From NCBI RefSeq assembly GCF_010729895.1, contig NZ_AP022612.1, positions 5,704,001 through 5,768,000 on the forward strand: DNA of 64,000 bases, written 5' to 3'. The notes beneath the pieces are model-generated. The model saw only the letters and a program-made list of their open reading frames with translations. It searched no databases and had not been told where the DNA came from. Positions 1 through 64,000 of the stretch are shown in pieces (the stretch's first letter is position 1; every line of letters starts with the position of its first letter). Origin of the DNA: Mycolicibacterium confluentis. Lineage in GTDB: Bacteria > Actinomycetota > Actinomycetes > Mycobacteriales > Mycobacteriaceae. Made by a program: the position numbers and the translations under genes.

Positions 1-794
1 CCCAGCGATGCTGCGATCTGCGCCAGCGCCTGCTCGATCCCAATCTCGGAAAGTGTCACCGCGCCATCGCGTTTGGCCAAACGCTTGCCTTCTGCGTTGA
101 GCACGAGGGGTACGTGCGCATACTCGGGCACCGCGTGGCCCAGCAGAGTGGCGAGGTACGCCTGCCGCGGTGACGACGGCAGCAGATCGTCACCGCGGAC
201 CACCTGATCCACGCCCTGGGCCGCGTCATCCACGACGACGGCGAGGTTGTAGGCCGGGACGCCGTCACCGCGGCGCAGCACCAGATCATCGACGACGCCG
301 GTGTAGGTGCCGTGTTGCACGTCGGACACCGTGAACTCGTCGACATCGGAGCGCAACCGCAGGGCCGGTGGCCGTCCGCCAGCGCGGCGTTCGGCGCGTT
401 CGGCGTCGGTGAGGTCGCGGCAGGTGCCCGGGTACGCACCCTCCGGCGCGTGCGGGGCGCGCGGCGCCGACAGGATGTCCTTTCTGCTGCAGAAACATTC
501 GTAGACCAGGCCGCGCTCGGTCAGCGAGTCGATCACGCTGTCGTACCGCGCGGTGTGCGCCGTCTGGTACTCGGGTGCTTCGTCCGCGGTGACGCCGATG
601 GCCGCCAGATCGTGCAACTGCCGCGCGGCGACGTCGTCGAACGTCCGGTCGTCGAGATCCTCGACCCTGATCAGGAAGCGGCGTCCGGTGGAACGGGCGA
701 AGAGCCACGCCAGCACCGCGGTGCGCAGGTTGCCGATGTGCAGGTCGGCCGACGGGCTGGGGGCGAACCGGCCCGCGCCGGGCGGGCGGGTCAT
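1..794 (-). CDS. gluQ: Glutamyl-Q tRNA(Asp) synthetase (3' end outside window)
   Basis: Attaches glutamate to the queuosine base of tRNA(Asp) in the cytosol; a truncated relative of GluRS. About 264 codons are visible from ATG 794 and the reading frame runs off the left edge, so the last ~30 residues are missing. Class I synthetase signatures are clear: SADLHIGN (HIGH motif) at residues ~15-22, a zinc site built from YECFCSRKD plus AYPGTCRD, and RLAKRDGA as the KMSKS equivalent. The zinc-site spacing and short length separate it from true GluRS. It is the last gene of a leftward run GntR-ligC2-MBL-gluQ, but a -10-like hexamer sits 7 nt before the ATG, so it may also have its own leaderless transcript. 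Confidence 0.9.
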
Positions 795-801
795 GTCCCG
801 C

Positions 802-807
802 AATCTA
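802..807 (-). promoter_or_regulatory. -10 hexamer for leaderless gluQ transcript
   Basis: TAGATT lies 7 nt upstream of the gluQ ATG and contains the stop codon of the preceding MBL gene. A TANNNT box at this distance is the usual arrangement for mycobacterial leaderless mRNAs. No Shine-Dalgarno sequence is seen before the ATG. Confidence 0.45.
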
Positions 808-1440
808 GCCGATGCCGGCCAGCGCCTCCTGTACGCAGGCAGCCCACGCGTCCGCCTCGACCTCGTGCACGCCGGAGTCACCGGTGAAGGCGCTGGAGAC
901 CACGACGTCAGGGGTCACGGTCGCGAGCAGGCGCAGGCTCTCGGACAGGGGCCCCGCCTCACTGATGGGCGGGATGAACCCGGCGAACCAGTGCCCGTCG
1001 GCGCCGTGGATGAGGGTGTCTCCGGTGAACAGGTACCGCGTGCCGTCGACGGCGGTCACCAGGTAGCACGTGCTGGCCGGCGAATGGCCCGGTGTGGGGA
1101 TGACCTCGATGCCCAGGTCGTCGACGTGCCGAGTGCGCAGAGGCACATCGACGGGCGCGTGCGCTTCGATGTCGGTGCGTTCCCCCGAGGGTGCGTGCAG
1201 GCGGGTGCCGAACCGCGCCGAGATCTCCTTGAGCATCGGACCGGCCTCGTCACGGTGGGACAGGTACTGATCTGTCACCCCGCCGAGGTGATCGATCTCG
1301 TCGAAGTCGGCGTCGGTGGCAGTCGAATAGAACAGCACGTTGCCTCCCGTCCTGCCGGTCCAGACGTAGCCGTGGGTGGTCAGGCCGGGAAACGGGCTGT
1401 CGGTACGGGTTTCCCAGAGGTCGCTGCGGATCTGTTTCAT
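805..1440 (-). CDS. MBL-fold metallo-hydrolase-like protein
   Basis: Metallo-beta-lactamase-fold protein of 211 aa. The N-terminal metal motif is not the usual HxHxDH; in its place is YLSHRDEAG (His ~62), followed by [11 protein letters not shown] and YLFTGDTLI, which match the later His and Asp positions of the fold. Substrate unknown. Start chosen at ATG 1440 because AAGG stands 7 nt upstream; an upstream extension to 1476 is possible. It lies between ligC2 (48 nt upstream) and gluQ and reads in the same direction. The altered first motif suggests a family variant with a different metal set; whether it is a hydrolase is inferred only from the fold. Confidence 0.8.
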
Positions 1441-1488
1441 GCTTGAGCCTTCATGCATCCCAGGGTGGAACATCAACCATTGTTGAGG

Positions 1489-2565
1489 TCAAGGGGAGGT
1501 GCACAGACCGGGCACGATGTCGCCGAGGTCGAACGTCGCGGGCTGCTCCAACTGCGCGAAGGTGCACGACGCCGGATCGCGATCGGGTCGCCACCGGTTG
1601 AACTGCGCGGTGTGCCGGAACCGTCGGCCTTCCATGTGGTCGTAGCGCACCTCGACCACGCGCTCGGGGCGCAGAGGCACGAACGACAGATCCTTGCCCG
1701 CGTTCCACCGCGACCCACCCTCGTAGCGCCTGGTGGTGTCGCGGTCGGCCATGTGCGCCGCCCAGTTCCACGGGTGGCCTTCGAAAGTCATGACCAAGGG
1801 CTGCAATTCGGTGAACAGGGCATGCCTGGTCGCCATTGGGAACGCCCCGATCACGCCGACCGACGCCAACGAACCGTCCTCGTCGTAGAGGCCCAACAGC
1901 AGCGAGCCCACGGCGTCGGCGCCAGACTTGTGCAGGCGATATCCGGCCACCACACAGTCGGCGGTGCGCCGGTGCTTGACCTTGAACATCACCCGCTTGT
2001 CGGGTTGGTAGGTCAGCTCCAGTGGCTTGGCGATCACGCCGTCCAGGCCGGCGCCCTCGAACTCGTCGAACCAGCGTCGTGCCAGCGCGAGATCCGTGGT
2101 TGCGGGCGTGACATGGAAGGTCGGGCCAGCAGTACTGAGCGCCCTCTCAAGGGCGGCGCGACGCTCGGAGAACGGCAGGCCCGTCAGATCCTGGTCCCCC
2201 AGGGCCAGCAGGTCGAACGCGATGAACTGGGCCGGTGTCTGTGCGGCCAGCATCCGGACGCGGCTGGCCGCCGGGTGCAGGCGGAGCTGCAGCGCCTCGA
2301 AGTCCAGTCGAGCGGCGGTCGCGATGACGATCTCACCGTCGACCACGCATCGTGGCGGGAGTTCGGCCACGGCGGCCGCGACGACCTCGGGGAAATAGCG
2401 CGTCATCGGCCGTTCATTGCGGCTGCCGAGTTCGACCTCATCGCCGTCGCGGAACAGTATCGTCCGGAACCCGTCCCATTTCGGCTCGTAGGACGCACCG
2501 GGCGGGATGGCGTCGACGGACTTGGCCAGCATCGGCGACACCGGGGGCGGGACGGGAAGGTCCAT
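1489..2565 (-). CDS. ligC2: ATP-dependent DNA ligase, LigC type (second copy)
   Basis: Seals nicks using ATP; LigC enzymes are accessory ligases in mycobacterial repair. The 358-aa protein has the nucleotidyltransferase motif I EPKWDGFR (adenylated Lys ~29), a DGEIVI motif, GLDGVIAKPL (motif IV) and FKVKHRRTADCVV (motif V), followed by an OB-fold with ERVVEVRYDHMEG. It is clearly paralogous to the ligase at 18.0-19.0 kb: both begin DLPV.PPV.PMLAK and share the C-terminal WRPDRDP.SCTFAQL. Symbol ligC2 is given because the other copy is the one joined to Prim-PolC. It starts 18 nt after the GntR stop, so the two may be cotranscribed. Confidence 0.9.
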   Translation of the reverse strand: MDLPVPPPVSPMLAKSVDAIPPGASYEPKWDGFRTILFRDGDEVELGSRNERPMTRYFPEVVAAAVAELPPRCVVDGEIVIATAARLDFEALQLRLHPAASRVRMLAAQTPAQFIAFDLLALGDQDLTGLPFSERRAALERALSTAGPTFHVTPATTDLALARRWFDEFEGAGLDGVIAKPLELTYQPDKRVMFKVKHRRTADCVVAGYRLHKSGADAVGSLLLGLYDEDGSLASVGVIGAFPMATRHALFTELQPLVMTFEGHPWNWAAHMADRDTTRRYEGGSRWNAGKDLSFVPLRPERVVEVRYDHMEGRRFRHTAQFNRWRPDRDPASCTFAQLEQPATFDLGDIVPGLCTSP

Positions 2566-2583
2566 CGCCCCATTGTGGAGGGC

Positions 2584-3390
2584 TCAGTCCGTGATGTCGC
2601 GGACCTTCTCGTTCGCCAGTCCGCGGGGCGACAGTTCACGGGTGCGCTCCATGTGTCGGCGCCAATGGGCCTCGGCCTTCTCGCCCTCACCGGCGCGCAG
2701 CAGACCGATCAGCCGCCGGTAGGACCGCGTGAGCATCTGGTACTCCGCTTCCGACACCGTGCGTCTGCGCTTGATCGCCGCCGCGGTGTGGCGTTCCGCC
2801 AACTCATGCAGCATGCCCGCGACGATGCCCAGCGCAGCATTGCCGGACAACTCGACCAGGCGACGGTGGAATCTCGCCGACACCTCGGCGAGGTGTCCGG
2901 TTTTCCACGCCGTGGGAATCTCCTCCACGAGGATGGCTTCCAACTCGTCATAGGCCGACGTGTTGCCGCTCTCGGCCAGGAGTCGGGCCGACAGCGGTTC
3001 GATGGCCGTGCGCGCGACCATCACGTCCGCAACGGTCGCACCGGACAACTCCAGAAGCAGCGCGGCTGGGCGGGCGACGATCTCCGGGCCCGGCACCCGC
3101 ACGCGCGGGCCTGTCCGGGAACCACGACGCACCTCCACGAGGCGTTCGGATTCGAGCACCCGGATGGCCTCTCGCAGCGAGGGGCGGCTCACCCCGAACT
3201 GGGTCATCAACTCGGGTTCGTTGGGCAGGAAGTCGCCGTCCTTGAGTTCGCCGGTGACGATCTGCCTGCGCAACGACTGCGCGACGATCTCGGCCGTCTT
3301 GGGCGTACGAACGGGCGCAACGTTCGGAGATCGGTCGATGGGTGTGTTGGTGTGTGGACCGCGGGCCACTGGGTCGACCTCCGAGTTCAT
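2584..3390 (-). CDS. GntR/FadR-family transcriptional regulator
   Basis: DNA-binding repressor of 268 aa. The winged helix is at residues ~30-100 (IVAQSLRRQIVTGELKDGDF, then FGVSRPSLREAIRVLESE), followed by a helical FCD-type effector domain with metal-ligand-like residues (AEVSARFHRRLVEL, LHELAERH). The FadR branch includes the Mce1R and Mce2R repressors of mycobacterial mce operons, and an mce operon lies 4 kb away, so control of lipid import is a reasonable guess but not shown. The ATG at 3390 has no strong ribosome site. It reads leftward into ligC2. Confidence 0.88.
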   Translation of the reverse strand: MNSEVDPVARGPHTNTPIDRSPNVAPVRTPKTAEIVAQSLRRQIVTGELKDGDFLPNEPELMTQFGVSRPSLREAIRVLESERLVEVRRGSRTGPRVRVPGPEIVARPAALLLELSGATVADVMVARTAIEPLSARLLAESGNTSAYDELEAILVEEIPTAWKTGHLAEVSARFHRRLVELSGNAALGIVAGMLHELAERHTAAAIKRRRTVSEAEYQMLTRSYRRLIGLLRAGEGEKAEAHWRRHMERTRELSPRGLANEKVRDITD

Positions 3391-3481
3391 CTCTGCGGCG
3401 GCGGCATCTCGGGTTCGGCAGGCTCACCGGGCAAAGCAGGTTTCGAGTCTAACAACGTGTGGGGTGCGCCGAGTCGTGGAG

Positions 3482-3853
3482 TCAGCGACCGGCACGCACG
3501 GACAGGACCGCTCCGGCTGCTGCGAAGACGGCGGCGAGCGCCGCGCCGGGGAGCACCTGGCGGGCGGGGACCGACCGCAGGTTGAGCAGGGATGCGCCCG
3601 CGTCACCGACGTCGGCGAGGGTGCCGGCGCGGGCCCATGCGGTGTCCTCGGGCGGGGCTGCCAACAGACCCGCACCGAGGGCGACGTCCCGTGCCCCGAT
3701 GCTGCGGAACAACAGCGCCACCCCGGGGTTCGCGCCGTCGGGACCCAGCCAGGTCCGTGCGGCAAATCGTGGATTCAGCAACAGCACGACGCCGAGGAGG
3801 ATGCGGCTTCCGCCGACGATCCAGCGAAGCCATGGATGATGGCGGGAGTCCAT
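3482..3853 (-). CDS. Small DUF4267-like membrane protein
   Basis: Hypothetical membrane protein of 123 aa. It has a hydrophobic segment at residues ~8-25 (IVGGSRILLGVVLLL) and another near the C-terminus (VLPGAALAAVFAAAGAVL), with a conserved-looking middle SIGARDVALGAGLL that resembles DUF4267-type proteins. The start is ATG 3853, chosen because longer frames would run into the P450 gene that ends 11 bases upstream at 3865. The tight spacing suggests cotranscription with the P450. Function unknown. Confidence 0.65.
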   Translation of the reverse strand: MDSRHHPWLRWIVGGSRILLGVVLLLNPRFAARTWLGPDGANPGVALLFRSIGARDVALGAGLLAAPPEDTAWARAGTLADVGDAGASLLNLRSVPARQVLPGAALAAVFAAAGAVLSVRAGR

Positions 3854-3864
3854 TCGCGGGTCCG

Positions 3865-5061
3865 CTACCACGCCAACGGAAGTCGTTCGATGCCGTACAC
3901 GCCTCCGGAGTGTTCGACCACCTCGGACAGATCCGGAATGTGGTACTCGGGGATCAGCCGATGCCACTCCTGCAGCACGACGGTCATCTCCTGACGGGCC
4001 AGATGGGAGCCGAGGCAGCGGTGGGGGCCGGCGCCGAAACTGATGTGGCGCGGCGCACCGTTCGTGAAATCGACTGTCCCGCCGCGGGAGTGCTCATTCG
4101 GGTCGCGGTTGGCCATCCCCAACGGGAAGGCGACTATGTCGCCCTTCTGCACTGGGCAGCCGTGGAACTCGATGGCGGATGTGGCGATGCGCGCCGTCTG
4201 CACAATCGGATAGGCGCGCATCAACTCCTCGACCGCGCGAGCGGTCAGGTCGGGATTGTCGACCAACTGTCGCCGGTGCTCGGGGTGGGTGGCCAGATGG
4301 AGGAACGAATAGCAGAGTTGGGCTGCGACGGTGTCCAGGCCGGCCATGAACAGCAGCAGCATGCAGGACAACAGGTCCTCGTCGGTGGGGGCCTCCCCGT
4401 CGATGCGCCAGTCCAGTGCATGGCTGACGATGTCGTCGCCGCGCTGGGCCGGATCCGCGCGCTTGGCGGCGATGAGCTCACCGAAGTAGCCCATGACCTC
4501 CATCATCGCGTTGAGGGCGCCAGAGCGGTCGGGATCCTTCTCCTCGGTGACGTGCAGGATCTTGTCCTCCCACACCATGAAATCGTCGAGTTTGTCGATG
4601 GGCAGTCCCATGATCTGGAGGAAGATCGTGGTCGGGAAGACGGCCGCGAACTCGGCGTAGAAGTCGCAGGAACCGGTGGATCGGATCCGCTCGATCAGTT
4701 CGATCGCGAAGGCGCGATGAGCACCCTCAAGCTCCTTGACTCGCTTGGGTGAGAAGTAGAGGCCCAGCAGGTGCCGCCACTTTCCGTGCTCCGGCGGATC
4801 CAACATGATCGGGATCCACTTGTACGGCGGATTCGACTCGGTCGGAACCATGACGGAGTTCGAGAAGAGCTCTGGGTGCTGCAGGCCCTCCCGGATCACG
4901 TCGTGATCGGTGAAGACCCAGTACCCCTGCGCCTCCTCGGTGCGGAAGAACGGCCGGTGCTGGCGCTGAAATTCGTCGAGCCGGTCGAAGTTGCTGCCTG
5001 CGGGGTCGGGTCCGCGGCTGAACTCATACGCAGCGATAGGACAGTTCGTCGAGGGTGTCAT
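3865..5061 (-). CDS. Cytochrome P450
   Basis: Heme-thiolate monooxygenase, 398 aa, cytosolic. The heme-binding loop FGAGPHRCLG carries the axial Cys at ~349; the I-helix proton-relay motif is MAGLDTVAA and the ExxR motif is EELMRA. ATG 5061 is preferred over a TTG nine codons upstream since GGAAGGAAG lies ~10 nt before it. It is followed by a small membrane protein gene and preceded by a one-TM protein and an AveC-like membrane protein in the same direction, which suggests oxidation of a lipophilic compound such as a sterol or terpenoid. Substrate is not determined by sequence. Confidence 0.92.
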   Translation of the reverse strand: MTPSTNCPIAAYEFSRGPDPAGSNFDRLDEFQRQHRPFFRTEEAQGYWVFTDHDVIREGLQHPELFSNSVMVPTESNPPYKWIPIMLDPPEHGKWRHLLGLYFSPKRVKELEGAHRAFAIELIERIRSTGSCDFYAEFAAVFPTTIFLQIMGLPIDKLDDFMVWEDKILHVTEEKDPDRSGALNAMMEVMGYFGELIAAKRADPAQRGDDIVSHALDWRIDGEAPTDEDLLSCMLLLFMAGLDTVAAQLCYSFLHLATHPEHRRQLVDNPDLTARAVEELMRAYPIVQTARIATSAIEFHGCPVQKGDIVAFPLGMANRDPNEHSRGGTVDFTNGAPRHISFGAGPHRCLGSHLARQEMTVVLQEWHRLIPEYHIPDLSEVVEHSGGVYGIERLPLAW

Positions 5062-5143
5062 CGGTGGCCTGCTTCCTTCCGAGCCCAACGCAGATCGTCA
5101 ACCAGGTTAGCTATGTGGATGAGGTCGTACAGCGACATTGGCT

Positions 5144-5320
5144 TCAGAGATGGACGACGATCCCGCGCGTATTGAGGACGATCGCGGCCAGCACCACCAT
5201 GTAGGCGACACTCCCGGCAAGCAGCTTCGCGGTTTCACGCCACAACTCGGAATCGGTCTTCGGTGGGAGGAAGAACTCCGCGGGCAGCTCCTTCGCCGAT
5301 CGACGTGCTGAGTTCTGCAT
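5144..5320 (-). CDS. 58-aa single-pass membrane protein
   Basis: Short gene starting at ATG 5320 with a clear ribosome site (GAAAGGA, spacing ~9). The protein has a charged N-terminus including PPKTDSELWRETAKLL and one C-terminal membrane span (LAGSVAYMVVLAAIVL). It begins 17 nt after the AveC-like gene and sits ahead of the P450, so all three look like one transcript. No family recognised; a partner of the AveC-like protein or P450 is possible. Confidence 0.6.
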   Translation of the reverse strand: MQNSARRSAKELPAEFFLPPKTDSELWRETAKLLAGSVAYMVVLAAIVLNTRGIVVHL

Positions 5321-5337
5321 CGCCTGCGTCCTTTCGA

Positions 5338-6273
5338 CTAGGGAATGTAGGGACTGTCGAAACCGGTGAGGATCCGCATCAGCAGCAGCGGGACGCCCAG
5401 CAACAGAACGGCGCTGACCTGGAATCCGACGAACCACGCGCCGAGGCGCAGCAGCTCGAACCGCCACCGCGGAATGGTGACCGCATAGTTGAGGTGGTCG
5501 TCGAACTCCTGCTGCTTGGATCGCACGCGTGTCGCGGTCGCGACGCCGCTCGCTTCACTCGGGCTGGTCGCGCCGGCGGTGTCGGGACCCCCTGATCCCA
5601 GGGATTCCTTGGGCGTGGTGAATCGTTGCAGGCCGCAGAATCTTTCGAGGTGGTTGAGACCGCGTATCGGCGGCTTGCCGGCCCAGTAGGCGATCAGGTT
5701 CGGCCACACGCACATCAGACCGATGGTCCACAGCAGGGTGATGCGGCCGCCGTCCGGCCACTCCAGCACCGGCCCGATACCGGGGTCGTAGGTCCACCAG
5801 CCCATCGCCGTCGCGGCCCCCTCGACCACGAAGTCCCAGACGTAGTTCACCGGAATCGCCAGTACCAAAAGCGATTTCAGCATGCTCCAGCCGGTCTTGG
5901 AGGCCACCCACTGGCTGAGCCACAGGATCAGGATGGCGTGGACGCCCCAGTAGACCGCGTACGCGAACGGCATGAACAGGGGGTCGTTCGGTGTCTTGAC
6001 GGGCAGCCATTCCAGCAGGTGGTGCTGGGCGAAGGCCGGGCTGTAGATCAGGTGCTGAGCCCAATCGCCGACGGTCTCCATCCAATAGATCGCGAGGCTG
6101 TTGAACAGGAACAGGAAGCCCCAGGTGAACCGACGTCGTCGGATGACGTCGAGGATCGCCAGCAGCATCAGCGTGCCGCCGACGATCGGAACCGCGACAT
6201 TGAAGACCCAGGTGCCGCCGGGATCCGTCAGGGCCGGTGGGGTCAGTTCCGCGCTCGCGAGCAGTACGTCCAT
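5338..6273 (-). CDS. AveC-like (spirocyclase-family) membrane protein
   Basis: Integral membrane protein of 311 aa with about six hydrophobic segments. The pattern WMETVGDWAQHLIYSPAF in the first half and GWWTYDPGIGP in the second are typical of the large mycobacterial set annotated as spirocyclase, AveC family. AveC itself closes the spiroketal of avermectin; that activity should not be assumed here. ATG 6273 chosen over an in-frame TTG at 6315. Neighbours are a P450 downstream and a divergent MarR regulator upstream, with a palindrome between them. Confidence 0.65.
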   Translation of the reverse strand: MDVLLASAELTPPALTDPGGTWVFNVAVPIVGGTLMLLAILDVIRRRRFTWGFLFLFNSLAIYWMETVGDWAQHLIYSPAFAQHHLLEWLPVKTPNDPLFMPFAYAVYWGVHAILILWLSQWVASKTGWSMLKSLLVLAIPVNYVWDFVVEGAATAMGWWTYDPGIGPVLEWPDGGRITLLWTIGLMCVWPNLIAYWAGKPPIRGLNHLERFCGLQRFTTPKESLGSGGPDTAGATSPSEASGVATATRVRSKQQEFDDHLNYAVTIPRWRFELLRLGAWFVGFQVSAVLLLGVPLLLMRILTGFDSPYIP

Positions 6274-6296
6274 GCTGGCGTCCGATCGTTCGTATA

Positions 6297-6312
6297 GTGA
6301 AGACAGCTTCAC
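6297..6312. promoter_or_regulatory. Candidate MarR operator
   Basis: GTGAAG-ACAG-CTTCAC inverted repeat, 24 nt before the AveC-like start and ~137 nt before the divergent MarR gene. Position and symmetry fit a regulator site; binding is inferred. Confidence 0.35.
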
Positions 6313-6448
6313 CAATATGGGGTGTCATGTCAACCACTCGCCGACATCGGGGTTGGCGCGGGGTGGGGTTGGCGGGGCGCGGAGAGAGGGTCCCCTGAAA
6401 TGGGGCAGTAAACGGCCGGAGGCCACGAGATGAGCAGTCCCGCAACGG

Positions 6449-6961
6449 ATGACGCCGCTGATGAGTGAACGTCCGAGGTTCCGCGGCCTGCCCGAGGATG
6501 CCGATGTCTCCCACTTCTACCGCAACTCTCTGCAGAGGAACGCCATCGAGTTGGGCGAATGGATGGCGCGGACCAGTAATGAGCGCGCGCGTGAGCGGGG
6601 GCACGCCGGACTGCGTCCCGCGCACGCTCGGTTGATGGTCCACCTGGACTGGAGCGGAAGCCGCATCACGGATATCGCGAAGGCTCAGGACGTGTCGAAG
6701 AACGCGGTCGGCCAACTCGTCACCGACCTCGAAAGCCTCGGCTACCTCGAGCGCGTGCCCGACCCCGACGATGCCCGGGCGAAGATCGTCCGGTACACGG
6801 CCGCCGGCAGGGCGCTGATCGCGGACGCCCGCGACATCGGCGCGGAACTCGACGCGGAGATCGAGGGCGTGATCGGTCCCGAGCGGATGGCGCAGCTGAA
6901 GGACATCCTCTCCGAACTGGGCTCGGGACTCCTCGGACTCGACTTCCCGCCTTCGCGGTAG
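6449..6961 (+). CDS. MarR-family transcriptional regulator
   Basis: Winged-helix regulator of 170 aa. Recognition helix region: RITDIAKAQDVSKNAVGQLV, followed by the wing SLGYLERVPDPDDARAKIV, with dimerisation helices at both ends. Start may be ATG 6449 or ATG 6461 (MSERPRF). A 12-codon ORF from ATG 6430 overlaps the start. It is divergent from the AveC-P450 group, which is therefore its most likely target; it is also the last gene before the mce promoter region. Confidence 0.85.
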   Translation: MTPLMSERPRFRGLPEDADVSHFYRNSLQRNAIELGEWMARTSNERARERGHAGLRPAHARLMVHLDWSGSRITDIAKAQDVSKNAVGQLVTDLESLGYLERVPDPDDARAKIVRYTAAGRALIADARDIGAELDAEIEGVIGPERMAQLKDILSELGSGLLGLDFPPSR

Positions 6962-7301
6962 CCGTCACCCCACCCGGCGCGCACCCCAGTCGGGCGATGT
7001 CTCAGCCAGTATTCGCTGACCGTCTGGCCCGGGGTTCTCAGAAGCTCTGAGGGTGAAGGTGTGGCAAACGGGCGGCATGCCTTGTGGTTGCGCCCCTTAC
7101 GCCTGCTTTATGGTCATGTGAGCGAACGGATCTGGGCGGGAGGCAAAGTCCACCTAGCAAACTATGTCAATTTCGTCGGTTGACTAATTTCTGTCGATTT
7201 TGATTGCTGAGGCGTGGGGAGTGTTGTACGGTTGCCCGCGATTGTGCTTCCGGTCACAGTCGTTCGCATCGTCGAAATGCCGTGTCTTTCAGGAGGTGGC
7301 C
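6962..7301. other. Intergenic region upstream of the mce operon
   Basis: No gene seen. The first half is GC-rich; bases ~7155-7210 are distinctly AT-rich and include TTGACT at 7180-7185, the likely promoter area for the mce operon, though no convincing -10 box at proper spacing was found. It ends in a strong AGGAGG ribosome site at 7291-7296. Confidence 0.4.
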
Positions 7302-7349
7302 GTGTTCGAGATGGACCACGGGGCGCCAGCCCAGACCGGGTGCCGCTGA
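7302..7349 (+). CDS. 15-codon leader ORF in frame with yrbEA
   Basis: GTG 7302 follows an ideal AGGAGG with 5-nt spacing and encodes MFEMDHGAPAQTGCR, ending in TGA 7347-7349. The next base begins the GTG of yrbEA in the same frame. The strongest ribosome site of the operon therefore drives this short ORF, and yrbEA itself has none. Either it is a leader that couples translation into yrbEA, or the TGA interrupts a longer YrbEA N-terminus of about 270 aa. Confidence 0.5.
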   Translation: MFEMDHGAPAQTGCR

Positions 7350-8114
7350 GTGCGAACCGTGCGCGGACCCGCACCTGCGATCGCGCTGGGCGAGTTCTTC
7401 GGGATGTGCCTGGACACGATCGTCCAGATGTTTCGCCCACCGTTCGCGTGGCGCGAGTTTCTGCTCCAATGCTGGTTCGTCGCGCGTGTCTCGATGATGC
7501 CGACAGTGCTCCTGGCCATTCCGTTCACGGTGCTCACGACCTTCACGCTGAACATCCTGTTGGTGGAGATCGGAGCGGCTGACTTCTCCGGATCCGGTGC
7601 GGCGCTGGGCGCAGTGACCCAGATCGGCCCAGTCGTCACGGTTCTCGTGATCGCTGGCGCGGCCGCCACCGCGATGTGCGCCGACCTCGGTGCCCGCACC
7701 ATCCGCGAGGAGATCGATGCGCTGCGGGTGCTCGGCATCGATCCGATCCAGGCTCTCGTGGTACCGCGGGTGTTGGCGGCCACCCTGATCTCGCTGATGT
7801 TGGCCTCGACGGTGACGATGACGGGGATCGTGGGTGGGTTCTTCTTCTCCGTGTTCCTCCAGAACGTCACACCCGGCGCCTTCGCGGCGGGCCTGACGCT
7901 GCTGGTGGGGACGCCGGAGGTCATCGTCTGTCTGCTGAAGGCCGCGATCTTCGGCATGACCGCGGGTCTGATCGCCTGCTACAAGGGCATCACCGTCGGA
8001 GGTGGGCCGGCAGGGGTCGGCAACGCGGTCAACGAGACGGTCGTCTTCACGTTCCTGGCGCTGTTCGTGATCAATGTCATCGCCACGGCTGTCGCGGTGA
8101 AGGCGGGAGCATGA
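7350..8114 (+). CDS. yrbEA: YrbE-type permease of Mce transporter, subunit A
   Basis: MlaE-like inner membrane permease of an Mce lipid importer, 254 aa. The hallmark EFG-like loop region is present: GAVTQIGPVVTVLVIAGAAA, then LGARTIREEIDALRVLGIDP, with four or more membrane helices and the C-terminal YKGITVGGGPAGVGNAVNE. An in-frame TGA directly before it forces the start to GTG 7350 or later; this N-terminus is ~10 residues shorter than M. tuberculosis YrbE1A. The stop overlaps the next gene in ATGA. Confidence 0.92.
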   Translation: MRTVRGPAPAIALGEFFGMCLDTIVQMFRPPFAWREFLLQCWFVARVSMMPTVLLAIPFTVLTTFTLNILLVEIGAADFSGSGAALGAVTQIGPVVTVLVIAGAAATAMCADLGARTIREEIDALRVLGIDPIQALVVPRVLAATLISLMLASTVTMTGIVGGFFFSVFLQNVTPGAFAAGLTLLVGTPEVIVCLLKAAIFGMTAGLIACYKGITVGGGPAGVGNAVNETVVFTFLALFVINVIATAVAVKAGA

Positions 8115-8965
8115 CCGTAGCCGCGCCCAGCAGTCTCTTCGTGCGTACGCGACATCGCGCCCAGAAGGTCGTCGCCGGATGGCGCCGACTCGGGGAGCAG
8201 ACGGAGTTCTACGGCCTGACGATCCGCGGAATCTGGGATGCGTTCGCCCACTACAAGATCGAGGTGGTCAGGCTCATCGCCCAGATGAGCTTGGGCACCG
8301 GTGCGCTGGCCATCATCGGCGGCACCGTCGTGATCGTCGGCTTCCTGACCCTGTCGGCAGGCTCCCTGATCGCCGTGCAGGCCTACAGCCAGCTGCAGGA
8401 GATCGGCGTGGACGCCCTCGCCGGGTTCACCTCCGCCTACCTGAACGTTCGTCTCATCGCGCCCCTCATCGCCGGCATCGGTCTCGCCGCGACCATCGGC
8501 GCAGGCGCGACCGCGCAGTTGGGGGCGATGCGCATCAGCGAGGAGATCGACGCCCTCGAGGTCATGGGGGTCCGCTCCATCGCCTACCTCGCCTCGAGTC
8601 GCATGGTGGCCGGCGTCATTGTCGTCATCCCGCTGTACTGCATCGCGGTCCTCATGGCGTTTCTGGCGACTCGCGTCGGCACGACACTGGTCTACGGCCA
8701 GTCGACCGGCGTCTACGACCACTACTTCAACACGTTCCTGAACCCCGTCGACCTCATCTGGTCGTTCTTCCAGGCCGTGTCGATGGCTGTCGTTGTCATG
8801 CTCGTCCATACGTACTACGGCTACAACGCCTCGGGCGGTCCCGCCGGCGTGGGGGAGGCGGTCGGACGGGCCGTCCGCACCTCACTCATCGCGGCGGTCG
8901 CGGTGACCATGTTCGTTTCGCTGGCCATCTACGGTCAGTCCGGCAGCTTCAACCTCTCGGGGTAG
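8111..8965 (+). CDS. yrbEB: YrbE-type permease of Mce transporter, subunit B
   Basis: Second MlaE-like permease, 284 aa. It pairs with YrbEA to form the membrane channel, presumably energised by an MceG/Mkl ATPase encoded elsewhere. Motifs: GIGLAATIGAGATAQLGAMR, then ISEEIDALEVMGVRSIAYLA, and the C-terminal YGYNASGGPAGVGEAVG. The start is ATG 8111, overlapping the yrbEA stop by 4 nt. Four bases separate it from mceA. Confidence 0.93.
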   Translation: MTVAAPSSLFVRTRHRAQKVVAGWRRLGEQTEFYGLTIRGIWDAFAHYKIEVVRLIAQMSLGTGALAIIGGTVVIVGFLTLSAGSLIAVQAYSQLQEIGVDALAGFTSAYLNVRLIAPLIAGIGLAATIGAGATAQLGAMRISEEIDALEVMGVRSIAYLASSRMVAGVIVVIPLYCIAVLMAFLATRVGTTLVYGQSTGVYDHYFNTFLNPVDLIWSFFQAVSMAVVVMLVHTYYGYNASGGPAGVGEAVGRAVRTSLIAAVAVTMFVSLAIYGQSGSFNLSG

Positions 8966-8969
8966 CGCC

Positions 8970-10418
8970 ATGCAACGTCGAGCCGGTGAGCGCAGGGTGG
9001 ATCCCGCGTGGTGGACCCTGGTCCTGTTTCTGGTGATCGGGCTCCTGGTCTTCCTCAGCCTGAGTCTTTTCCGAGGGACGTTCCGGTCCTTCGTGCCGGT
9101 GACGCTGGAGTCTGATCGGGCCGGGCTGGTCATGGATCCCGGTGGGAAGGTCAAGATGCGCGGCGTCCAGGTCGGACGCGTCGACGCGGTCCACCCCGGT
9201 ACGGACGGGGTGACGCTGAAGCTGCAACTCTTCCCCGATCAGGCTCACAAGATCCCGGCGAACGTGCAGGCCCAGATCCGCGCGACCACCGCATTCGGCG
9301 CCAAGTACGTCGACCTTCTCTATCCCGAGAATCCGAGTCCGGCGCGCCTTCGCGCCGGGTCGATCATCGACTCACAGAACGTCAGCACCGAAGTGAACAC
9401 GGTGTTCGGAAACCTCACCGAACTCCTGCAGCAGGTCGACCCGGCCAAGCTGAACTCCGTCCTGGGCGCCTTCGCGGACGGACTGCGCGGTCAGGGGGAG
9501 AGGATCGGGGAGGCCACGACGGCGGCCAACGAGGTGCTGCTGCAACTCAATCCGCGCGCTGAGGTGATACGGCGCGACTGGAATTCGCTGCGTGCCTTCA
9601 GCGACACCTACGGCGTCGCGGCGGGCAACATCGTGAAGATCCTGGACTCATTCAGCACGACGAGCACCACGGTCGCCGACAACTCCGAGGCACTGGATGC
9701 GCTGCTGCTGAATGTCACGGGCATGTCGAACAGCGGGACAGCCCTGCTGGGACCCAACGTCAAGAACATCTCGACAGCGATCAACGCACTCGAACCGACC
9801 ACGAACCTGCTGTTGAAGTACAGCCCCACCTACACCTGCATCCTGCAGGGCGGGACGACGATGCTGGAGGAGGGCGGCTGGGACATCGTGGGCGGCAACG
9901 GCAAGTCGGTCATCCTCGACGTCGCGCTCCTTGCGGGTGAGAATCCCTACAAGTATCCGGAGAACCTGCCGATCGTCGCCGCCAAGGGTGGCCCCGGCGG
10001 CAAGCCGAGTTGCGGTTCGCTTCCCGACGCCAAGAACAACTTCCCGGTGCGGCAGTTGGTCACCAACACCGGATGGGGAACCGGACTCGACTGGCGGCCC
10101 AATCCAGGCATCGGATTCCCCGGGTGGGCGAACTACTTCCCGACCACCCGCGGCATTCCCGAACCGCCCAGCGTGCGCTACCAGGAGGGCGGCCCCGCTC
10201 CGGGTCCGATCCCGTATCCCGGGGCGCCGCCCTACGGCGCACCGCTGTACGCCCCGGACGGCACACCGCTGTATCCCGGTCTGCCTCCGGCGCCGCCGCC
10301 CGGCGCCCCTCGCGATCCCGGGCCCACCGCGGGGCTGGAGCCGTTCGTCCCGGCGCACCCCGGTCAGGCGCAGCCGACGCCGAGACCGCATCTACCGCAA
10401 CAGGAGTCGGGGCAGTGA
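8970..10418 (+). CDS. mceA: Mce family protein MceA
   Basis: Substrate-binding/shuttle subunit of the Mce complex, anchored by one N-terminal helix (WTLVLFLVIGLLVFLSL, residues ~15-33). The MCE domain at ~40-115 contains GGKVKMRGVQVGRVDAV and TTAFGAKYVDLLYP; a long helical region follows to ~300, then CILQGG and a disordered Pro/Gly/Ala-rich tail from ~395 to 482. Length fits MceA proteins. The Pro-rich tail is common in this paralogue class. The paralogue number (mce1-mce8) cannot be assigned from the sequence alone. Confidence 0.93.
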   Translation: MQRRAGERRVDPAWWTLVLFLVIGLLVFLSLSLFRGTFRSFVPVTLESDRAGLVMDPGGKVKMRGVQVGRVDAVHPGTDGVTLKLQLFPDQAHKIPANVQAQIRATTAFGAKYVDLLYPENPSPARLRAGSIIDSQNVSTEVNTVFGNLTELLQQVDPAKLNSVLGAFADGLRGQGERIGEATTAANEVLLQLNPRAEVIRRDWNSLRAFSDTYGVAAGNIVKILDSFSTTSTTVADNSEALDALLLNVTGMSNSGTALLGPNVKNISTAINALEPTTNLLLKYSPTYTCILQGGTTMLEEGGWDIVGGNGKSVILDVALLAGENPYKYPENLPIVAAKGGPGGKPSCGSLPDAKNNFPVRQLVTNTGWGTGLDWRPNPGIGFPGWANYFPTTRGIPEPPSVRYQEGGPAPGPIPYPGAPPYGAPLYAPDGTPLYPGLPPAPPPGAPRDPGPTAGLEPFVPAHPGQAQPTPRPHLPQQESGQ

Positions 10419-11443
10419 GAGGCAACCTCAGCGCGACCGTGTGGCGGTTGGGAGCCTTCCTCACCGTCTGCGCCTTCTTTCTGTTCGCTATGTTCGCGGT
10501 CTTCTCCCAGCTGCGATTCGAGAAGGAGAACAGCTACAGCGCGGTGTTCAACAACGTCTCCGGTCTGCAGGCAGGACAGTTTGTGCGGATCGGCGGCGTC
10601 GAGGTCGGCAAGGTCGACAAGATCGTCATCCAGCCCGACACCACGGTCGTCGTGGACTTCGGGGTCGACGAGGCCGTGGTCTTGACGCACGGGAGCCGGG
10701 CGGTCATCAGGTACGACGATCTGATCGGCGGGCGATACCTGGCGCTGGAAGAGGGTGCCGGCGACGCCCGCCGGCTCCTGCCGGGGCAGACCATCCCGCT
10801 GGCCAGGACGTCACCGGCGCTGGACCTCGATGCGCTCGTCGGCGGGTTCCGGCCGCTGTTCCGGGCGTTGGATCCCGACCAGGTCAATGCGCTGTCCAGT
10901 CAACTCATCAGCGCCTTCCAGGGGCAGGGCGACACGATCAATGCGTTCTTCACCCAGACCGCCGCGCTGACGGCCAAGCTCGGCGACCGCGATCAGCTGA
11001 TCGGCGAGGTGATCACCAACCTCAACACCGTCCTCGGGTCCCTCAGCGATGAGAACACGCAGTTCGCGAAAGCCGTTGACGCCCTGTCCCAGACGGTCGG
11101 AACGCTCGCGGAGCGCAAAGAGGACATCACCAACTCCATCGCCTACACGGATGCGGCGGCGGGCACCACGGCGGACCTGTTGCGGCAGGCGCGCGAGCCC
11201 TTCAAGACCGTGGTCGCCGAGACAGACAGGACGGCCGGACTGGTGGCCGGGGACAAGGCATATCTGGACTCGTTGTTGTCGACGCTGCCGAGCAAGTACC
11301 AGACCCTGAGCAGGTTCGGCCTCTACGGCGACTACTTCAGCTTCTACCTGTGCGACGCCGTGCTCAAGGTCAACGGAAAAGGCGGCCAACCCGTCTTCAT
11401 CAAGCTCGCCGGCCAGGACTCGGGGAGGTGCGCCCCGCGATGA
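10415..11443 (+). CDS. mceB: Mce family protein MceB
   Basis: Mce subunit, 342 aa, starting at GTG 10415 in a GTGA overlap with mceA. It has an N-terminal membrane anchor (LGAFLTVCAFFLFAMFAVFS), an MCE domain with VSGLQAGQFVRIGGVEVGKV and SRAVIRYDDLIGGRYLALE, a coiled region, and a C-terminal Cys-containing end (FYLCDAVLKV). The six Mce proteins form a hexameric tunnel across the periplasm; this is one of six nonredundant members. Confidence 0.93.
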   Translation: MRGNLSATVWRLGAFLTVCAFFLFAMFAVFSQLRFEKENSYSAVFNNVSGLQAGQFVRIGGVEVGKVDKIVIQPDTTVVVDFGVDEAVVLTHGSRAVIRYDDLIGGRYLALEEGAGDARRLLPGQTIPLARTSPALDLDALVGGFRPLFRALDPDQVNALSSQLISAFQGQGDTINAFFTQTAALTAKLGDRDQLIGEVITNLNTVLGSLSDENTQFAKAVDALSQTVGTLAERKEDITNSIAYTDAAAGTTADLLRQAREPFKTVVAETDRTAGLVAGDKAYLDSLLSTLPSKYQTLSRFGLYGDYFSFYLCDAVLKVNGKGGQPVFIKLAGQDSGRCAPR

Positions 11444-12729
11444 AACGCTTCTCTGAGCGAAATCCGTTGGTGCTCTGCGCAGTGGGCATCGGGATCGTCC
11501 TGACCATTGCGGTGGGCGCGCTCAACTACGACAAGATTCCGGTCTTCAACACCAACAAGACCTACACCGGCATGTTCGCCGAGGCCGGTGGCCTCATCGT
11601 GGGTGCACCCGTGCAGGTTTCGGGATTCGAAGTCGGGCGAGTGGAGAACATCAGCCTCGACCGCAGGCAGGTGGCCGTGCGGTTCAACGTGGACAAACGC
11701 ATCCATGTCGGTGATCGGTCCGAGGCGGCCATCAAGACGAAAAGCCTGCTGGGCTCCAAGATCTTGGAGCTCACGCCGCGCGGCGACAAAGCCCTCGACG
11801 GGGCGATCCCGCTCGAGCGCACACAGGCGCCGTACCAGTTGCCCGACGCTCTGGGCGACATCACCGCCCAGATCAGTGGGCTGGACACCGATCAGGTGTC
11901 GCGGTCGCTCGCGGTGCTGAGCGAGACGTTCAAGGACACCCCGCCCGCGCTGAAAGCAGCGGTCGACGGCGTCGGCCAGTTCTCGGAGACGTTGAATCGC
12001 CGTGATTCCGAACTGCGGAAGCTCCTGGAGAATGCGCGAAAGGCCACCGCGGTGCTGTCCGACCGCAGCACGCAGGTGGTCAGCCTGGCGGTGGACGCGA
12101 ACGCCCTGCTGGCACAACTCCAGAGCCAGAGCAGTGCCCTGGACCAGCTGTCGGTGAACGCCTCCGCCGTCGCCCAGCAGTTGAAGGGCTTCATTGCCGA
12201 GAACCGTGAGGGGTTCGCACCCGCGGTCGAGAAGTTGAACGAGGCCCTGGCGATCCTCGACGACCACAAGCGCGACATCCAGGTGTCCATCAAGAAGCTG
12301 AACAAATATGCGATGTCGCTGGGTGAGTCGGTGTCCTCCGGGCCCTTCTTCAAGGCGTACCTGTCCAACCTGCTGCCCGGGCAGTTCGTGCAACCGTTCA
12401 TTGACGCAGCCTTCTCAGATCTCGGCCTGGATCCTGCGGTGCTGCTGCCCTCGCAGCTCAGTGATCCGCAGGTCGGCCAGCCCGGCACCCCCGCGTTGCC
12501 GGACCCCTTCCCGCGCACAGGTCAGGGCGGGGAACCGCGACTGACGCTGCCCGACGCCATCACCGGCAACCCGGGCGACCCGCGCTACCCGTATCGGGAA
12601 CCGCCTCCCGCGCCGGCCCCGGGCGGGCCGCCGCCCGGACCGCCCGCGATCATCACGCCGCCTCCGGTGTCGGCACCGATTGACGTGCCCGGGCCGGGCA
12701 CACCGTCCGAGGGGGGCAGCGGACGATGA
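11440..12729 (+). CDS. mceC: Mce family protein MceC
   Basis: Mce subunit, 429 aa, ATG 11440 in an ATGA overlap with mceB. N-terminal anchor LVLCAVGIGIVLTIAVGAL; MCE domain with AGGLIVGAPVQVSGFEVGRV and KTKSLLGSKILELTPRG; helical region with many Gln/Ser-rich heptads (ALLAQLQSQSSALDQLSV); and a C-terminal Pro-rich tail (~375-429, PPPAPAPGGPPPGPP). No signal for lipidation. Confidence 0.93.
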   Translation: MKRFSERNPLVLCAVGIGIVLTIAVGALNYDKIPVFNTNKTYTGMFAEAGGLIVGAPVQVSGFEVGRVENISLDRRQVAVRFNVDKRIHVGDRSEAAIKTKSLLGSKILELTPRGDKALDGAIPLERTQAPYQLPDALGDITAQISGLDTDQVSRSLAVLSETFKDTPPALKAAVDGVGQFSETLNRRDSELRKLLENARKATAVLSDRSTQVVSLAVDANALLAQLQSQSSALDQLSVNASAVAQQLKGFIAENREGFAPAVEKLNEALAILDDHKRDIQVSIKKLNKYAMSLGESVSSGPFFKAYLSNLLPGQFVQPFIDAAFSDLGLDPAVLLPSQLSDPQVGQPGTPALPDPFPRTGQGGEPRLTLPDAITGNPGDPRYPYREPPPAPAPGGPPPGPPAIITPPPVSAPIDVPGPGTPSEGGSGR

Positions 12730-14024
12730 CGAAACGGGATATGCGAGCGAGCCTTTCGGTGATCATGGCCCTGCTGCTCATCGCGGGTCTGGTGGTCGCG
12801 GTGCGTGCGGCGGACCAGGTCAACCGTGTGCACGTGGTGGGGTACTTCGCCAACAGCAACGGCATCTACGTCGGCGACGAGGTGCGGATCCTCGGCGTTC
12901 CGGTCGGCAAGATCGACAAGATCGAACCGCAGACCGACACGGTGAAGATCACGTTCTGGTTCGACGCCGACCAGCAGGTGCCGGCTGAAGCGAACGCCGT
13001 CATCCTGTCGCCGTCGCTGGTGTCCGTGCGGGCGATTCAGCTCACGCCGGCCTACGACGGGGGCCCGACCATGCAGGACAACGCGGTGATCCCCGAGGGG
13101 CGCACGGCCGTCCCGGTGGAATGGGACGACTTCCGTGAGCAGCTTCGGCGACTGACGGAGACACTCCAACCGACCGAGCCCGGCGGGGTCAGCACGCTCG
13201 GGGCGTTCGTCAACACCGCGTCCGACAACCTTCGCGGCGAGGGCGCCAACATCCGAGACACGCTGATCAAGCTGTCACAGGCCTTCTCGGCGTTGGGCGA
13301 TCACAGCACGGATCTGTTCTCCACCATCAAGAGCCTGTCGATCCTGGTGTCGGCCCTGCAGAGCAGCACCGACACCCTGCGTGGTCTGAACCAGAACCTC
13401 GCCGGGGCGACGACCCTGCTGACCAACACCCCCAACGAGGTCGGATCGGCTGTGGCCAATTTCGATTCGGTGGTCGCCGACGTGACGGACTTCCTGGCCC
13501 AAAACCAGGAGAACGTCGGAACGGCCTCGGACAGGTTGGCCTCCGTCACCACGGCGTTGAACGAGAGCCTCGGGGACTTCAAGGAGACCCTGCACATCGC
13601 GCCGACGGCGTTCCAGAACTTCGTGAACATCTACGAACCGGCCCAGGGCGCGCTCACCGGCGCGTTGGCGCTCACCAACTTCTCCAACCCGCTCTCCTTC
13701 ATCTGCGGAGCCATCCAGGCGGCATCCCGGTTGGGTGCGGAGCAGTCGGCCAAACTCTGCGTGCAGTATCTGGCGCCCATCGTGAAGAACCGGCACTGGA
13801 ACTTCCCGCCGTTGGGCCTGAATCCGTTCGTCGGCGCCACCGCCCGTCCCAACGAGATCACCTACAGCGAGGATTGGCTGCGGCCCGACTACGTTCCCCC
13901 GCCAGGGGACGTGCCCGCCCCGCCGCCGCCGACACCGCTGGCGGCGGAGGTGCCCGCTCCTGCCGAGTCAACGGATCCGGCCGACGGTCTGCAGGGGATG
14001 ATGGTGCCCGGAGGTGCGCCATGA
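12726..14024 (+). CDS. mceD: Mce family protein MceD
   Basis: Mce subunit, 432 aa, ATG 12726 overlapping mceC by 4 nt. The N-terminal anchor is ASLSVIMALLLIAGLVVAVR; the MCE domain has YVGDEVRILGVPVGKIDKI and ILSPSLVSVRAIQLTPAY. A conserved MceD-like C-terminal part contains FICGAIQAASRLGAEQSAKL and CVQYLAPIVKNR, followed by a Pro/Ala-rich tail. Same operon as its neighbours. Confidence 0.93.
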   Translation: MTKRDMRASLSVIMALLLIAGLVVAVRAADQVNRVHVVGYFANSNGIYVGDEVRILGVPVGKIDKIEPQTDTVKITFWFDADQQVPAEANAVILSPSLVSVRAIQLTPAYDGGPTMQDNAVIPEGRTAVPVEWDDFREQLRRLTETLQPTEPGGVSTLGAFVNTASDNLRGEGANIRDTLIKLSQAFSALGDHSTDLFSTIKSLSILVSALQSSTDTLRGLNQNLAGATTLLTNTPNEVGSAVANFDSVVADVTDFLAQNQENVGTASDRLASVTTALNESLGDFKETLHIAPTAFQNFVNIYEPAQGALTGALALTNFSNPLSFICGAIQAASRLGAEQSAKLCVQYLAPIVKNRHWNFPPLGLNPFVGATARPNEITYSEDWLRPDYVPPPGDVPAPPPPTPLAAEVPAPAESTDPADGLQGMMVPGGAP

Positions 14025-15151
14025 TGCCGGCGTCGCGAGCGGGGGCCGTCGCGCCGATCGCAATTGCACTGTCGCTGGCGGGATGTGGGTGGCAGGGCGC
14101 CAACTCGCTTCCGCTCCCCGGAACCGAGGGGCACGGGCCGCAGGCCTTCACGATCCAGGCGAATATTCCTGACGTCGACAACATCGAGCGGAATTCCCGG
14201 GTTCGCGTCGGCGACGTGACCGTGGGAAACGTGACCAAGATCGAGCGCGAAGGCTGGCATGCGCTGGTGACGATGTCACTGAACGGTGACGTGGACCTGC
14301 CGGCGAACGTGACCGCCGCGATCGGGCAGACCAGCCTGCTGGGCTCCAAACACATTGAGCTGACGCCACCGCGCAATGTGCCGCCCGAAGGACGTCTGCG
14401 GCAGGGCGACGTGATCCCCCTGAGCTCCGGGAGTTCTTATCCGACAACCGAACAGACTCTCGCTGCGGTCTCCCTGATCCTCAACGGGGGCGGAATCGGT
14501 CAGATCCAGGACATCACCGCGGCCCTGAGCACGGCGTTCGCCGGCCGTGAGGACGACTTGCGAAGTCTCATCACCCAACTCGACGAATTCACCAGGTACG
14601 TCGACGACCAGACCGACGACATCATCAGCGCCTCGGACAGTCTGAACAATCTGGTGGGGCAGGTCGCCGACCAGAAACCGGTCGTGGACCGGGCGCTCAA
14701 GACGATTCCCGAAGCTCTTGAGGTGCTTTCGGAACAACGGCAGAAGTTCGCCGACGCGCTCGTGGCGCTCGGCAGGTTCAGTGCATTGGCTGCCGACACC
14801 GTCAACCAGACCAAGGAGAATCTGGTGAAGGAGTTGAAGCAGCTGAGTCCCACGTTGAAGGCGCTGGCCGATGCGGGCCCCTCGATGACGCGGTCACTGA
14901 GCTACTACGCCACCTACCCCTGGCCGAACGAGACTCTGGAGAACTGGGTTCGCGGTGACTACGGCAACCTGACCGCCGTCATCGACCTGACGCTCAGCCG
15001 GCTCGACGCGGCGATGTTCACCGGCACTCGCTGGGAGGGCGACCTCACCGAACTCGAAATGCAGTGGGGTCGCACGATCGGACAGTTCCCCAGCCCGTAC
15101 ACGGCGGCCAATCCCTTGGTGATCCCGTACCGCATGGATCAGGGGCGCTGA
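14021..15151 (+). CDS. mceE: Mce family lipoprotein MceE
   Basis: Lipid-anchored Mce subunit (LprK/LprN type), 376 aa. The start ATG-ATG at 14021 overlaps the mceD stop. A short signal peptide ends in the lipobox SLAGC, Cys ~22, so the mature protein is attached to the outer face of the membrane. The MCE domain contains NSRVRVGDVTVGNVTKIERE and IGQTSLLGSKHIELTPP, followed by a long helical region. MceE is the only lipoprotein in the set, as is usual. Confidence 0.93.
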   Translation: MMPASRAGAVAPIAIALSLAGCGWQGANSLPLPGTEGHGPQAFTIQANIPDVDNIERNSRVRVGDVTVGNVTKIEREGWHALVTMSLNGDVDLPANVTAAIGQTSLLGSKHIELTPPRNVPPEGRLRQGDVIPLSSGSSYPTTEQTLAAVSLILNGGGIGQIQDITAALSTAFAGREDDLRSLITQLDEFTRYVDDQTDDIISASDSLNNLVGQVADQKPVVDRALKTIPEALEVLSEQRQKFADALVALGRFSALAADTVNQTKENLVKELKQLSPTLKALADAGPSMTRSLSYYATYPWPNETLENWVRGDYGNLTAVIDLTLSRLDAAMFTGTRWEGDLTELEMQWGRTIGQFPSPYTAANPLVIPYRMDQGR

Positions 15152-15153
15152 TC

Positions 15154-16617
15154 ATGCGGATGACACGACGGATCTGGGTTCAGATCACGATCTTCCTCAC
15201 CGTGACGGCAATCAGCTTCGCGGTCATGGCATTCGGTTTCATGCGGCTGCCGAACCTGCTGTTCGGGTACGGCCACTACCGAGTCACGGTGGAACTGCCG
15301 GAGGCCGGCGGGTTGTATGAACGGTCCAATGTCAGCTATTTGGGCACCACCGTGGGCCTCGTCGAGAAGGTCATACTCACCGACTCCGGGGACGTGGAGG
15401 CGGTGCTGTCGCTGCGGTCGGACATGCCGATCTCCAGCGATGTTGATGCGCAGGTGCACAGCAGGTCAGCCGTCGGCGAACAGTACGTCGCACTTCTTCC
15501 GGTCTCCGACAATGCGCCCCCACTCGTGGACGGCGACGTGATCCCCCGCGACCGAACATCGGTGCCCCCGGACATCAACGAACTTCTGGACGCGACAAAC
15601 ACCGGCCTGCAGGCGATCCCGGGCGACAACCTGCGCACGTTGATCGACGAGTCCTACACCGCATTCGGGGGACTCGGGCCCGAGATATCGCGATTCGTCA
15701 AGGGTTCGACCAACCTGGCGATCGATGCGAAGGCCAACCTGCCCGAGCTCACCAGCCTCGCGGACAACGCCGCACCGATCCTCGATACGCAGACCGACAC
15801 CGCCGACTCGATCGAGGCGTGGGCGGTGAATCTGGCCGACCTCACCGGGCAACTGCGGGAGCAGGACGGTGCCGTGGCCGGGCTGCTCCAGAAGGGGCCG
15901 GCCGCCGCGGATCAGGTTCGCCAACTGTTCGATCGGGTGAACCCGACGCTGCCGGTGGTCATGGCGAATCTCGCCAACATCGCCCCGGTTCTGGTCACCT
16001 ACAGTCCGGCGGTCGAACAGCTTCTGGTGCTGATCCCGATGGGCAATCAGATTCAGCAGGGGACCGGCGTCGCCAACCGGGACGTGAAACTGGACTACAA
16101 GGGCGCATTCCTGAGCTTCAACCTGAACCTGAATCTGCCGCCGCCATGCACCACGGGCTTCCTGCCCGCCAGTCAGATGCGCGACGCCACCTACGAGGAC
16201 GCGCCGGAGCGCACCGAAGCCGACCTCTACTGCCGCATACCGCAGGACGCGATGTTCAACGTCCGCGGCGTCCGCAACTTCCCCTGCATCGGTCGACCGG
16301 GCAAGCGTGCCCCCACGGCCAGGATGTGTGAGAGTGACGAGCAGTACGTGCCGCTCAACGACGGCCTCAGTTGGAAGGGCGACCCGAACGCGACACTGTC
16401 CGGTCAGGGCGTCCCCCATCTGCCGGTGGCATCACCGTCCGAGGGACCGGGTGTCGTGCAGCAGCAGTCACTTCCGCCGATCGCGGTCGCGACGTACGAC
16501 CCGGCCACGGGCACCTACGTCGGGCCGGACGGTCAGGTGTACCGACAGGGTGACCTGGCCGCCACCGCGCCCGCAGAACGTACGTGGGAGAGCATGCTGG
16601 TGCCGCCGGGAAGCTGA
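15154..16617 (+). CDS. mceF: Mce family protein MceF
   Basis: Last Mce subunit, 487 aa. ATG 15154 is 2 nt after the mceE stop; 5' extensions of the frame overlap mceE and are not used. N-terminal anchor IFLTVTAISFAVMAFGFM; MCE domain with GGLYERSNVSYLGTTVGLVE and VHSRSAVGEQYVALLP; a helical region; and a C-terminal domain with several Cys (PPPCTTGF, LYCRIPQD, NFPCIGRPG, ARMCESD) typical of MceF. No mam (Mce-associated) genes follow, which is unlike mce1. Confidence 0.93.
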   Translation: MRMTRRIWVQITIFLTVTAISFAVMAFGFMRLPNLLFGYGHYRVTVELPEAGGLYERSNVSYLGTTVGLVEKVILTDSGDVEAVLSLRSDMPISSDVDAQVHSRSAVGEQYVALLPVSDNAPPLVDGDVIPRDRTSVPPDINELLDATNTGLQAIPGDNLRTLIDESYTAFGGLGPEISRFVKGSTNLAIDAKANLPELTSLADNAAPILDTQTDTADSIEAWAVNLADLTGQLREQDGAVAGLLQKGPAAADQVRQLFDRVNPTLPVVMANLANIAPVLVTYSPAVEQLLVLIPMGNQIQQGTGVANRDVKLDYKGAFLSFNLNLNLPPPCTTGFLPASQMRDATYEDAPERTEADLYCRIPQDAMFNVRGVRNFPCIGRPGKRAPTARMCESDEQYVPLNDGLSWKGDPNATLSGQGVPHLPVASPSEGPGVVQQQSLPPIAVATYDPATGTYVGPDGQVYRQGDLAATAPAERTWESMLVPPGS

Positions 16618-16822
16618 CATCCTCGGCTGGACAGTGCACCCAAGCGAATCGACACCGGGGTGGACGCTTTCGCGTGGCCAGCACAGTGACGGCAACTCGC
16701 CGCCCGCACAGCGACGACGCGCCGGGTTGCGGTCTCACCCGAAGATCTCCCGTCGCTGTCGCCGTCCCCCGGGAGTCCCTGCGGGTGAGGGACAGGGCAG
16801 CGACGCATCGCCGGCCGACAAC

Positions 16823-16828
16823 TAAGGT
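16823..16828 (+). promoter_or_regulatory. -10 hexamer 6 nt before the GIY-YIG gene
   Basis: TAAGGT, then 6 nt, then ATG. The spacing fits a leaderless start, although AAGGTGAGG in the same place could instead serve as a ribosome site. Confidence 0.3.
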
Positions 16829-16834
16829 GAGGCG

Positions 16835-17467
16835 ATGGCTGAGTCGATCTCCGCGAAGCGCAGCGCTGAAGCTGTTCCCAGGTTCCTCGCGGCTCGGCGT
16901 TACACGCGCGACGAGGTGTTCGCCGAACCGTGTCCGGTCCCCGCCGAGGCGGGTGTCCATGGTTGGTGGTTCCGCGACATCCCCGGCGACATCGACGTCA
17001 CGGGCTGCCAACAGCAGGACGGTTGGACACTGCTGTACGTCGGGATCACCTCCGGCCCGCCGCGGCCCGACGGCAAACCGCGGGCGCCACAAGATCTGCG
17101 CAAGCGGATCCGGTATCACTTCGGCGCAGGCGGCGCCAGCGCGGACGGTTCCACCCTGCGAAAGTCGCTCGGTGTCCTGCTCGGAAGTGAGCTCGGGTTC
17201 GCGCTGCGCCGGGTCGGGTCGGGCAAGCGCATGACCTTCGGCGGAGGCGAAAACGTCCTGACCCGGTGGATGGCCGAGAACGCTGCGGTGTCCTGGGTGT
17301 TGCACCCCGAGCCATGGCATCTCGAACGCAAGTTGATCAACGCACTCGATCTACCGCTGAACTTTGAGGACAACGAGCGCAACACCTTCGCACCGGAGCT
17401 CAAGAGGCTACGGCGGGCGGCGGCCGTCAAGGCCGGAAAGATGCGCGTGCTGGCGGAATGGTCCTAG
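16835..17467 (+). CDS. GIY-YIG nuclease-family protein
   Basis: Protein of 210 aa with a divergent GIY-YIG core: WTLLYVGITS at residues ~64-73 replaces the GIY-YIG pair, DLRKRIRYHF holds the conserved Arg, and WHLERKLI may supply the metal-binding Glu. The family is widespread in Actinobacteria with no proven role. It comes 217 nt after mceF with no gene between, and abuts the next, convergent gene with no spacer (tagcta shared boundary). Confidence 0.75.
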   Translation: MAESISAKRSAEAVPRFLAARRYTRDEVFAEPCPVPAEAGVHGWWFRDIPGDIDVTGCQQQDGWTLLYVGITSGPPRPDGKPRAPQDLRKRIRYHFGAGGASADGSTLRKSLGVLLGSELGFALRRVGSGKRMTFGGGENVLTRWMAENAAVSWVLHPEPWHLERKLINALDLPLNFEDNERNTFAPELKRLRRAAAVKAGKMRVLAEWS

Positions 17468-17878
17468 CTAAAGCGTCGCTGAGATGGGCCCTGCGGGAAC
17501 ACACACCAGGCCGAGGTCCGACCTGACGCGATAACAGCCCTCACCCGTCGCGGTGAAGTTCCCGTGCAGCGAACCCGGCGCGTACGCCGTGCTGGGCACG
17601 TAGCCGTTCTTGGTGGTGCAGAACCCGCTGTCGCCGGACCTGGTCACGCACGCGGTGGTCCGCACCGATTGGGCCAGACCCGTGCAGTGGGTCATGCCGA
17701 TCTCTGCGGACACCGCCTGGCCGCCACCGGGCATCTCGATCACCGCCGGTGCGGTGAGGTTGTACCAACACTGGGAGTCGGCAGTCGGATCAGCTTGTGC
17801 CACCGGGGAGGTCGGAAGGACGATGAGCGCCGAGAGCGCGAACGCGCCTGCCACTCCACTCAGTGTGATCAGCCGCAC
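17468..17878 (-). CDS. Secreted hypothetical protein with Cys pairs
   Basis: Exported protein, ~136 aa if GTG 17878 is the start (VRLITLSGVAGAF...); a TTG start at 17914 would give 148 aa. The signal peptide has a hydrophobic core AFALSALIVLP and a likely cleavage after VAQA. The mature part has six Cys (SQCWYNL, MTHCTGL, TACVTRS, GFCTTK, EGCYRV, LVCVPAG), suggesting disulfides in a small beta-rich domain. No family recognised. Convergent with the GIY-YIG gene. Confidence 0.65.
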   Translation of the reverse strand: MRLITLSGVAGAFALSALIVLPTSPVAQADPTADSQCWYNLTAPAVIEMPGGGQAVSAEIGMTHCTGLAQSVRTTACVTRSGDSGFCTTKNGYVPSTAYAPGSLHGNFTATGEGCYRVRSDLGLVCVPAGPISATL

Positions 17879-18004
17879 ACAGCCATCTAAATCGACGCAG
17901 ATTGTGCGTGTCAACCACTCGTGTGTCGGGTAATCGCCCTTGTCTGCGATGACTTTGTGGTGGTGTGAAGGTCTATGTGGGTACCGACGACCAAGGAGCG
18001 ACGC

Positions 18005-19048
18005 GTGGACCTGCCTGTGCTGCCACCCGTTGAGCCCATGCTGGCCAAGGCGCAGACGAAGGTGCCGACCGACACGGGGGTCTGGTCATTCGAACCCAAA
18101 TGGGACGGCTTCCGCGCGCTGGTCTTCCGGGACGGCGACGACGTGGTGCTGCTGTCGCGCAGCGGCAAGGATCTGGGCCGGTACTTCCCCGAGGTCGTCG
18201 AGGCGGTGCGCGATGAACTCGCCGACCGGTGTGTGCTCGACGGCGAGATCGTGGTGCCGCGGGACTTCGGCGGACGGACCCGGCTGGACTGGGAGTCCTT
18301 GAGTCAGCGGATCCATCCCGCGCAGAGCCGCGTCGACAGGCTCGCCAGGGAAACCCCCGCGCACTTCATCGGTTTCGACGCTCTGGCCATCGGCGACCGG
18401 TCACTGCTCGCGGAGCCGTTCACGACGCGGCGCCAAGCACTGCGCGACGGTGTCGAGGAGAAGACCTGGTGTCACGTCACCCGGACCACCGAGGACCCCG
18501 CAGTCGGCGCGCAGTGGCTGCAGGAGTTCGAGGGCGCCGGCCTGGACGGGGTGATTGCCAAGCGGCTCGACGGGTCGTACCTGCCGGGCAAGCGCGAGAT
18601 GGTGAAGGTCAAACACCACCGTGACGCCGACTGCGTGGCGATGGGGTACCGCATCCACAAGAGCGGGGAGGGTGTCGGGTCGATCCTTCTCGGCCTGTAC
18701 CGCGACGACGGCGAGCTGCAGATGGTCGGTGGCGCAGCGTCTTTCACCGCCAAGGCGCGACTGTCTCTGCTGGCCGATCTGGAACCGCTGCGGATCGGCG
18801 ACGACGTCCGCGACGGTGAACCGAGCCGGTGGAACTCCGCGGCGGACAAGCGCTGGATTCCGGTGCGTCCCGAGCGGGTCTGTGAGGTGGCCTATGACCA
18901 GATGGAGGGAAACGCTGGGGCGCAACGATTCCGGCACGCGGTGAAGTTCCTGCGCTGGCGCCCGGACCGCGATCCGGACAGCTGCACGTTCGCCCAACTG
19001 GACGTGCCCCTGAACTACGACCTGTCCGACGTGCTGGAGTCGCAATGA
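18005..19048 (+). CDS. ligC1: ATP-dependent DNA ligase LigC
   Basis: ATP-dependent DNA ligase, 347 aa, orthologous in context to M. tuberculosis Rv3731. Motif I FEPKWDGFR (catalytic Lys), DGEIVV, LDGVIAKRL and VKVKHHRDADCVA are all present, then an OB-fold with ERVCEVAYDQMEG. Start is GTG 18005, which has AAGGAG 6 nt upstream; an earlier frame start at 17975 lacks one. The stop overlaps the primase-polymerase gene (ATGATGG), so the pair forms a bicistronic repair module. Confidence 0.93.
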   Translation: MDLPVLPPVEPMLAKAQTKVPTDTGVWSFEPKWDGFRALVFRDGDDVVLLSRSGKDLGRYFPEVVEAVRDELADRCVLDGEIVVPRDFGGRTRLDWESLSQRIHPAQSRVDRLARETPAHFIGFDALAIGDRSLLAEPFTTRRQALRDGVEEKTWCHVTRTTEDPAVGAQWLQEFEGAGLDGVIAKRLDGSYLPGKREMVKVKHHRDADCVAMGYRIHKSGEGVGSILLGLYRDDGELQMVGGAASFTAKARLSLLADLEPLRIGDDVRDGEPSRWNSAADKRWIPVRPERVCEVAYDQMEGNAGAQRFRHAVKFLRWRPDRDPDSCTFAQLDVPLNYDLSDVLESQ

Positions 19049-20097
19049 TGGCAAGCAAGGCCGAAGAGATCGACGTCGACGGGGTTTCGGTGCGACTGAC
19101 CAACCGCGACAAACCATATTTCCCCAAACTCGGCGCTCAGGGCACCAAGGGTGTGCTCTTCGACTACTACCGCGCGGTCGCCGACCGGATGGTGGACCTG
19201 TTGCGGGACAGGCCGGTTCACCTGCAGCGCTTCCCGGACGGCATCGACGGCGAGGAGATCTATCAGAAGCGCGTGCCGCAGAAGCACCCCGAGTACCTGC
19301 ACACCTGTGTGGTGACCTTCCCCTCCGGGCGCACGGCCGACGCGCTCAAGATCGACCATGCCGCCGCGATCGCGTGGGCCGCACAGATGGGCACGGTGAC
19401 ACTGCATCCGTGGCCGGTGCGCTGTGCGGACACCGAACATCCCGACGAACTGCGCATCGACCTCGACCCGCAGCCCGGCACGGGATTCAGGGAGGCTCGC
19501 AGCGTCGCCGTCGACGTCCTCAAACCCCTACTCGACGAACTGGGTCTGCGCGGCTACCCCAAGACCTCCGGCGGGCGTGGTGTGCACGTCTTCATCCCGA
19601 TCACCCCCGATTGGGACTTCATCGAGGTGCGTCGCGCAGGCATCGCGCTGGCTCGCGAACTCGAGCGACGGGCGCCAGAGGCCGTGACCACGTCGTGGTG
19701 GAAGGAGGAGCGAGGCGAGCGGATCTTCATCGACTTCAACCAGAACGCCCGCGACCGCACGATGGCGTCGCCGTACTCGGTGCGCCGGACCCAGATCGCG
19801 ACGGTGTCGACGCCGCTGACCTGGGCCGAGGTCGGCGACGCCGATCCCGATGACTACACCATGCTGACGGTGCCCGGCATTGTCGCCAAGCGGCACGATC
19901 CGTGGGCCGGCATCGACGAGCACCGGCAGTCGCTGCAACCGCTGCTGGACATGGTCGCCGCCGACGAGGAGCGCGGTCTCGGGGACCTGCCGTATCCGCC
20001 GAGCTACCCGAAGATGCCGGGCGAACCGCCGCGCGTGCAGCCGAGTAAGAAGGTGGCCGCGCACTGGGATGAGGACGGCAACCCCGTCGGTAAGTGA
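19045..20097 (+). CDS. Primase-polymerase Prim-PolC (LigD PolDom-like)
   Basis: Stand-alone archaeo-eukaryotic primase-type polymerase, 350 aa, related to the polymerase domain of LigD and to Rv3730c. It makes short gap-filling DNA/RNA extensions that LigC can seal. Active-site motifs: LRIDLDPQPG (two catalytic Asp), TSGGRGVHVFIPI (His), IFIDFNQNARDRTMASPYSV (third Asp). ATG 19045 overlaps the ligC1 stop. Its last residues are poorly ordered (PSKKVAAHWDEDGNPVGK). Confidence 0.92.
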   Translation: MMASKAEEIDVDGVSVRLTNRDKPYFPKLGAQGTKGVLFDYYRAVADRMVDLLRDRPVHLQRFPDGIDGEEIYQKRVPQKHPEYLHTCVVTFPSGRTADALKIDHAAAIAWAAQMGTVTLHPWPVRCADTEHPDELRIDLDPQPGTGFREARSVAVDVLKPLLDELGLRGYPKTSGGRGVHVFIPITPDWDFIEVRRAGIALARELERRAPEAVTTSWWKEERGERIFIDFNQNARDRTMASPYSVRRTQIATVSTPLTWAEVGDADPDDYTMLTVPGIVAKRHDPWAGIDEHRQSLQPLLDMVAADEERGLGDLPYPPSYPKMPGEPPRVQPSKKVAAHWDEDGNPVGK

Positions 20098-20120
20098 GCG
20101 TCCGCGCCTGGAGGCGACGC

Positions 20121-20177
20121 CGAGTTCGACACCAGGGCTGCGCGGAGACGAGCAGCACAACCCTGGTGTCGAACTCG
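20121..20177. terminator. Bidirectional hairpin between convergent genes
   Basis: Perfect 17-bp inverted repeat, CGAGTTCGACACCAGGG at 20121-20137 and its complement at 20161-20177, with a 23-nt loop. It lies between the converging 3' ends of Prim-PolC and the protease gene. No U-run follows, as is common in mycobacteria. Confidence 0.6.
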
Positions 20178-20183
20178 CGACTG

Positions 20184-21239
20184 CTAGCTGACCGGGCCCG
20201 CCGTCAACGTGACCTTGCCGTTGAACGGCGTGCCCGAGCGGTCGATCCAGTTCACGTCGATGACGTTGCCCGGGTAGCGCTGATCGAGAAGGTCGGTGAG
20301 GTCGTTGGCGGACCTGATGGGCACACCGTCGATGCTCATGATGGTGTCGCCGGCCCGCAGTCCCGCGAGATCCGCCGGACCCCCGCGCAGCAGCGACCGG
20401 ATCGGAAGACCGCCGGAACGGCTGCGACCGTTGGCGTCGATTCCGATGCCGAGCATGGCCGACGGGCCGATGTGCACCTCGGCCGAACCGGCACCGGAAC
20501 GGATCTGGTTGGCGATGTCCAGCGCCCGGTTGATCGGGATCGCATAGCCCTGACCGCCCGGTTCGGACTCACCGTCGAGGCGGAAGTTGATCGTCGCCGC
20601 GGCGTTCATGCCGACGACCTGGCCGGCGCTGTTGACCAGTGCACCGCCCGAGTCACCCGAGCGGAGGTTGGTCGACGACTCGATCAGGCCGCGGAGTGAG
20701 TGCGAGCTTCCGGTCAGTTCATCCTCAGCGCTGATGGTCTTCGCGAGTGCCGTCACCGAGCCCTGCTCGTGGGTCAGCGGGGCGCCGGTGCCGTTGGCGT
20801 TGCCGAGGGTGATGACCGGTTCGCCGAGGGCCACCGTGTTGGAGTCGCCCAGCGGTGCCGTCGCCAACCCGCCCGCACCGCGCAGACGCAGCAGCGCGAC
20901 GTCGTCGTCGCGGTCGTAACCCAGGACGTCGGCGTCGAACACCTGACCCGTGGCCAGCGTCGCTCGGATGCTGTTGGCGCCCTGCACCACGTGATGGTTG
21001 GTCAGCACGTCGCCCTCGGGGGACAGCACGATCCCGGTGCCGTTGCCGATGATGCCCTGGAAGTCGTTCATCGTCGTGATCTGCACCAGGCTCTGTTCGA
21101 CCTGCGCGATCACGGCCCCGGCGTCCAGCGGCGCGGCGGTCGCGGCACCCGGCTGCGTCAGCGGCGCAACCAGGGCAAGCAGCAGTGCGGAGAGCACGCA
21201 CAGCGCCGCCCGGGAGGTTCGTCGGATCACAGCCATCAC
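20184..21239 (-). CDS. Secreted S1C serine protease with PDZ domain (PepA/Mtb32A-like)
   Basis: Exported trypsin-like protease, 351 aa, GTG 21239 or ATG 21236. Signal peptide with core ALCVLSALLLALVAPL and likely cleavage after ATAAP. Catalytic triad: VLTNHHVV (His), RDDDVALLRL (Asp), SGDSGGALV (Ser). A C-terminal PDZ domain spans ~255-345 (LRGGPADLAGLRAGDTIMSI, DGVPIRSANDLTDLL). The sequence reads closely on the Mtb32A/PepA (Rv0125) pattern, such as LGYDRDDDVALLRLRGAGGL. Likely role in cell-envelope protein quality control. Confidence 0.88.
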   Translation of the reverse strand: MMAVIRRTSRAALCVLSALLLALVAPLTQPGAATAAPLDAGAVIAQVEQSLVQITTMNDFQGIIGNGTGIVLSPEGDVLTNHHVVQGANSIRATLATGQVFDADVLGYDRDDDVALLRLRGAGGLATAPLGDSNTVALGEPVITLGNANGTGAPLTHEQGSVTALAKTISAEDELTGSSHSLRGLIESSTNLRSGDSGGALVNSAGQVVGMNAAATINFRLDGESEPGGQGYAIPINRALDIANQIRSGAGSAEVHIGPSAMLGIGIDANGRSRSGGLPIRSLLRGGPADLAGLRAGDTIMSIDGVPIRSANDLTDLLDQRYPGNVIDVNWIDRSGTPFNGKVTLTAGPVS

Positions 21240-21308
21240 TTGCCTCTCGGCGAAAAGGATCGGTTCGTTACCTCTATATTGCCTGGCAGCGCCGAATTCA
21301 ACCCGAGC

Positions 21309-22382
21309 TCAGCCCGCGACGACCCCTCGCGGCAGGATCAGCGGCAGATCGGTGTACGTCACGATGCCCGGCGGTGCTGCCACGACGGCCGGGATGGCGT
21401 TCAGCGGCGGAGTCGCGGTCATGATGTGCCCGAGCACCATGAACTCCTCGAGCGTGGTGGCCTCGAAGTCCGGCGGCGGCAGGAATCCGACCTTCATGGT
21501 CACCGTGGGCCGACCGGCCACCTCGATGACCCAGCCGTCCTGCTCGATCTGCCAGTCCGGTTCCAGGGTCTGGCCCTTGCGCCAGCGGACGTTGATCTCG
21601 ACGCGGGTCTGACCGGCGACGATGCCCTTCCAACTGGCGTAGACACCGGCCACGCATCCCGCCGGGATGGTCCAGGAGCCGAGGTCGAGGTCCTCAGTCG
21701 TCTGCGCGTACTCAGCGTCGCAGCGCACCTCGTCGAGTTCGAGGCCCAGCGCGTCGGCGACCATCCGGACGGCCTCGCCGAACACGCCGGTGCCGTGAGC
21801 GGTCATGGCCTGCAGGTCGGGACTGTCGATGGGCTGTCCGAAGCCGACGGGCTTCTCGGTCGCCGGGGAGTCGTAGAACGTGGTGTCGGCGGCCTCGTTG
21901 ACGGTGATGCATTCGACCCGGTCGCAGATGCCCGCCGCCACGATCGACAGCTGGTTGACGTAGCCGGGGCTGATACCGGACCCGAACATGCTGGACCCGC
22001 CGCGCTGACAGGCCTGCTCGATCCGCTCGCGGCCGTCGCCCTGGTTGTGGCCCGTGATGAACGAGGCCGTGGCCACGACGTTGACGCCGGCCTCGAGGAT
22101 GCGAACCAGTTCATCGACGTCGATCCACATCGGGTTGTAGACGACGACGTCGGGCTTGCGCGCCAGCAGTTCATCGATGTCGTTGGTCGCGGTGACGCCC
22201 AGCGGTTCGATGTCCGCGAGTTCACCGACGTCGCGGCCCACTTTGTCGGGGGACCAGGCGTAGCAGCCGATCAGGTCGAGGGTCGGATTCTTGGCGATCG
22301 CCGCGACGGAACTCTTGCCGACATTGCCGGTGGTCCACTGCACGACGCGATACTGGCGGGAATTTGAGGAGGCGTTGAGCAC
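21309..22382 (-). CDS. DapB-like NAD(P)H-dependent oxidoreductase
   Basis: Protein of 357 aa with an N-terminal Rossmann fold (VVQWTTGNVGKSSVAAIAKN) and a domain resembling dihydrodipicolinate reductase; it belongs to a large mycobacterial family annotated that way but probably not acting in lysine synthesis, since it lacks the DapB active-site signature. Start GTG 22382, which has a -10-like TATGCT 6 nt upstream, suggesting a leaderless mRNA. The substrate is unknown; related enzymes act on amino-acid or amine derivatives. Confidence 0.82.
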   Translation of the reverse strand: MLNASSNSRQYRVVQWTTGNVGKSSVAAIAKNPTLDLIGCYAWSPDKVGRDVGELADIEPLGVTATNDIDELLARKPDVVVYNPMWIDVDELVRILEAGVNVVATASFITGHNQGDGRERIEQACQRGGSSMFGSGISPGYVNQLSIVAAGICDRVECITVNEAADTTFYDSPATEKPVGFGQPIDSPDLQAMTAHGTGVFGEAVRMVADALGLELDEVRCDAEYAQTTEDLDLGSWTIPAGCVAGVYASWKGIVAGQTRVEINVRWRKGQTLEPDWQIEQDGWVIEVAGRPTVTMKVGFLPPPDFEATTLEEFMVLGHIMTATPPLNAIPAVVAAPPGIVTYTDLPLILPRGVVAG

Positions 22383-22388
22383 TCGCTC

Positions 22389-22394
22389 AGCATA
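22389..22394 (-). promoter_or_regulatory. -10 hexamer for leaderless DapB-like gene
   Basis: TATGCT, 6-nt spacer, then GTG start. No ribosome site is present. Same layout as at several other genes in this window. Confidence 0.45.
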
Positions 22395-22436
22395 GGAGTC
22401 CGCCCGCGGTCCCGGGCCGAAATCAGTTAGATGTAC

Positions 22437-23162
22437 TCAGTTCTTGGCGTCGGCGTTCTTGCTGGGCCGGCGGTTGCGCAGGCCGCGCTTGGACACCGGG
22501 GCGGAGGAGTCCTCGTCGGCAGAGTCGTCGGCGGGTTCATCGGCGACCTCGGTGCCAGCCGCGTCCTCGGGGGCGTCGGCGGCGTTGGTGTCGGCGACCG
22601 TCTCCTCGGCGTCATCAGCGGCATCCGCGACGTCGGCGGACTCGTCCGCGACGACGGAATCGTCGGCGCCGTCCCCCGCATCCTCGGCCGGTGCCGACGC
22701 GGATTTGTGCTCGAGTTTGAGCGGCTTGGGCGCGGGTGGCGGCAGCTCGGCGGCATAGGCCAGGTGGAAGGCCGTCGCACCCAGCAGGGCCAACGCCGCG
22801 GCGGCGCCGTAGATGGCGAACAGTCCCCGCCCGAAGGAGTCGAGATCCAGCCAGATCTCGGCGATCGCGGTCCCGATGATCAACGTGGCGGCCGCGACAT
22901 GGCCGACGATCGACCACACGCGCAGGGCCAGGGCCAGCTTGGGCACTCCGAACTCGGGCCTGCTGGTCTTGACGTACGTCAGCACCACAGGAATCGCGGC
23001 CGAGGCCAACACCAGGCCGGTGACGATCCGGCCCGCGGTGCCCACGCCGTGCGGCCAGGTGCCGAGCAGTTCCCACCAGCGTGGAAGCACGAAGATGAAG
23101 TAGAGGACGGCCGCGGCCAGAAAAGCGAGCGAATGCCAGGTCACCGCGATGCCGCGCCGCAT
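22437..23162 (-). CDS. lucA: LucA-like membrane protein (Rv3723 ortholog)
   Basis: Membrane protein of 241 aa with four to five helices in the first 150 residues (HSLAFLAAAVLYFIFVLP; IVTGLVLASAAIPVVLTYV; IVGHVAAATLIIGTAIAEI; LFAIYGAAAALALLGAT) and an acidic Ala/Asp/Glu tail ending in basic residues. Its place next to tRNA-Ser, 4.5S RNA and aspC matches Rv3723 (LucA), which stabilises Mce1 and Mce4 importers for fatty-acid and cholesterol uptake. Start ATG 23162 has AAGGAGG upstream. A longer frame would overlap the tRNA. Orthology is inferred from synteny and topology. Confidence 0.72.
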   Translation of the reverse strand: MRRGIAVTWHSLAFLAAAVLYFIFVLPRWWELLGTWPHGVGTAGRIVTGLVLASAAIPVVLTYVKTSRPEFGVPKLALALRVWSIVGHVAAATLIIGTAIAEIWLDLDSFGRGLFAIYGAAAALALLGATAFHLAYAAELPPPAPKPLKLEHKSASAPAEDAGDGADDSVVADESADVADAADDAEETVADTNAADAPEDAAGTEVADEPADDSADEDSSAPVSKRGLRNRRPSKNADAKN

Positions 23163-23204
23163 ACCCCTCCTTGGGTCGCTCACGTGGGTCCGGGGTGCCG
23201 ATGA

Positions 23205-24815
<1,611 letters not shown>

Positions 24816-24841
24816 GCCGCGAGCCTGTCCGACGCACTCGG

Positions 24842-24847
24842 TACCCT
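24842..24847 (+). promoter_or_regulatory. -10 hexamer for leaderless dnaX
   Basis: TACCCT followed by 6 nt and the GTG start of dnaX; no ribosome site. Suggests that dnaX mRNA begins at its start codon. Confidence 0.5.
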
Positions 24848-24853
24848 GCTTCC

Positions 24854-26851
24854 GTGGCTCTCTACCGCAAGTATCGGCCGGCAACCTTCGCCGAAGTCGT
24901 GGGACAGGAGCACGTCACTGCGCCGCTGTGCACCGCGCTGGAGGCCGGGCGCATCAACCACGCCTACCTGTTCTCGGGTCCCCGCGGCTGCGGCAAGACG
25001 TCGTCGGCGCGCATCCTGGCCCGCTCCCTCAACTGTGAGCAGGGGCCGACACCGACACCGTGCGGCACGTGCGACTCGTGTGTGGCCCTCGCGCCCAACG
25101 GCCCCGGCAACGTCGACGTCGTCGAGTTGGACGCGGCCAGCCACGGCGGCGTGGATGACACGCGTGAACTGCGTGACCGGGCGTTCTACGCCCCCGCGCA
25201 GTCGCGGTACCGCATCTTCATCATCGATGAGGCGCACATGGTCACCACGGCGGGCTTCAACGCCCTGCTCAAGATCGTGGAAGAGCCACCCGAGCACCTG
25301 ATCTTCGTGTTCGCCACCACCGAACCCGAGAAGGTCCTGCCGACCATCCGGTCGCGGACGCATCACTACCCGTTCCGGCTGCTGGCCCCGCGCACCATGC
25401 GCAGCCTCATCGAGAAGATCACCGCCTCCGAGGACGTCCGCGTCGACGACGCGGTGTATCCGCTGGTGATCCGCGCGGGTGGCGGCTCTCCGCGTGACAC
25501 CCTCAGCGTTCTCGACCAGCTGCTGGCCGGGGCCGAGGGCAACCATGTCGCCTACCAGCGCGCGCTGTCGCTGCTGGGCGCCACCGACGTCGCCCTCATC
25601 GACGACGCGGTCGAGTCCCTGGCCGCCGGAGATGCCGCAGCGTTGTTCGGTGCTGTCGAGTCGGTGATCGACGCCGGCCATGACCCTCGCCGGTTCGCGA
25701 TGGACCTCCTCGAACGTTTCCGCGATCTGCTGGTGCTGCAGGCCGTGCCCGACGCGGTGACCCGCGGCGTCGTCGACGCGCCCGAGGATGAGCTGGAGAA
25801 GATGCGGGGTCAGGCCACTCGGATCGGGCCGGGGACGCTGACTCGGTACGCCGAAGTCGTGCACGCCGGCCTGGGTGAGATGCGCGGCGCAACCGCCCCG
25901 CGTCTGCTGCTCGAGGTGGTGTGCGCGCGTCTGCTGCTGCCGTCGGCCAGCGACACCGAGGCCGCGCTGCTGCAGCGGGTCGAGCGCATCGAGACGCGCC
26001 TGGACATGTCGATCCCGGCCGCCGAGGCTGGGCAGGGGGCTCCCGCGGCGCGCGCGCCAAAGCAGTTCGTTCGCAAGACGCAGCAGCCCGCGGCACCGGC
26101 AGCACCTGAACCCGAACCCGAGGCAGCGGCACCGCCGCCACCCGAGCCGCCGCGGGTTGAGCCCGTTGCGCGGCCCGAGCCGGTGGCCCGGCCCGAGCCC
26201 GTCGAGCGTCCAGAACCTGTGGCACGTCCGGAGCCCGCGCGCCCGGAACCTGTGGCACCCCCGGAACCTGTGGCACGCCCAGCGGCACCGCGGCCTTCCT
26301 TCACACCGCCGGCACCGGCAGCCACACCGGCTCCCGCTCCCGCGCCGCCGCCGGTCCCCGCGGCCGCACCGGCCCCCGCGGCTGCCGCGGTCGGTCAGCC
26401 CAACGCCGCCGCCGTCCGCAGCATGTGGCCCACGGTGCGCGAGAAGGTGCGCAACCTGCGCCGGCCCACCGACGTGATGCTCGACGGCGCCACGGTGCTC
26501 GCGGTCGAGGGCGACGTGTTGGTGCTCAGCCATCCGGCGGCCCCATTGGCCAAGCGGCTCAACGAAGAACGCAACGTCGAGATCATCCGCGAGGCGCTGC
26601 GCGACGCACTCGGGGTGAACTGGCGGGTGCGCTGCGAGGCTGGCGGCACCTACGCCGCTCCGCCCGAATCCGCTTCTGCCGCAGCCCCTGTCGCTGCTCC
26701 GCCCCCGCCGGTGGACGCCCGCAGCGAGGAGGAGTCCATGCTCGCCGAGGCCGCCGAGGAGCCCGTCGACGCGGGCCCGCGGCGCGACCCCGAAGAGGTG
26801 GCGCTGGAACTGCTGCAGAGCGAGTTGGGCGCCCGCAAGATCGAGGGCTGA
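24854..26851 (+). CDS. dnaX: DNA polymerase III subunit gamma/tau
   Basis: Clamp-loader ATPase that joins the polymerase cores at the replication fork, 665 aa. Walker A GPRGCGKTSSARIL, a zinc module from CEQGPTPTPCGTCDSC, Walker B FIIDEAHMV, sensor FVFATTEPEKVLPTIRSRTH. After ~residue 390 comes a Pro/Ala-rich linker with many PEPVARPEP-type repeats (~395-510), then a tau-specific C-terminal domain (MWPTVREKVRNLRRPTDVML). Start GTG 24854. Syntenic with Rv3721c. Confidence 0.95.
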   Translation: MALYRKYRPATFAEVVGQEHVTAPLCTALEAGRINHAYLFSGPRGCGKTSSARILARSLNCEQGPTPTPCGTCDSCVALAPNGPGNVDVVELDAASHGGVDDTRELRDRAFYAPAQSRYRIFIIDEAHMVTTAGFNALLKIVEEPPEHLIFVFATTEPEKVLPTIRSRTHHYPFRLLAPRTMRSLIEKITASEDVRVDDAVYPLVIRAGGGSPRDTLSVLDQLLAGAEGNHVAYQRALSLLGATDVALIDDAVESLAAGDAAALFGAVESVIDAGHDPRRFAMDLLERFRDLLVLQAVPDAVTRGVVDAPEDELEKMRGQATRIGPGTLTRYAEVVHAGLGEMRGATAPRLLLEVVCARLLLPSASDTEAALLQRVERIETRLDMSIPAAEAGQGAPAARAPKQFVRKTQQPAAPAAPEPEPEAAAPPPPEPPRVEPVARPEPVARPEPVERPEPVARPEPARPEPVAPPEPVARPAAPRPSFTPPAPAATPAPAPAPPPVPAAAPAPAAAAVGQPNAAAVRSMWPTVREKVRNLRRPTDVMLDGATVLAVEGDVLVLSHPAAPLAKRLNEERNVEIIREALRDALGVNWRVRCEAGGTYAAPPESASAAAPVAAPPPPVDARSEEESMLAEAAEEPVDAGPRRDPEEVALELLQSELGARKIEG

Positions 26852-26922
26852 CACGCTTTTCCGCGGTGCCGGGCGGCGTACGCCTTTCGTCGGCGAGCAT
26901 CAACCCCGCACTCGGCGACCCG

Positions 26923-28236
26923 TCAGGCCCGCCACCACGGTCGCAGCGGCAACCCGCCGTCGCGGCCCTTCTCATCGAGCTTGACGGCCAACACCTGGTG
27001 CAGCTGAATGATATTGGTCTCGAATCCCAGCCGTGAGCCCGCCATGTAGAGGCCCCACACCTTGGCGGTCGGCAACCCGACCTCCTCGACGGCCTCGTCC
27101 CAATGCTCGACCAGGTTGCGGCACCAGTCCCGCAGGGTCATGGCGTAGTGGTGGCGCAGGTTCTCCTCGTGCACCACCTCGAGGCCGACGTCCTGGGCCT
27201 CGGTGATGATGCGGCCTGACCCGGTGAGCTCCCCGTCTGGGAAGACGTAGCGGTCGATGAATCCGCCCGCGTTGGCGTTCGACCGGTTGTCGGGTCGGGT
27301 GATGCAGTGGTTGAGCAGCAGTGCGCCCGGGCGCATCTTGGACTGCAGGAAGCCGAAGTACGACGGATAGTTGTGCACGCCAATGTGTTCGGTGAGTCCG
27401 ATTGAGGACACCGCGTCGAATTCGGACTCGCGCACGTCGCGGTAGTCCGAATGACGCACCTCGGCCAGGTCGCCGAGTCCCTCGTCGGCGATGGCCTGCC
27501 GAGCCCAGGACGCCTGCTCAGCCGACAGCGTCACGCCGACCGTCTGAACGCCCTGCCGGGCGGCGTAGCGCACCATGCCGCCCCAACCGCATCCCACGTC
27601 GAGGAGGCGATCGCCCGGCTTGAGACGCAGCTTCTCGAACACCAGGCGGTACTTGTTGTCCTGGGCCTCCTCGAGCGAGGCGTCGTCGTTCGGATAGCAC
27701 GCGCACGTGTAGGTCATCGACGGCCCAAGCACCCACTCGTAGAACCTGTTCGAGACGTCGTAGTGGTGATGGATGGCCTCGGCGTCACGAGTCCTGCTGT
27801 GCCGGATCCCCTCGGCGATCCGCCGCCACCGGGGGAGGGCCTCCTGCGGAGGCGGAGCGATGGGCTTGAGGTGCTCGATGCCGATCGAGCGCACGATCTG
27901 CGCCAGCACTCGCGCCGGCGGACGCCTGAAGTCCAACTGGTGCGCCAGAGCGCGCAGCAGGTCGTACGGATCCCCCGGATGCACGCCGTAGGGTTCGAGA
28001 TCACCCGACACATAGGCCCGGGCCAGGCCCAGATCTCCAGGCGCGGTGGCCAGGTAGGTGGTGCCGCGCGGGGTCAGCAGATTCAACCCGAGACTGGCGT
28101 CCTGCGGGCCGGCAGTGCTGCCGTCGTAAGCCGCGAACTTCAGCGGCATCTCACTGCCCGCGGTGAAGATCTCGAGGATCTCCGCCAGGCCCAGTTTGCC
28201 GGTCCTGATCAGTGGCTGTTCTTTGAACGTGGTCAT
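26923..28236 (-). CDS. SAM-dependent fatty-acid methyltransferase (CFA-synthase family)
   Basis: Cyclopropane-fatty-acid-synthase-like enzyme, 437 aa, which methylates unsaturated acyl chains using SAM. SAM site LLDVGCGWGGMVRYAARQG; family signatures HHHYDVSNRFYEWVLGPSMT, YTCACYPND and GLTEHIGVHNYPSYF. It overlaps the FAD-oxidase stop by ATGA, making a two-gene unit equivalent to Rv3720-Rv3719. By analogy with the tmsB/tmsA (ufaA1/Rv0449c) pair, the methyltransferase makes a methylene lipid that the oxidase-type partner reduces to a 10-methyl branched lipid; the exact product here is inferred. Confidence 0.88.
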   Translation of the reverse strand: MTTFKEQPLIRTGKLGLAEILEIFTAGSEMPLKFAAYDGSTAGPQDASLGLNLLTPRGTTYLATAPGDLGLARAYVSGDLEPYGVHPGDPYDLLRALAHQLDFRRPPARVLAQIVRSIGIEHLKPIAPPPQEALPRWRRIAEGIRHSRTRDAEAIHHHYDVSNRFYEWVLGPSMTYTCACYPNDDASLEEAQDNKYRLVFEKLRLKPGDRLLDVGCGWGGMVRYAARQGVQTVGVTLSAEQASWARQAIADEGLGDLAEVRHSDYRDVRESEFDAVSSIGLTEHIGVHNYPSYFGFLQSKMRPGALLLNHCITRPDNRSNANAGGFIDRYVFPDGELTGSGRIITEAQDVGLEVVHEENLRHHYAMTLRDWCRNLVEHWDEAVEEVGLPTAKVWGLYMAGSRLGFETNIIQLHQVLAVKLDEKGRDGGLPLRPWWRA

Positions 28237-29612
28237 CGCCGTTGCACCGCCTTCGCGTAGAGATCGAGCAGACGTGAATCCGGGTCGTAGGTCTTCTTGA
28301 TGGTTCGGTAGGTGGCCCCTCCGTAGAGGTCGTCGAATTCCTCAGGGCTGTAATAGGCGTCGGAGTACAGCGACTTGTGCCCGTCGAGTTCGCTGACCTT
28401 GGCCTCGATGAGGCGATTGGTGTGGCCCGGCGTCGGGCCCACCGGCACCGACGACCAGAAGCCGACGTTGACGTAGGTGTGGCCGGGTTGCAGCGGATAC
28501 AGCGGCCAGCGATCCTGGCCGCGTAACCGCAGTGGGCACAACCAGATCGGCTCGATGGGCACGTTCGTCAGGAACCATTCGACGAACTCGGCCGTCCGCT
28601 CGACCGGCACCTCCACGTCCTGGACCACCCTCTCGCGGGGCGGGCGACCATTGCGCTTCTCGATGCGGTCGGCGATGTTGAACCGCTGGTCGTAGCCGAT
28701 CAGCTTCCAGTAGACGCTGCTGCGCCGGTAGCGCCGCGGCCACCACCGGCGGATCCGCGGGTTCTGCGCGCCGAATGCCCGGGAACACCAGAACCAGTCG
28801 GTGTCCCACCGCCACAGGTAGTCGTGGATGGTCAGTCGGTCGTGCTTGGCGCCCTCGGCGTGCTGAATGGAGCGGTAGTAGATCTGGTCACCGGTGTAGT
28901 CGCTGACCGGACCGGAGACGCTGGTCTGGCGGCCGAGGCACAGGTAGGACTCGTCGGCGCTGAACACCACGCCGTCGAGGTAATCGACCGCAACGCCGTT
29001 GTGGCCGCCCGTCTCCACGATGTGCTCGAGGGCTTCGACCAGGTCGGGCACCGAATGGAACCGCACGTGCTCGAGGGCGACGAACGGCTTCACCGGTTCG
29101 AGTTCGATCTTCAACCGCACGGAATAGCCCAGCGTGCCATAGGAGTTGGGGAACGCGCGGAACAGATCCGGGTGGCGGTCGGGTGCCGCCGTGACGATCT
29201 GCCCGTCGCCGGTCAGGATGTCCATCTCCAGCACGGACTCGTGCGGCAGACCGTTGCGGAATGACGTCGACTCGATACCCAGGCCGGTGACGGCACCGCC
29301 CAGCGTGATGGTCTTCAACTGCGGAACCACCAGTGGCGACAACCCGTACGGCAGCGTGGCCGCGACCAGATCCTCATATGTGCACATGCCGGCGACGTCG
29401 GCTGTGCGGTTGTGTGCGTCGACGGAGATGACGCCGGTCAGGCCGGAGACGTCGAGGCCTGGTGCGGTGCTCTTGGCGCGGGTCCGGAACAGGTTCGACG
29501 TCTGTTTGGCCAGTCGGATAGTCGCTGCCGCGGGAATCGCGCGGTAGCTGCGTAGAAGGCGCTCCACGCCGCGGGCGTGGGCTGACGGTGCGTCGGTTTC
29601 CAGAACAGACAC
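28233..29612 (-). CDS. FAD-binding oxidoreductase (DWARF1/TmsA-like)
   Basis: FAD_binding_4-type flavoenzyme, 459 aa. FAD domain with GLDVSGLTGVISVDAHNRTA, KTITLGGAVTGLGIESTSF and DILTGDGQIVTA. The sequence resembles DHCR24/DWARF1-like enzymes that reduce C=C bonds in lipids. It precedes and overlaps the methyltransferase gene, and the pair probably makes a branched or modified fatty acid at the membrane. GTG 29612 is preceded at 6 nt by a -10-like box, giving a likely leaderless mRNA. Confidence 0.86.
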   Translation of the reverse strand: MSVLETDAPSAHARGVERLLRSYRAIPAAATIRLAKQTSNLFRTRAKSTAPGLDVSGLTGVISVDAHNRTADVAGMCTYEDLVAATLPYGLSPLVVPQLKTITLGGAVTGLGIESTSFRNGLPHESVLEMDILTGDGQIVTAAPDRHPDLFRAFPNSYGTLGYSVRLKIELEPVKPFVALEHVRFHSVPDLVEALEHIVETGGHNGVAVDYLDGVVFSADESYLCLGRQTSVSGPVSDYTGDQIYYRSIQHAEGAKHDRLTIHDYLWRWDTDWFWCSRAFGAQNPRIRRWWPRRYRRSSVYWKLIGYDQRFNIADRIEKRNGRPPRERVVQDVEVPVERTAEFVEWFLTNVPIEPIWLCPLRLRGQDRWPLYPLQPGHTYVNVGFWSSVPVGPTPGHTNRLIEAKVSELDGHKSLYSDAYYSPEEFDDLYGGATYRTIKKTYDPDSRLLDLYAKAVQRR

Positions 29613-29618
29613 GGATAT

Positions 29619-29624
29619 ACGCTA
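29619..29624 (-). promoter_or_regulatory. -10 hexamer for leaderless FAD oxidoreductase gene
   Basis: TAGCGT, 6-nt spacer ATATCC, then GTG 29612. No ribosome site seen. Confidence 0.5.
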
Positions 29625-29681
29625 GTCGCAGGGCGCGGTCCACGCGACCGCACGAACCACAACGAGGAGTTTTTACGAATC

Positions 29682-30119
29682 ATGGGACAGGTCAGCGCGT
29701 CCAGCACGGTCCTGATCAATGCCGCTCCCGACGCGGTGCTCGCCGCCGTCGCCGATTATCAGACGGTTCGCCCGAAAATCCTGTCGTCGCAGTACAGCGG
29801 CTACGAGGTGCTGCAGGGCGGCGTGGGTGCGGGCACGGTGGTGAAGTGGAAGCTCCAGGCCACCAAGTCGCGCGTCCGTGAGGTGCAGAACTCCGTCGAC
29901 GTCGCGGGTAAGACCGTCATCGAGAAGGACGCCAACTCGTCGATGGTGACCAACTGGACCGTCGCGCCGGCGGGCGCGGGATCGACCGTCACCACCAAGA
30001 CCACCTGGACCGGCGCCGGCGGCGTCAAGGGGTTCTTCGAGAAGACCTTCGCGCCGTTGGGGCTGAAGAAGATACAGGCCGAGGTGCTGGAGAACCTGAA
30101 GAAGGAACTCGAAGCCTGA
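29682..30119 (+). CDS. SRPBCC-fold protein (Rv3718c-type)
   Basis: Small START/polyketide-cyclase-like protein, 145 aa, with the expected beta-sheet and long C-terminal helix (GLKKIQAEVLENLKKELEA). N-terminal VSASSTVLINAAPDAVLAAV is typical of the SRPBCC superfamily, which binds hydrophobic ligands. Ribosome site GAGGAG upstream of ATG 29682. Divergent from the lipid-modifying pair, so lipid binding is plausible but not shown. Confidence 0.82.
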   Translation: MGQVSASSTVLINAAPDAVLAAVADYQTVRPKILSSQYSGYEVLQGGVGAGTVVKWKLQATKSRVREVQNSVDVAGKTVIEKDANSSMVTNWTVAPAGAGSTVTTKTTWTGAGGVKGFFEKTFAPLGLKKIQAEVLENLKKELEA

Positions 30120-30132
30120 CCAGCGGTCAGCC

Positions 30133-30891
30133 TCAGCTGACGGCGGCGGGCTGCGTCGCCAGGTAGGTCGTGATGCCCCGCACCACGGCACTGGCGTACT
30201 TCTGCCGTCCCTCCGGCGACTTCATCAGCGCCGAGTCGGCCGGGTTCTTCATGTTGCCCAGCTCGACCAGGACCGACGGGTACTGCGCCAGGTTGAGCCC
30301 CGCGATGTCTGAGCGGGGGTTCAGCCCATTGGAGCCGATGTAATTCGACGCGGGGATGCCGGAAGCCACCAGTTGGTCCCGCATGGTGGTGGCCAGGCGT
30401 ACCGCGGGCCCGGCCTGGGCCTGGTTCAGCGGTGGGTTGGAATACAGGACGTGGAATCCGCGCCCCGACGGCGGTCCACCGTCGGCGTGCACCGACACGA
30501 TGGCGTGGGGCTGGACCGAGTTGGCCAGCGCCGCGCGTTCGTCGACGCAGGGGCCCGCGGAGCTGTCGTCGCCGCGGGACATCGCGGTGCGGACGCCGTA
30601 CTTCATCAGTTCCGCGCGGATCCGCAGCGTGGTGTCCCAGGTGAACGAGTGTTCGGTGAACCCGTCCTCGGTCGCGGTGCCGCTGGTCTGGCAGTCCTTG
30701 GTGCCGCCGCGGCCGGTGGGCACCTGCTTGCCGTTGCCGTCGTTGACGGCGTTGTGCCCGGGGTCGAGGAAGACGATCATCCCGGCGATCGACGGTGCGG
30801 CGACGGCGGTGGGCGAGATCATCACGGACGCGGCGACGAGCACGCCGGCGGCGAGCGGCGCGCCGACACGCAGGCAGGCTGGTATGGGCAC
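30133..30891 (-). CDS. ami1: N-acetylmuramoyl-L-alanine amidase (Rv3717-type)
   Basis: Exported zinc amidase that cuts the bond between muramic acid and the stem peptide of peptidoglycan. 252 aa, signal peptide with core [15 protein letters not shown] and cleavage near AVAAP. Amidase_3 zinc/catalytic residues: FLDPGHNA (His), DGFTEHSF (Glu), IVSVHADGG (His), [10 protein letters not shown] (catalytic Glu). As in Rv3717, there is no separate cell-wall binding domain. GTG 30891 with a -10 box 6 nt upstream. Convergent with the SRPBCC gene. Confidence 0.92.
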
Positions 30892-30897
30892 TGCGCC

Positions 30898-30903
30898 ACC
30901 GTA
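30898..30903 (-). promoter_or_regulatory. -10 hexamer for leaderless amidase gene
   Basis: TACGGT, 6-nt spacer GGCGCA, then GTG 30891. Fits a leaderless start. Confidence 0.45.
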
Positions 30904-31001
30904 GCCTCCTGACGACTACGCTTGAAGCGCCGAGCGTGCTGGATCGCCCATGCGAAACCAAGTCGAGACTCGGCCGCAACCAACATGTGAAGGGACCAGG
31001 C

Positions 31002-31340
31002 ATGCAACCCGGTGGAGGCGCACCCGACATGTCCGCTCTGCTCGCGCAGGCGCAGCAGATGCAGCAGCAGTTGATGGAGGCGCAGGAGAAGCTCGCCAAC
31101 ACCGAGGTGCACGGTCAGGCCGGTGGCGGCCTGGTGCAGGTGACGGTCAAGGGCAGCGGCGAAGTCGTCGGCATCGCGATCGACCCCAAGGTGATCGACC
31201 CTTCCGACCCCGAGACGCTGCAGGATCTGATCGTCGGTGCGCTCGCGGACGCGTCCTCGCAGGTGACGATCCTGGCACAGTCCAAGCTGGGTCCGCTGGC
31301 CGGCGGCATGGGCAACGCGCTGGGGATGCCGGGGTTCTGA
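31002..31340 (+). CDS. ybaB: YbaB/EbfC nucleoid-associated protein
   Basis: Small DNA-binding protein, 112 aa, usually encoded beside recR. Helical Gln-rich segment [19 protein letters not shown], then a beta domain with [19 protein letters not shown] and the closing helix with [11 protein letters not shown] 31002 has GAAGGGA ~7 nt upstream. One base separates its stop from the recR start, so the two are cotranscribed and probably translationally coupled. Confidence 0.92.
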
Positions 31341-31341
31341 C

Positions 31342-31953
31342 TTGTTCGAAGGCCCCGTCCAGGACTTGATCGACGAGCTGGGCAAGCTTCCCGGCATCGG
31401 TCCGAAGAGCGCGCAGCGCATCGCCTTCCACCTTTTGTCGGTGGAACCGCCGGATATCGACCGGCTGACCGCGGTGCTGGGGCGGGTCCGGGACGGGGTG
31501 ACGTTCTGCGATATGTGCGGCAACGTCTCCGACGAGCAGCGCTGCCGCATCTGCAAAGATCCGCGCCGCGACGGCACGCTGGTGTGCGTCGTCGAGGAGC
31601 CCAAGGATGTTCAGGCCGTCGAGCGCACGCGGGAGTTCCGCGGCCGCTACCACGTGCTCGGTGGCGCGCTGGACCCGTTGTCCGGGGTGGGGCCCGAGCA
31701 GTTGCGGATCCGTGAGCTGCTCAACCGCATCGGTGAGCGCATCGACGGCGTCGACATCACCGAGGTCATCATCGCCACGGACCCCAACACCGAGGGCGAG
31801 GCGACCGCGACCTATCTGGTCCGCATGCTGCGCGACATCCCGGGGCTGAGCGTCACGCGCATCGCGTCCGGGCTGCCGATGGGCGGTGACCTGGAGTTCG
31901 CCGACGAGTTGACGCTGGGCCGGGCGCTGGCCGGCCGCCGTGCCATGGCCTAG
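31342..31953 (+). CDS. recR: Recombination protein RecR
   Basis: Recombination mediator that works with RecF/RecO at gaps in DNA, 203 aa. HhH element [19 protein letters not shown], zinc finger [16 protein letters not shown], Toprim domain with [16 protein letters not shown] and [13 protein letters not shown]. The start is TTG 31342, aligned with the known mycobacterial N-terminus [10 protein letters not shown]. Its last codons are part of a 35-bp tandem duplication. Confidence 0.95.
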
Positions 31954-32011
31954 GTTTCCCGCGCCCATTTGTGCACGCCATGGCCTAGGTTTCCCGAGCC
32001 CATTTGTGCAC
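31942..32011 (+). repeat. 35-bp tandem duplication at the recR 3' end
   Basis: Two head-to-tail copies, 31942-31976 and 31977-32011, beginning GCCATGGCCTAGG and ending TTGTGCAC, differ at a single base. The first copy holds the recR stop codon and the second lies in the intergenic DNA, so this looks like a recent replication slippage or unequal exchange. Confidence 0.85.
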
Positions 32012-32073
32012 GTCAGGCCCCGTTCCAGCCCGCATCCCGCACGCCAGCACCCAATTTCCCCGCGCTCTTTCCC

Positions 32074-32135
32074 GCGACACTTAAACGATTGCGAGAACAC
32101 GCCGGGGACGGTCGCAGACGTTTAAGTCTCGGCGC
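32074..32135 (+). repeat. 62-bp hairpin repeat, copy 1
   Basis: Begins GCGACACTTAAACG and ends CGTTTAAGTCTCGGCGC. Arms ACTTAAACG/CGTTTAAGT pair, and an inner TTGCGA/TCGCA extends the stem with two mismatches. It ends 53 nt before the DUF559 gene. See copies 2 and 3 at 33126 and 63499. Confidence 0.85.
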
Positions 32136-32188
32136 CAGTTGCCCGTCGCTCGGCGGAGTTTGTCGGCCGGTGGTGGCAGTTTCAGCCC

Positions 32189-33085
32189 ATGGACGACGTT
32201 TTTCTGGGGAGTCGAGCGGTCCGGGCCGGACTTGTCACGCCATACCAACTCCGCACGGCCTACTCCTCGATGTTTCCGGACGTCTACGGCGAGGCGGGCA
32301 GTGTGCCTTCGCTGCGGGCACGGACTCGCGGAGCATGGTTGTGGTCACGGGAGCGCGGTGTTGTCGCGGGCGTCGCCGCAGCAGCCCTGCACGGCGCCGA
32401 CTGGGTGGATGTTGACGAGCCGATAGAACTGATCTGGCGGAACACCAATCCGCCAGTGGGCGTACGGACTCGCAACGAACGTATCGCTGACGACGAGATC
32501 GTTTGGCGGTCAGGGATTCTCACGACTTCCGATGCTCGCACCGCCTTCGATCTTGGGCGGCGGCGCGATCGTTTCGAAGCACTGGGACGGCTCGATAGTC
32601 TCGCGCGGGCCACGGCGTTCTCCACGGCCAAGGTGTCTGCGTTGATCGACCGCTATCCCGGAGCCCGCGGAGTGCGCCAGTTGCGGGAGTTGCTGACGCT
32701 GGTGGATCGGAAGGCGGCATCGCCGAGGGAGAGTTGGCTGCGGTTGAAGCTACTCGATGCGGGCTTCCCAGCGATTGCGACCCAGATAGCAGTGGGCGTC
32801 GATCGCATCCTGGTCGGGATCCTGGACATGGGTTGGGAGGAGTACAAGGTGGCGGCCGAGTACGACGGGGATCAGCATCGATATGACCGCCGGCAGTACC
32901 TGCGGGACCAGCGTCGACTGCCCAGGTTGCAGAAGGCCGGTTGGATCGTGATTCGGGTTGTCGCAGAAGACCGCATCGAAGACGTCATCGCTGGTGTCGA
33001 CGAGGCGCTCCGCAGCCGAGGATGGCGTCCCGGGGTCGAGGCTGCCAGCAACGCGCGGGGACGTCCGTCGGGCCTGGTGGCCTGA
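32189..33085 (+). CDS. DUF559 / AbiEi-antitoxin-like protein
   Basis: Protein of 298 aa of a family very common in mycobacteria. N-terminal ~1-90 resembles the winged-helix part of AbiEi-type antitoxin proteins (GVVAGVAAAALHGADWVD). The C-terminal ~175-280 is DUF559-like, related to Vsr/PD-(D/E)XK nucleases: SPRESWLRLKLLDAGF, ILDMGWEEYKVAAEYDGDQH and LQKAGWIVIRVVAED give the expected E, D and E-x-D/H positions. Function unproven. The gene is bracketed by two copies of a 62-bp hairpin repeat in direct orientation. No partner toxin gene is seen beside it. Confidence 0.75.
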   Translation: MDDVFLGSRAVRAGLVTPYQLRTAYSSMFPDVYGEAGSVPSLRARTRGAWLWSRERGVVAGVAAAALHGADWVDVDEPIELIWRNTNPPVGVRTRNERIADDEIVWRSGILTTSDARTAFDLGRRRDRFEALGRLDSLARATAFSTAKVSALIDRYPGARGVRQLRELLTLVDRKAASPRESWLRLKLLDAGFPAIATQIAVGVDRILVGILDMGWEEYKVAAEYDGDQHRYDRRQYLRDQRRLPRLQKAGWIVIRVVAEDRIEDVIAGVDEALRSRGWRPGVEAASNARGRPSGLVA

Positions 33086-33125
33086 CCCCGGGGTCGAAGG
33101 TGCGGGGGCTGGGCCAGACCTGAAC

Positions 33126-33187
33126 GCGACACTTAAACCATTGCGAAGACACACCGGGTCACGTCGCAAAGGTTTAAGTCTCGGCGC
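33126..33187 (+). repeat. 62-bp hairpin repeat, copy 2
   Basis: Begins GCGACACTTAAACC and ends GGTTTAAGTCTCGGCGC. Relative to copy 1, the closing base pair changed from G-C to C-G on both arms, which keeps pairing. Inner stem TTGCGA/TCGCAA with one mismatch. It starts 41 nt after the DUF559 stop, in the same orientation as copy 1. Confidence 0.85.
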
Positions 33188-33252
33188 GAGGTGCGAGGTG
33201 CGGGGTGCGAGGGCGAGAGGCGAGGAGCGGGGGGCGAGGTGCGAGGAGCGGT
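33186..33252. repeat. G-rich low-complexity heptamer array
   Basis: Degenerate tandem units of GCGAGGT/GCGAGGA type directly abut hairpin copy 2. The intergenic stretch 33086-33363 holds only these two elements; no gene is seen there. Confidence 0.6.
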
Positions 33253-33363
33253 GGGCGCGCTGCGAATCACCCGGGGAAGCGCCAGGTCAGGCCAGTGCCG
33301 GGGCCAGGATGAGCTCGGTGCGGGACTGAGGAGTGGCTGGCGAGGGCGAAATGGGGAGGCCGC

Positions 33364-34071
33364 CTAGACCCGGCGCGGTGCCGCCAAGCGCTCCCGCCGC
33401 AACTGCTCCACCTCGGGCAGCTCCAACGGCTCCAACGGTCCGACGACGGTCGACAGCAGATGGTCCGCCAACTCCGGATTGCGGGCCAGGCAGCAGCCGT
33501 GCAGGTACGTCGCGACCACCGACCCCTGCACCGCGCCGTCATACCCGTCGCCCAGGCGGTTGCCCGCACCCTTGGTCACGGCGGCAAGGGGACGAGCGGA
33601 CGACCCGAGGACGGTCCCGCCGCGGTGGTTCTCAAAACCCGTCAGCGGTTGGGTGAGCCCGTCGATCAATGGCGTGGATGCGACCTCGCCGATCGTCCGA
33701 GTCTCCTGCGGCGACGTCGTGACGTCCAGCAGGCCGACGCCCTCGACCCGTTCACCGGCCGACGTCTCATACCAGTGCCCGAGCACCTGGATGGCCGCAC
33801 AGATCGCGAGCACCGGCGCACCGCGGTCAGCGGCGCGCTGCAGGCCCGGGTACCGGATCAGGTGCTTGGTGGCCAACCGCTGCGCGTAATCCTCGGCACC
33901 GCCGAGCGTGTAGAGGTCCAGCGACTCGGGCACAGGGTCGGACAGCGTGATCTCAACGATCTCGGCGTCGATCCCGCGCAGACGCAACCGCTGCCGCAGC
34001 ACCACGGCGTTGCCCCCGTCGCCGTAGGTCCCCATCACGTCGGGCAGCACCAACCCGATCTGCACGGTCAT
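33364..34071 (-). CDS. gatD: Lipid II isoglutaminyl synthase, glutaminase subunit GatD
   Basis: CobQ/CobB-like glutamine amidotransferase, 235 aa, that supplies ammonia for amidation of the D-Glu in lipid II. Nucleophile Cys in VLAICAAIQVLG, His in VVATYLHGCCLARN, with YTLGGAEDY upstream. ATG 34071 overlaps the murT stop (TCAT), and the two subunits act as a heterodimer in the cytoplasm. Matches Rv3713, formerly called cobQ2. Confidence 0.93.
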   Translation of the reverse strand: MTVQIGLVLPDVMGTYGDGGNAVVLRQRLRLRGIDAEIVEITLSDPVPESLDLYTLGGAEDYAQRLATKHLIRYPGLQRAADRGAPVLAICAAIQVLGHWYETSAGERVEGVGLLDVTTSPQETRTIGEVASTPLIDGLTQPLTGFENHRGGTVLGSSARPLAAVTKGAGNRLGDGYDGAVQGSVVATYLHGCCLARNPELADHLLSTVVGPLEPLELPEVEQLRRERLAAPRRV

Positions 34072-35288
34072 GACAACCGCCGATTTAACTGCAGGAACGC
34101 CGTATAGTTGGCGACGACCTCGACGTGCCCGGCCGGGCACGACGCGATGGCCGCCATGGTGTCGTGCACCAGTGTGTGCCCGACGCCGGCGTACCCCAGT
34201 CGCACCGCGAGGTCGGTGCCGCGTTCACCGGCGGCGACGACGGGGCGCTCCACGAAGTGCTCGAAGTTGACGTCCCACAGCCAGGACAGATCCTCGCCGT
34301 CGGGCACCTGCCCGTTGACCGAGATCACCACGCCCGCGGCCGACGGGTCGACCATGGACAGCGCCTCCTGCCAGCCCGCGGGGTTCTTGGCCAGCAGCAC
34401 CCGCACGGTGTGGTCGCCCACCCGCACGGTCCGGTAGCGGCCGGCGACCTCGTCGACGCCCGAGACGGCGGCGACGGCGGCCACCGGATCGGCGCCCAGG
34501 GTGACGGCCGCGGCCACGGCCTGCGCGGCGTTGCCACGGTTGACCGCTCCAGGCAGCGCGAGGGTCATCGGCAGCGCCAGCCCGTCGGGGCCGTACAGCG
34601 TCTTCTCGTCGAACCACCACTGCGGGCTGGGCCGCTTGAAGTCGGTGCCCGTCGAGGACCAGTCGCTGCCCTCGCGGACGATGATCTCCCCGCTGCGCGG
34701 GCAGCTCACGGAGTCGTTGGACCAGCTTCCGCCGGCGGCCACCCAGACGACGTTGGGGCAGTCGTAGGCGGCCGAGGTCATCAGCACGTCGTCACAGTTG
34801 GCGACGACGACGGCGTCGGGATGACGCGCCAGGCCCGCGCGCAGGGTGCGTTCGATGTGGTTGATCTCACCCACGCGGTCAAGCTGGTCACGCGAGAGAT
34901 TGAGCAGCACGATGACCGCGGGATCGACCGCGTCGGAGACGTGCGGCACGTGCATCTCGTCGACTTCGAGGGCCGCCAGAGCGGCATCACGGCGCGCCGC
35001 CAGCGCGGCGACCAGGCCCGCGTCCATGTTGGCGCCCTCGGCGTTGGTGGCGACATCGCCCAGGGTGGCGAGCGCGGCGGCGGCCATCCGAGTGGTCGTC
35101 GACTTGCCATTTGTGCCGGTCACGACCACTGAGCGACGTCCCTGGCCCAGTTGGCGCAGGATCGAGCGGTCCAGCGTCATGGCGATCAGGCCGCCGATCA
35201 TCGCGCCCGCGCCGCGGCCGGTCACCCGCGAGGCCCAGCGCGCGGTTGACCCCGCGGCCAGGGCCAGACGTCCTCGGGCGGTGATCAC
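34068..35288 (-). CDS. murT: Lipid II isoglutaminyl synthase, MurT subunit
   Basis: Mur-ligase-like catalytic subunit, 406 aa. ATP site VVVTGTNGKSTTTRM, central domain with LNLSRDQLDRVGEI, and a Cys-bearing insertion (ANCDDVL, DCPNVVW, SCPRSGEI) that in MurT forms a zinc ribbon; the fourth Cys appears to be Ser here. C-terminal DUF1727 domain includes GRYRTVRV and AKNPAGWQEAL. GTG 35288 has a TAGATT box 7 nt upstream. Essential pathway: amidated lipid II for cross-linking. Confidence 0.93.
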   Translation of the reverse strand: MITARGRLALAAGSTARWASRVTGRGAGAMIGGLIAMTLDRSILRQLGQGRRSVVVTGTNGKSTTTRMAAAALATLGDVATNAEGANMDAGLVAALAARRDAALAALEVDEMHVPHVSDAVDPAVIVLLNLSRDQLDRVGEINHIERTLRAGLARHPDAVVVANCDDVLMTSAAYDCPNVVWVAAGGSWSNDSVSCPRSGEIIVREGSDWSSTGTDFKRPSPQWWFDEKTLYGPDGLALPMTLALPGAVNRGNAAQAVAAAVTLGADPVAAVAAVSGVDEVAGRYRTVRVGDHTVRVLLAKNPAGWQEALSMVDPSAAGVVISVNGQVPDGEDLSWLWDVNFEHFVERPVVAAGERGTDLAVRLGYAGVGHTLVHDTMAAIASCPAGHVEVVANYTAFLQLNRRLS

Positions 35289-35295
35289 GGGAGTC

Positions 35296-35301
35296 AATCT
35301 A
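35296..35301 (-). promoter_or_regulatory. -10 hexamer for leaderless murT-gatD
   Basis: TAGATT, 7-nt spacer, then GTG 35288. Same hexamer and spacing as at gluQ. No ribosome site. Confidence 0.45.
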
Positions 35302-35364
35302 CTGAGGGGAGACACGGTTGCGCACAACGCCTGGTTTGTCACCGGTGCGTGCCATTCTGAGGCT

Positions 35365-36354
35365 GTGAGCCATTCCTGGGGCCGACCGGCTACAGCACCC
35401 GGTGAGGGCTGGGCCGTGGTCGATGTCGAGACGTCAGGTTTCCGTCCTGGCCAAGCCCGCGTGATCAGCGTCGCGGCGCTCGCGCTGGACGCGGACGGGC
35501 AGGTCGAGCAGTCCGTGGCCAGCCTGCTGAACCCGGGGGTCGATCCCGGGCCCACCCATGTGCACGGGTTGACGGCCGAGATGCTGGAGGATCAGCCGAC
35601 CTTCGACGAGATCGCCAGCGATCTGATGAGCCTGCTGCAGGGCCGCACCCTGGTCGCCCACAACGTGGCGTTCGACCACGGGTTCCTGGCGGCCGAGGCC
35701 GAGCTGGCCGGCGCGGTGCTGCCGGTGGACACCGTGATGTGCACGGTGGAACTGGCGCGACGGCTGGAACTGGGCCTGGACAACCTGCGCCTGGAGACGC
35801 TCGCGCGGCATTGGGGCGTGCCACAGACCCGTGCGCATGACGCGTTCGACGACGCGCTGGTCCTGTCGCGCCTGCTGACCCCCGCACTCGAGCGGGCCCG
35901 CGAGCGTGACGTGTGGTTGCCGGTGCGGCCCGCGATGCGGCGACGGTGGCCCAACGGGCGGGTGACGCACGAGGAGATTCGCCCGTTGAAGGCGTTGGCG
36001 TCGCGGATGCCGTGCCCGTACCAGAACCCGGGCCGATATGTGCGCGGTCGGCCGCTGGTGCAGGGCATGCGGGTCGCACTGTCCGCGGAATGCACCCGCA
36101 CGCACGAGGAACTGGTGGAGCGGATCCTGCACGCGGGCTTGGCCTATTGCGACAACGTCGATCCCGAGACGTCGCTGGTGATCTGCAATGAGGTGCGGCC
36201 CGAACAGGGAAAGGGCTTCCTGGCCAAGGAGTTCGGGGTTCCGGTGGTCTCCGACGGCGAGTTCATGGCGCACGTGGGAGACGTCGTCTGCGGAACGGGC
36301 ATAGAGGAGTTCGTCGACGCCACCGCCGACGGCGGTCAGTTCGCGCTGTTCTGA
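35365..36354 (+). CDS. dnaQ: DnaQ-like 3'-5' exonuclease with BRCT domain
   Basis: Exonuclease of the DEDD family, 329 aa, the length of Rv3711c. Exo motifs: VVDVETSGF (D, E), VAHNVAFDHGFL (D), RAHDAFDDALVL (H, D). C-terminal BRCT-like domain ~240-325 (GMRVALSAECTRTHEEL, ICNEVRPEQGKGFLAKE). Mycobacterial replication proofreading relies mainly on the DnaE1 PHP domain, so this protein is more likely accessory. Start GTG 35365. Divergent from murT. Confidence 0.9.
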   Translation: MSHSWGRPATAPGEGWAVVDVETSGFRPGQARVISVAALALDADGQVEQSVASLLNPGVDPGPTHVHGLTAEMLEDQPTFDEIASDLMSLLQGRTLVAHNVAFDHGFLAAEAELAGAVLPVDTVMCTVELARRLELGLDNLRLETLARHWGVPQTRAHDAFDDALVLSRLLTPALERARERDVWLPVRPAMRRRWPNGRVTHEEIRPLKALASRMPCPYQNPGRYVRGRPLVQGMRVALSAECTRTHEELVERILHAGLAYCDNVDPETSLVICNEVRPEQGKGFLAKEFGVPVVSDGEFMAHVGDVVCGTGIEEFVDATADGGQFALF

Positions 36355-36433
36355 AAAAGGTTGCGGGGCAGAGCAATCGGGACGCGGCCCGATGTGCCGT
36401 CACAGGACAGCGCATCGGACCACGTCGCCGAAA

Positions 36434-36826
36434 CTAGCTGAGCGCCTTGGCCTTCAAGGAGTTGAACTCGTCCTGCGAGATGGTCCCCGCATCGAGCAGT
36501 TCCTTGGCGTCGGCGATCTCCTGCGCCGGCGAGCGTCCCGCCGCCGTGCGGATGTATTTCTCCGTCTCGAGCTGGGCCTCGGAGGCGGCTCGCTGCGCCC
36601 GCAGTGCCATGCCGCGCCCGCGGGTGATCAGGTAGACGAAGGCGGTCAGGTACGGGAACACGACCAGGAAGATCACCCACACGGCCTTGAGCCAACCCGA
36701 CGTCTTGTGGTCACGCCAGAACAGATCGACGATGATGTTGAACATGATGATCAGGTACGCGATGAACGCGAAGATCACCAGCGAGTACCACAGCAGTCCC
36801 CAGAAAGCGTCCCAGTCGAAATGCAC
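36434..36826 (-). CDS. Membrane protein with PLDc_N and SHOCT domains
   Basis: Small protein, 130 aa. Two membrane spans (SLVIFAFIAYLIIMFNIIV; AVWVIFLVVFPYLTAFVYLI) make up a PLDc_N-type module, then a linker and a C-terminal SHOCT segment (IADAKELLDAGTISQDEFNSLKAKAL). Start GTG 36826 with AAGGAG at 6 nt. Function unknown; SHOCT segments are oligomerisation tails on many actinobacterial membrane proteins. Confidence 0.82.
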   Translation of the reverse strand: MHFDWDAFWGLLWYSLVIFAFIAYLIIMFNIIVDLFWRDHKTSGWLKAVWVIFLVVFPYLTAFVYLITRGRGMALRAQRAASEAQLETEKYIRTAAGRSPAQEIADAKELLDAGTISQDEFNSLKAKALS

Positions 36827-36917
36827 TTGAGGCTCCTTATTTCGATGCGACGCTGATGCGTCCCATTCCAGCGCGACAGCCTACTTCGCAAATTGACTCT
36901 TTGGTTGACAAAGCACT

Positions 36918-36949
36918 GCGGCCGGCTCGCTGGTGCACGAGCCGGCCGC
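36918..36949 (-). terminator. Hairpin terminator after eutH
   Basis: Perfect 12-bp stem GCGGCCGGCTCG / CGAGCCGGCCGC with an 8-nt loop, 21 nt beyond the eutH stop. Confidence 0.7.
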
Positions 36950-36970
36950 AATGAACCTCAGATCTGAATG

Positions 36971-38209
36971 TCAGACCTTGTCTGCCTCGAGTTTCGCCTG
37001 TGCGGCCTCTTCCGCCTCGTCCTCTTCGACGAACCGCTTGAGGTAGGGCACGGCCAACCACAACGCGATCCCGACAGCGATCACGCCGCCGACCAGCTTT
37101 CCGACGATCATCGGAACGATCATGTTCGGCTGGAAGTTGGCGGTGAAAGCCAGGTAGTCGCCGATGGCGAACGCCGCACACACCGAGAAGGCGATGGTGA
37201 GCACGCGGTCGCGGGGCGGCATCAACGGAATGACGCGGTACAGCGCCAGGATGTTGGTCGCGCCGGCCAGGAAGCCGGTGATGCCCGCCTCGGAGACGCC
37301 CAGTCGGTCACCGACCGACTGCAGCGGCTTGGCCAGACCGGTGCGGATCAGGTACACCATCGGGAACGCGCCAGCCAGCATCACCGCGACGTAGCCACAC
37401 ACCTCGAGAGCGCGGAACTGGTCGTCGGCGTCGGCGATGAACGGCGCGAGCGGGAACGAGCCGAAGACCGTGGTGAAGACGCCGGTGAAGTACTCGACCA
37501 CGTTCGCCGTCATCGAGACGGTCGTGACGACCACGATGACCTTGGCGAAGACCAGGAACGCCTTGACCGTGAGGCCGGTGAAGAACCGCAGCGCCATCGC
37601 CATCGCCACCATGATGATGACCAGCGGGATGAGGTTGAGCAGCACCTCACCGAAGGACAGGTCGAACGGCTTGGTGCCCGGGCCCGCGGTGTTGATCTCC
37701 TCGCGGAGCAGCACGCCGGACTGCATCAGCATCAACGCCATGATCACAGAGGTGAAGGGGATGGCCAGCAGACCGCACATCGTGCCCAGCGCCAAGTACT
37801 TGTGGTGCTTCGGGTCCAGAAGCGCCAGGCCGACCGGGAGCGAGAATGCGATCACCGCACCAGCGGTGAGGCCCACGGTGAAGGCCAGGATCCATGCGCC
37901 ATGGCTGTCGGCGACCTCCAGCCCCAGCGCGTAGGAGCCCTGGTCGCTGGGCAGGAACGTGGCGACCGCGATCGCCGGATCCGAATGCAGCCACTTGTAG
38001 ACGGGACCGATGGTCGCGTTGATGGCGGGCACCAGCAGGGGGATGATGCCCATCATGCCCGCCACGGGGATGAAGATCTGTCCCAGGACGCCGATGCCGT
38101 CCCGGAACTCGCCTGCCAGTGGCGAGTCGGGGCGCAGGATGTAGGCGCCGGCGCCGACGACCATACATGCCATCATCGCCCAGATGATGAACTGTCCGAC
38201 AAGTTCCAA
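36971..38209 (-). CDS. eutH: EutH-family (ethanolamine) permease
   Basis: Polytopic permease, 412 aa, about 10-11 helices. Family features: IPVAGMMGIIPLLVPAIN, HGAWILAFTVGLTAG, GLLAIPFTSVIMALML and GITGFLAGATNILALY. EutH carries ethanolamine in enteric bacteria; here no eutBC or shell genes are near, so another small amine or alcohol is possible. Start is TTG 38209 with GAGGGTGA upstream. It follows the SDR gene by 47 nt, and both read from a promoter near 39.2 kb. Confidence 0.85.
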   Translation of the reverse strand: MELVGQFIIWAMMACMVVGAGAYILRPDSPLAGEFRDGIGVLGQIFIPVAGMMGIIPLLVPAINATIGPVYKWLHSDPAIAVATFLPSDQGSYALGLEVADSHGAWILAFTVGLTAGAVIAFSLPVGLALLDPKHHKYLALGTMCGLLAIPFTSVIMALMLMQSGVLLREEINTAGPGTKPFDLSFGEVLLNLIPLVIIMVAMAMALRFFTGLTVKAFLVFAKVIVVVTTVSMTANVVEYFTGVFTTVFGSFPLAPFIADADDQFRALEVCGYVAVMLAGAFPMVYLIRTGLAKPLQSVGDRLGVSEAGITGFLAGATNILALYRVIPLMPPRDRVLTIAFSVCAAFAIGDYLAFTANFQPNMIVPMIVGKLVGGVIAVGIALWLAVPYLKRFVEEDEAEEAAQAKLEADKV

Positions 38210-38256
38210 GGTGAATCACCCTCTCAATTCAGTGGTTGAAAATAACGGGACGCTGA

Positions 38257-39027
38257 TCAACGGCCAGCGAGGTGCCCGCCGTCGATGATCAGTTCGGCGC
38301 CCGTGATATAAGCCGCGTCGTCGGAGGCCAGGAAGGCGACCGACGGGGAGATCTCTTCGCCAAGTGCGAAGCGGCCCAGCGGGACCGTCTGCAGGATCGA
38401 CTCCGCTGAACCTTCGGGGAGCCCGGCGAGCTCCTCGCGCAGCATCGGGGTGTCGATGTAGCCGGGGTGAATGCTGTTGAAGCGGATACCTTCTCGGCCG
38501 TAGGTCAGGGCCAGCGACTTCGTCATGGTGGTCACCGCGCCCTTGGAGGCGATGTAGGCGAGGTAGCCGTCGGCGCCGATCAGACCGAAGATGCTCGAAG
38601 TGTTGATCACCGAGGCCACGGTGCTCTTGCGCAGCAGTGGCAGCGCGGCCTTGACGGCCAGGAAGATGCTCTTGGTGTTGATGTCGAGCGTGCGCTGCCA
38701 GGACTGCTCGGTGGCGTCTTCGGCGGTGAACAGGTCCAGGATCCCGGCGTTGTTGACCAGGATGTCGAGCCGGCCCTGATCGGTCTCGATCTCGGACACG
38801 ATCTCCTGCCAGTGCTCGAAGCTGGCGACGTCATGCTTGCGGAAGTGCACGTCAAGGCCTTCTTCGCGCAGGCTGGCCTCGAGCGCGGAACCCGACTTGG
38901 TGTCGATGTCGGTGAAGTAGACGATCGCCCCCTCCTGCGCCAGGCGGCGGGTGTGGCCGGCGCCCTGTCCGTTGCTGCCACCGGTGATCAGCGCGATTCG
39001 TCCGACCAGTCGACGAGGTGTCGTCAT
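38257..39027 (-). CDS. Short-chain dehydrogenase/reductase
   Basis: NAD(P)-dependent SDR, 256 aa. Cofactor loop ALITGGSNGQGAGH, LVNNAGI, catalytic Ser in INTSSIFG and YIASK (Tyr-Lys) in YLAYIASKGAV. ATG 39027 chosen, 9 nt from GAAGGG; an ATG two codons upstream is very close to that site. First gene of the leftward SDR-eutH unit, divergent from the mycofactocin-type SDR. Likely oxidises an alcohol made from or taken up with the EutH substrate. Confidence 0.88.
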   Translation of the reverse strand: MTTPRRLVGRIALITGGSNGQGAGHTRRLAQEGAIVYFTDIDTKSGSALEASLREEGLDVHFRKHDVASFEHWQEIVSEIETDQGRLDILVNNAGILDLFTAEDATEQSWQRTLDINTKSIFLAVKAALPLLRKSTVASVINTSSIFGLIGADGYLAYIASKGAVTTMTKSLALTYGREGIRFNSIHPGYIDTPMLREELAGLPEGSAESILQTVPLGRFALGEEISPSVAFLASDDAAYITGAELIIDGGHLAGR

Positions 39028-39168
39028 GTACATATGCCCTTCTGTCAGTGATGTGCCACTCGGCACAACGTGTCGCGATTCGCTGCCAACGTTGTTCCGC
39101 ATCATCGGGTTTGACCCGTTAGTCGGAGATCGTGCCAGCCGGTGCATGGTCCCGCGACTTGAATGTGG

Positions 39169-39224
39169 ACATTTGTTGAAAGTGTGATCGCGGTTACATT
39201 AGGGGTGGCCGCTCATGCTGTCAA
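39169..39224 (-). promoter_or_regulatory. Promoter plus operator half-site for SDR-eutH
   Basis: On the minus strand TTGACA (39224-39219), 17-nt spacer, TAATGT (39201-39196), then ACTTTCAACAAATGT (39183-39169) just past the expected start point. The latter matches the left half of the site before the luciferase-like gene (ACTTTCAACAGATGT) in 14 of 15 bases; the right half is poorly kept. Confidence 0.6.
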
Positions 39225-39294
39225 CTGTGGGCGTCGATTCGGGATGCTCCGTTAACACGTTGATGCACAGACAGATTGAGATCCCGCGTATCCA

Positions 39295-39350
39295 TTGACA
39301 TGGGACGATCCCGCCCGTACGGTGCAGTCGATTCCTACATATGTCGGAAT
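39295..39350 (+). promoter_or_regulatory. Promoter plus palindromic operator for mycofactocin-type SDR
   Basis: TTGACA (39295-39300), 17-nt spacer, TACGGT (39318-39323), then the palindrome ATTCCTACATATGTCGGAAT (39331-39350) at the transcription start. The same site type recurs at 40957 and 42838. The intergenic stretch 39028-39376 holds these two divergent promoters and no gene. Confidence 0.65.
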
Positions 39351-39376
39351 AATGTCACCAACGTGGGAGTGAATCG

Positions 39377-40237
39377 ATGAGCAATCCGCTCGACCTGACC
39401 GGCAAAGTTGCGCTGGTCACCGGTGCGGCCCGAGGACAGGGGCGGTCGCACGCCATCAAGCTTGCCGAGCAGGGCGCGGACATCCTGGCTGTCGACATCT
39501 GCAGGCAGATCGACACCGTGCCGTATGCGATGTCGACGCCGGAGGACCTGGAAGAGACCGTGCGTCTGGTGACCCAGACCGGGCGACGCATCATCGCCGG
39601 CCAGGTGGACGTCCGTGATCTGGAAGCCCTGAAAACCTTCGTTGACCAGGGTTTTGCGGAACTGGGTCGGCTCGACGTGGTGGTGGCCAACGCCGGCACC
39701 GTCAACGACATCGCCCCGATGTGGGAGCTCAGCGAACGGCAGTTCCAGGATCAGCTCGACGTCAACCTCACGGGTGTCTGGAAGACCATCAAGGCAACCG
39801 TGCCGCACCTGCTCGCCCAGGGGCAGGGTGGATCGGTCATCATCATCAGCTCGATCTCGGGTCTGGTCGCCGAGCTGAACGTGGGCCACTACGCCGCGTC
39901 CAAGCACGGCGCCAACGGCCTGATGCGCACGCTGGCAGGCGAACTGGCGCCGCACCATATCCGGGTGAACTCGGTCAACCCGACCAATGTCGACACCCTG
40001 ATGATCAATAACGACGCCTACAACACACTGTTCTCAGGCGGCAAGCCCGGTGCCACGCAGGAGGATTCGATTCCGGCCCTGATGGGCATGAATGCGCTGC
40101 CGATTCCCTTCGTCCAGCCCGAGGACATCAGCAACGCGGTGCTCTACCTGGCGTCGGATGCCAGCCGTTACGTCACCGGTACGGCCATGGTGGTCGACGC
40201 CGGCGCGATGGGTCCCTTCAAGGCCCCGCACGAGTGA
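39377..40237 (+). CDS. Mycofactocin-coupled SDR-family oxidoreductase
   Basis: Dehydrogenase of 286 aa. The N-terminal VALVTGAARGQGRSHAIKLA with EQGADILAVDIC, and the insertion between beta strands 2 and 3 (RQIDTVPYAMSTPEDLEETV), are the marks of the TIGR03971 family, whose NAD is held tightly and reoxidised by mycofactocin. Catalytic YAASK in VGHYAASKHGANG, Ser in IIISSISG. Likely oxidises an alcohol. It starts 26 nt after a palindromic operator; GGGAG serves as ribosome site. Confidence 0.9.
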   Translation: MSNPLDLTGKVALVTGAARGQGRSHAIKLAEQGADILAVDICRQIDTVPYAMSTPEDLEETVRLVTQTGRRIIAGQVDVRDLEALKTFVDQGFAELGRLDVVVANAGTVNDIAPMWELSERQFQDQLDVNLTGVWKTIKATVPHLLAQGQGGSVIIISSISGLVAELNVGHYAASKHGANGLMRTLAGELAPHHIRVNSVNPTNVDTLMINNDAYNTLFSGGKPGATQEDSIPALMGMNALPIPFVQPEDISNAVLYLASDASRYVTGTAMVVDAGAMGPFKAPHE

Positions 40238-40243
40238 CCTGCT

Positions 40244-40290
40244 GGGAGGGTGTCCTCACTGCCGATAGAACGCGGTGAGGACGTCCTCCC
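40244..40290. terminator. Bidirectional hairpin between converging genes
   Basis: 16-bp inverted repeat with two G-U type mismatches, GGGAGGGTGTCCTCAC (40244-40259) and GTGAGGACGTCCTCCC (40275-40290), loop 15 nt. It overlaps the 3' end of the RibB-like gene. Confidence 0.5.
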
Positions 40291-40903
40291 GTTCGATGAA
40301 GGCCAGGCCGTGCTCCTCGGCGAATGCGGCACCTTCTTCGGGACCTGCCACCTCGCACGGATCGCGATCCGAGGTCAGCGCGCAGTATGCGGCCGTGGGT
40401 GAGGGATCCTTGGTCAGTCCCACCAGGATGAATGCCAGTTCGGCAGTCCCGGGGGAGACGCGAGAGTCGATGTCGCCGTTGACCGGGATGACGTGTCCGG
40501 GTCGGGTGAAATCAGCGCCCACGCTCGCCGGGTCACTGAGCAGGCGCAGGGTACGCGCCCGATCGACGGCCGAAATGCCCGTTCCGATGCCGGTTGCGGC
40601 GTCGACGGCGACGTGGAAACGGCTGGCGTGGGACTCGTCCTCGGCGGCCATCTTGGGAATCGACAACTGCCGCAAGCGGTCTCGACCCATCGCCACGCAC
40701 ACCAGCCCGGACCCCATTGAGATCATCTGGGCGACAGACTTGGAGGTGGCGGTGGCGGCCGAGAGCACCAGCGTGGATTCGCGCCCGTCCGACAGGATCA
40801 CTATCTCGCCGCGTTCCAACGCGCTGCAGGCCAGGCGGGTTCGGTCGGCCCCCAGGTGGGACACGGGTGCGGGTTCGTCGGTGTGGACAGCCAGGGTGGT
40901 CAT
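40256..40903 (-). CDS. RibB-like protein lacking catalytic residues
   Basis: Homologue of 3,4-dihydroxy-2-butanone-4-phosphate synthase, 215 aa. The fold is readable along the whole length (GSGLVCVAMGRDRLRQLSIP, FHVAVDAATGIGTGISAVDR, DFTRPGHVIPV). However, the acidic metal/catalytic stretch DREnEGD is SDGRESTLVL here, the GHTEA motif is SPGTAELA, and the later CEL is YCAL. So the Mg ligands (Glu, His) and another key Glu are gone. Probably not a riboflavin enzyme; ligand-binding or a new reaction is possible. ATG 40903 has AAGGAAGG upstream. Divergent from the flavin reductase across an operator. Confidence 0.75.
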   Translation of the reverse strand: MTTLAVHTDEPAPVSHLGADRTRLACSALERGEIVILSDGRESTLVLSAATATSKSVAQMISMGSGLVCVAMGRDRLRQLSIPKMAAEDESHASRFHVAVDAATGIGTGISAVDRARTLRLLSDPASVGADFTRPGHVIPVNGDIDSRVSPGTAELAFILVGLTKDPSPTAAYCALTSDRDPCEVAGPEEGAAFAEEHGLAFIEREDVLTAFYRQ

Positions 40904-40956
40904 GGGATCACCTTCCTTTCGCGGGTGCGTATCGGTTGACGAGCCCGCCAACTAAT

Positions 40957-40978
40957 AGTTTCATCATATGTAGAAACT
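40957..40978. promoter_or_regulatory. Palindromic operator between RibB-like and flavin reductase genes
   Basis: AGTTTCATCATATGTAGAAACT split by a CATATG centre: AGTTTC and GAAACT are exact complements. Shares TTYC..CA.ATG...AA with the sites at 39331 and 42838. Divergent promoter; -10/-35 boxes are less clear than at the other two sites. Confidence 0.6.
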
Positions 40979-41017
40979 CGCGTTTAGCCAGTCGTATCGA
41001 AAGATCGGAGCAGTGCC

Positions 41018-41530
41018 ATGCCGACAGAACAGGACTTGTCCGCCGAATACCGCACGGTCATGGGCCATTTCCCCACCGGTGTCGTGGTCGTCAGCGGGAT
41101 CTCCGGAGGGGCGCCCGTCGGCCTGACGGTGCAGTCGTTCATGGCGTTGTCCCTGCAACCGCGGATGATCCTGCTGTCTGTGGACCGCGGTTCGACCAGT
41201 TGGCCCCTGATCGCGGCAGGCGGAAAGCTCGCGGTGAACGTGATGGCGCAGGGTCAGGAGGGCGTCGCGATGACCTTCGCGAAGTCCGGCACCGACAAGT
41301 TCGCCGAGATCAGTTGGGCCGCAGGCCCGGAGACCGGGTCGCCGTTGATCGAGGGCTGCCAGGCGTGGATCGAGGCCGAAGTGGCTCAGACCTATGACGG
41401 CGGTGACCACGTGATCGTCACGGCGCACGTGCTCGCCATGCGCACCGCATCCGACGACGATTCGCAGCCGCTGGTGTTCTTCCGTTCGAAGTTCCGCCAG
41501 CTTGACCAACCGGCCCTCGTGGCCGGCTGA
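41018..41530 (+). CDS. Flavin reductase-domain protein
   Basis: FMN-binding split-barrel flavin:NAD(P)H reductase, 170 aa. Motifs: YRTVMGHFPTGVVVVSG, GLTVQSFMALSLQPRMILLS, and VNVMAQGQEGVAMTFA. Such proteins give reduced flavin to a partner monooxygenase; the luciferase-like protein 1.4 kb downstream is the natural candidate. GGAG ribosome site before ATG 41018. Followed at 27 nt by the cupin gene. Confidence 0.88.
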   Translation: MPTEQDLSAEYRTVMGHFPTGVVVVSGISGGAPVGLTVQSFMALSLQPRMILLSVDRGSTSWPLIAAGGKLAVNVMAQGQEGVAMTFAKSGTDKFAEISWAAGPETGSPLIEGCQAWIEAEVAQTYDGGDHVIVTAHVLAMRTASDDDSQPLVFFRSKFRQLDQPALVAG

Positions 41531-41557
41531 AACAGATAAGAGATAGTGAGGACAATT

Positions 41558-41875
41558 GTGATCGACCGCTACGACCCCCTGACCGTGGAGCTCACCGAGG
41601 CTGACCGGCCCGCGAGCACCGCGCCCGTCCGCTCGGCGGTGCTGTACGCCGAGGGCGGCCAGAAGCACGGCGTGTGGGAGGCCGAACCCGGCGTGCACAG
41701 CGAGTACCAGGGTCAGGAGACCGTCGTCATCCTGCAGGGACGCGCCACCGTCGTGGGTGGATCAGGCAAGACCGTCGAGATCGGCCCGGGCGATGTGCTG
41801 GTGTGCCAGCCGGGCGAGAAGATGACGTGGACCGTGCACGAGAAGATCCGCAAGGTGTTCGTCATCAACCAGTGA
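41558..41875 (+). CDS. Cupin-domain protein
   Basis: Single small cupin, 105 aa from GTG 41558 (GAGG 6 nt upstream); a GTG at 41546 is the alternative. Barrel motif YQGQETVVILQGRATVVG and IGPGDVLVCQPGEKMTWTV. The usual metal-binding His pairs are incomplete, so it may bind a ligand without metal. Same transcript as the flavin reductase; role unknown. Confidence 0.78.
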   Translation: MIDRYDPLTVELTEADRPASTAPVRSAVLYAEGGQKHGVWEAEPGVHSEYQGQETVVILQGRATVVGGSGKTVEIGPGDVLVCQPGEKMTWTVHEKIRKVFVINQ

Positions 41876-41890
41876 CGACGCAGGGGGCGG

Positions 41891-42562
41891 CTACGAGGCC
41901 TTTGACCGACGCCTTGTCGTCGTCGCGCGCTTCGCAGCCGCCTTCTTCGCTGTCTTCTTCACCGGTTTGGCCGTCACCGGTTTGGCCGCCTCCTCCTGGC
42001 GGGGATATCCCCTGCTGGGATCGAGTTCCAGTGCCGCGCGGAGGAGTTCGCGGATCATGTCATCGCTCATCTGGTTGCCGTTGAGCACCCGCTGAACGGT
42101 CGACCCGTCCCAGACCGCCTCCATCATGTGGGCGGTCTTCGGCGACACGTACCGCTCGATGGCCGCGCGTGCCCGGCGCGACCATTTGTGGCCGAGCTCC
42201 CGATAGGCGTCCTGCCGACCGGCCTCGGCGAACAGCTCCCATTCCAGGATTGCGTTCCCCATGTCGGTGGTCATGGCGTTGACCAGCGTCAATGCGCCTT
42301 CGATCAGGTCCTCGTCGGAGGTGGCTCCCTCGAAGTGGGCCTCGTACTTCACCGACACGGTGTCCACGTAGTGCCCGAATGCGTCGAGGATGAGGTTGTC
42401 GAGGTTTTCGTAATGGTAGGTGCTGCTGCCCAGGGCCACGCCGGCGTAGCTGCAGACCTTGCGGTGCGTGACGCTCTTGACCCCGGATTCGCGGATGATC
42501 TGCAGGGCCGCTTCGACGAGGGCCATGGCTGTCGCCTCTGAGCGGCTGCCGGATCTCTTCAC
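41891..42562 (-). CDS. TetR-family regulator with Lys/Ala-rich tail
   Basis: Repressor of 223 aa. HTH at ~15-60 (AALQIIRESGVKSVTHRKVC, GVALGSSTYHYENLDNLILD). The ligand domain ends near 190; after it comes a basic tail of ~30 residues (KPVKKTAKKAAAKRATTTRR) like histone H1/HupB tails, unusual for TetR proteins. It sits between the cupin and the luciferase-like gene and is the obvious candidate to bind the palindromes in this cluster. Confidence 0.88.
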   Translation of the reverse strand: MKRSGSRSEATAMALVEAALQIIRESGVKSVTHRKVCSYAGVALGSSTYHYENLDNLILDAFGHYVDTVSVKYEAHFEGATSDEDLIEGALTLVNAMTTDMGNAILEWELFAEAGRQDAYRELGHKWSRRARAAIERYVSPKTAHMMEAVWDGSTVQRVLNGNQMSDDMIRELLRAALELDPSRGYPRQEEAAKPVTAKPVKKTAKKAAAKRATTTRRRSKAS

Positions 42563-42797
42563 GGTGGTCTCCCATGATCATTCGCACTGGCTAACGAGTG
42601 CCCCCTCGCGTACGTCGCTGAGAGTACCGCAATCGACTCGGTCGAACGGCTGAAGCGGGCCGAAACTTGACTCCTACGGGCGTAGAAAACGCAGGTCAGG
42701 GCGCTGTGCCCGCCTGTCGCGTCGCGGCCTCCGTGAACGGTCAATCGCCCTGTGGCCCTTGGAGATATGTAAACGGGAAATTTCCTCGACGTTCCTG

Positions 42798-42861
42798 TTG
42801 ACACTCCGCCCACCCGGCGTTAGTTTGACCGGGACGAAACTTTCAACAGATGTTTAAAGTT
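42798..42861 (+). promoter_or_regulatory. Promoter plus palindromic operator for luciferase-like gene
   Basis: TTGACA (42798-42803), 17-nt spacer, TAGTTT (42821-42826), then AACTTTCAACAGATG (start 42838) through AAAGTT (end 42861), a near-perfect 11-bp inverted repeat at the expected transcript start. The gene starts 99 nt further on. The rest of 42563-42960 holds no gene that I can see. Confidence 0.65.
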
Positions 42862-42960
42862 CGATCAACGCGGCCAGATCAGCCGATTCGCGGCAGGTTT
42901 GAGCCAACGGCCGGGTGACACGAACTCCCGGTTCTGCACCCACCGCAGAAAGGACGAGCT

Positions 42961-44040
42961 ATGAAGTTCGGCATCTTCAACATCCCCTACTCGCGCGAAT
43001 ACTCCCACGGGAGGCGCACAGCCAAGCAGGTCGCCGACTGGGATCTTCAGATCACCAAGTGGGCTGACGAATACAATTGGTCTGAGGCGTATTTCGCTGA
43101 GCACTACACCCTCGGTGGCGAGCCCAGCCCGGCTCCCGACGCGATGATCGCGGCGGCTTCGCAGATCACGTCGCAGATCAAGCTCGGTGCGGCGGCTCAC
43201 CTGCTGGCCTACCACAACCCGATCGCCCTGGCGCACCGCATCATGTGGCTGGACCACCTGACCGGTGGCCGCTACATCGCCGGCTTCGCACCGGGCGCGT
43301 TCCCGAGTGACGCCCAGCTGTTCAACACGGGCAAGAACAACCCCGAGATGATGACCGAGGCCATCGAGATCATCGAGGCGATCTGGGGCAGGACGGGCGC
43401 GTTCCGCATCGAGGGCAAGTACTGGACCGTCGACATGCCGGCCTACTCGGACGACATCCACGGCCCGCACCTCAAGCCGCTGCAGGACCGCATCCCGGTG
43501 ATCATGACCGGTATGCAGGCCAAGTCGCCGACCCTGACCGTCGCCGGCAAGAACGGCTACTTCCCGATGAGCCAGCAGGTGCACTCGTCGGTGCTGACTC
43601 AGCACTGGGACACCTACGCTGCCGCCGCCGAGTCCGCGGGTCACACCCCGGATCGCGGAGACTGGCGGATCTGTCGCGACGTCCTCGTGGCCGACTCGGA
43701 TGAGGAGGCGCGTGACGCCTACCTGAACGGGTCGATGGGCGACCTGTGGGGCAACTACAACATCCCCACGTTCATCAACCTCGGCCTGGGCGAACTGATG
43801 ACCGGCGGCACGATCCCGGTCGACCAGCTCTCCGCGGACTGGATGGTGGACAACTTCCACATCGTCGGCTCGCCCGAGACCGTCGCGTCCAAGATCGAGG
43901 CGCTCTACAACGAGGTCGGCGGATTCGGCAGCCTGATCTCGTTCGGTCACGAGTACACCGACAACCCGGAGGTCTACCGCAAGAGCTTCGAACTGGTCGG
44001 GACCAAGGTTGCGCCGATGGTCGCCAACCTGAAGCCCTGA
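42961..44040 (+). CDS. Luciferase-like flavin-dependent monooxygenase
   Basis: LLM-class enzyme, 359 aa, TIM barrel. N-terminal MKFGIFNIPYSREYS, then WSEAYFAEHYTLGGEPSPAP, AHLLAYHNPIALAHRIMWLD and GGRYIAGFAPGAFPSDAQLF are typical of FMNH2-dependent (not F420) limonene/alkane-type monooxygenases. It probably uses reduced flavin from the reductase at 41.0 kb. AGAAAGGA stands before ATG 42961. A strong terminator follows, so it is transcribed alone. Confidence 0.9.
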   Translation: MKFGIFNIPYSREYSHGRRTAKQVADWDLQITKWADEYNWSEAYFAEHYTLGGEPSPAPDAMIAAASQITSQIKLGAAAHLLAYHNPIALAHRIMWLDHLTGGRYIAGFAPGAFPSDAQLFNTGKNNPEMMTEAIEIIEAIWGRTGAFRIEGKYWTVDMPAYSDDIHGPHLKPLQDRIPVIMTGMQAKSPTLTVAGKNGYFPMSQQVHSSVLTQHWDTYAAAAESAGHTPDRGDWRICRDVLVADSDEEARDAYLNGSMGDLWGNYNIPTFINLGLGELMTGGTIPVDQLSADWMVDNFHIVGSPETVASKIEALYNEVGGFGSLISFGHEYTDNPEVYRKSFELVGTKVAPMVANLKP

Positions 44041-44065
44041 TGATCTGATCTCTCGGCAATGAAAG

Positions 44066-44104
44066 GCCGGCCGGGTGAGCGTTCTGCTCACCCGGCCGGC
44101 TTTT
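44066..44104 (+). terminator. Intrinsic terminator after luciferase-like gene
   Basis: Perfect 15-bp stem GCCGGCCGGGTGAGC / GCTCACCCGGCCGGC, 5-nt loop, followed by TTTT. Confidence 0.9.
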
Positions 44105-44137
44105 CTGTTCTTGGTGTGTCAGCGCAGAAGACGCAGG

Positions 44138-44188
44138 GGACCTCTTGACGGACTGGATGCCGGAGACATCCAGTCCGTCAGGAGGTCC
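44138..44188 (-). terminator. 22-bp hairpin after glutamate dehydrogenase gene
   Basis: Arms 44138-44159 and 44167-44188 are complementary at 21 of 22 positions with a 7-nt loop, 9 nt past the dehydrogenase stop. No U-run on the minus strand, so termination by hairpin alone is inferred. Confidence 0.6.
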
Positions 44189-44197
44189 TCTTGCGCT

Positions 44198-47100
44198 CTA
44201 AACGCCGGTCGTCAGCCGGCGCAGCTGGGCGGTGGCCACCGAAAGCACGGATAGGTCGGGGTTTTCGGTGTTCTGGAACTCCTGGAGCGTGCGGCGGGCG
44301 CGCTCAATGCGTGACCTGTTGTACGACTCGAACTCCTCGATGACGTCCACGCCGTCGGTGTGAGCACCGACGAGTCGGTGGACGTCGCGCGCCAGGTCGC
44401 GAAGCGATCGGTAGAGATCCTCACGCAACGCCAACCGCGCCAGCGCGTTCCACCGGCCACTGCGCGGCAGCGACGACACCGCAAGCAACAGGTTGTCGAC
44501 GCCGAGGTGCTCGGACAACTCGAAGTAGATGTGCGCGAGACGGGTGGCGTCCTCGTCGTGCTCATGCGCCATCTCGATGATGTCGAGAAGGCTGTAGGCG
44601 TAGAGCGAGTCGCTGATCCGGCGCGCGATGTCGGTGGGCACCCCCTGTGCTTCCCACTCCTCACGCCACCTGTTCACCGTCGCCAGTTCGCCGCCACGCA
44701 GCATCTCGATGAGTTTCCCCCGCAGCGTCGGCACCGCCTGGAACCGGCCACATTCCAGGTCGATCGACAAGGGCTGCGGTCGGTTGACCAGGAACCAGCG
44801 CGACGCCCGATCGAGCAGACGGCGGGCTTCGATCACGAGGTCATCGGTCAACGCGGGGGCCAAGCCCGCCGCACGGATGTCGTCCCACAACGCGTCGAGT
44901 TCGAAGACTCCGGAGACGATGGCGTGGGCGCGGACAATCTCACCGGTGGTGGCGCCGGTCTCCTCGGCGAGGCGGAACGCGTACGTCAGCCCCGACGTCG
45001 CGAGGAGGTGGTTGACCACCGAGGTCGCGATGATCTCGCGCCGCAGCGGGTGCTCACTGAGCTGATCGCCCATGCGTTGACGCAGTGTCGCTGGGAAGTA
45101 CCGGTGCAGTGCTGCCGTGAAGTGCGGGTCGTCGTCGAAGTCGTCGGAGGCCAGCAGGTCTGCCTTGAGGGCGAGCTTGGTGTGTGCCATCAGGGTCGCA
45201 AGCTGTGGCCCGCACAGGCTGCCGCCGGACTTGGCGAGCTCGGCGAACTCGTCTGCGCTGGGCAGATTCTCGCGTTCCCGATGCAGATCGCGGTCGCGTT
45301 CGAGCGCCGTCGTCATGCGTGCGTGGGTGGTGACCATCTGGGCGGCGTTGGCCCTGGCGTCCCGCAGCAGTCGGTTGTGCGCCAGGTTGTTCGCCAGCAC
45401 ATGCGCGGCGACCTCGTCGGTCATCTCCACCAACAACGCGTCGCGGTCCGCGGCGGGATGACGGCCGGCGAGGAGAATCTTGATGTTCACCTCGTGGTCC
45501 GAGCAGTCGACACCGGCCGCGTTGTCGATCGCGTCGGTGTTGATGTGTCCACCGCGCCGCGCGAATTCGATGCGGCCGCGCTGTGACACGCCGAGGTTGC
45601 CGCCTTCGACGATCACGCGGGCCCGAACCTGCGAGGCGTCCACGCGGACACCGTCGTTGACCTTGTCGGTGACGTCGGCGTGCTGCTCGTCGCTGGCCTT
45701 GATGTAGGTGCCGATGCCGCCGTTGAACAGCAGATCCACGGGGGCGCACAGGATGTGGCGGATCAGATCAGTGGGGGTCACGTGCTGTGCCGCATCGTCA
45801 ATGCCCAGGGCATGGCGCATCTGCGGGGAGACCGGAATGGTCTTCGCGGTCCGTGGCCAGACGCCGCCGCCGGCACTGATGACCGCGCGGTCGTAGTCGT
45901 CCCAGGACGAGCGTGCCAGGGCGAAGAGTCGTTCCCGCTCACCGTAGGCGTCGCGCGTGGCCGGGTCGGGGTCGATGAAGATGTGCCGATGGTCGAATGC
46001 GGCGATGAGCCTGATTCCGCGCCGCAGCAGCATGCCATTGCCGAAGACGTCGCCGCTCATGTCGCCGACGCCGACGACGCGGAATTCATCGGTGTCGGAA
46101 TCGATTCCGAGCTCGCGGAGGTGGCTGTCGCCGCTGATCCAGGCGCCCCGGGCGGTGATGCCCATGGCCTTGTGGTCGTAGCCCGCCGAACCACCGGAGG
46201 CGAACGCGTCGCCCAGCCAGTAGCCACGGCCGACCGCGACAGCGTTGGCGACATCGGAGAAGGTCGCCGTCCCCTTGTCCGCCGCGACCACGAGGTAGGG
46301 GTCCGCACCGTCATGGCGCACCGGTGCCGCCGCCGACGAATCAGAGTCGGCGGCATTGTCGACCACATCGAGCAGGGCCGAGACGAACTGTTGGTAGCAG
46401 CGCATGCCGTCCTCGCGGGACGGGGCGGTTGACTTGACCACGAAGACGCCCTTGGCGCCGGCGGGCACGATCATCGCATTCTTGACCGCTTGTGCCTTGA
46501 CCAGGCCCAGAACCTCGGTGCGGTAGTCGTCGTGTCGGTCGGACCAGCGCAGGCCGCCGCGCGCCACCAGACCGAACCGCAGATGCACTCCCTCGAATTC
46601 GGGTGAGTACACGAAGATCTCGGACAGTGGGCGAGGTTGGGGCAGCTCGTCGATCTGTTGCGCGTCGAGCTTGTGGACCAGATACGGCGCCGACGGACCG
46701 AGTGCCTCCGGTGCGAACGCGTTGGTGCGCAGTGTCGCGTTGATCAGGTTGCGGTAGGCGCGCATGACGCGGTCGGCGTCGATGTGCACCAGGCCGTCGA
46801 TCGCGGTTCCCAGTTGGTCATCCGCGGCGGTGGGGTCGGCCTGACGGTCGAAGCGGGCTTCGAACAACGCCACGGCCGCGGCAGCGGCGGCGGGATTGTC
46901 GAGCAGCACCTGCTGAATTCGGCTCTGTCCGTAAGGCAAAGGCAGCTGCCGCAGGTAGCGGCTGTAGCTGCGCAGCACCGCAACCTGGCGCCAGTCGAGT
47001 CCGGCCGCCGGGATCAATGCATTGAAGCGATCGGCTTCGATGCGACCCGTCCAGATCGCGCGGAAGGTGTCGCAGATCTGCTGCTCGGCCTTCGGCCAGT

Positions 47101-47377
47101 TCGCCGCGAAGCCCTGTGCTCCTTCGGTGTTGGGGTCGAGGACGAGTTCGTAGATGTGGCATACGGTGCCGTCGGAGCGCGTCCAGGTGGTGGTGTACTC
47201 GTTGATGACCTCGAGATCCATACTCTCGAGTCCGGGCAACATCCGGCGCAGTGGCACCGGATGTGCCGCGGCGAGTGCGAAACTCAGCCGATCGACACGG
47301 TTCACCCTCACGTTGATCTCGTCAGCGGACAGTGTGTTCAGTTCTTCGACGTTGAAGAACGAAACCGGGGACGCCAC
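44198..47377 (-). CDS. NAD-dependent glutamate dehydrogenase, short form
   Basis: Large NAD-GDH, 1059 aa, converting glutamate to 2-oxoglutarate and ammonium. Core is unmistakable: VARGGLRWSDRHDDYRTEV, AGAKGVFVVKSTAPSREDG, VGVGDMSGDVFGNGMLLRRG, FIDPDPATRDAYGER. It corresponds to the C-terminal two thirds of the 180-kDa L_180 enzyme (Rv2476c, ~1620 aa) and lacks the ~550-aa N-terminal regulatory region, so it is the L_115-like class. GTG 47377 has AGGAGG 6 nt upstream. There are only 137 nt to leuA, so it is not a simple 5' truncation. A 16-bp hairpin sits just before the ribosome site. Confidence 0.9.
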   Translation of the reverse strand: MASPVSFFNVEELNTLSADEINVRVNRVDRLSFALAAAHPVPLRRMLPGLESMDLEVINEYTTTWTRSDGTVCHIYELVLDPNTEGAQGFAANWPKAEQQICDTFRAIWTGRIEADRFNALIPAAGLDWRQVAVLRSYSRYLRQLPLPYGQSRIQQVLLDNPAAAAAAVALFEARFDRQADPTAADDQLGTAIDGLVHIDADRVMRAYRNLINATLRTNAFAPEALGPSAPYLVHKLDAQQIDELPQPRPLSEIFVYSPEFEGVHLRFGLVARGGLRWSDRHDDYRTEVLGLVKAQAVKNAMIVPAGAKGVFVVKSTAPSREDGMRCYQQFVSALLDVVDNAADSDSSAAAPVRHDGADPYLVVAADKGTATFSDVANAVAVGRGYWLGDAFASGGSAGYDHKAMGITARGAWISGDSHLRELGIDSDTDEFRVVGVGDMSGDVFGNGMLLRRGIRLIAAFDHRHIFIDPDPATRDAYGERERLFALARSSWDDYDRAVISAGGGVWPRTAKTIPVSPQMRHALGIDDAAQHVTPTDLIRHILCAPVDLLFNGGIGTYIKASDEQHADVTDKVNDGVRVDASQVRARVIVEGGNLGVSQRGRIEFARRGGHINTDAIDNAAGVDCSDHEVNIKILLAGRHPAADRDALLVEMTDEVAAHVLANNLAHNRLLRDARANAAQMVTTHARMTTALERDRDLHRERENLPSADEFAELAKSGGSLCGPQLATLMAHTKLALKADLLASDDFDDDPHFTAALHRYFPATLRQRMGDQLSEHPLRREIIATSVVNHLLATSGLTYAFRLAEETGATTGEIVRAHAIVSGVFELDALWDDIRAAGLAPALTDDLVIEARRLLDRASRWFLVNRPQPLSIDLECGRFQAVPTLRGKLIEMLRGGELATVNRWREEWEAQGVPTDIARRISDSLYAYSLLDIIEMAHEHDEDATRLAHIYFELSEHLGVDNLLLAVSSLPRSGRWNALARLALREDLYRSLRDLARDVHRLVGAHTDGVDVIEEFESYNRSRIERARRTLQEFQNTENPDLSVLSVATAQLRRLTTGV

Positions 47378-47389
47378 AGATTCCTCCTG

Positions 47390-47431
47390 CTTTCAGTCAT
47401 GCTGCACATCGGTGGGCAGCATGACTGAAAG
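47390..47431 (-). promoter_or_regulatory. 16-bp perfect hairpin touching the GDH ribosome site
   Basis: CTTTCAGTCATGCTGC (47390-47405) and its exact complement (47416-47431) with a 10-nt loop, between leuA and the dehydrogenase gene. On the mRNA the stem ends within 2 nt of AGGAGG. Could be a leuA terminator, a translational control hairpin, or a DNA operator. Confidence 0.6.
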
Positions 47432-47514
47432 TCTGCAGGGAAAAGCGCCCTCAGGGCTCGAGCACTCCGTCAACAAACACGATCAGTCCGTGACACTGTG
47501 TAAAAGGGCGCGCG

Positions 47515-49419
<1,905 letters not shown>

Positions 49420-49435
<16 letters not shown>

Positions 49436-49470
49436 CGTCCGAGAAGGAGGACCCGCTGCACGGCAAACAC
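49420..49470 (-). CDS. leuL: leuA leader peptide
   Basis: 16 codons, GTG 49470 with GGAG 5 nt upstream: VFAVQRVLLLGRRDGV. Three consecutive leucine codons (CTC CTT CTC) lie just ahead of the stop at the hairpin, the usual layout for leucine-sensing attenuation. Too short to recognise by homology. Confidence 0.65.
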
Positions 49471-49525
49471 TGTACTCCGGTGGGTCCGTGTAGCCAAAAC
49501 TGCCGTCGTGGAACAGACTGGGGCC

Positions 49526-50548
49526 GTGAAAGCGCAGGTAGTCGCCCTGGTGTTGGGGATCGTGCTGGTCGGATGCGGCCAGCCGGTGGACGGCACCGCG
49601 ACCGCGCGCGAACCCTCCGCCGACCCGGGGTTCTTCTTCGCCGACGACGTCCCCACCCACGGTCAGACCGTCGGCAAAAGCGACGCCGTGATGCTGTCCT
49701 ATCTGAGGGCGATGCGCCGCCTGGATGTCTGCGGGCTGATCGAGCAGGAGACCCAGAGCGCGATCGGCGACATTTCCGCGATGTCCACGTTGTACGCGTT
49801 CGATGAGTGCGACGTCGAGGTCAAGATGCCCGGCGTGGCCAACCGGAAGTTTCTCAACGTGACGCTGGACCTGGCGAAGGTCAAGGAGCCCCCGTCGTTC
49901 CGGGCCGGCGACGTGCCGGTGTACGAGAGTGCGCCGAGGTCCTGCGAGTACGTCATCCCGGTGGCGCTGGGGGACCTTCCTGGCGCGTCGCCGCTGCGCA
50001 AGCCCGTGCAGCCCGTCGTCCGGGTGGGGCAGATCGGTGATCAGGACTGCGAGCTGACCAAGAAGTTCGCCGCGGGTGTGGCCGAGACGGTCGGCACCGC
50101 GCCGCTGCCTCCGCGTGATGCCGCGGCCGTCTACCCCGTCGCCCTGGCCGAGCGGGACCCCTGTGAGGTGCTGTCGGCGATCGCCGACGAGGTCGACCAC
50201 TGGGACGTCGCCGCCTCGCGGCCGTATGCGTGCGAGTTCGGGGTGTGGCGCGACGGCGACCCGGACGTGGTGGGTCTGCGGTTGACGCTGCAGCCCAAGA
50301 TCGTTGACATCGCGACCGAGGGGCGAAAGCAGTTGAAGACGCCCGACGGTGACGAGCTGTACCTGGATCCGACGTTCTGCAGTGCGACGGTGTTCACCGG
50401 CCCGACGATGCAGCGCCGGCTGGCCGGCGGGGACTTCGTCGACGTGGAGAACGTCGTGGTGCGCCCCGCCGTCACGGTCGACGGCGGCAAGGGGGATTGT
50501 GCGGCCGCCGTGGACGTGGCTGGGGTGGCGGCGCGGGTGTTCGGCTGA
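49526..50548 (+). CDS. Putative lipoprotein, DUF3558-like
   Basis: Exported protein, 340 aa from GTG 49526; a GTG six codons upstream is also in frame. Signal peptide KAQVVALVLGIVLVGC ends in the lipobox LVGC, then QPVDGTATAREPS. Two repeats of a similar module can be seen, each around a D-V/P-C motif (RRLDVCGLIEQE; AERDPCEVLSAIADE), with paired Cys throughout, as in DUF3558 lipoproteins. Divergent from leuA. Function unknown. Confidence 0.8.
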   Translation: MKAQVVALVLGIVLVGCGQPVDGTATAREPSADPGFFFADDVPTHGQTVGKSDAVMLSYLRAMRRLDVCGLIEQETQSAIGDISAMSTLYAFDECDVEVKMPGVANRKFLNVTLDLAKVKEPPSFRAGDVPVYESAPRSCEYVIPVALGDLPGASPLRKPVQPVVRVGQIGDQDCELTKKFAAGVAETVGTAPLPPRDAAAVYPVALAERDPCEVLSAIADEVDHWDVAASRPYACEFGVWRDGDPDVVGLRLTLQPKIVDIATEGRKQLKTPDGDELYLDPTFCSATVFTGPTMQRRLAGGDFVDVENVVVRPAVTVDGGKGDCAAAVDVAGVAARVFG

Positions 50549-50568
50549 GGGGTTGCGTCGAAACGCCG

Positions 50569-50976
50569 CTACAACTCGTCCATCACGCGGAGGAACTCGG
50601 CGGCAGCCTGCCGGAGTGCATCGACGAACTTCTCCTCGTCGACGACGGCGGTCCGTCGATCTGGGCCCGGGTTGCTGGTCACCCGCAGAACGCCGGGACG
50701 GATGCGCTCAAAGACGAATTTCAACGGCTGGTCTGGGAACTGGCCCTCGACGCGGTCGCTCGACTCCAACCTGTCCAGCATGCCGAGGATGTAGTGCCAC
50801 AGGACGTCGATCAGATCCCACATGGACTTGTCGAAGATCGGGACCCAATTGACGGTGAGTTCGAGTGCACCGTCGATGTAGTCCCGGTTGGGGAAGGTGT
50901 ACGACATTCCCGGTGTCATGGGCACGAAGTTCTGGCCGCGAGGATCGCAGAAGTACTGACGAATGGTCACGCTCAT
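50569..50976 (-). CDS. Hypothetical protein; possible orphan immunity protein
   Basis: 135 aa, ATG 50976 with GGGGCAG upstream. No signal or membrane segment; acidic and Trp-rich middle (VNWVPIFDKSMWDLIDVLWH). No family recognised. Its place behind a polymorphic toxin gene and its immunity candidate is where orphan immunity genes collect, so that is the best guess; sequence gives no direct proof. Confidence 0.55.
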   Translation of the reverse strand: MSVTIRQYFCDPRGQNFVPMTPGMSYTFPNRDYIDGALELTVNWVPIFDKSMWDLIDVLWHYILGMLDRLESSDRVEGQFPDQPLKFVFERIRPGVLRVTSNPGPDRRTAVVDEEKFVDALRQAAAEFLRVMDEL

Positions 50977-51110
50977 GGCTGCCCCTGTGTGCCGGATGCT
51001 GGTGCGGCCTCAATCCTGATGCGCCGGCGGCGTCCCAGTCTGCGACGAATGCGAGTTCGGTGTCGGTCAGCGGGATGTCGTCCCAGGATTTCGGTGGAAT
51101 TTCTGCTGAT
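50977..51110 (-). other. Possible coding remnant between immunity-type genes
   Basis: One frame reads KSWDDIPLTDTELAFVADWD without a start codon, beginning after a stop at 51119-51121 and then running out of frame over the next gene. The composition looks coding, so this may be the tail of a decayed toxin or immunity gene. Confidence 0.3.
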
Positions 51111-51932
51111 TTACCTGCTCAGCGACGGAAACAGGGCGCTCATGGCGGAACTGAGCACCTCTCGGGCGACGGGCGAGCTCTTCATGGGGTTCGGTTGCAC
51201 GGTGCGCTTCAAAGGATTCAACGGTGCCCAGGCTGAGTAGTAGGTACCGGTGTCCCACTCCGCGACGTAGCCTTCCGAATACGCTTCACGTAGAGCCTGT
51301 TCCAGGGATGGATCCACGTCCAATACGCGGTGGCTGAAGAAGAGGTCACCGATCGGTTCGACGAAGCTCATGTCGATGAGGTCGCGCGGGGTCGGGAACG
51401 GACTCTCCACGGTGATGACCGCATAGAGCGGTGAAAAAGATTCACAGAGTTGACGAAACGTCGTCGCGACGAACGTGCCACAGGTTGCGGCACGTCTCTG
51501 AATGTCTGGATCATCTGGGAACACGGATGCCTGGTCGATTTCGGAACTGTTCATCACCACCGTGACAGGGTTGGCAATGTTTGTCGGCAGGTCAGCGTAT
51601 GTCCGCCCAATTCCAACAACTACCTTGCCGATGACGTCCGAGTGGAAGCTCGCCCTCAGCAACTTGCGGTTCGAAGGAGGTTTCTGGTGTGTGCTGAGGG
51701 CTGGACCGAACTCTATCGGTTCCGTGAGGTCCTCCTCGAATGTGAGTCTGGGCATTGAATCGCTGATCACCACTGTTGTTGCGACTGGATGGATCGAATC
51801 CATTTGCAGAAAACGATCGCAAACGGCGCGGAGCTGGGTGTCGTCGTTCTTCGAATCATCGAAGTACAGGTAGATGATGAGATGAGATCCCCTGATAGCA
51901 AAAGACTCAGCGGGGCTAGTACTGGAGGTCAT
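51111..51932 (-). CDS. Candidate immunity protein for the RHS toxin
   Basis: 273 aa from ATG 51932, which overlaps the RHS stop codon (ATGA); an ATG at 51944 is also in frame. No signal peptide or clear membrane span, and no known domain: segments include HLIIYLYFDDSKNDDTQLR and SPFPTPRDLIDMSFVEP. Base composition is visibly less GC-rich than neighbouring genes, as is the toxin tail it overlaps. Coupled translation behind an RHS toxin is the classic position of an immunity gene. Function is inferred only from position. Confidence 0.6.
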   Translation of the reverse strand: MTSSTSPAESFAIRGSHLIIYLYFDDSKNDDTQLRAVCDRFLQMDSIHPVATTVVISDSMPRLTFEEDLTEPIEFGPALSTHQKPPSNRKLLRASFHSDVIGKVVVGIGRTYADLPTNIANPVTVVMNSSEIDQASVFPDDPDIQRRAATCGTFVATTFRQLCESFSPLYAVITVESPFPTPRDLIDMSFVEPIGDLFFSHRVLDVDPSLEQALREAYSEGYVAEWDTGTYYSAWAPLNPLKRTVQPNPMKSSPVAREVLSSAMSALFPSLSR

Positions 51933-52296
51933 CGTGTCTTCCATAGGGTTGTGAAACGGTGCAGTTGGGTCTCGTTGGGTCGGAATGCAGTGACGAAATG
52001 ACCGGTTTCTTTATTGAACTGCACGAGAAGAAATTGGAATGTGCCGTCGGGCGAGGGAACCTGAGCTAGGTGCGCGTAAGTGGGCAGGCCTTTTGCATCC
52101 CACTCCACGACCTTACGAGACTGGGCGGCACGTTCCACCAACTCCTGCCATTCCGGGAGTAGCTTTCTGGACATCGACTCCTCTGGAAGGCCATACCACT
52201 CATGCGCATGGCGATCGAAGGAGTGCGCGACGCCCTGCGGGGTGAAGGTTCTCGGTGGGCCCGGAACATCCGGCGGCCCGCCCTGGCACGGGTTCA
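51929..52296 (-). other. C-terminal toxin domain of the RHS protein
   Basis: About 120 residues after PTGWVDPLGLNPC. It begins near the pretoxin DPLGL marker and contains AHSFDRHAHEWYGLPEES, WQELVERAAQSRKVVEWD and FLLVQFNKETGHFVTAFRP. The His, Arg/Lys and T-x-F-x-P pattern recalls BECR-fold RNase toxins (EndoU/colicin E5/D-like), which is inference. Lower GC than the RHS body, as usual for exchangeable toxin tips. Confidence 0.5.
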
Positions 52297-55139
52297 GCCC
52301 CAGCGGATCCACCCACCCGGTCGGATTCACCGGATAGCTGTAGGGATTCGGTGCAGGAGCCAGTCCCAGCGGATCGGGGCTGATGTAGCGGCCCACACCG
52401 GGGTGGTAGTACCGGTGGAAGTTGTAGTGCAGTCCCGTTTCTTCGTCGTAGTACTGGCCGGGGAAGCGCCACGGCGTTTCGGCGCCGGTCCAGGTGGTCG
52501 TGCCCCACACGGTGGCCCGGCTGCGGCCGGCGATGGATCCGGTCCGGGGATCGAGCATGGCGACCGGCGCCCCGACCTGGTCGGTGACCAGCGCGAAGAA
52601 CTCTCGGTCGACGTCGTCCTGGTTGACTTGGATCTGCGGGCTCAACTCGCCCGGCAGATAGGCCCAAGACTGCACCGATCGACGCGCCTCGGAATCGACT
52701 GAGACCTGTTCGACCAAACGGGTGCCCGACCACGTGAATTCGGTGACGCCGCCGTCGGATCCGCGTTTGCTGACGCGTCGGCCCAGCGGGTCATAGCTGT
52801 ACTCGAACGTCTGGCCGTCGGGAGTCCGCACCGAGCGCAGCCGGTCCCAGGCATCCCAGGTGTAGTGCCAGACTTCGGGTTTGCGGCTCAGTCGGCGGGT
52901 GGACACGGTGGTCAGTCGCCCAGCGCGGTCGTAGCCGTAGCGCGAGCGGTCGTCGTCGGTCAGCAGCACGCCCTGGTACTGCCATCGGCCGTCGACACTG
53001 AGGTTGTCAGACCCGTCGAAGATGAACGTCTCGTGGGTGCCGTCGGGAAGCGTGCGGCCCGTGAGCCTTCCGGTGGGGTCGACGTCGAAACGCGCCGGTA
53101 TGCCCAGCGGTGTCGCGTGGCCGCCCGAGCTCACGGAGGTCAGTTGGTCGTCGTCGTCGTACTGATACGCCGCACCGGCCAGGGGGCCCACGCCGGAACC
53201 GACACTGTCCTGGCGCTCAGTCGTCCCGCGGGATCGAAGACCGACGCCACGTCGATGGGGCCGTAGCGGTAGCTGAGCGGTCGGCCGAGCGGATCGGTCG
53301 ACACCTCGCAGGGCCGTCCCGCCACGCTGAACCCGTCGACGGCGCCTCTAGCGTCGTAACTCAGTTGTACGGGAGGACCGTTCGGAGTCCGAACCGCGAC
53401 CACCTCCCCGGCAGGGCCAAAGGAGGTGGTGACGGTCCGGCCGTTCCAACTCTCAGAGACTATGCGGCCGGCGGGGTCGAAACCGAGTTCCAGGGCGCCG
53501 GCTGCGTTGCGTGCTGACGCAATACGACCGGCTGAATCATACTGGTAGGAAACGGTTTCGCCGGTTTCGGAGGACTCGGCGACCAGATTGCCCGCCGCAT
53601 CGTACGAGTACGCGACGGTCTGGCCCTCCGCGTTGGTGCGAGATCCGAGCCGGCCTGCGTGGTCGTAGGAGTAATGAGTGGTGGCGCCGTTGAAGTCGGT
53701 CTCGGCCACCAGGCGACCGTCGGGCCCGTACTCGTACCGCCACACCAGAACGTCGGGATTGGTCACCGAAAGCAGTTGGCGGGCAGCGTTGTAGCCGAAC
53801 TCGGTGCGGCGGCCGTCGGAGTCGACACGTGCGGTGATCAGATCGTAGAAGCCGTACTCCCACACGGTGACTCCGCCGATGGCGTCGGTGTGGGTGCGGC
53901 AGTTGCCTTCACCGTCCCACGTCCACTGCTCAGTGGCGCCGGTGGGGCCGGTCCGGCGGAGGGGATGCCCCTCGGCGTCGTACTCAGTGGCGGTGGCGGC
54001 CCCGTCGGGCGCGACGACCAGTGCGACACGGCCGAACTCGTCGTACCGGATCTGGGTGACGTGACCGGCGGCATCGACCACGCGTTCCGGCTGCCCAGCG
54101 GCATTGCAGGTGATCTCGGTGCGCCGGCCAGCCGCGTCGATGTGGGCCCCGACCGCACCGGTGTCGGTGTACTCCCAGCTCTGGGTGCGGCCGGACGGAT
54201 CGGTGGTGGAGATCAGGTTCCCGCGGGAGTCGTAGCTGTACACCGTGCGGGCGCCGTCGGCGTCGATGGTCTCGACCGGCAGGCCGTCGCGGTAGCGGAT
54301 CCGAGTGGTCTGCCCCAGGGCATCGGTCACGGAGGCCAGGTGCCCGCCGGCGGTGTAGGTGAAGCGCGTCGCCGCGCCGGCGCCGCTGCGGCTGAGGACC
54401 GCACGGTCCGGCGTGTAGGCGGTGGTGGCGGTGCGCCCCAGCGGGTCGGTCTCCGCGATGGGCAGCAGGTTGGCGTCGAAGCGGTGGATACGGCGGTTTC
54501 CGAGGGCATCCGCCCACTCGGTCAGGCGCTGATCGCCGTCTGTGGAGTACGTGTAGGAGGCATTCCAGACGCCGTTCTCCCCGGTTTGGGACACGACCCG
54601 TCCCTGAGCGTCGTAGGCGTTGTCGTACCGCGCGCCGCTGGAGTCGATCCACGCCACCATCTGATGCGCGTCGTAGGCGAACCGTGTGGTGGCCCCGACA
54701 GCATTGGTGACCTCGATCAGATCTCCTGCGTCATAGCCGAACTCGCGAACCGTTGAGGCGTCGATCCGGTAGCCCTGGATTCGTCCGTCCTCGCACTGGA
54801 CGTCGACCGCCATGCCGCTGCTGTGCTCCACCCGCAGTGGCTCACCGGTATCGGTGTAGTGGAACGTGATTCGGTTCTGATTGCGATCGGTGATCGCCGA
54901 CAGGCACAGCACCTGCGGTGTGTCCGGTAGGGGCTGGGTGAAGTGCCAGTTGACCGAGGACTGCGGGTCCGTGAGTCGGTATCCGGCGTCGTTGAGGTGC
55001 AACTGCCAGCGTCGGCCGTGCCGGGGTGTCGAAGGCTGGCCGGGCTCGGGGTGGTCGAAGGTGAGCATGACGCCGTCGGCGTCGATGGTGGTGACGGCGT
55101 CCTCGTCCACCGCGGCGCGGGAATCCCAGGTGCTGGCCA

Positions 55140-56828
55140 ACTGGGTCCGAACCAGATGCCGTGCCGGTACTGCGAGCGGTGCTGGCGCGTGAGCCGCAGC
55201 GGCAGCACCCCGGGCAGGTCCACATCGGTGGCCGGCAGCAGATATTCGCCGGTCGCCAGGTCGACCGGTTCCGGGCTGGTCTGCTTCTGGCCGGTCTCGA
55301 TGGACGACGAGGGGTCATCCCGGACTGGGCCCGCGTCGTGATTGGGCGGCGTCAGGTCGACGTCGGGATCGTCGGGATGTGACGGCGGAAGGTCCGGTGC
55401 ATCTGGTGCGTCATGCGGGGTGTGGTGCGGCACGTCGGGGGTGGGGATGTCGTCGGCGACGCGGGTTGCGCCCGGGATCTCATCGGCGAATCCGATCACG
55501 CCATCGGCGACGCGGGCGAGAGGACCCGCGGCCTTGAGACCGGGAAGGGGGAGAAGTCCCGCGAGTTCGGCGACGGCCTCCGTGCGTTCGGAGTTCGAGC
55601 GTTCGTCCCAATGCTGGATGGTGTCAAGGTGTTTGGCGACGTCGGGAATCAGGCCAAGACTGGATTCACTGAGTTCGCGGCTGTGTTCCTTCCACCCGGG
55701 AGGCGGGGCGAACGACTGCACGTCGATGTTCTCCGGCAGCGGGGCTCGGGGAACGGGGCGGCCGCCCTGTGCTGTGTGGGCGTCATTCATGCGGCCGAGG
55801 AGCGCGTCCTCCTCCTTCAGCTCGCGACGTGCGTCGAAGACGTCCTGGGCCAACTGGGTCAGGACGTCACGGTCGGGTCCGTTGCCGGGTCCCCTCACGT
55901 AGGCCTCGGCGGCAGCAGCATTCGCTTTCCTCTGAGCTTCGCCGAGCTTGCGCCACGCCTCCGCGACTTGGGTCGCTTGACGTTCAAGCGCAGCGCGGTT
56001 GCCCGCGACAACAGGAGCGAGGAGCGGATCTACCGGGCCCGTTTCTCCGGGTCCGGGGCCGTCACTGGTCAGCCGCTCCTGTAGCTGGTCGAGTGGAGTG
56101 GGAGGCTGCAAACCGTCGGGCCCCAGCAGGGTGGGCTGCTCCGCTGCGGTGTCTGCGGGCGTCAGCATGTCCTGCCAGGATCCGGGCCGAGTGGCCTCCG
56201 GGGGCCCGACGGTTGCTCCGTCGTACCCGTCGACGCTGTCGACCGCCCCGGCGCCGTACCCGAAGGACTTCAGGCTGGACATCGCGGTGCTCAGAGCCAG
56301 GGCATAGTCGGTCCGCAGCTCGACGACATCGTCGTAGGTCTCGCGGGTTTCGGCGATCGCGGCCTCTTTCCACTCCCTGGCCTCGTCCGCATCGTCAGCT
56401 TCGAGGGCCTCGCCGTACTTGGCGTCGGCGAGCCTGAGCTTGAAGTTCAACTGGGCGATCTCGCGGTGGGACGACTGCTGCGTCTCGGCGAGCTTGGCCG
56501 CGATGGAGGCGAGATCCACCGCGATGTTCCCCAACTGCTCCGACTGCAGCTTGAGGGACGTGACGACCTGCTGCACCTCGGCGGCGTCGTTGATCGGGTG
56601 ACCGTTCGGACGCCTGTTCCACGAGGCCTCGAAACGCTTCCGGGCCTCGACGAACTCGGTGTCGGTGTCCTGGGTGTGGCCCGCGGCCTTGTGGAAGGCG
56701 GCACCCAGATCGGAGATCGCCTGCGGTTGTCCGGCCTGGACAGAGGCGTCGACCTTCCACGGATCGCCGCCGGCTCCGGCGGTGAGCGTGGAAATGTCGA
56801 GATGCGTGAGGTCGGGGTACGACGTCAC
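55140..56828 (-). other. ESX-type N-terminal segment of the RHS protein
   Basis: About 560 residues: YPDLTHLDISTLTAGAGG, helical regions with FEASWNR and long Ala/Glu-rich helices (KLRLADAKYGEALEADDADE), then an acidic Pro-rich linker. No Sec or Tat signal, so export by a type VII (ESX) system through this domain is proposed, with the small upstream protein as partner. Confidence 0.55.
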
Positions 56829-57148
56829 CGGACGTCGCGGATCCACTCAGTGTGAGTGTGTTCCATGGCGTCGAAGGTGCTGGCGATCCCGAGGACCGAG
56901 CCCCCCAACGTCTCCAGGCAGTCGCGATGCGTGGCCGCGACATCCGTGTTGCAGGAATGCGCTGTGGTCACAGCGCTGTGGAATGCGCGTGCGCCGCCGA
57001 AGTCCCCGAAGATGCCAGAAGCCACGGTGGCGCGGTTCAGTGTTTCCCGCGCCAGTTCGGCGTGCTCGGCCGCCGTGTGCGAACAGGTCGCGCCCGCGCG
57101 CATGTGGTCGGTGTCGAACTCCACCTTGGGTGTCTGTGGATCAGTCAA
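56825..57148 (-). CDS. Small ESX-type (DUF2563-like) protein
   Basis: 107 aa, all helical, no signal peptide: DTDHMRAGATCSHTAAEHAE, GDFGGARAFHSAVTTAH, and a C-terminal WIRDVR. Size and pattern match mycobacterial DUF2563/ESX secretion-associated proteins. The start is TTG 57148 with GGAGGGG upstream. Its stop overlaps the RHS start, so it is the probable targeting partner or chaperone for the toxin. Confidence 0.7.
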   Translation of the reverse strand: MTDPQTPKVEFDTDHMRAGATCSHTAAEHAELARETLNRATVASGIFGDFGGARAFHSAVTTAHSCNTDVAATHRDCLETLGGSVLGIASTFDAMEHTHTEWIRDVR

Positions 57149-57252
57149 GGTCAGGCCCCCCTCCCAGTCAGCAAAGACTAGCGGGAACCTCGTCCGCCGT
57201 CACTTCAACTCCGGCGGGCAGTGAATGCACTCGTCAGCGGGCTGCAGGCGCC

Positions 57253-57894
57253 TCAGACCTGAGAATCCGGGAACGCGATCACCGACAGGAAGCGAATCGG
57301 CAGTTCGATCAGGTCGGAGGGCCCGTGCGCGCCCTCGCCGTCGAACTGCAGCGAGTCACCCGGATGCAGTCGGTACACCGAGCGGCTGTGGCTGTAATCC
57401 ATGACGCCCTCGAGCATGAAGATGAACTCGGTGCCGGGGTGCTGGAACAGGGGATAGGTCTGGCTCTTCTCCGACAGTGTCACGTGCAGGCACTCGAGGC
57501 GCTTGTGCTCCCCGCGCAGGGAACCCAGGAGTTCGTATTCGTGGCCCTGCTTGGTGCCGTTGCGCACGATCCGGGCGCCCGTGCCGGACTTGACGAATGC
57601 CGCGGGACGTTCGACGTCGGCACCACGAAACAGCGTGGTGACCGGCACGTCGAAACCCTTGGCCAGCAGCGCCAACGTCGACAGGCTGCAGGAGGTCTGC
57701 GCATTCTCGATCTTCGACAGCATGGCCTTGGAGATGCCGACCTTCGCGGCCATGTCGGCCACCGACATGCCCTGCTGTTGCCGCAACTGCCGCACATTGC
57801 GGCCGATCGCGGCCTCCAGTTCGAGTTCGCCGACCGGTTCCTGCGGGTCCCGATCGCGTGCCGTCCCGGACTGGTTGCGGATGAGATCGGACAC
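57253..57894 (-). CDS. XRE-family regulator with cupin domain
   Basis: 213 aa; HTH at ~28-85 (NVRQLRQQQGMSVADMAAKV, GISKAMLSKIENAQTSCS) and a C-terminal cupin at ~130-205 (YPLFQHPGTEFIFMLEGVMD, YRLHPGDSLQFDGEGAHG). Such regulators often control amine or amino-acid catabolism. GTG 57894 lies 12 nt after the FAD oxidase gene and is the last gene of the amt-to-oxidase operon, so it probably controls that operon. Confidence 0.88.
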   Translation of the reverse strand: MSDLIRNQSGTARDRDPQEPVGELELEAAIGRNVRQLRQQQGMSVADMAAKVGISKAMLSKIENAQTSCSLSTLALLAKGFDVPVTTLFRGADVERPAAFVKSGTGARIVRNGTKQGHEYELLGSLRGEHKRLECLHVTLSEKSQTYPLFQHPGTEFIFMLEGVMDYSHSRSVYRLHPGDSLQFDGEGAHGPSDLIELPIRFLSVIAFPDSQV

Positions 57895-57906
57895 GCGCCC
57901 CCTTGC

Positions 57907-59097
57907 TTAACGCATCTGTCCCGCACCGACGTATGGATACGGGCTTCTCAGCAGATCATCCTCGTCGAACCGTGACAACCGGAAATCCGTCTCGGGGATC
58001 CGCGCGTCGGCACTGTGCCCGTCGATCACCAGGTCGGCGACCAGCCGTCCCACCGCCGGTGCGATCTTGAAGCCGTGGCCGCTGAATCCGGCCGCGACGA
58101 TCAGGCCCTCGATGCCGGTTCGGGAGATCACCGGGTTCCAGTCCGGCGTGACGTCGTAGCAGCCGGCATAACTGCTGGTGATCGCGGCGTCGGTGAACCC
58201 GGGGAAGCGGGTGCCGATCTTGTCGACGGTCAGGTCAATGAAGGCCTCGCTGGCCCGGTTGGAGTAGTTGTCGGGGTCGGCGGTCTCGCAGTCGGCGAGG
58301 TCGCTGTTGCCGAACAGGATCTCCCCGCCGGTCTCGGGCCGGATGTACTGCAGCGACACCAGATCGGAGAACACCGGCACCGCGCCGATCGGGGCGCCCG
58401 GGTCCACCAGCACGATCTGCTCGCGCACGACGTCGATCGGCACGTCGATCCCGTACGGCAGCAGGAACGGACGGGTCCAGGCCCCGGTCGCGACGACGAC
58501 GGTGTTCGCGCTCACCTCGGTGCCGTCGGCCAGGCGCACCCCGGTCACGCGGTCACCGTCGATCAGCAGGTCGGTGACGGCAGCGCCCTGCCGGACCCGA
58601 ACGCCCGCCGCGCGGGCGCTGACCGCGAAGGCCTGCGCGGTCTGGTAGGCGTCGCCGTAGCCGCCGCGGGCCTCCCATCCGAATGCCGCGAACGCCGACA
58701 GGTCCGCCCACGGCCACATGCGGGCCACCTCGGTGAGGTCGATCTCCTCGGTCTCGACGCCGACGGCCCGCTGTGCGGCAAGGCTTTTGCGCATAGACTC
58801 GACGTCGGGCTCACCGACCCCGACGACGTATCCGGTCTGGCGGAAGCCGATGTCGTCGCCGAAGATCTCGTGCGCGTTCTCGAAGACCTCCAGGCCGACG
58901 GTGGCCATCGCGGCCAGGGAACTCACGCCGTAGTGACAGCGCACGATCCCGCTGGATTTACCGGTCATGCCGGAGCCCACGGTGTTGCGTTCGGAGACAA
59001 GAACATCGGTGACACCACGCTGGCTCAAAGCCCAGGCCGCCGCGGCACCCTCCAACCCTCCGCCGACGATGACGACGTCGGCAGTCTCGCTGGTCAT
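57907..59097 (-). CDS. FAD-dependent amine oxidoreductase (DAO/SoxB-like)
   Basis: 396 aa flavoenzyme. N-terminal dinucleotide fold DVVIVGGGLEGAAAAWALSQ, SGIVRCHYG, and a C-terminal FAD motif GLIVAAGFSGHGFKIAPAVG. Pattern is that of sarcosine oxidase beta/glycine oxidase-type enzymes, which oxidise N-methylated or secondary amines. Start ATG 59097 lies 4 nt after the glutamate-synthase-like gene. In the N-methylglutamate pathway an analogous oxidase frees the C1 unit; this single-chain version could act on the product of the synthase below. Confidence 0.88.
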   Translation of the reverse strand: MTSETADVVIVGGGLEGAAAAWALSQRGVTDVLVSERNTVGSGMTGKSSGIVRCHYGVSSLAAMATVGLEVFENAHEIFGDDIGFRQTGYVVGVGEPDVESMRKSLAAQRAVGVETEEIDLTEVARMWPWADLSAFAAFGWEARGGYGDAYQTAQAFAVSARAAGVRVRQGAAVTDLLIDGDRVTGVRLADGTEVSANTVVVATGAWTRPFLLPYGIDVPIDVVREQIVLVDPGAPIGAVPVFSDLVSLQYIRPETGGEILFGNSDLADCETADPDNYSNRASEAFIDLTVDKIGTRFPGFTDAAITSSYAGCYDVTPDWNPVISRTGIEGLIVAAGFSGHGFKIAPAVGRLVADLVIDGHSADARIPETDFRLSRFDEDDLLRSPYPYVGAGQMR

Positions 59098-59101
59098 CGG
59101 C

Positions 59102-60430
59102 TCACCGACCCGGAATCCAGTCGGTGCCCGCCAGGGGTACACGGGCCATGGCGGCGGCTTCGATGCTGACGGCCACCAGGTCCTCGGGTTCGAGGTGGCA
59201 CACGTGGGCCTTGCCGCACGCGCGGGCGATGGTCTGGGCCTCCATGGTCAGCACGCGCAGGTAGTTGGCCAGGCGCCGACCGCCCTCGATCGGGTCGAAG
59301 CGGGCCGCCAACTCCGGGTCCTGCGTGCTGATGCCCGCGGGATCCCGGCCGTCCTGGAAGTCGTCGTAGAAACCCGCTGCGCTGCCCAGCTTCTCGTACT
59401 CGGCGGCGTACCTGGGATGGTTGTCGCCGAGGGCGATCAGGGCGGCCGTGCCGATGGCCACGGCGTCGGCGCCCAAAGCGAGCGCCTTGGCGACATCCGC
59501 GCCGTTGCGGATGCCGCCAGAGACGATCAACTGCACCTTACGGTGCACCCCCAATTCCTGCAGGGCCTGCACGGCCTGCGGAATCGCGGCCAGTGTCGGG
59601 ATGCCCACATGCTCGATGAACACCTCCTGCGTGGCGGCCGTGCCGCCCTGCATGCCGTCGACGACCACGACGTCGGCGCCGGAGTGCACCGCGAGTTTCA
59701 CGTCGTAATACGTCCGGGTCGCGCCGACCTTGACGTAGATCGGCTTCTCCCAGTCGGTGATCTCACGCAGTTCGTTGATCTTGATGGTGAGGTCGTCGGG
59801 GCCCGTCCAGTCCGGGTGCCGGCACGCCGAACGCTGGTCGATGCCCGGAGGCAGAGTGCGCATCCCGGCCACGCGGTCGGAGATCTTCTGCCCCAACAAC
59901 ATGCCGCCGCCGCCCGGCTTGGCGCCCTGCCCGAGCACGACCTCGATGGCGTCAGCGCGCCGCAGGTCGTCGGGATTCATGCCGTAGCGTGACGGAAGAT
60001 ACTGGTAGACAAGGTGCTTGCTCTGGCCGCGCTCCTCGGGCGTCATTCCGCCGTCACCGGTGGTGGTCGAGGTGCCGACTTCGCTGGCGCCGCGGCCCAG
60101 GGCCTCCTTGGCCGGCCCGGACAGCGCGCCGAAGCTCATGCCCGCGATGGTCACCGGAATGGCCAGGTGCAGAGGGTGTTTGGCGTTGCGGTCGCCGAGC
60201 ACCACGTCGGTGTCGCAGCGTTCGCGATACCCTTCGAGGGGATAGCGGGACATCGACGCGCCCAGGAAAAGCAGGTCGTCGAAATGCGGCAGGGGTCTCT
60301 TGGCGCCCCATCCTCGGATGTCATAGATGCCGGTGTCGGCGGCGCGGTTGATGGCCGCGATGGTGGCGCGGTCGAAGGTGGCGGATTCGCGCAGGCCGAG
60401 GCGGGCGCGGTCATCGGTGCTGGGGGTCAT
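59102..60430 (-). CDS. Glutamate synthase-like FMN domain subunit (MgsC/GltB2-like)
   Basis: 442 aa; FMN-binding synthase domain of glutamate synthase as a separate protein. Motifs: IPVTIAGMSFGALSGPAKEA, GTSTTTGDGGMTPEE, GQGAKPGGGGMLLGQKI, VVVDGMQGGTAATQEVF, VSGGIRNGADVAKALALGAD. The three-Cys [3Fe-4S] loop of classic GltB is not evident (only IDQRSACRHPDW there). Together with the two genes upstream it makes a split, N-methylglutamate-synthase-like enzyme. Confidence 0.88.
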   Translation of the reverse strand: MTPSTDDRARLGLRESATFDRATIAAINRAADTGIYDIRGWGAKRPLPHFDDLLFLGASMSRYPLEGYRERCDTDVVLGDRNAKHPLHLAIPVTIAGMSFGALSGPAKEALGRGASEVGTSTTTGDGGMTPEERGQSKHLVYQYLPSRYGMNPDDLRRADAIEVVLGQGAKPGGGGMLLGQKISDRVAGMRTLPPGIDQRSACRHPDWTGPDDLTIKINELREITDWEKPIYVKVGATRTYYDVKLAVHSGADVVVVDGMQGGTAATQEVFIEHVGIPTLAAIPQAVQALQELGVHRKVQLIVSGGIRNGADVAKALALGADAVAIGTAALIALGDNHPRYAAEYEKLGSAAGFYDDFQDGRDPAGISTQDPELAARFDPIEGGRRLANYLRVLTMEAQTIARACGKAHVCHLEPEDLVAVSIEAAAMARVPLAGTDWIPGR

Positions 60431-60442
60431 CGGTGTGGCCTC

Positions 60443-61132
60443 CTAGTAGGACGCGGCGTTGTCGACGTGGAAGTGGTACAGCTGACGGGCCGAGCCGTAG
60501 CGGGTGTAGGCCGAGGTGTCGTCGTCGCCGAAGCCGGCGGCTTTGAGCAGTCGGGCGAGTTCCTCGTGGTGTTCGGCGCGCATCTCCTTGGCGACGCAGT
60601 CCGCGCCCAGCGAGGCGACCTCGCCGCGGACGTACAGGCGGGCCTCGTAGATCGAGTCACCGAGCGCCTCACCGGCGTCACCGCGGACCACCAGGGTGCC
60701 GGCCTGCGCCATGAACGCGCTCATGTGCCCGATGTTGCCGCCCACCACGATGTCGACGCCCTTCATCGAGATCCCGCACCGCGCAGCGGCATCGCCTTCG
60801 ATCACCAGCAGACCGCCGTGCGCCGTGGCGCCCGCGGACTGGGACGCGTTGCCCTTGACCCACACCGTGCCGCTCATCATGTTCTCGGCGACACCGGTGC
60901 CCGCGTTGCCGTCGATGGTGATGTCGGCGTGCTGGTTCATGCCGGCCGCGTAGTAGCCGACGTGCCCGTTGACGGTGACGGTGACGGGTGCGTTGAGGCC
61001 GACCGCGACGTTGTGGGCGCCGGCGGGGTTGTCGATGACGAACTCGCCGGACACACCGGGGGCGTGCAGGGCGGCGTTGACGTCCCGCAGTGGTGTGATG
61101 TGCAGGTCGAATTGCGTGCTCAGCGCGTCCAT
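60443..61132 (-). CDS. GXGXG-domain glutamate synthase-like subunit (MgsB/GltB3-like)
   Basis: 229 aa beta-helix domain with repeating Gly patterns: LNAPVTVTVNGHVGYYAAGM, ITIDGNAGTGVAENMMSGTV, DIVVGGNIGHMSAFMAQAGT and LVVRGDAGEALGDSIYEARL. This is the C-terminal structural domain of glutamate synthase encoded alone. ATG 61132 overlaps the amidotransferase stop by 13 nt; 12 nt to the next gene. Confidence 0.9.
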   Translation of the reverse strand: MDALSTQFDLHITPLRDVNAALHAPGVSGEFVIDNPAGAHNVAVGLNAPVTVTVNGHVGYYAAGMNQHADITIDGNAGTGVAENMMSGTVWVKGNASQSAGATAHGGLLVIEGDAAARCGISMKGVDIVVGGNIGHMSAFMAQAGTLVVRGDAGEALGDSIYEARLYVRGEVASLGADCVAKEMRAEHHEELARLLKAAGFGDDDTSAYTRYGSARQLYHFHVDNAASY

Positions 61133-62004
61133 GCGTAGACCACCTCCGGTTCGGGTTCCCAGATCGCGGCGCGCTCGACGCCGGGCAGGCCGGCCAGCGC
61201 GCGGTATTCGCTGGCCATCGCGACCCAGTCGTCGGTCTCGGCGATGACGGCGGGTTTGCAGGCGATGGCGTCGCGCACAACGGCGAACGAGTCACTGTTG
61301 GACACCAGAAGCGTGTAGAACCCGTCGAACGTCGCGCACAGTTCCTTGAGTGCGGTCTCGACGTCGCGCCCGTTGGCCAACTGCTGCGCGACGAACCGCG
61401 CACCAACCTCGGTGTCGTTCTCGCTGTCGAAAACCACACCAGCGCGGCGCAGTTCGCGCCGGATGGTGGCGTGGTTGGCGAATGATCCGTTGTGCACCAG
61501 GCACTGGTCGGGGCCGACCGCGTAGGGATGCGCGCCCGACGGCGTCACCGCGGATTCGGTGGCCATCCGGGTGTGGCCGACGCCCTGCCATCCGGTGGCC
61601 TCGGCCAGGCCCCACGCCGCGGTCAGGTCGCGGGGGTGTCCGACGCCCTTGAGCACCGCGACGTCGGCGCCGAATCCGGAGATCAGTGCGTCGGGGTACG
61701 CCGCGAGCACCGCGGACTGCAGCGCTTCGACCGGTGCGGTTCCGGTGACCAGGAGGGTCTCGCCGAGCGCTCGGACCTCGACGTCGCCGCCGAGAGCCGC
61801 AGCGATCTCGTCGGGCGCTGCACTCAGTTCGAGCACCGACACGCAGTTTCGGCCCGGCGGGCACCACGCGGCGTTGCCGTAGACCGCCACGCCCGCGGAA
61901 TCGCTGCCGCGGTCTGCCATCTCGCACAACATGCCCGTCAGCAGCGCCCCGAGCTGGGGGTGAAGGTCCGGGCTGCGCAGATGCAGCCCCACGATCCCAC
62001 ACAT
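61120..62004 (-). CDS. Class II glutamine amidotransferase subunit (MgsA/GltB1-like)
   Basis: 294 aa Ntn-type glutaminase. N-terminal nucleophile Cys2 (MCGIVGLHL), VGHTRMATESAVTPSGAHPY, LVHNGSFANHATIRREL and ENDTEVGARFVA are the canonical motifs. It would release ammonia (or a methylamine from a gamma-glutamyl amide) and pass it to the synthase. Starts 25 nt after the synthetase-like gene. Confidence 0.92.
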   Translation of the reverse strand: MCGIVGLHLRSPDLHPQLGALLTGMLCEMADRGSDSAGVAVYGNAAWCPPGRNCVSVLELSAAPDEIAAALGGDVEVRALGETLLVTGTAPVEALQSAVLAAYPDALISGFGADVAVLKGVGHPRDLTAAWGLAEATGWQGVGHTRMATESAVTPSGAHPYAVGPDQCLVHNGSFANHATIRRELRRAGVVFDSENDTEVGARFVAQQLANGRDVETALKELCATFDGFYTLLVSNSDSFAVVRDAIACKPAVIAETDDWVAMASEYRALAGLPGVERAAIWEPEPEVVYAWTR

Positions 62005-62029
62005 AGTCTTTATCTCCCTTGGGTTTTCT

Positions 62030-63349
62030 TCAGAAGGCGGTGAGGTACTGGTCGACTTCCCAGGCGCTGACCGCGCTGTGGTAGGCGAAGAACTCGTCGC
62101 GTTTGAGGTTGGCGAAGTACTCGGAGACGCCCGGTCCGACGGCGTCGAGCACGCCGGTCACCACCGAGTCGGTCTCCAGAGCGTCGACCGCGTGCAACAG
62201 CGTCGGCGGCAGCGCCGTGCGACCCTGGACCGCTCCGACAGTGCCCGGATCGGCGCTGCGCTTGATGCCGTCGAGTCCGGCGCCCAGTGCGGCGGCGATC
62301 GCGAGATACGGGTTGGCCGCGCCGTCGGCGCCGCGCAGTTCGATGCGCTGGTTGTCCGGGATCCGGATGTAGTGCGTGCGATCGTTGCCGCCGTAAGAGG
62401 GTTGGCGCGGCGCCCACGAGGCGCCTGATGCCGTGCTGAGAGCGCCAGTGCGCTTGTAGGAGTTGACCGTTGGGCCGATCACAGCCTGCAGAGCGCAGGC
62501 GTGGTCGAGGATGCCGCCGACGAATGCGTAAGCGGTGTCGGACAGTCCGAGGCCCTTGGTGTCATCCGAGTCGGTGGGGAAGACGGGTTGTCCCGCGCTG
62601 GTCAGCGACATGTGGAAGTGCAGGCCGCTGCCCGTGCGGTCACCGAACGGTTTGGGCATGAACGTCGCGACCATGCCGCGTTCGGCAGCGATCATCGACA
62701 GCAGGTAGCGCAGCGTGACGACGCGGTCCGCGGTGACCAGCGCCTCGGCGTACTCGAAGTTCTGCTCGAACTGGCCGTTGCCGTCCTCGTGGTCGTTGGC
62801 GTAGTTGGACCAGCCCAGGGTGTTCATGGCGGCCGAGATGGTGGTCAGGTGCTCGTACATCCGGGTGACGCCGCGTGCGTCATAACAGGGTTGGGCCGCG
62901 GTGTCGTCGGCGTCGGCCGTGCGCAGGCTGCCGTCGGGGTTGCGCTTGAGCAGGAAGTATTCGACCTCGGCGCCCACCCAGGGTTCGAAGCCGGCGTCGG
63001 CCGCGCGTTGGACGAGGGACTTGAGGATGACACGGGGCGCGAAGCGCCACGGCTGGCCTTCGACGTGCGGGTCGCAGTGCACGATCGCCAGGCCCTCTTT
63101 GATGAAGGGGACAGGCGTGAATGAACTCGGATCCGGGATCGCCATCAGGTCGGGATCCTTGGGCTCTTGACCCATGGCGCCGACGGCGTAGCCCGCGAAG
63201 CCCACACCCTCGGTTGCCAACTGCTCGACCGCCTCGACGGGAACCAGCTTGGCGCAGGGCTTTCCGCGCAGATCGACAAACAACGCGAGCAGGAACCGGG
63301 TGCCGGCCTGCTCGGCGAGAGCGGCGAGTTCACTCTTGGTGGCCATCAT
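62030..63349 (-). CDS. Type III glutamine synthetase-like ligase (GlnT/GmaS family)
   Basis: 439 aa ligase of the glutamine synthetase fold. Metal/ATP motifs: GAEVEYFLLKRN, NYANDHEDGNGQFEQNF, MPKPFGDRTGSGLHFHMSL, and substrate loop RTHYIRIPDNQRIELRGADG. The family joins true GlnT enzymes and gamma-glutamylmethylamide synthetases (GmaS); sequence alone does not decide. The adjacent split synthase genes favour a GmaS-like or other gamma-glutamylamide role. GAGGAG directly precedes the tandem ATG-ATG start. It lies downstream of amt in the same direction. Confidence 0.9.
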   Translation of the reverse strand: MMATKSELAALAEQAGTRFLLALFVDLRGKPCAKLVPVEAVEQLATEGVGFAGYAVGAMGQEPKDPDLMAIPDPSSFTPVPFIKEGLAIVHCDPHVEGQPWRFAPRVILKSLVQRAADAGFEPWVGAEVEYFLLKRNPDGSLRTADADDTAAQPCYDARGVTRMYEHLTTISAAMNTLGWSNYANDHEDGNGQFEQNFEYAEALVTADRVVTLRYLLSMIAAERGMVATFMPKPFGDRTGSGLHFHMSLTSAGQPVFPTDSDDTKGLGLSDTAYAFVGGILDHACALQAVIGPTVNSYKRTGALSTASGASWAPRQPSYGGNDRTHYIRIPDNQRIELRGADGAANPYLAIAAALGAGLDGIKRSADPGTVGAVQGRTALPPTLLHAVDALETDSVVTGVLDAVGPGVSEYFANLKRDEFFAYHSAVSAWEVDQYLTAF

Positions 63350-63498
63350 CTCCTCGGACCTTTCGAAGTCTCGTGACAGGAATCAACGTATCACTGGATG
63401 AAACAGTGTGCAGTGCGAGCGAAGGGGTGGATGTCTCCGGGTTGGGGTGTCATATGCCCGGCGCCGAGCCACTTTGAGCCAATGCGCTCGTTGCCTGC

Positions 63499-63560
63499 GC
63501 GACACTTAAACCTCTGCGAGGACACGCCGGGCGGGGCCGCAGAGGTTTAAGCCTCGGCGC
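63499..63560 (+). repeat. 62-bp hairpin repeat, copy 3
   Basis: Begins GCGACACTTAAACC and ends GGTTTAAGCCTCGGCGC. Its 14-bp arms CTTAAACCTCTGCG / CGCAGAGGTTTAAG pair perfectly. Same orientation as copies 1 and 2, ~30 kb away. It lies in the 300-nt gap between amt and the synthetase-like gene, which holds no gene that I can see. Confidence 0.85.
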
Positions 63561-63592
63561 GGAATTCCGGGGAACGGCACAACCCCTGCGAC

Positions 63593-63635
63593 GCGCCCGG
63601 CCGGCGCGGGACTAGCCCACGCCGGCCGGCGTCGC
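63593..63635 (-). terminator. GC hairpin after amt
   Basis: Imperfect inverted repeat around CCGGCCGGCG on each side of GACTAG, beginning 14 nt after the amt stop. Likely partial terminator between amt and the synthetase-like gene. Confidence 0.45.
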
Positions 63636-63649
63636 GTCGAAGAGAACGG

Positions 63650-64000
63650 TCAGGCGAACTCAAGTTCGTACGAGCCGTCCTTGTGGAACTTCGCGTCGAT
63701 GCCCTTCTCCTCGTCCTCTGGAGCCACCCGAATGCCGATCGTCTTCTTGAGCACGAAGGCGATCGCGAACGCGACGACGAACGAGTAGAGGATGACGGCA
63801 CCGGCGGCGATCGCCTGCTTCCACAACTGACCGAACCCGCCGCCGTAGAGCAGACCGTTGGTGGCGTTGGGCATCGACTCGCTGGCCAGCACGCCGACCA
63901 TGAGCGTGCCGATCAGGCCGCCGACCAGGTGGACGCCCACGACGTCGAGGGTGTCGTCGTAGCCGAACTTCGACTTCAACGCCACGGCGTACGGGCACAC
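63650..64000 (-). CDS. amt: Ammonium transporter, C-terminal part
   Basis: The last ~116 codons of an Amt/MEP channel whose 5' end lies beyond the window. Visible: conserved helix DTLDVVGVHLVGGLIGTLMV, the last membrane helix (AGAVILYSFVVAFAIAFVL) and the cytoplasmic tail RVAPEDEEKGIDAKFHKDG, which is the part that contacts PII proteins. It reads toward the glutamine-synthetase-like operon, so ammonium uptake and assimilation are linked here, presumably under nitrogen-limitation control. Confidence 0.93.
   Translation of the reverse strand: MCPYAVALKSKFGYDDTLDVVGVHLVGGLIGTLMVGVLASESMPNATNGLLYGGGFGQLWKQAIAAGAVILYSFVVAFAIAFVLKKTIGIRVAPEDEEKGIDAKFHKDGSYELEFA

Follow-up and report, generated by a model that had tools for sequence, protein, structure and literature searches.

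Dispersed palindromes bracketing their own nuclease-like genes suggest a selfish or mobile system in Mycolicibacterium confluentis and other mycobacteria

Two of the three intergenic copies of a short palindrome in a 64,000-nucleotide stretch of the M. confluentis genome (the window) stand on either side of a gene, and the third lies alone at some distance (Table 1). What is this repeat, and what connects it with the gene that it brackets? As the original prediction had described, all three copies share one orientation, are exactly 62 bp long, start with GCGACACTTAAAC at the 5' side and end with CTCGGCGC. The closing bases indeed differ in both arms at once, with AAACG/CGTTT in copy 1 compared to AAACC/GGTTT in the other two, and the perfect 14-bp stem that had been noticed in copy 3, CTTAAACCTCTGCG/CGCAGAGGTTTAAG, is present. 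The element consists of two arms, each about 20 bp long, around a middle part of about 17 bp. A 13-mer search allowing up to 2 mismatches gave 5 matches in the window against 0.64 expected, a number reached by 0 of 100 shuffles; these are the three copy starts and the opposite arm in two of the copies.

Table 1. Positions in the window of the palindrome copies, the partner gene and its neighbours
Feature	Position	Strand	Remark
recR (presumed name)	31342..31953	+	left neighbour of the cassette; conserved in 58/60 genomes searched
Palindrome copy 1 (group 1)	32074..32135	+	upstream; 53 bp from the ATG of the partner gene
Partner gene	32189..33085	+	298 aa; AbiEi-like front and predicted Vsr/DUF559-type (PD-(D/E)XK) nuclease end
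Palindrome copy 2 (group 1)	33126..33187	+	downstream of the partner gene, orientation as copy 1
gatD-like gene (presumed name)	33364..34140	-	cobyric-acid-synthase-like; right neighbour of the slot
Palindrome copy 3 (group 1)	63499..63560	+	solitary, intergenic; both flanking genes called on the - strand

The palindrome, which we refer to as group 1, is more frequent than the three copies from which it was recognised. We found 14 distinct places at E < 1e-8 in the whole M. confluentis genome, together with a weaker 15th, and 67 copies from many mycobacteria could be aligned, starting with CGCGACAC or a similar sequence. The rows of this alignment were picked with a model of the same structure and then realigned by MAFFT, keeping one strand per site and leaving out weaker sites as well as duplicates from the opposite strand. 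We counted 115 cells that had changed on both sides, compared to 51.5 in shuffles, the covariation score was 0.249 compared to 0.106, and none of 500 shuffles reached either observed value. Thus, the further copies keep their pairing with strong covariation, and the structural claim of the prediction stands up to the refutation test set for it. This supports the conclusion that the paired arms are under selection and that pairing is maintained through compensatory changes. The 14 own-genome copies by themselves are too weak a basis for a covariation claim, with 5 cells changed on both sides and 89.1% of the cells pairing compared to 88.1% after shuffling. Of the selection for a hairpin that had originally been proposed, selection on the paired arms holds; a hairpin in vivo is not thereby proven because a dyad-symmetric duplex site under a protein dimer would covary, too. 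The suggested REP-like character is borne out by the many dispersed intergenic copies with preserved pairing. The suggested processed RNA is left without support here, given that no Rfam family reached the gathering score at the copies, the matches in the window being confined to the SRP RNA and a tRNA.

What the prediction had overlooked is the gene between copies 1 and 2, along with the existence of several gene-specific palindrome groups. The protein belongs to a family that was present in 37 of the 37 Mycobacterium genomes sampled, with 2 to 17 members per genome and 13 in M. confluentis. The Pfam profile REase_MTES_1575 was matched by 55 of 59 members and AbiEi_1 by 24 of 59, both at E <= 0.1 (the matches of the window protein alone fall below the curated cut-offs), and PADLOC AbiEi models matched 6 of 6 group-1 proteins, with a best value of 7.3e-11. 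The C-terminal part matched 3hrl (1.4e-7), 3r3p (1.4e-3), which we take to be a homing endonuclease or mobile intron protein, and Vsr (0.1-0.18), and the residues E181, D213 and D136 (numbering of the window protein) are invariant across the 59 members. These profile matches and conserved acidic residues assign the C-terminal end to predicted PD-(D/E)XK nucleases of the Vsr/DUF559 type. The structural model of the window protein was too poor for use (pLDDT 51), PHROGs and NCBIfam yielded nothing useful for the family, and no relatives were encoded in viral contigs among 70 pattern-matching stretches.

Next, we consider how closely palindrome and gene belong together. From 84 different proteins, 4 with short flanks were dropped, leaving 80 that include the window gene. 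A repeat common to both flanks was detected for 46 of these 80, compared to 2 of 111 other genes of the same loci, whereas shuffled sequences were positive in 0 of 1600 cases. Eight of the 80 (L038, L041, L046, L048, L049 and L100-L102) had been included for carrying the element, and 3 of these pass; without the eight, the count is 43 of 72. Among the 34 that failed, at least four (L038, L100, L101 and L102) hold both copies according to the covariance model. Two group-1 copies are present at the window locus and at 7 of the 8 other group-1 loci, the exception being L046 with only one; at L148, which falls within the group-1 clade, the flanks have no repeat in common. In group-1 cassettes, one copy closely precedes the start codon and the second follows the gene, sometimes overlapping its 3' end.

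Palindrome sequences differ between genes, and their divergence parallels that of the family proteins. Similar palindromes were found in 0 of 707 pairs of proteins with less than 45% identity, 1 of 93 at 45-50%, 3 of 111 at 50-55%, 8 of 71 at 55-60%, 18 of 46 at 60-70% and 7 of 7 above 70%. Together with the bracketing, this suggests that the element and the gene enclosed by copies 1 and 2 are partners, and that the element represents one of several gene-specific palindrome groups. The co-divergence also bears on the idea of an ordinary MITE, the remnant of an insertion sequence after deletion, which an unrelated transposase (DDE or another type) would move and on which the nuclease gene would travel as a passenger. 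Such an origin would fit a short, dispersed element with inverted ends that brackets a gene; however, a passenger is not expected to co-diverge with the ends, copies 1 and 2 in the window enclose no other gene, neither Y1/HUH nor any other transposase family was among the Pfam matches of the 59 members, and inspection by eye revealed no obvious target duplication around the 14 own-genome copies, so that we regard it as highly improbable.

Cassettes with group-1 palindromes occupy several chromosomal loci with unrelated neighbours. Conversely, the slot between the genes that we take to be recR and gatD is filled by different palindrome groups in different species, the flanking repeats being of at least six kinds, and the genes in this slot belong to several clades (p-AU 3.6e-8, for a list of slot members that was defined by location, assembled after the tree had been viewed, and omitted slot genes without full flanks or removed by length, among them those of G033 and G023, L188, L195 and the reversed one of L201). 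Presence/absence differences were observed at the copy-3, 1364694 and recR-gatD sites, where a base-exact empty site was not found. Copy 3 is absent in all 17 relatives with both flanks anchored (20 examined), and their region differs by 176-244 bp rather than 62, leaving no clean empty site for this copy.

Solitary group-1 copies are dispersed between genes, some of them in convergent gaps, and by simple gene calls about 6 of the 15 own-genome copies lie between convergent genes. This intergenic placement, the stable predicted folds (-22 to -39 kcal/mol) with their paired arms, and the occurrence of different palindromes in the same convergent gap across species could all be accommodated if the repeats acted for the host at gene ends, as terminators or as hairpins that stabilise mRNA, their proximity to family genes being a by-product. 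A general terminator, however, has no need to follow a single protein family in its sequence or to carry the invariant, one-sided tip GACACGCCG of group 1, and the copy ahead of the gene would be left unexplained; we consider this explanation improbable.

We favor, with a probability of roughly 0.6, a REP/RAYT-like system whose enzyme, on the best reading, is unrelated to RAYTs. In this system, the protein whose gene lies between copies 1 and 2 would recognise the palindrome, which would also serve as its mobility site. The AbiEi-like part would bind both arms, the stem sequence being group-specific, and polarity would be provided by the one-sided tip together with the palindrome base, CGA...TCG. 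The Vsr-like part might then nick or cut DNA where the palindrome is bound or extruded, and the palindrome, or sometimes the entire palindrome-gene-palindrome cassette, would be copied to new intergenic sites in the course of break repair or replication. Several findings speak against this reading: movement was not observed directly, 34 of the 80 members fail the flank test, copy numbers are low, and none of the many group-1 copies in the genomes G031 and G036 stands beside the family genes listed for these two. Dispersed palindromes that bracket their own nuclease-like genes nevertheless suggest a selfish or mobile system.

The resemblance to REP/RAYT elements (REPtrons) extends to short palindromes scattered intergenically, a partner gene with a copy on either side, the coexistence in one genome of several groups that each have a partner of their own, and the co-divergence of palindrome and protein, which two studies report for REP/RAYT as well (PMC2817692; PMC3733652). 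Unlike the RAYT or TnpAREP tyrosine transposases, the partner combines an AbiEi-like front with the Vsr/DUF559-type end and has no Y1/HUH match. The elements also differ from REPs in their length (about 62 bp compared to 20-40) and the lack of a GTAG/GTGG head, and their flanking copies are direct as well as inverted (27 and 19 of 46, respectively). Copy numbers are low, at 9-19 in three groups, whereas RAYT-linked REPs frequently reach tens or hundreds.

The main rival to the REP/RAYT-like reading takes the palindromes for operators. On this view, the AbiEi-like protein would be a stray type IV antitoxin that represses its own gene by binding the inverted repeats in front of it, the downstream and solitary copies would form a small regulon or have been left behind by former gene copies, and there would be no mobilisation. 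AbiEi and Rv2827c are reported to bind their own promoters at paired inverted repeats of 23 bp with a spacing of 3 or 13 bp (PMC7319586); in size and geometry these pairs come near the 62-bp element, and the AbiEi similarity of the protein, the group-1 copy just ahead of the start codon and the co-divergence are likewise expected of an operator. The second copy behind the gene, at times over its 3' end, and the solitary copies in convergent gaps, where no promoter lies by simple gene calls, are harder to reconcile with operators, as are the conserved nuclease residues. Furthermore, unlike in the AbiE type IV toxin-antitoxin system, a nuclease domain is fused to the AbiEi-like region, the window gene adjoins recR and gatD, and no AbiEii nucleotidyltransferase was detected (E <= 1e-6) in the 20 neighbours examined around 10 of the 13 own-genome members, 4 of these 20 being without any match. 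One neighbouring ABC transporter weakly matches AAA_21, whose description mentions AbiEii. Altogether, we consider operators unlikely, although clearly less so than terminators or a MITE.

The C-terminal profile matches also liken the protein to Vsr/DUF559 nucleases and to Vsr-fold homing endonucleases (3hrl, 3r3p). All of these are chains of about 100-155 aa that lack an AbiEi-like front. We know of no cognate palindrome families for these nucleases, and the open-licence literature searched held no prior description of such a palindrome/nuclease system. More tentatively, at somewhat below even odds, the REP/RAYT-like reading might be extended to a further kind of bacterial short-palindrome mobility, in which every Vsr-fold nuclease with an AbiEi-like DNA-binding front mobilises or copies the palindrome that belongs to it. 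This extension includes a radiation of many specificities in Mycobacterium, presence in other genera of the order, and an antitoxin-like repressor that turned into, or was derived from, a selfish nuclease.

If the proposed pairing is correct, the multi-copy gene family and the dispersed palindromes found in the same mycobacterial genomes would be two halves of one system, an independent, convergent answer to what REP/RAYT elements do. The protein/palindrome pairs would then constitute a natural set of matched specificities, directly testable for binding and cutting, and some actinobacterial AbiEi-like matches may turn out to be parts of such nucleases rather than antitoxins.

Mycobacterial stem-loop repeats have been described before, among them the M. 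tuberculosis families Myt-1, Myt-8 and Myt-9, of 67-92 bp and unassigned nature (PMC2267715). By this description they may be comparable to the present palindromes; the available part of that source mentions no gene partner, in contrast to the partner gene here. In addition to group 1, M. confluentis carries a GCGAGCAGAC group with 19 places, 2 of which flank its own family gene, and a GCGAGGCTGT group with 9 places, 3 of which do so.

A 62-bp repeat occurs three times in the window, and a gene encoding a protein with an AbiEi-like front and a Vsr/DUF559-type nuclease end lies between copies 1 and 2. A protein of this family stands alongside the element at nine loci, that of the window and eight others, and at all of them except L046 a second element copy lies 0.93-1.05 kb from the first; most other element loci hold no family gene and thus carry solitary copies. 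Inspection of flanks revealed that many family genes are bracketed by a palindrome, which differs between genes. By one uniform method, a repeat shared by both flanks (score >= 20) was detected for 46 of 80 members (32/53 in the genus, 14/27 in other genera), compared with 2/111 other genes in those loci, both adjoining a family gene, and 0/1600 shuffles. Eight of the 80 members had been fetched for holding the element, and without these the count is 43/72; an earlier version of the test gave 25/40 members against 1/56 controls. The count of 46 is probably too low, because L038 and L100-L102 fail the test though the covariance model finds both of their copies. A hairpin score >= 9 was reached within 37 of the 46 flank repeats, compared with 2.6% of shuffled repeats. 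Some flank repeats outside the genus are of other kinds; at L313 and L315, the family-gene flanks hold tandem direct repeats, not one palindrome.

Coordinates of the features discussed in the text
Feature	Location	Strand	Remark
Element copy 1	window 32074-32135		
Element copy 2	window 33126-33187		
Element copy 3	window 63499-63560		
Family gene	window 32189-33085		298 aa
Tandem duplication	window about 31943-32012		
G-rich stretch	window 33188-33260		
Bacterial small SRP RNA	window 23399-23493	+	ordinary
tRNA gene	window 23230-23315	-	ordinary
Family gene flanked by GCGAGCAGAC group	own genome 3842200-3842880		
Family gene flanked by GCGAGGCTGT group	own genome 2306422-2307264		
Group-1 palindrome	L103 (G001 contig 169) 2426-2493	+	
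Group-1 palindrome	L103 (G001 contig 169) 2506-2573	-	
Control gene passing flank-repeat test	L163 2457-3095	-	score 45.8; adjoins family gene
Control gene passing flank-repeat test	L314 2084-2599	-	score 31.8; adjoins family gene

Gene and palindrome are partners. Among pairs of the 46 members, palindromes matched in 0/707 pairs below 45% protein identity, 1/93 at 45-50%, 3/111 at 50-55%, 8/71 at 55-60%, 18/46 at 60-70% and 7/7 above 70%. Some of the matching pairs occupy the same locus in separate species, and others span different loci (L041 with L140, L048 with L140). More members have the tip motif in common than the whole palindrome: GGCGTGTCG is present in the flanks of 10/53 genus members versus 1/42 control genes, AGTGCGAGT (<=1 mismatch) in 23/53 versus 2/42, and at least one of the two in 32/53 members. 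GGCGTGTCG also stands beside the distant paralogues L179 and L181 and beside 3/27 members in other genera (L321, L324, L326); the window gene is not among its exact matches because copies 1 and 2 are each one base off there.

The three copies are as first described, each 62 bp long, on one strand and with common ends, and a 13-mer of the element has 5 matches in the window (<=2 mismatches; 0.64 expected). In the 5.88-Mb single-contig genome, of which the window covers 5704001-5768000, a consensus search located this group-1 palindrome at 14 distinct places (E < 1e-8), and the covariance model built from them, a search that the original prediction had proposed, recovered all 14 and one weaker copy. 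By simple gene calls, none of these 15 copies lies wholly within a called gene; about 6 are in convergent gaps, 6 in tandem and 2 in divergent ones, with one ambiguous. The model matched 20 of 61 genomes (E <= 1e-3), namely 20/37 of the same genus (own included) versus 0/24 from other genera of the order, and a strict pattern found 14 stretches in named records, all Mycobacterium, including M. kyorinense, celatum, triplex, sherrisii, fragae and colombiense, which agrees with the mycobacterial setting of the original prediction. G031 and G036 carry many group-1 palindromes, none of them beside those of their family genes that were listed, as if the partner gene had been lost.

Compensatory arm changes had been claimed from the three copies; own-genome copies do pair, but their compensation is unconvincing, and it is across 67 copies from many mycobacteria that the signal becomes strong. 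There, 85.2% of cells pair, 13/19 pairs include at least one both-side change, and, with shuffles that keep the relatedness between copies, 115 cells changed on both sides versus 51.5 (sd 5.9) and the covariation score was 0.249 versus 0.106 (sd 0.009), with slid structures reaching at most 0.079. Typical arm states are ACTTAAAC/GTTTAAGT, ACATAAAC/GTTTATGT, ACGTAAAC/GTTTACGT and ACTGAAAC/GTTTCAGT, whereas the 5'-end CGACAC, the tip GACACGCCG and the 3'-end TCTCG or TTTCG are nearly constant; immediately inward of the CGA/TCG base, most copies have a C facing C or T. The arms are thus paired and covarying, but this does not prove a hairpin, since covariation would equally be seen at a symmetric duplex-DNA site for a protein dimer. 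The one-sided tip shows the site to be polar.

The dispersal search covered group 1 and two of the ten other palindromes seen in the own genome. The GCGAGCAGAC group occupies 19 distinct places (E <= 0.05, two partial), 2 of which flank a family gene, and the GCGAGGCTGT group 9 places, 3 of them flanking another; by comparison of coordinates, 0/14 group-1 places lie beside the other 12 own-genome family genes. Hence, more than one palindrome/gene pair is dispersed.

Several observations are signs of movement. Group-1 cassettes (family genes with this palindrome) occupy the slot between what we take to be recR and a gatD-like gene in the window, L046, L100, L101 and L183, and are found elsewhere with unrelated neighbours (L041/L102; L038/L048/L049; L147), while L144 has a related gene and a related palindrome at yet another locus. 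The group-1 genes belong to a ten-row clade (support 93/91, not starred) of a tree that leaves L100-L102 outside. In a survey of 30 recR loci, taken from the 58 genomes with matches, a family gene was found behind recR at 14 loci, including one reversed (L201) and one with fragments only (L191), and not at the other 16, among which the L193 contig ends 132 bases on, L209 has a lone palindrome and L199 has gatD directly behind recR. At L191 (G020), the fragments have CGAAACGGTATTCC-type palindromes on both sides. The repeats or palindromes seen in the slot have no fewer than six distinct sequences, and 7/14 genes there have a flank-shared repeat (score >= 20). Eighteen slot members do not form one clade (p-AU 3.6e-8), so the slot was filled repeatedly or underwent an exchange of content. 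None of the 17 relatives with both flanks anchored (20 examined) has copy 3. For own-genome copy 1364694, both flanking genes were in the fetched stretch of 7/29 relatives, of which four have a GCGAGCAGAC-type palindrome at the site, two another sequence and one no gap.

The window protein matches REase_MTES_1575 (4e-6) and DUF559 (9e-4), both under curated cut-offs, and a PADLOC AbiEi model (7.2e-8); AbiEi models match 6/6 relatives. D136, E181 and D213 never vary among 59 family members, and Y225-D226-G227 and H230 hardly do; Pfam matches of the 59 (E <= 0.1) comprise MTES_1575 (55 members), DUF559 (43) and AbiEi_1 (24), with no transposase families among them. The family profile has matches to the endonuclease-like protein 3hrl (1.4e-7) and the mobile intron protein 3r3p (1.4e-3), and a weak one to Vsr. 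All 37 same-genus genomes encode the family, with 2-17 members each (E <= 1e-10); the own genome has 13 (E <= 1e-6).

Given the AbiEi-like front and the binding of paired inverted repeats by AbiEi proteins reported in PMC7319586, the protein likely binds the palindrome. The same two points support the strongest rival explanation, that the protein binds the palindromes as its own regulator, but palindrome copies also lie behind the gene, solitary copies sit in convergent gaps, acidic residues are conserved in the family and no AbiEii gene was found among 20 genes neighbouring 10 of the 13 own-genome family members. We therefore favour a selfish element over autoregulation; the palindrome would be copied to new sites, a step that we only infer. 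The arrangement repeats much of what PMC2817692, PMC3733652 and PMC8266576 report for REPs and RAYT genes, whereas the enzyme here is unrelated and the head motif different, so the system, by analogy, would work like a REPtron without belonging to REP/RAYT. In the open-licence literature, we found no description of a palindrome with a DUF559/AbiEi-like partner; the stem-loop families published for M. tuberculosis in 2008 (PMC2267715) were compared by description only. Palindromes with a partner protein are a known kind, and there is a fair chance that these deserve a separate class.

At L103, two group-1 palindromes lie 80 bp apart in opposite orientation with no gene between them, resembling a REP doublet. 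In the window, a near-exact tandem duplication of ~39 bp (CATGGCCTAGGTTTCCCG...CCCATTTGTGCACG) extends across the recR stop codon just before copy 1, and a low-complexity stretch of GCGAGGTGCGAGG-like units follows immediately behind copy 2.
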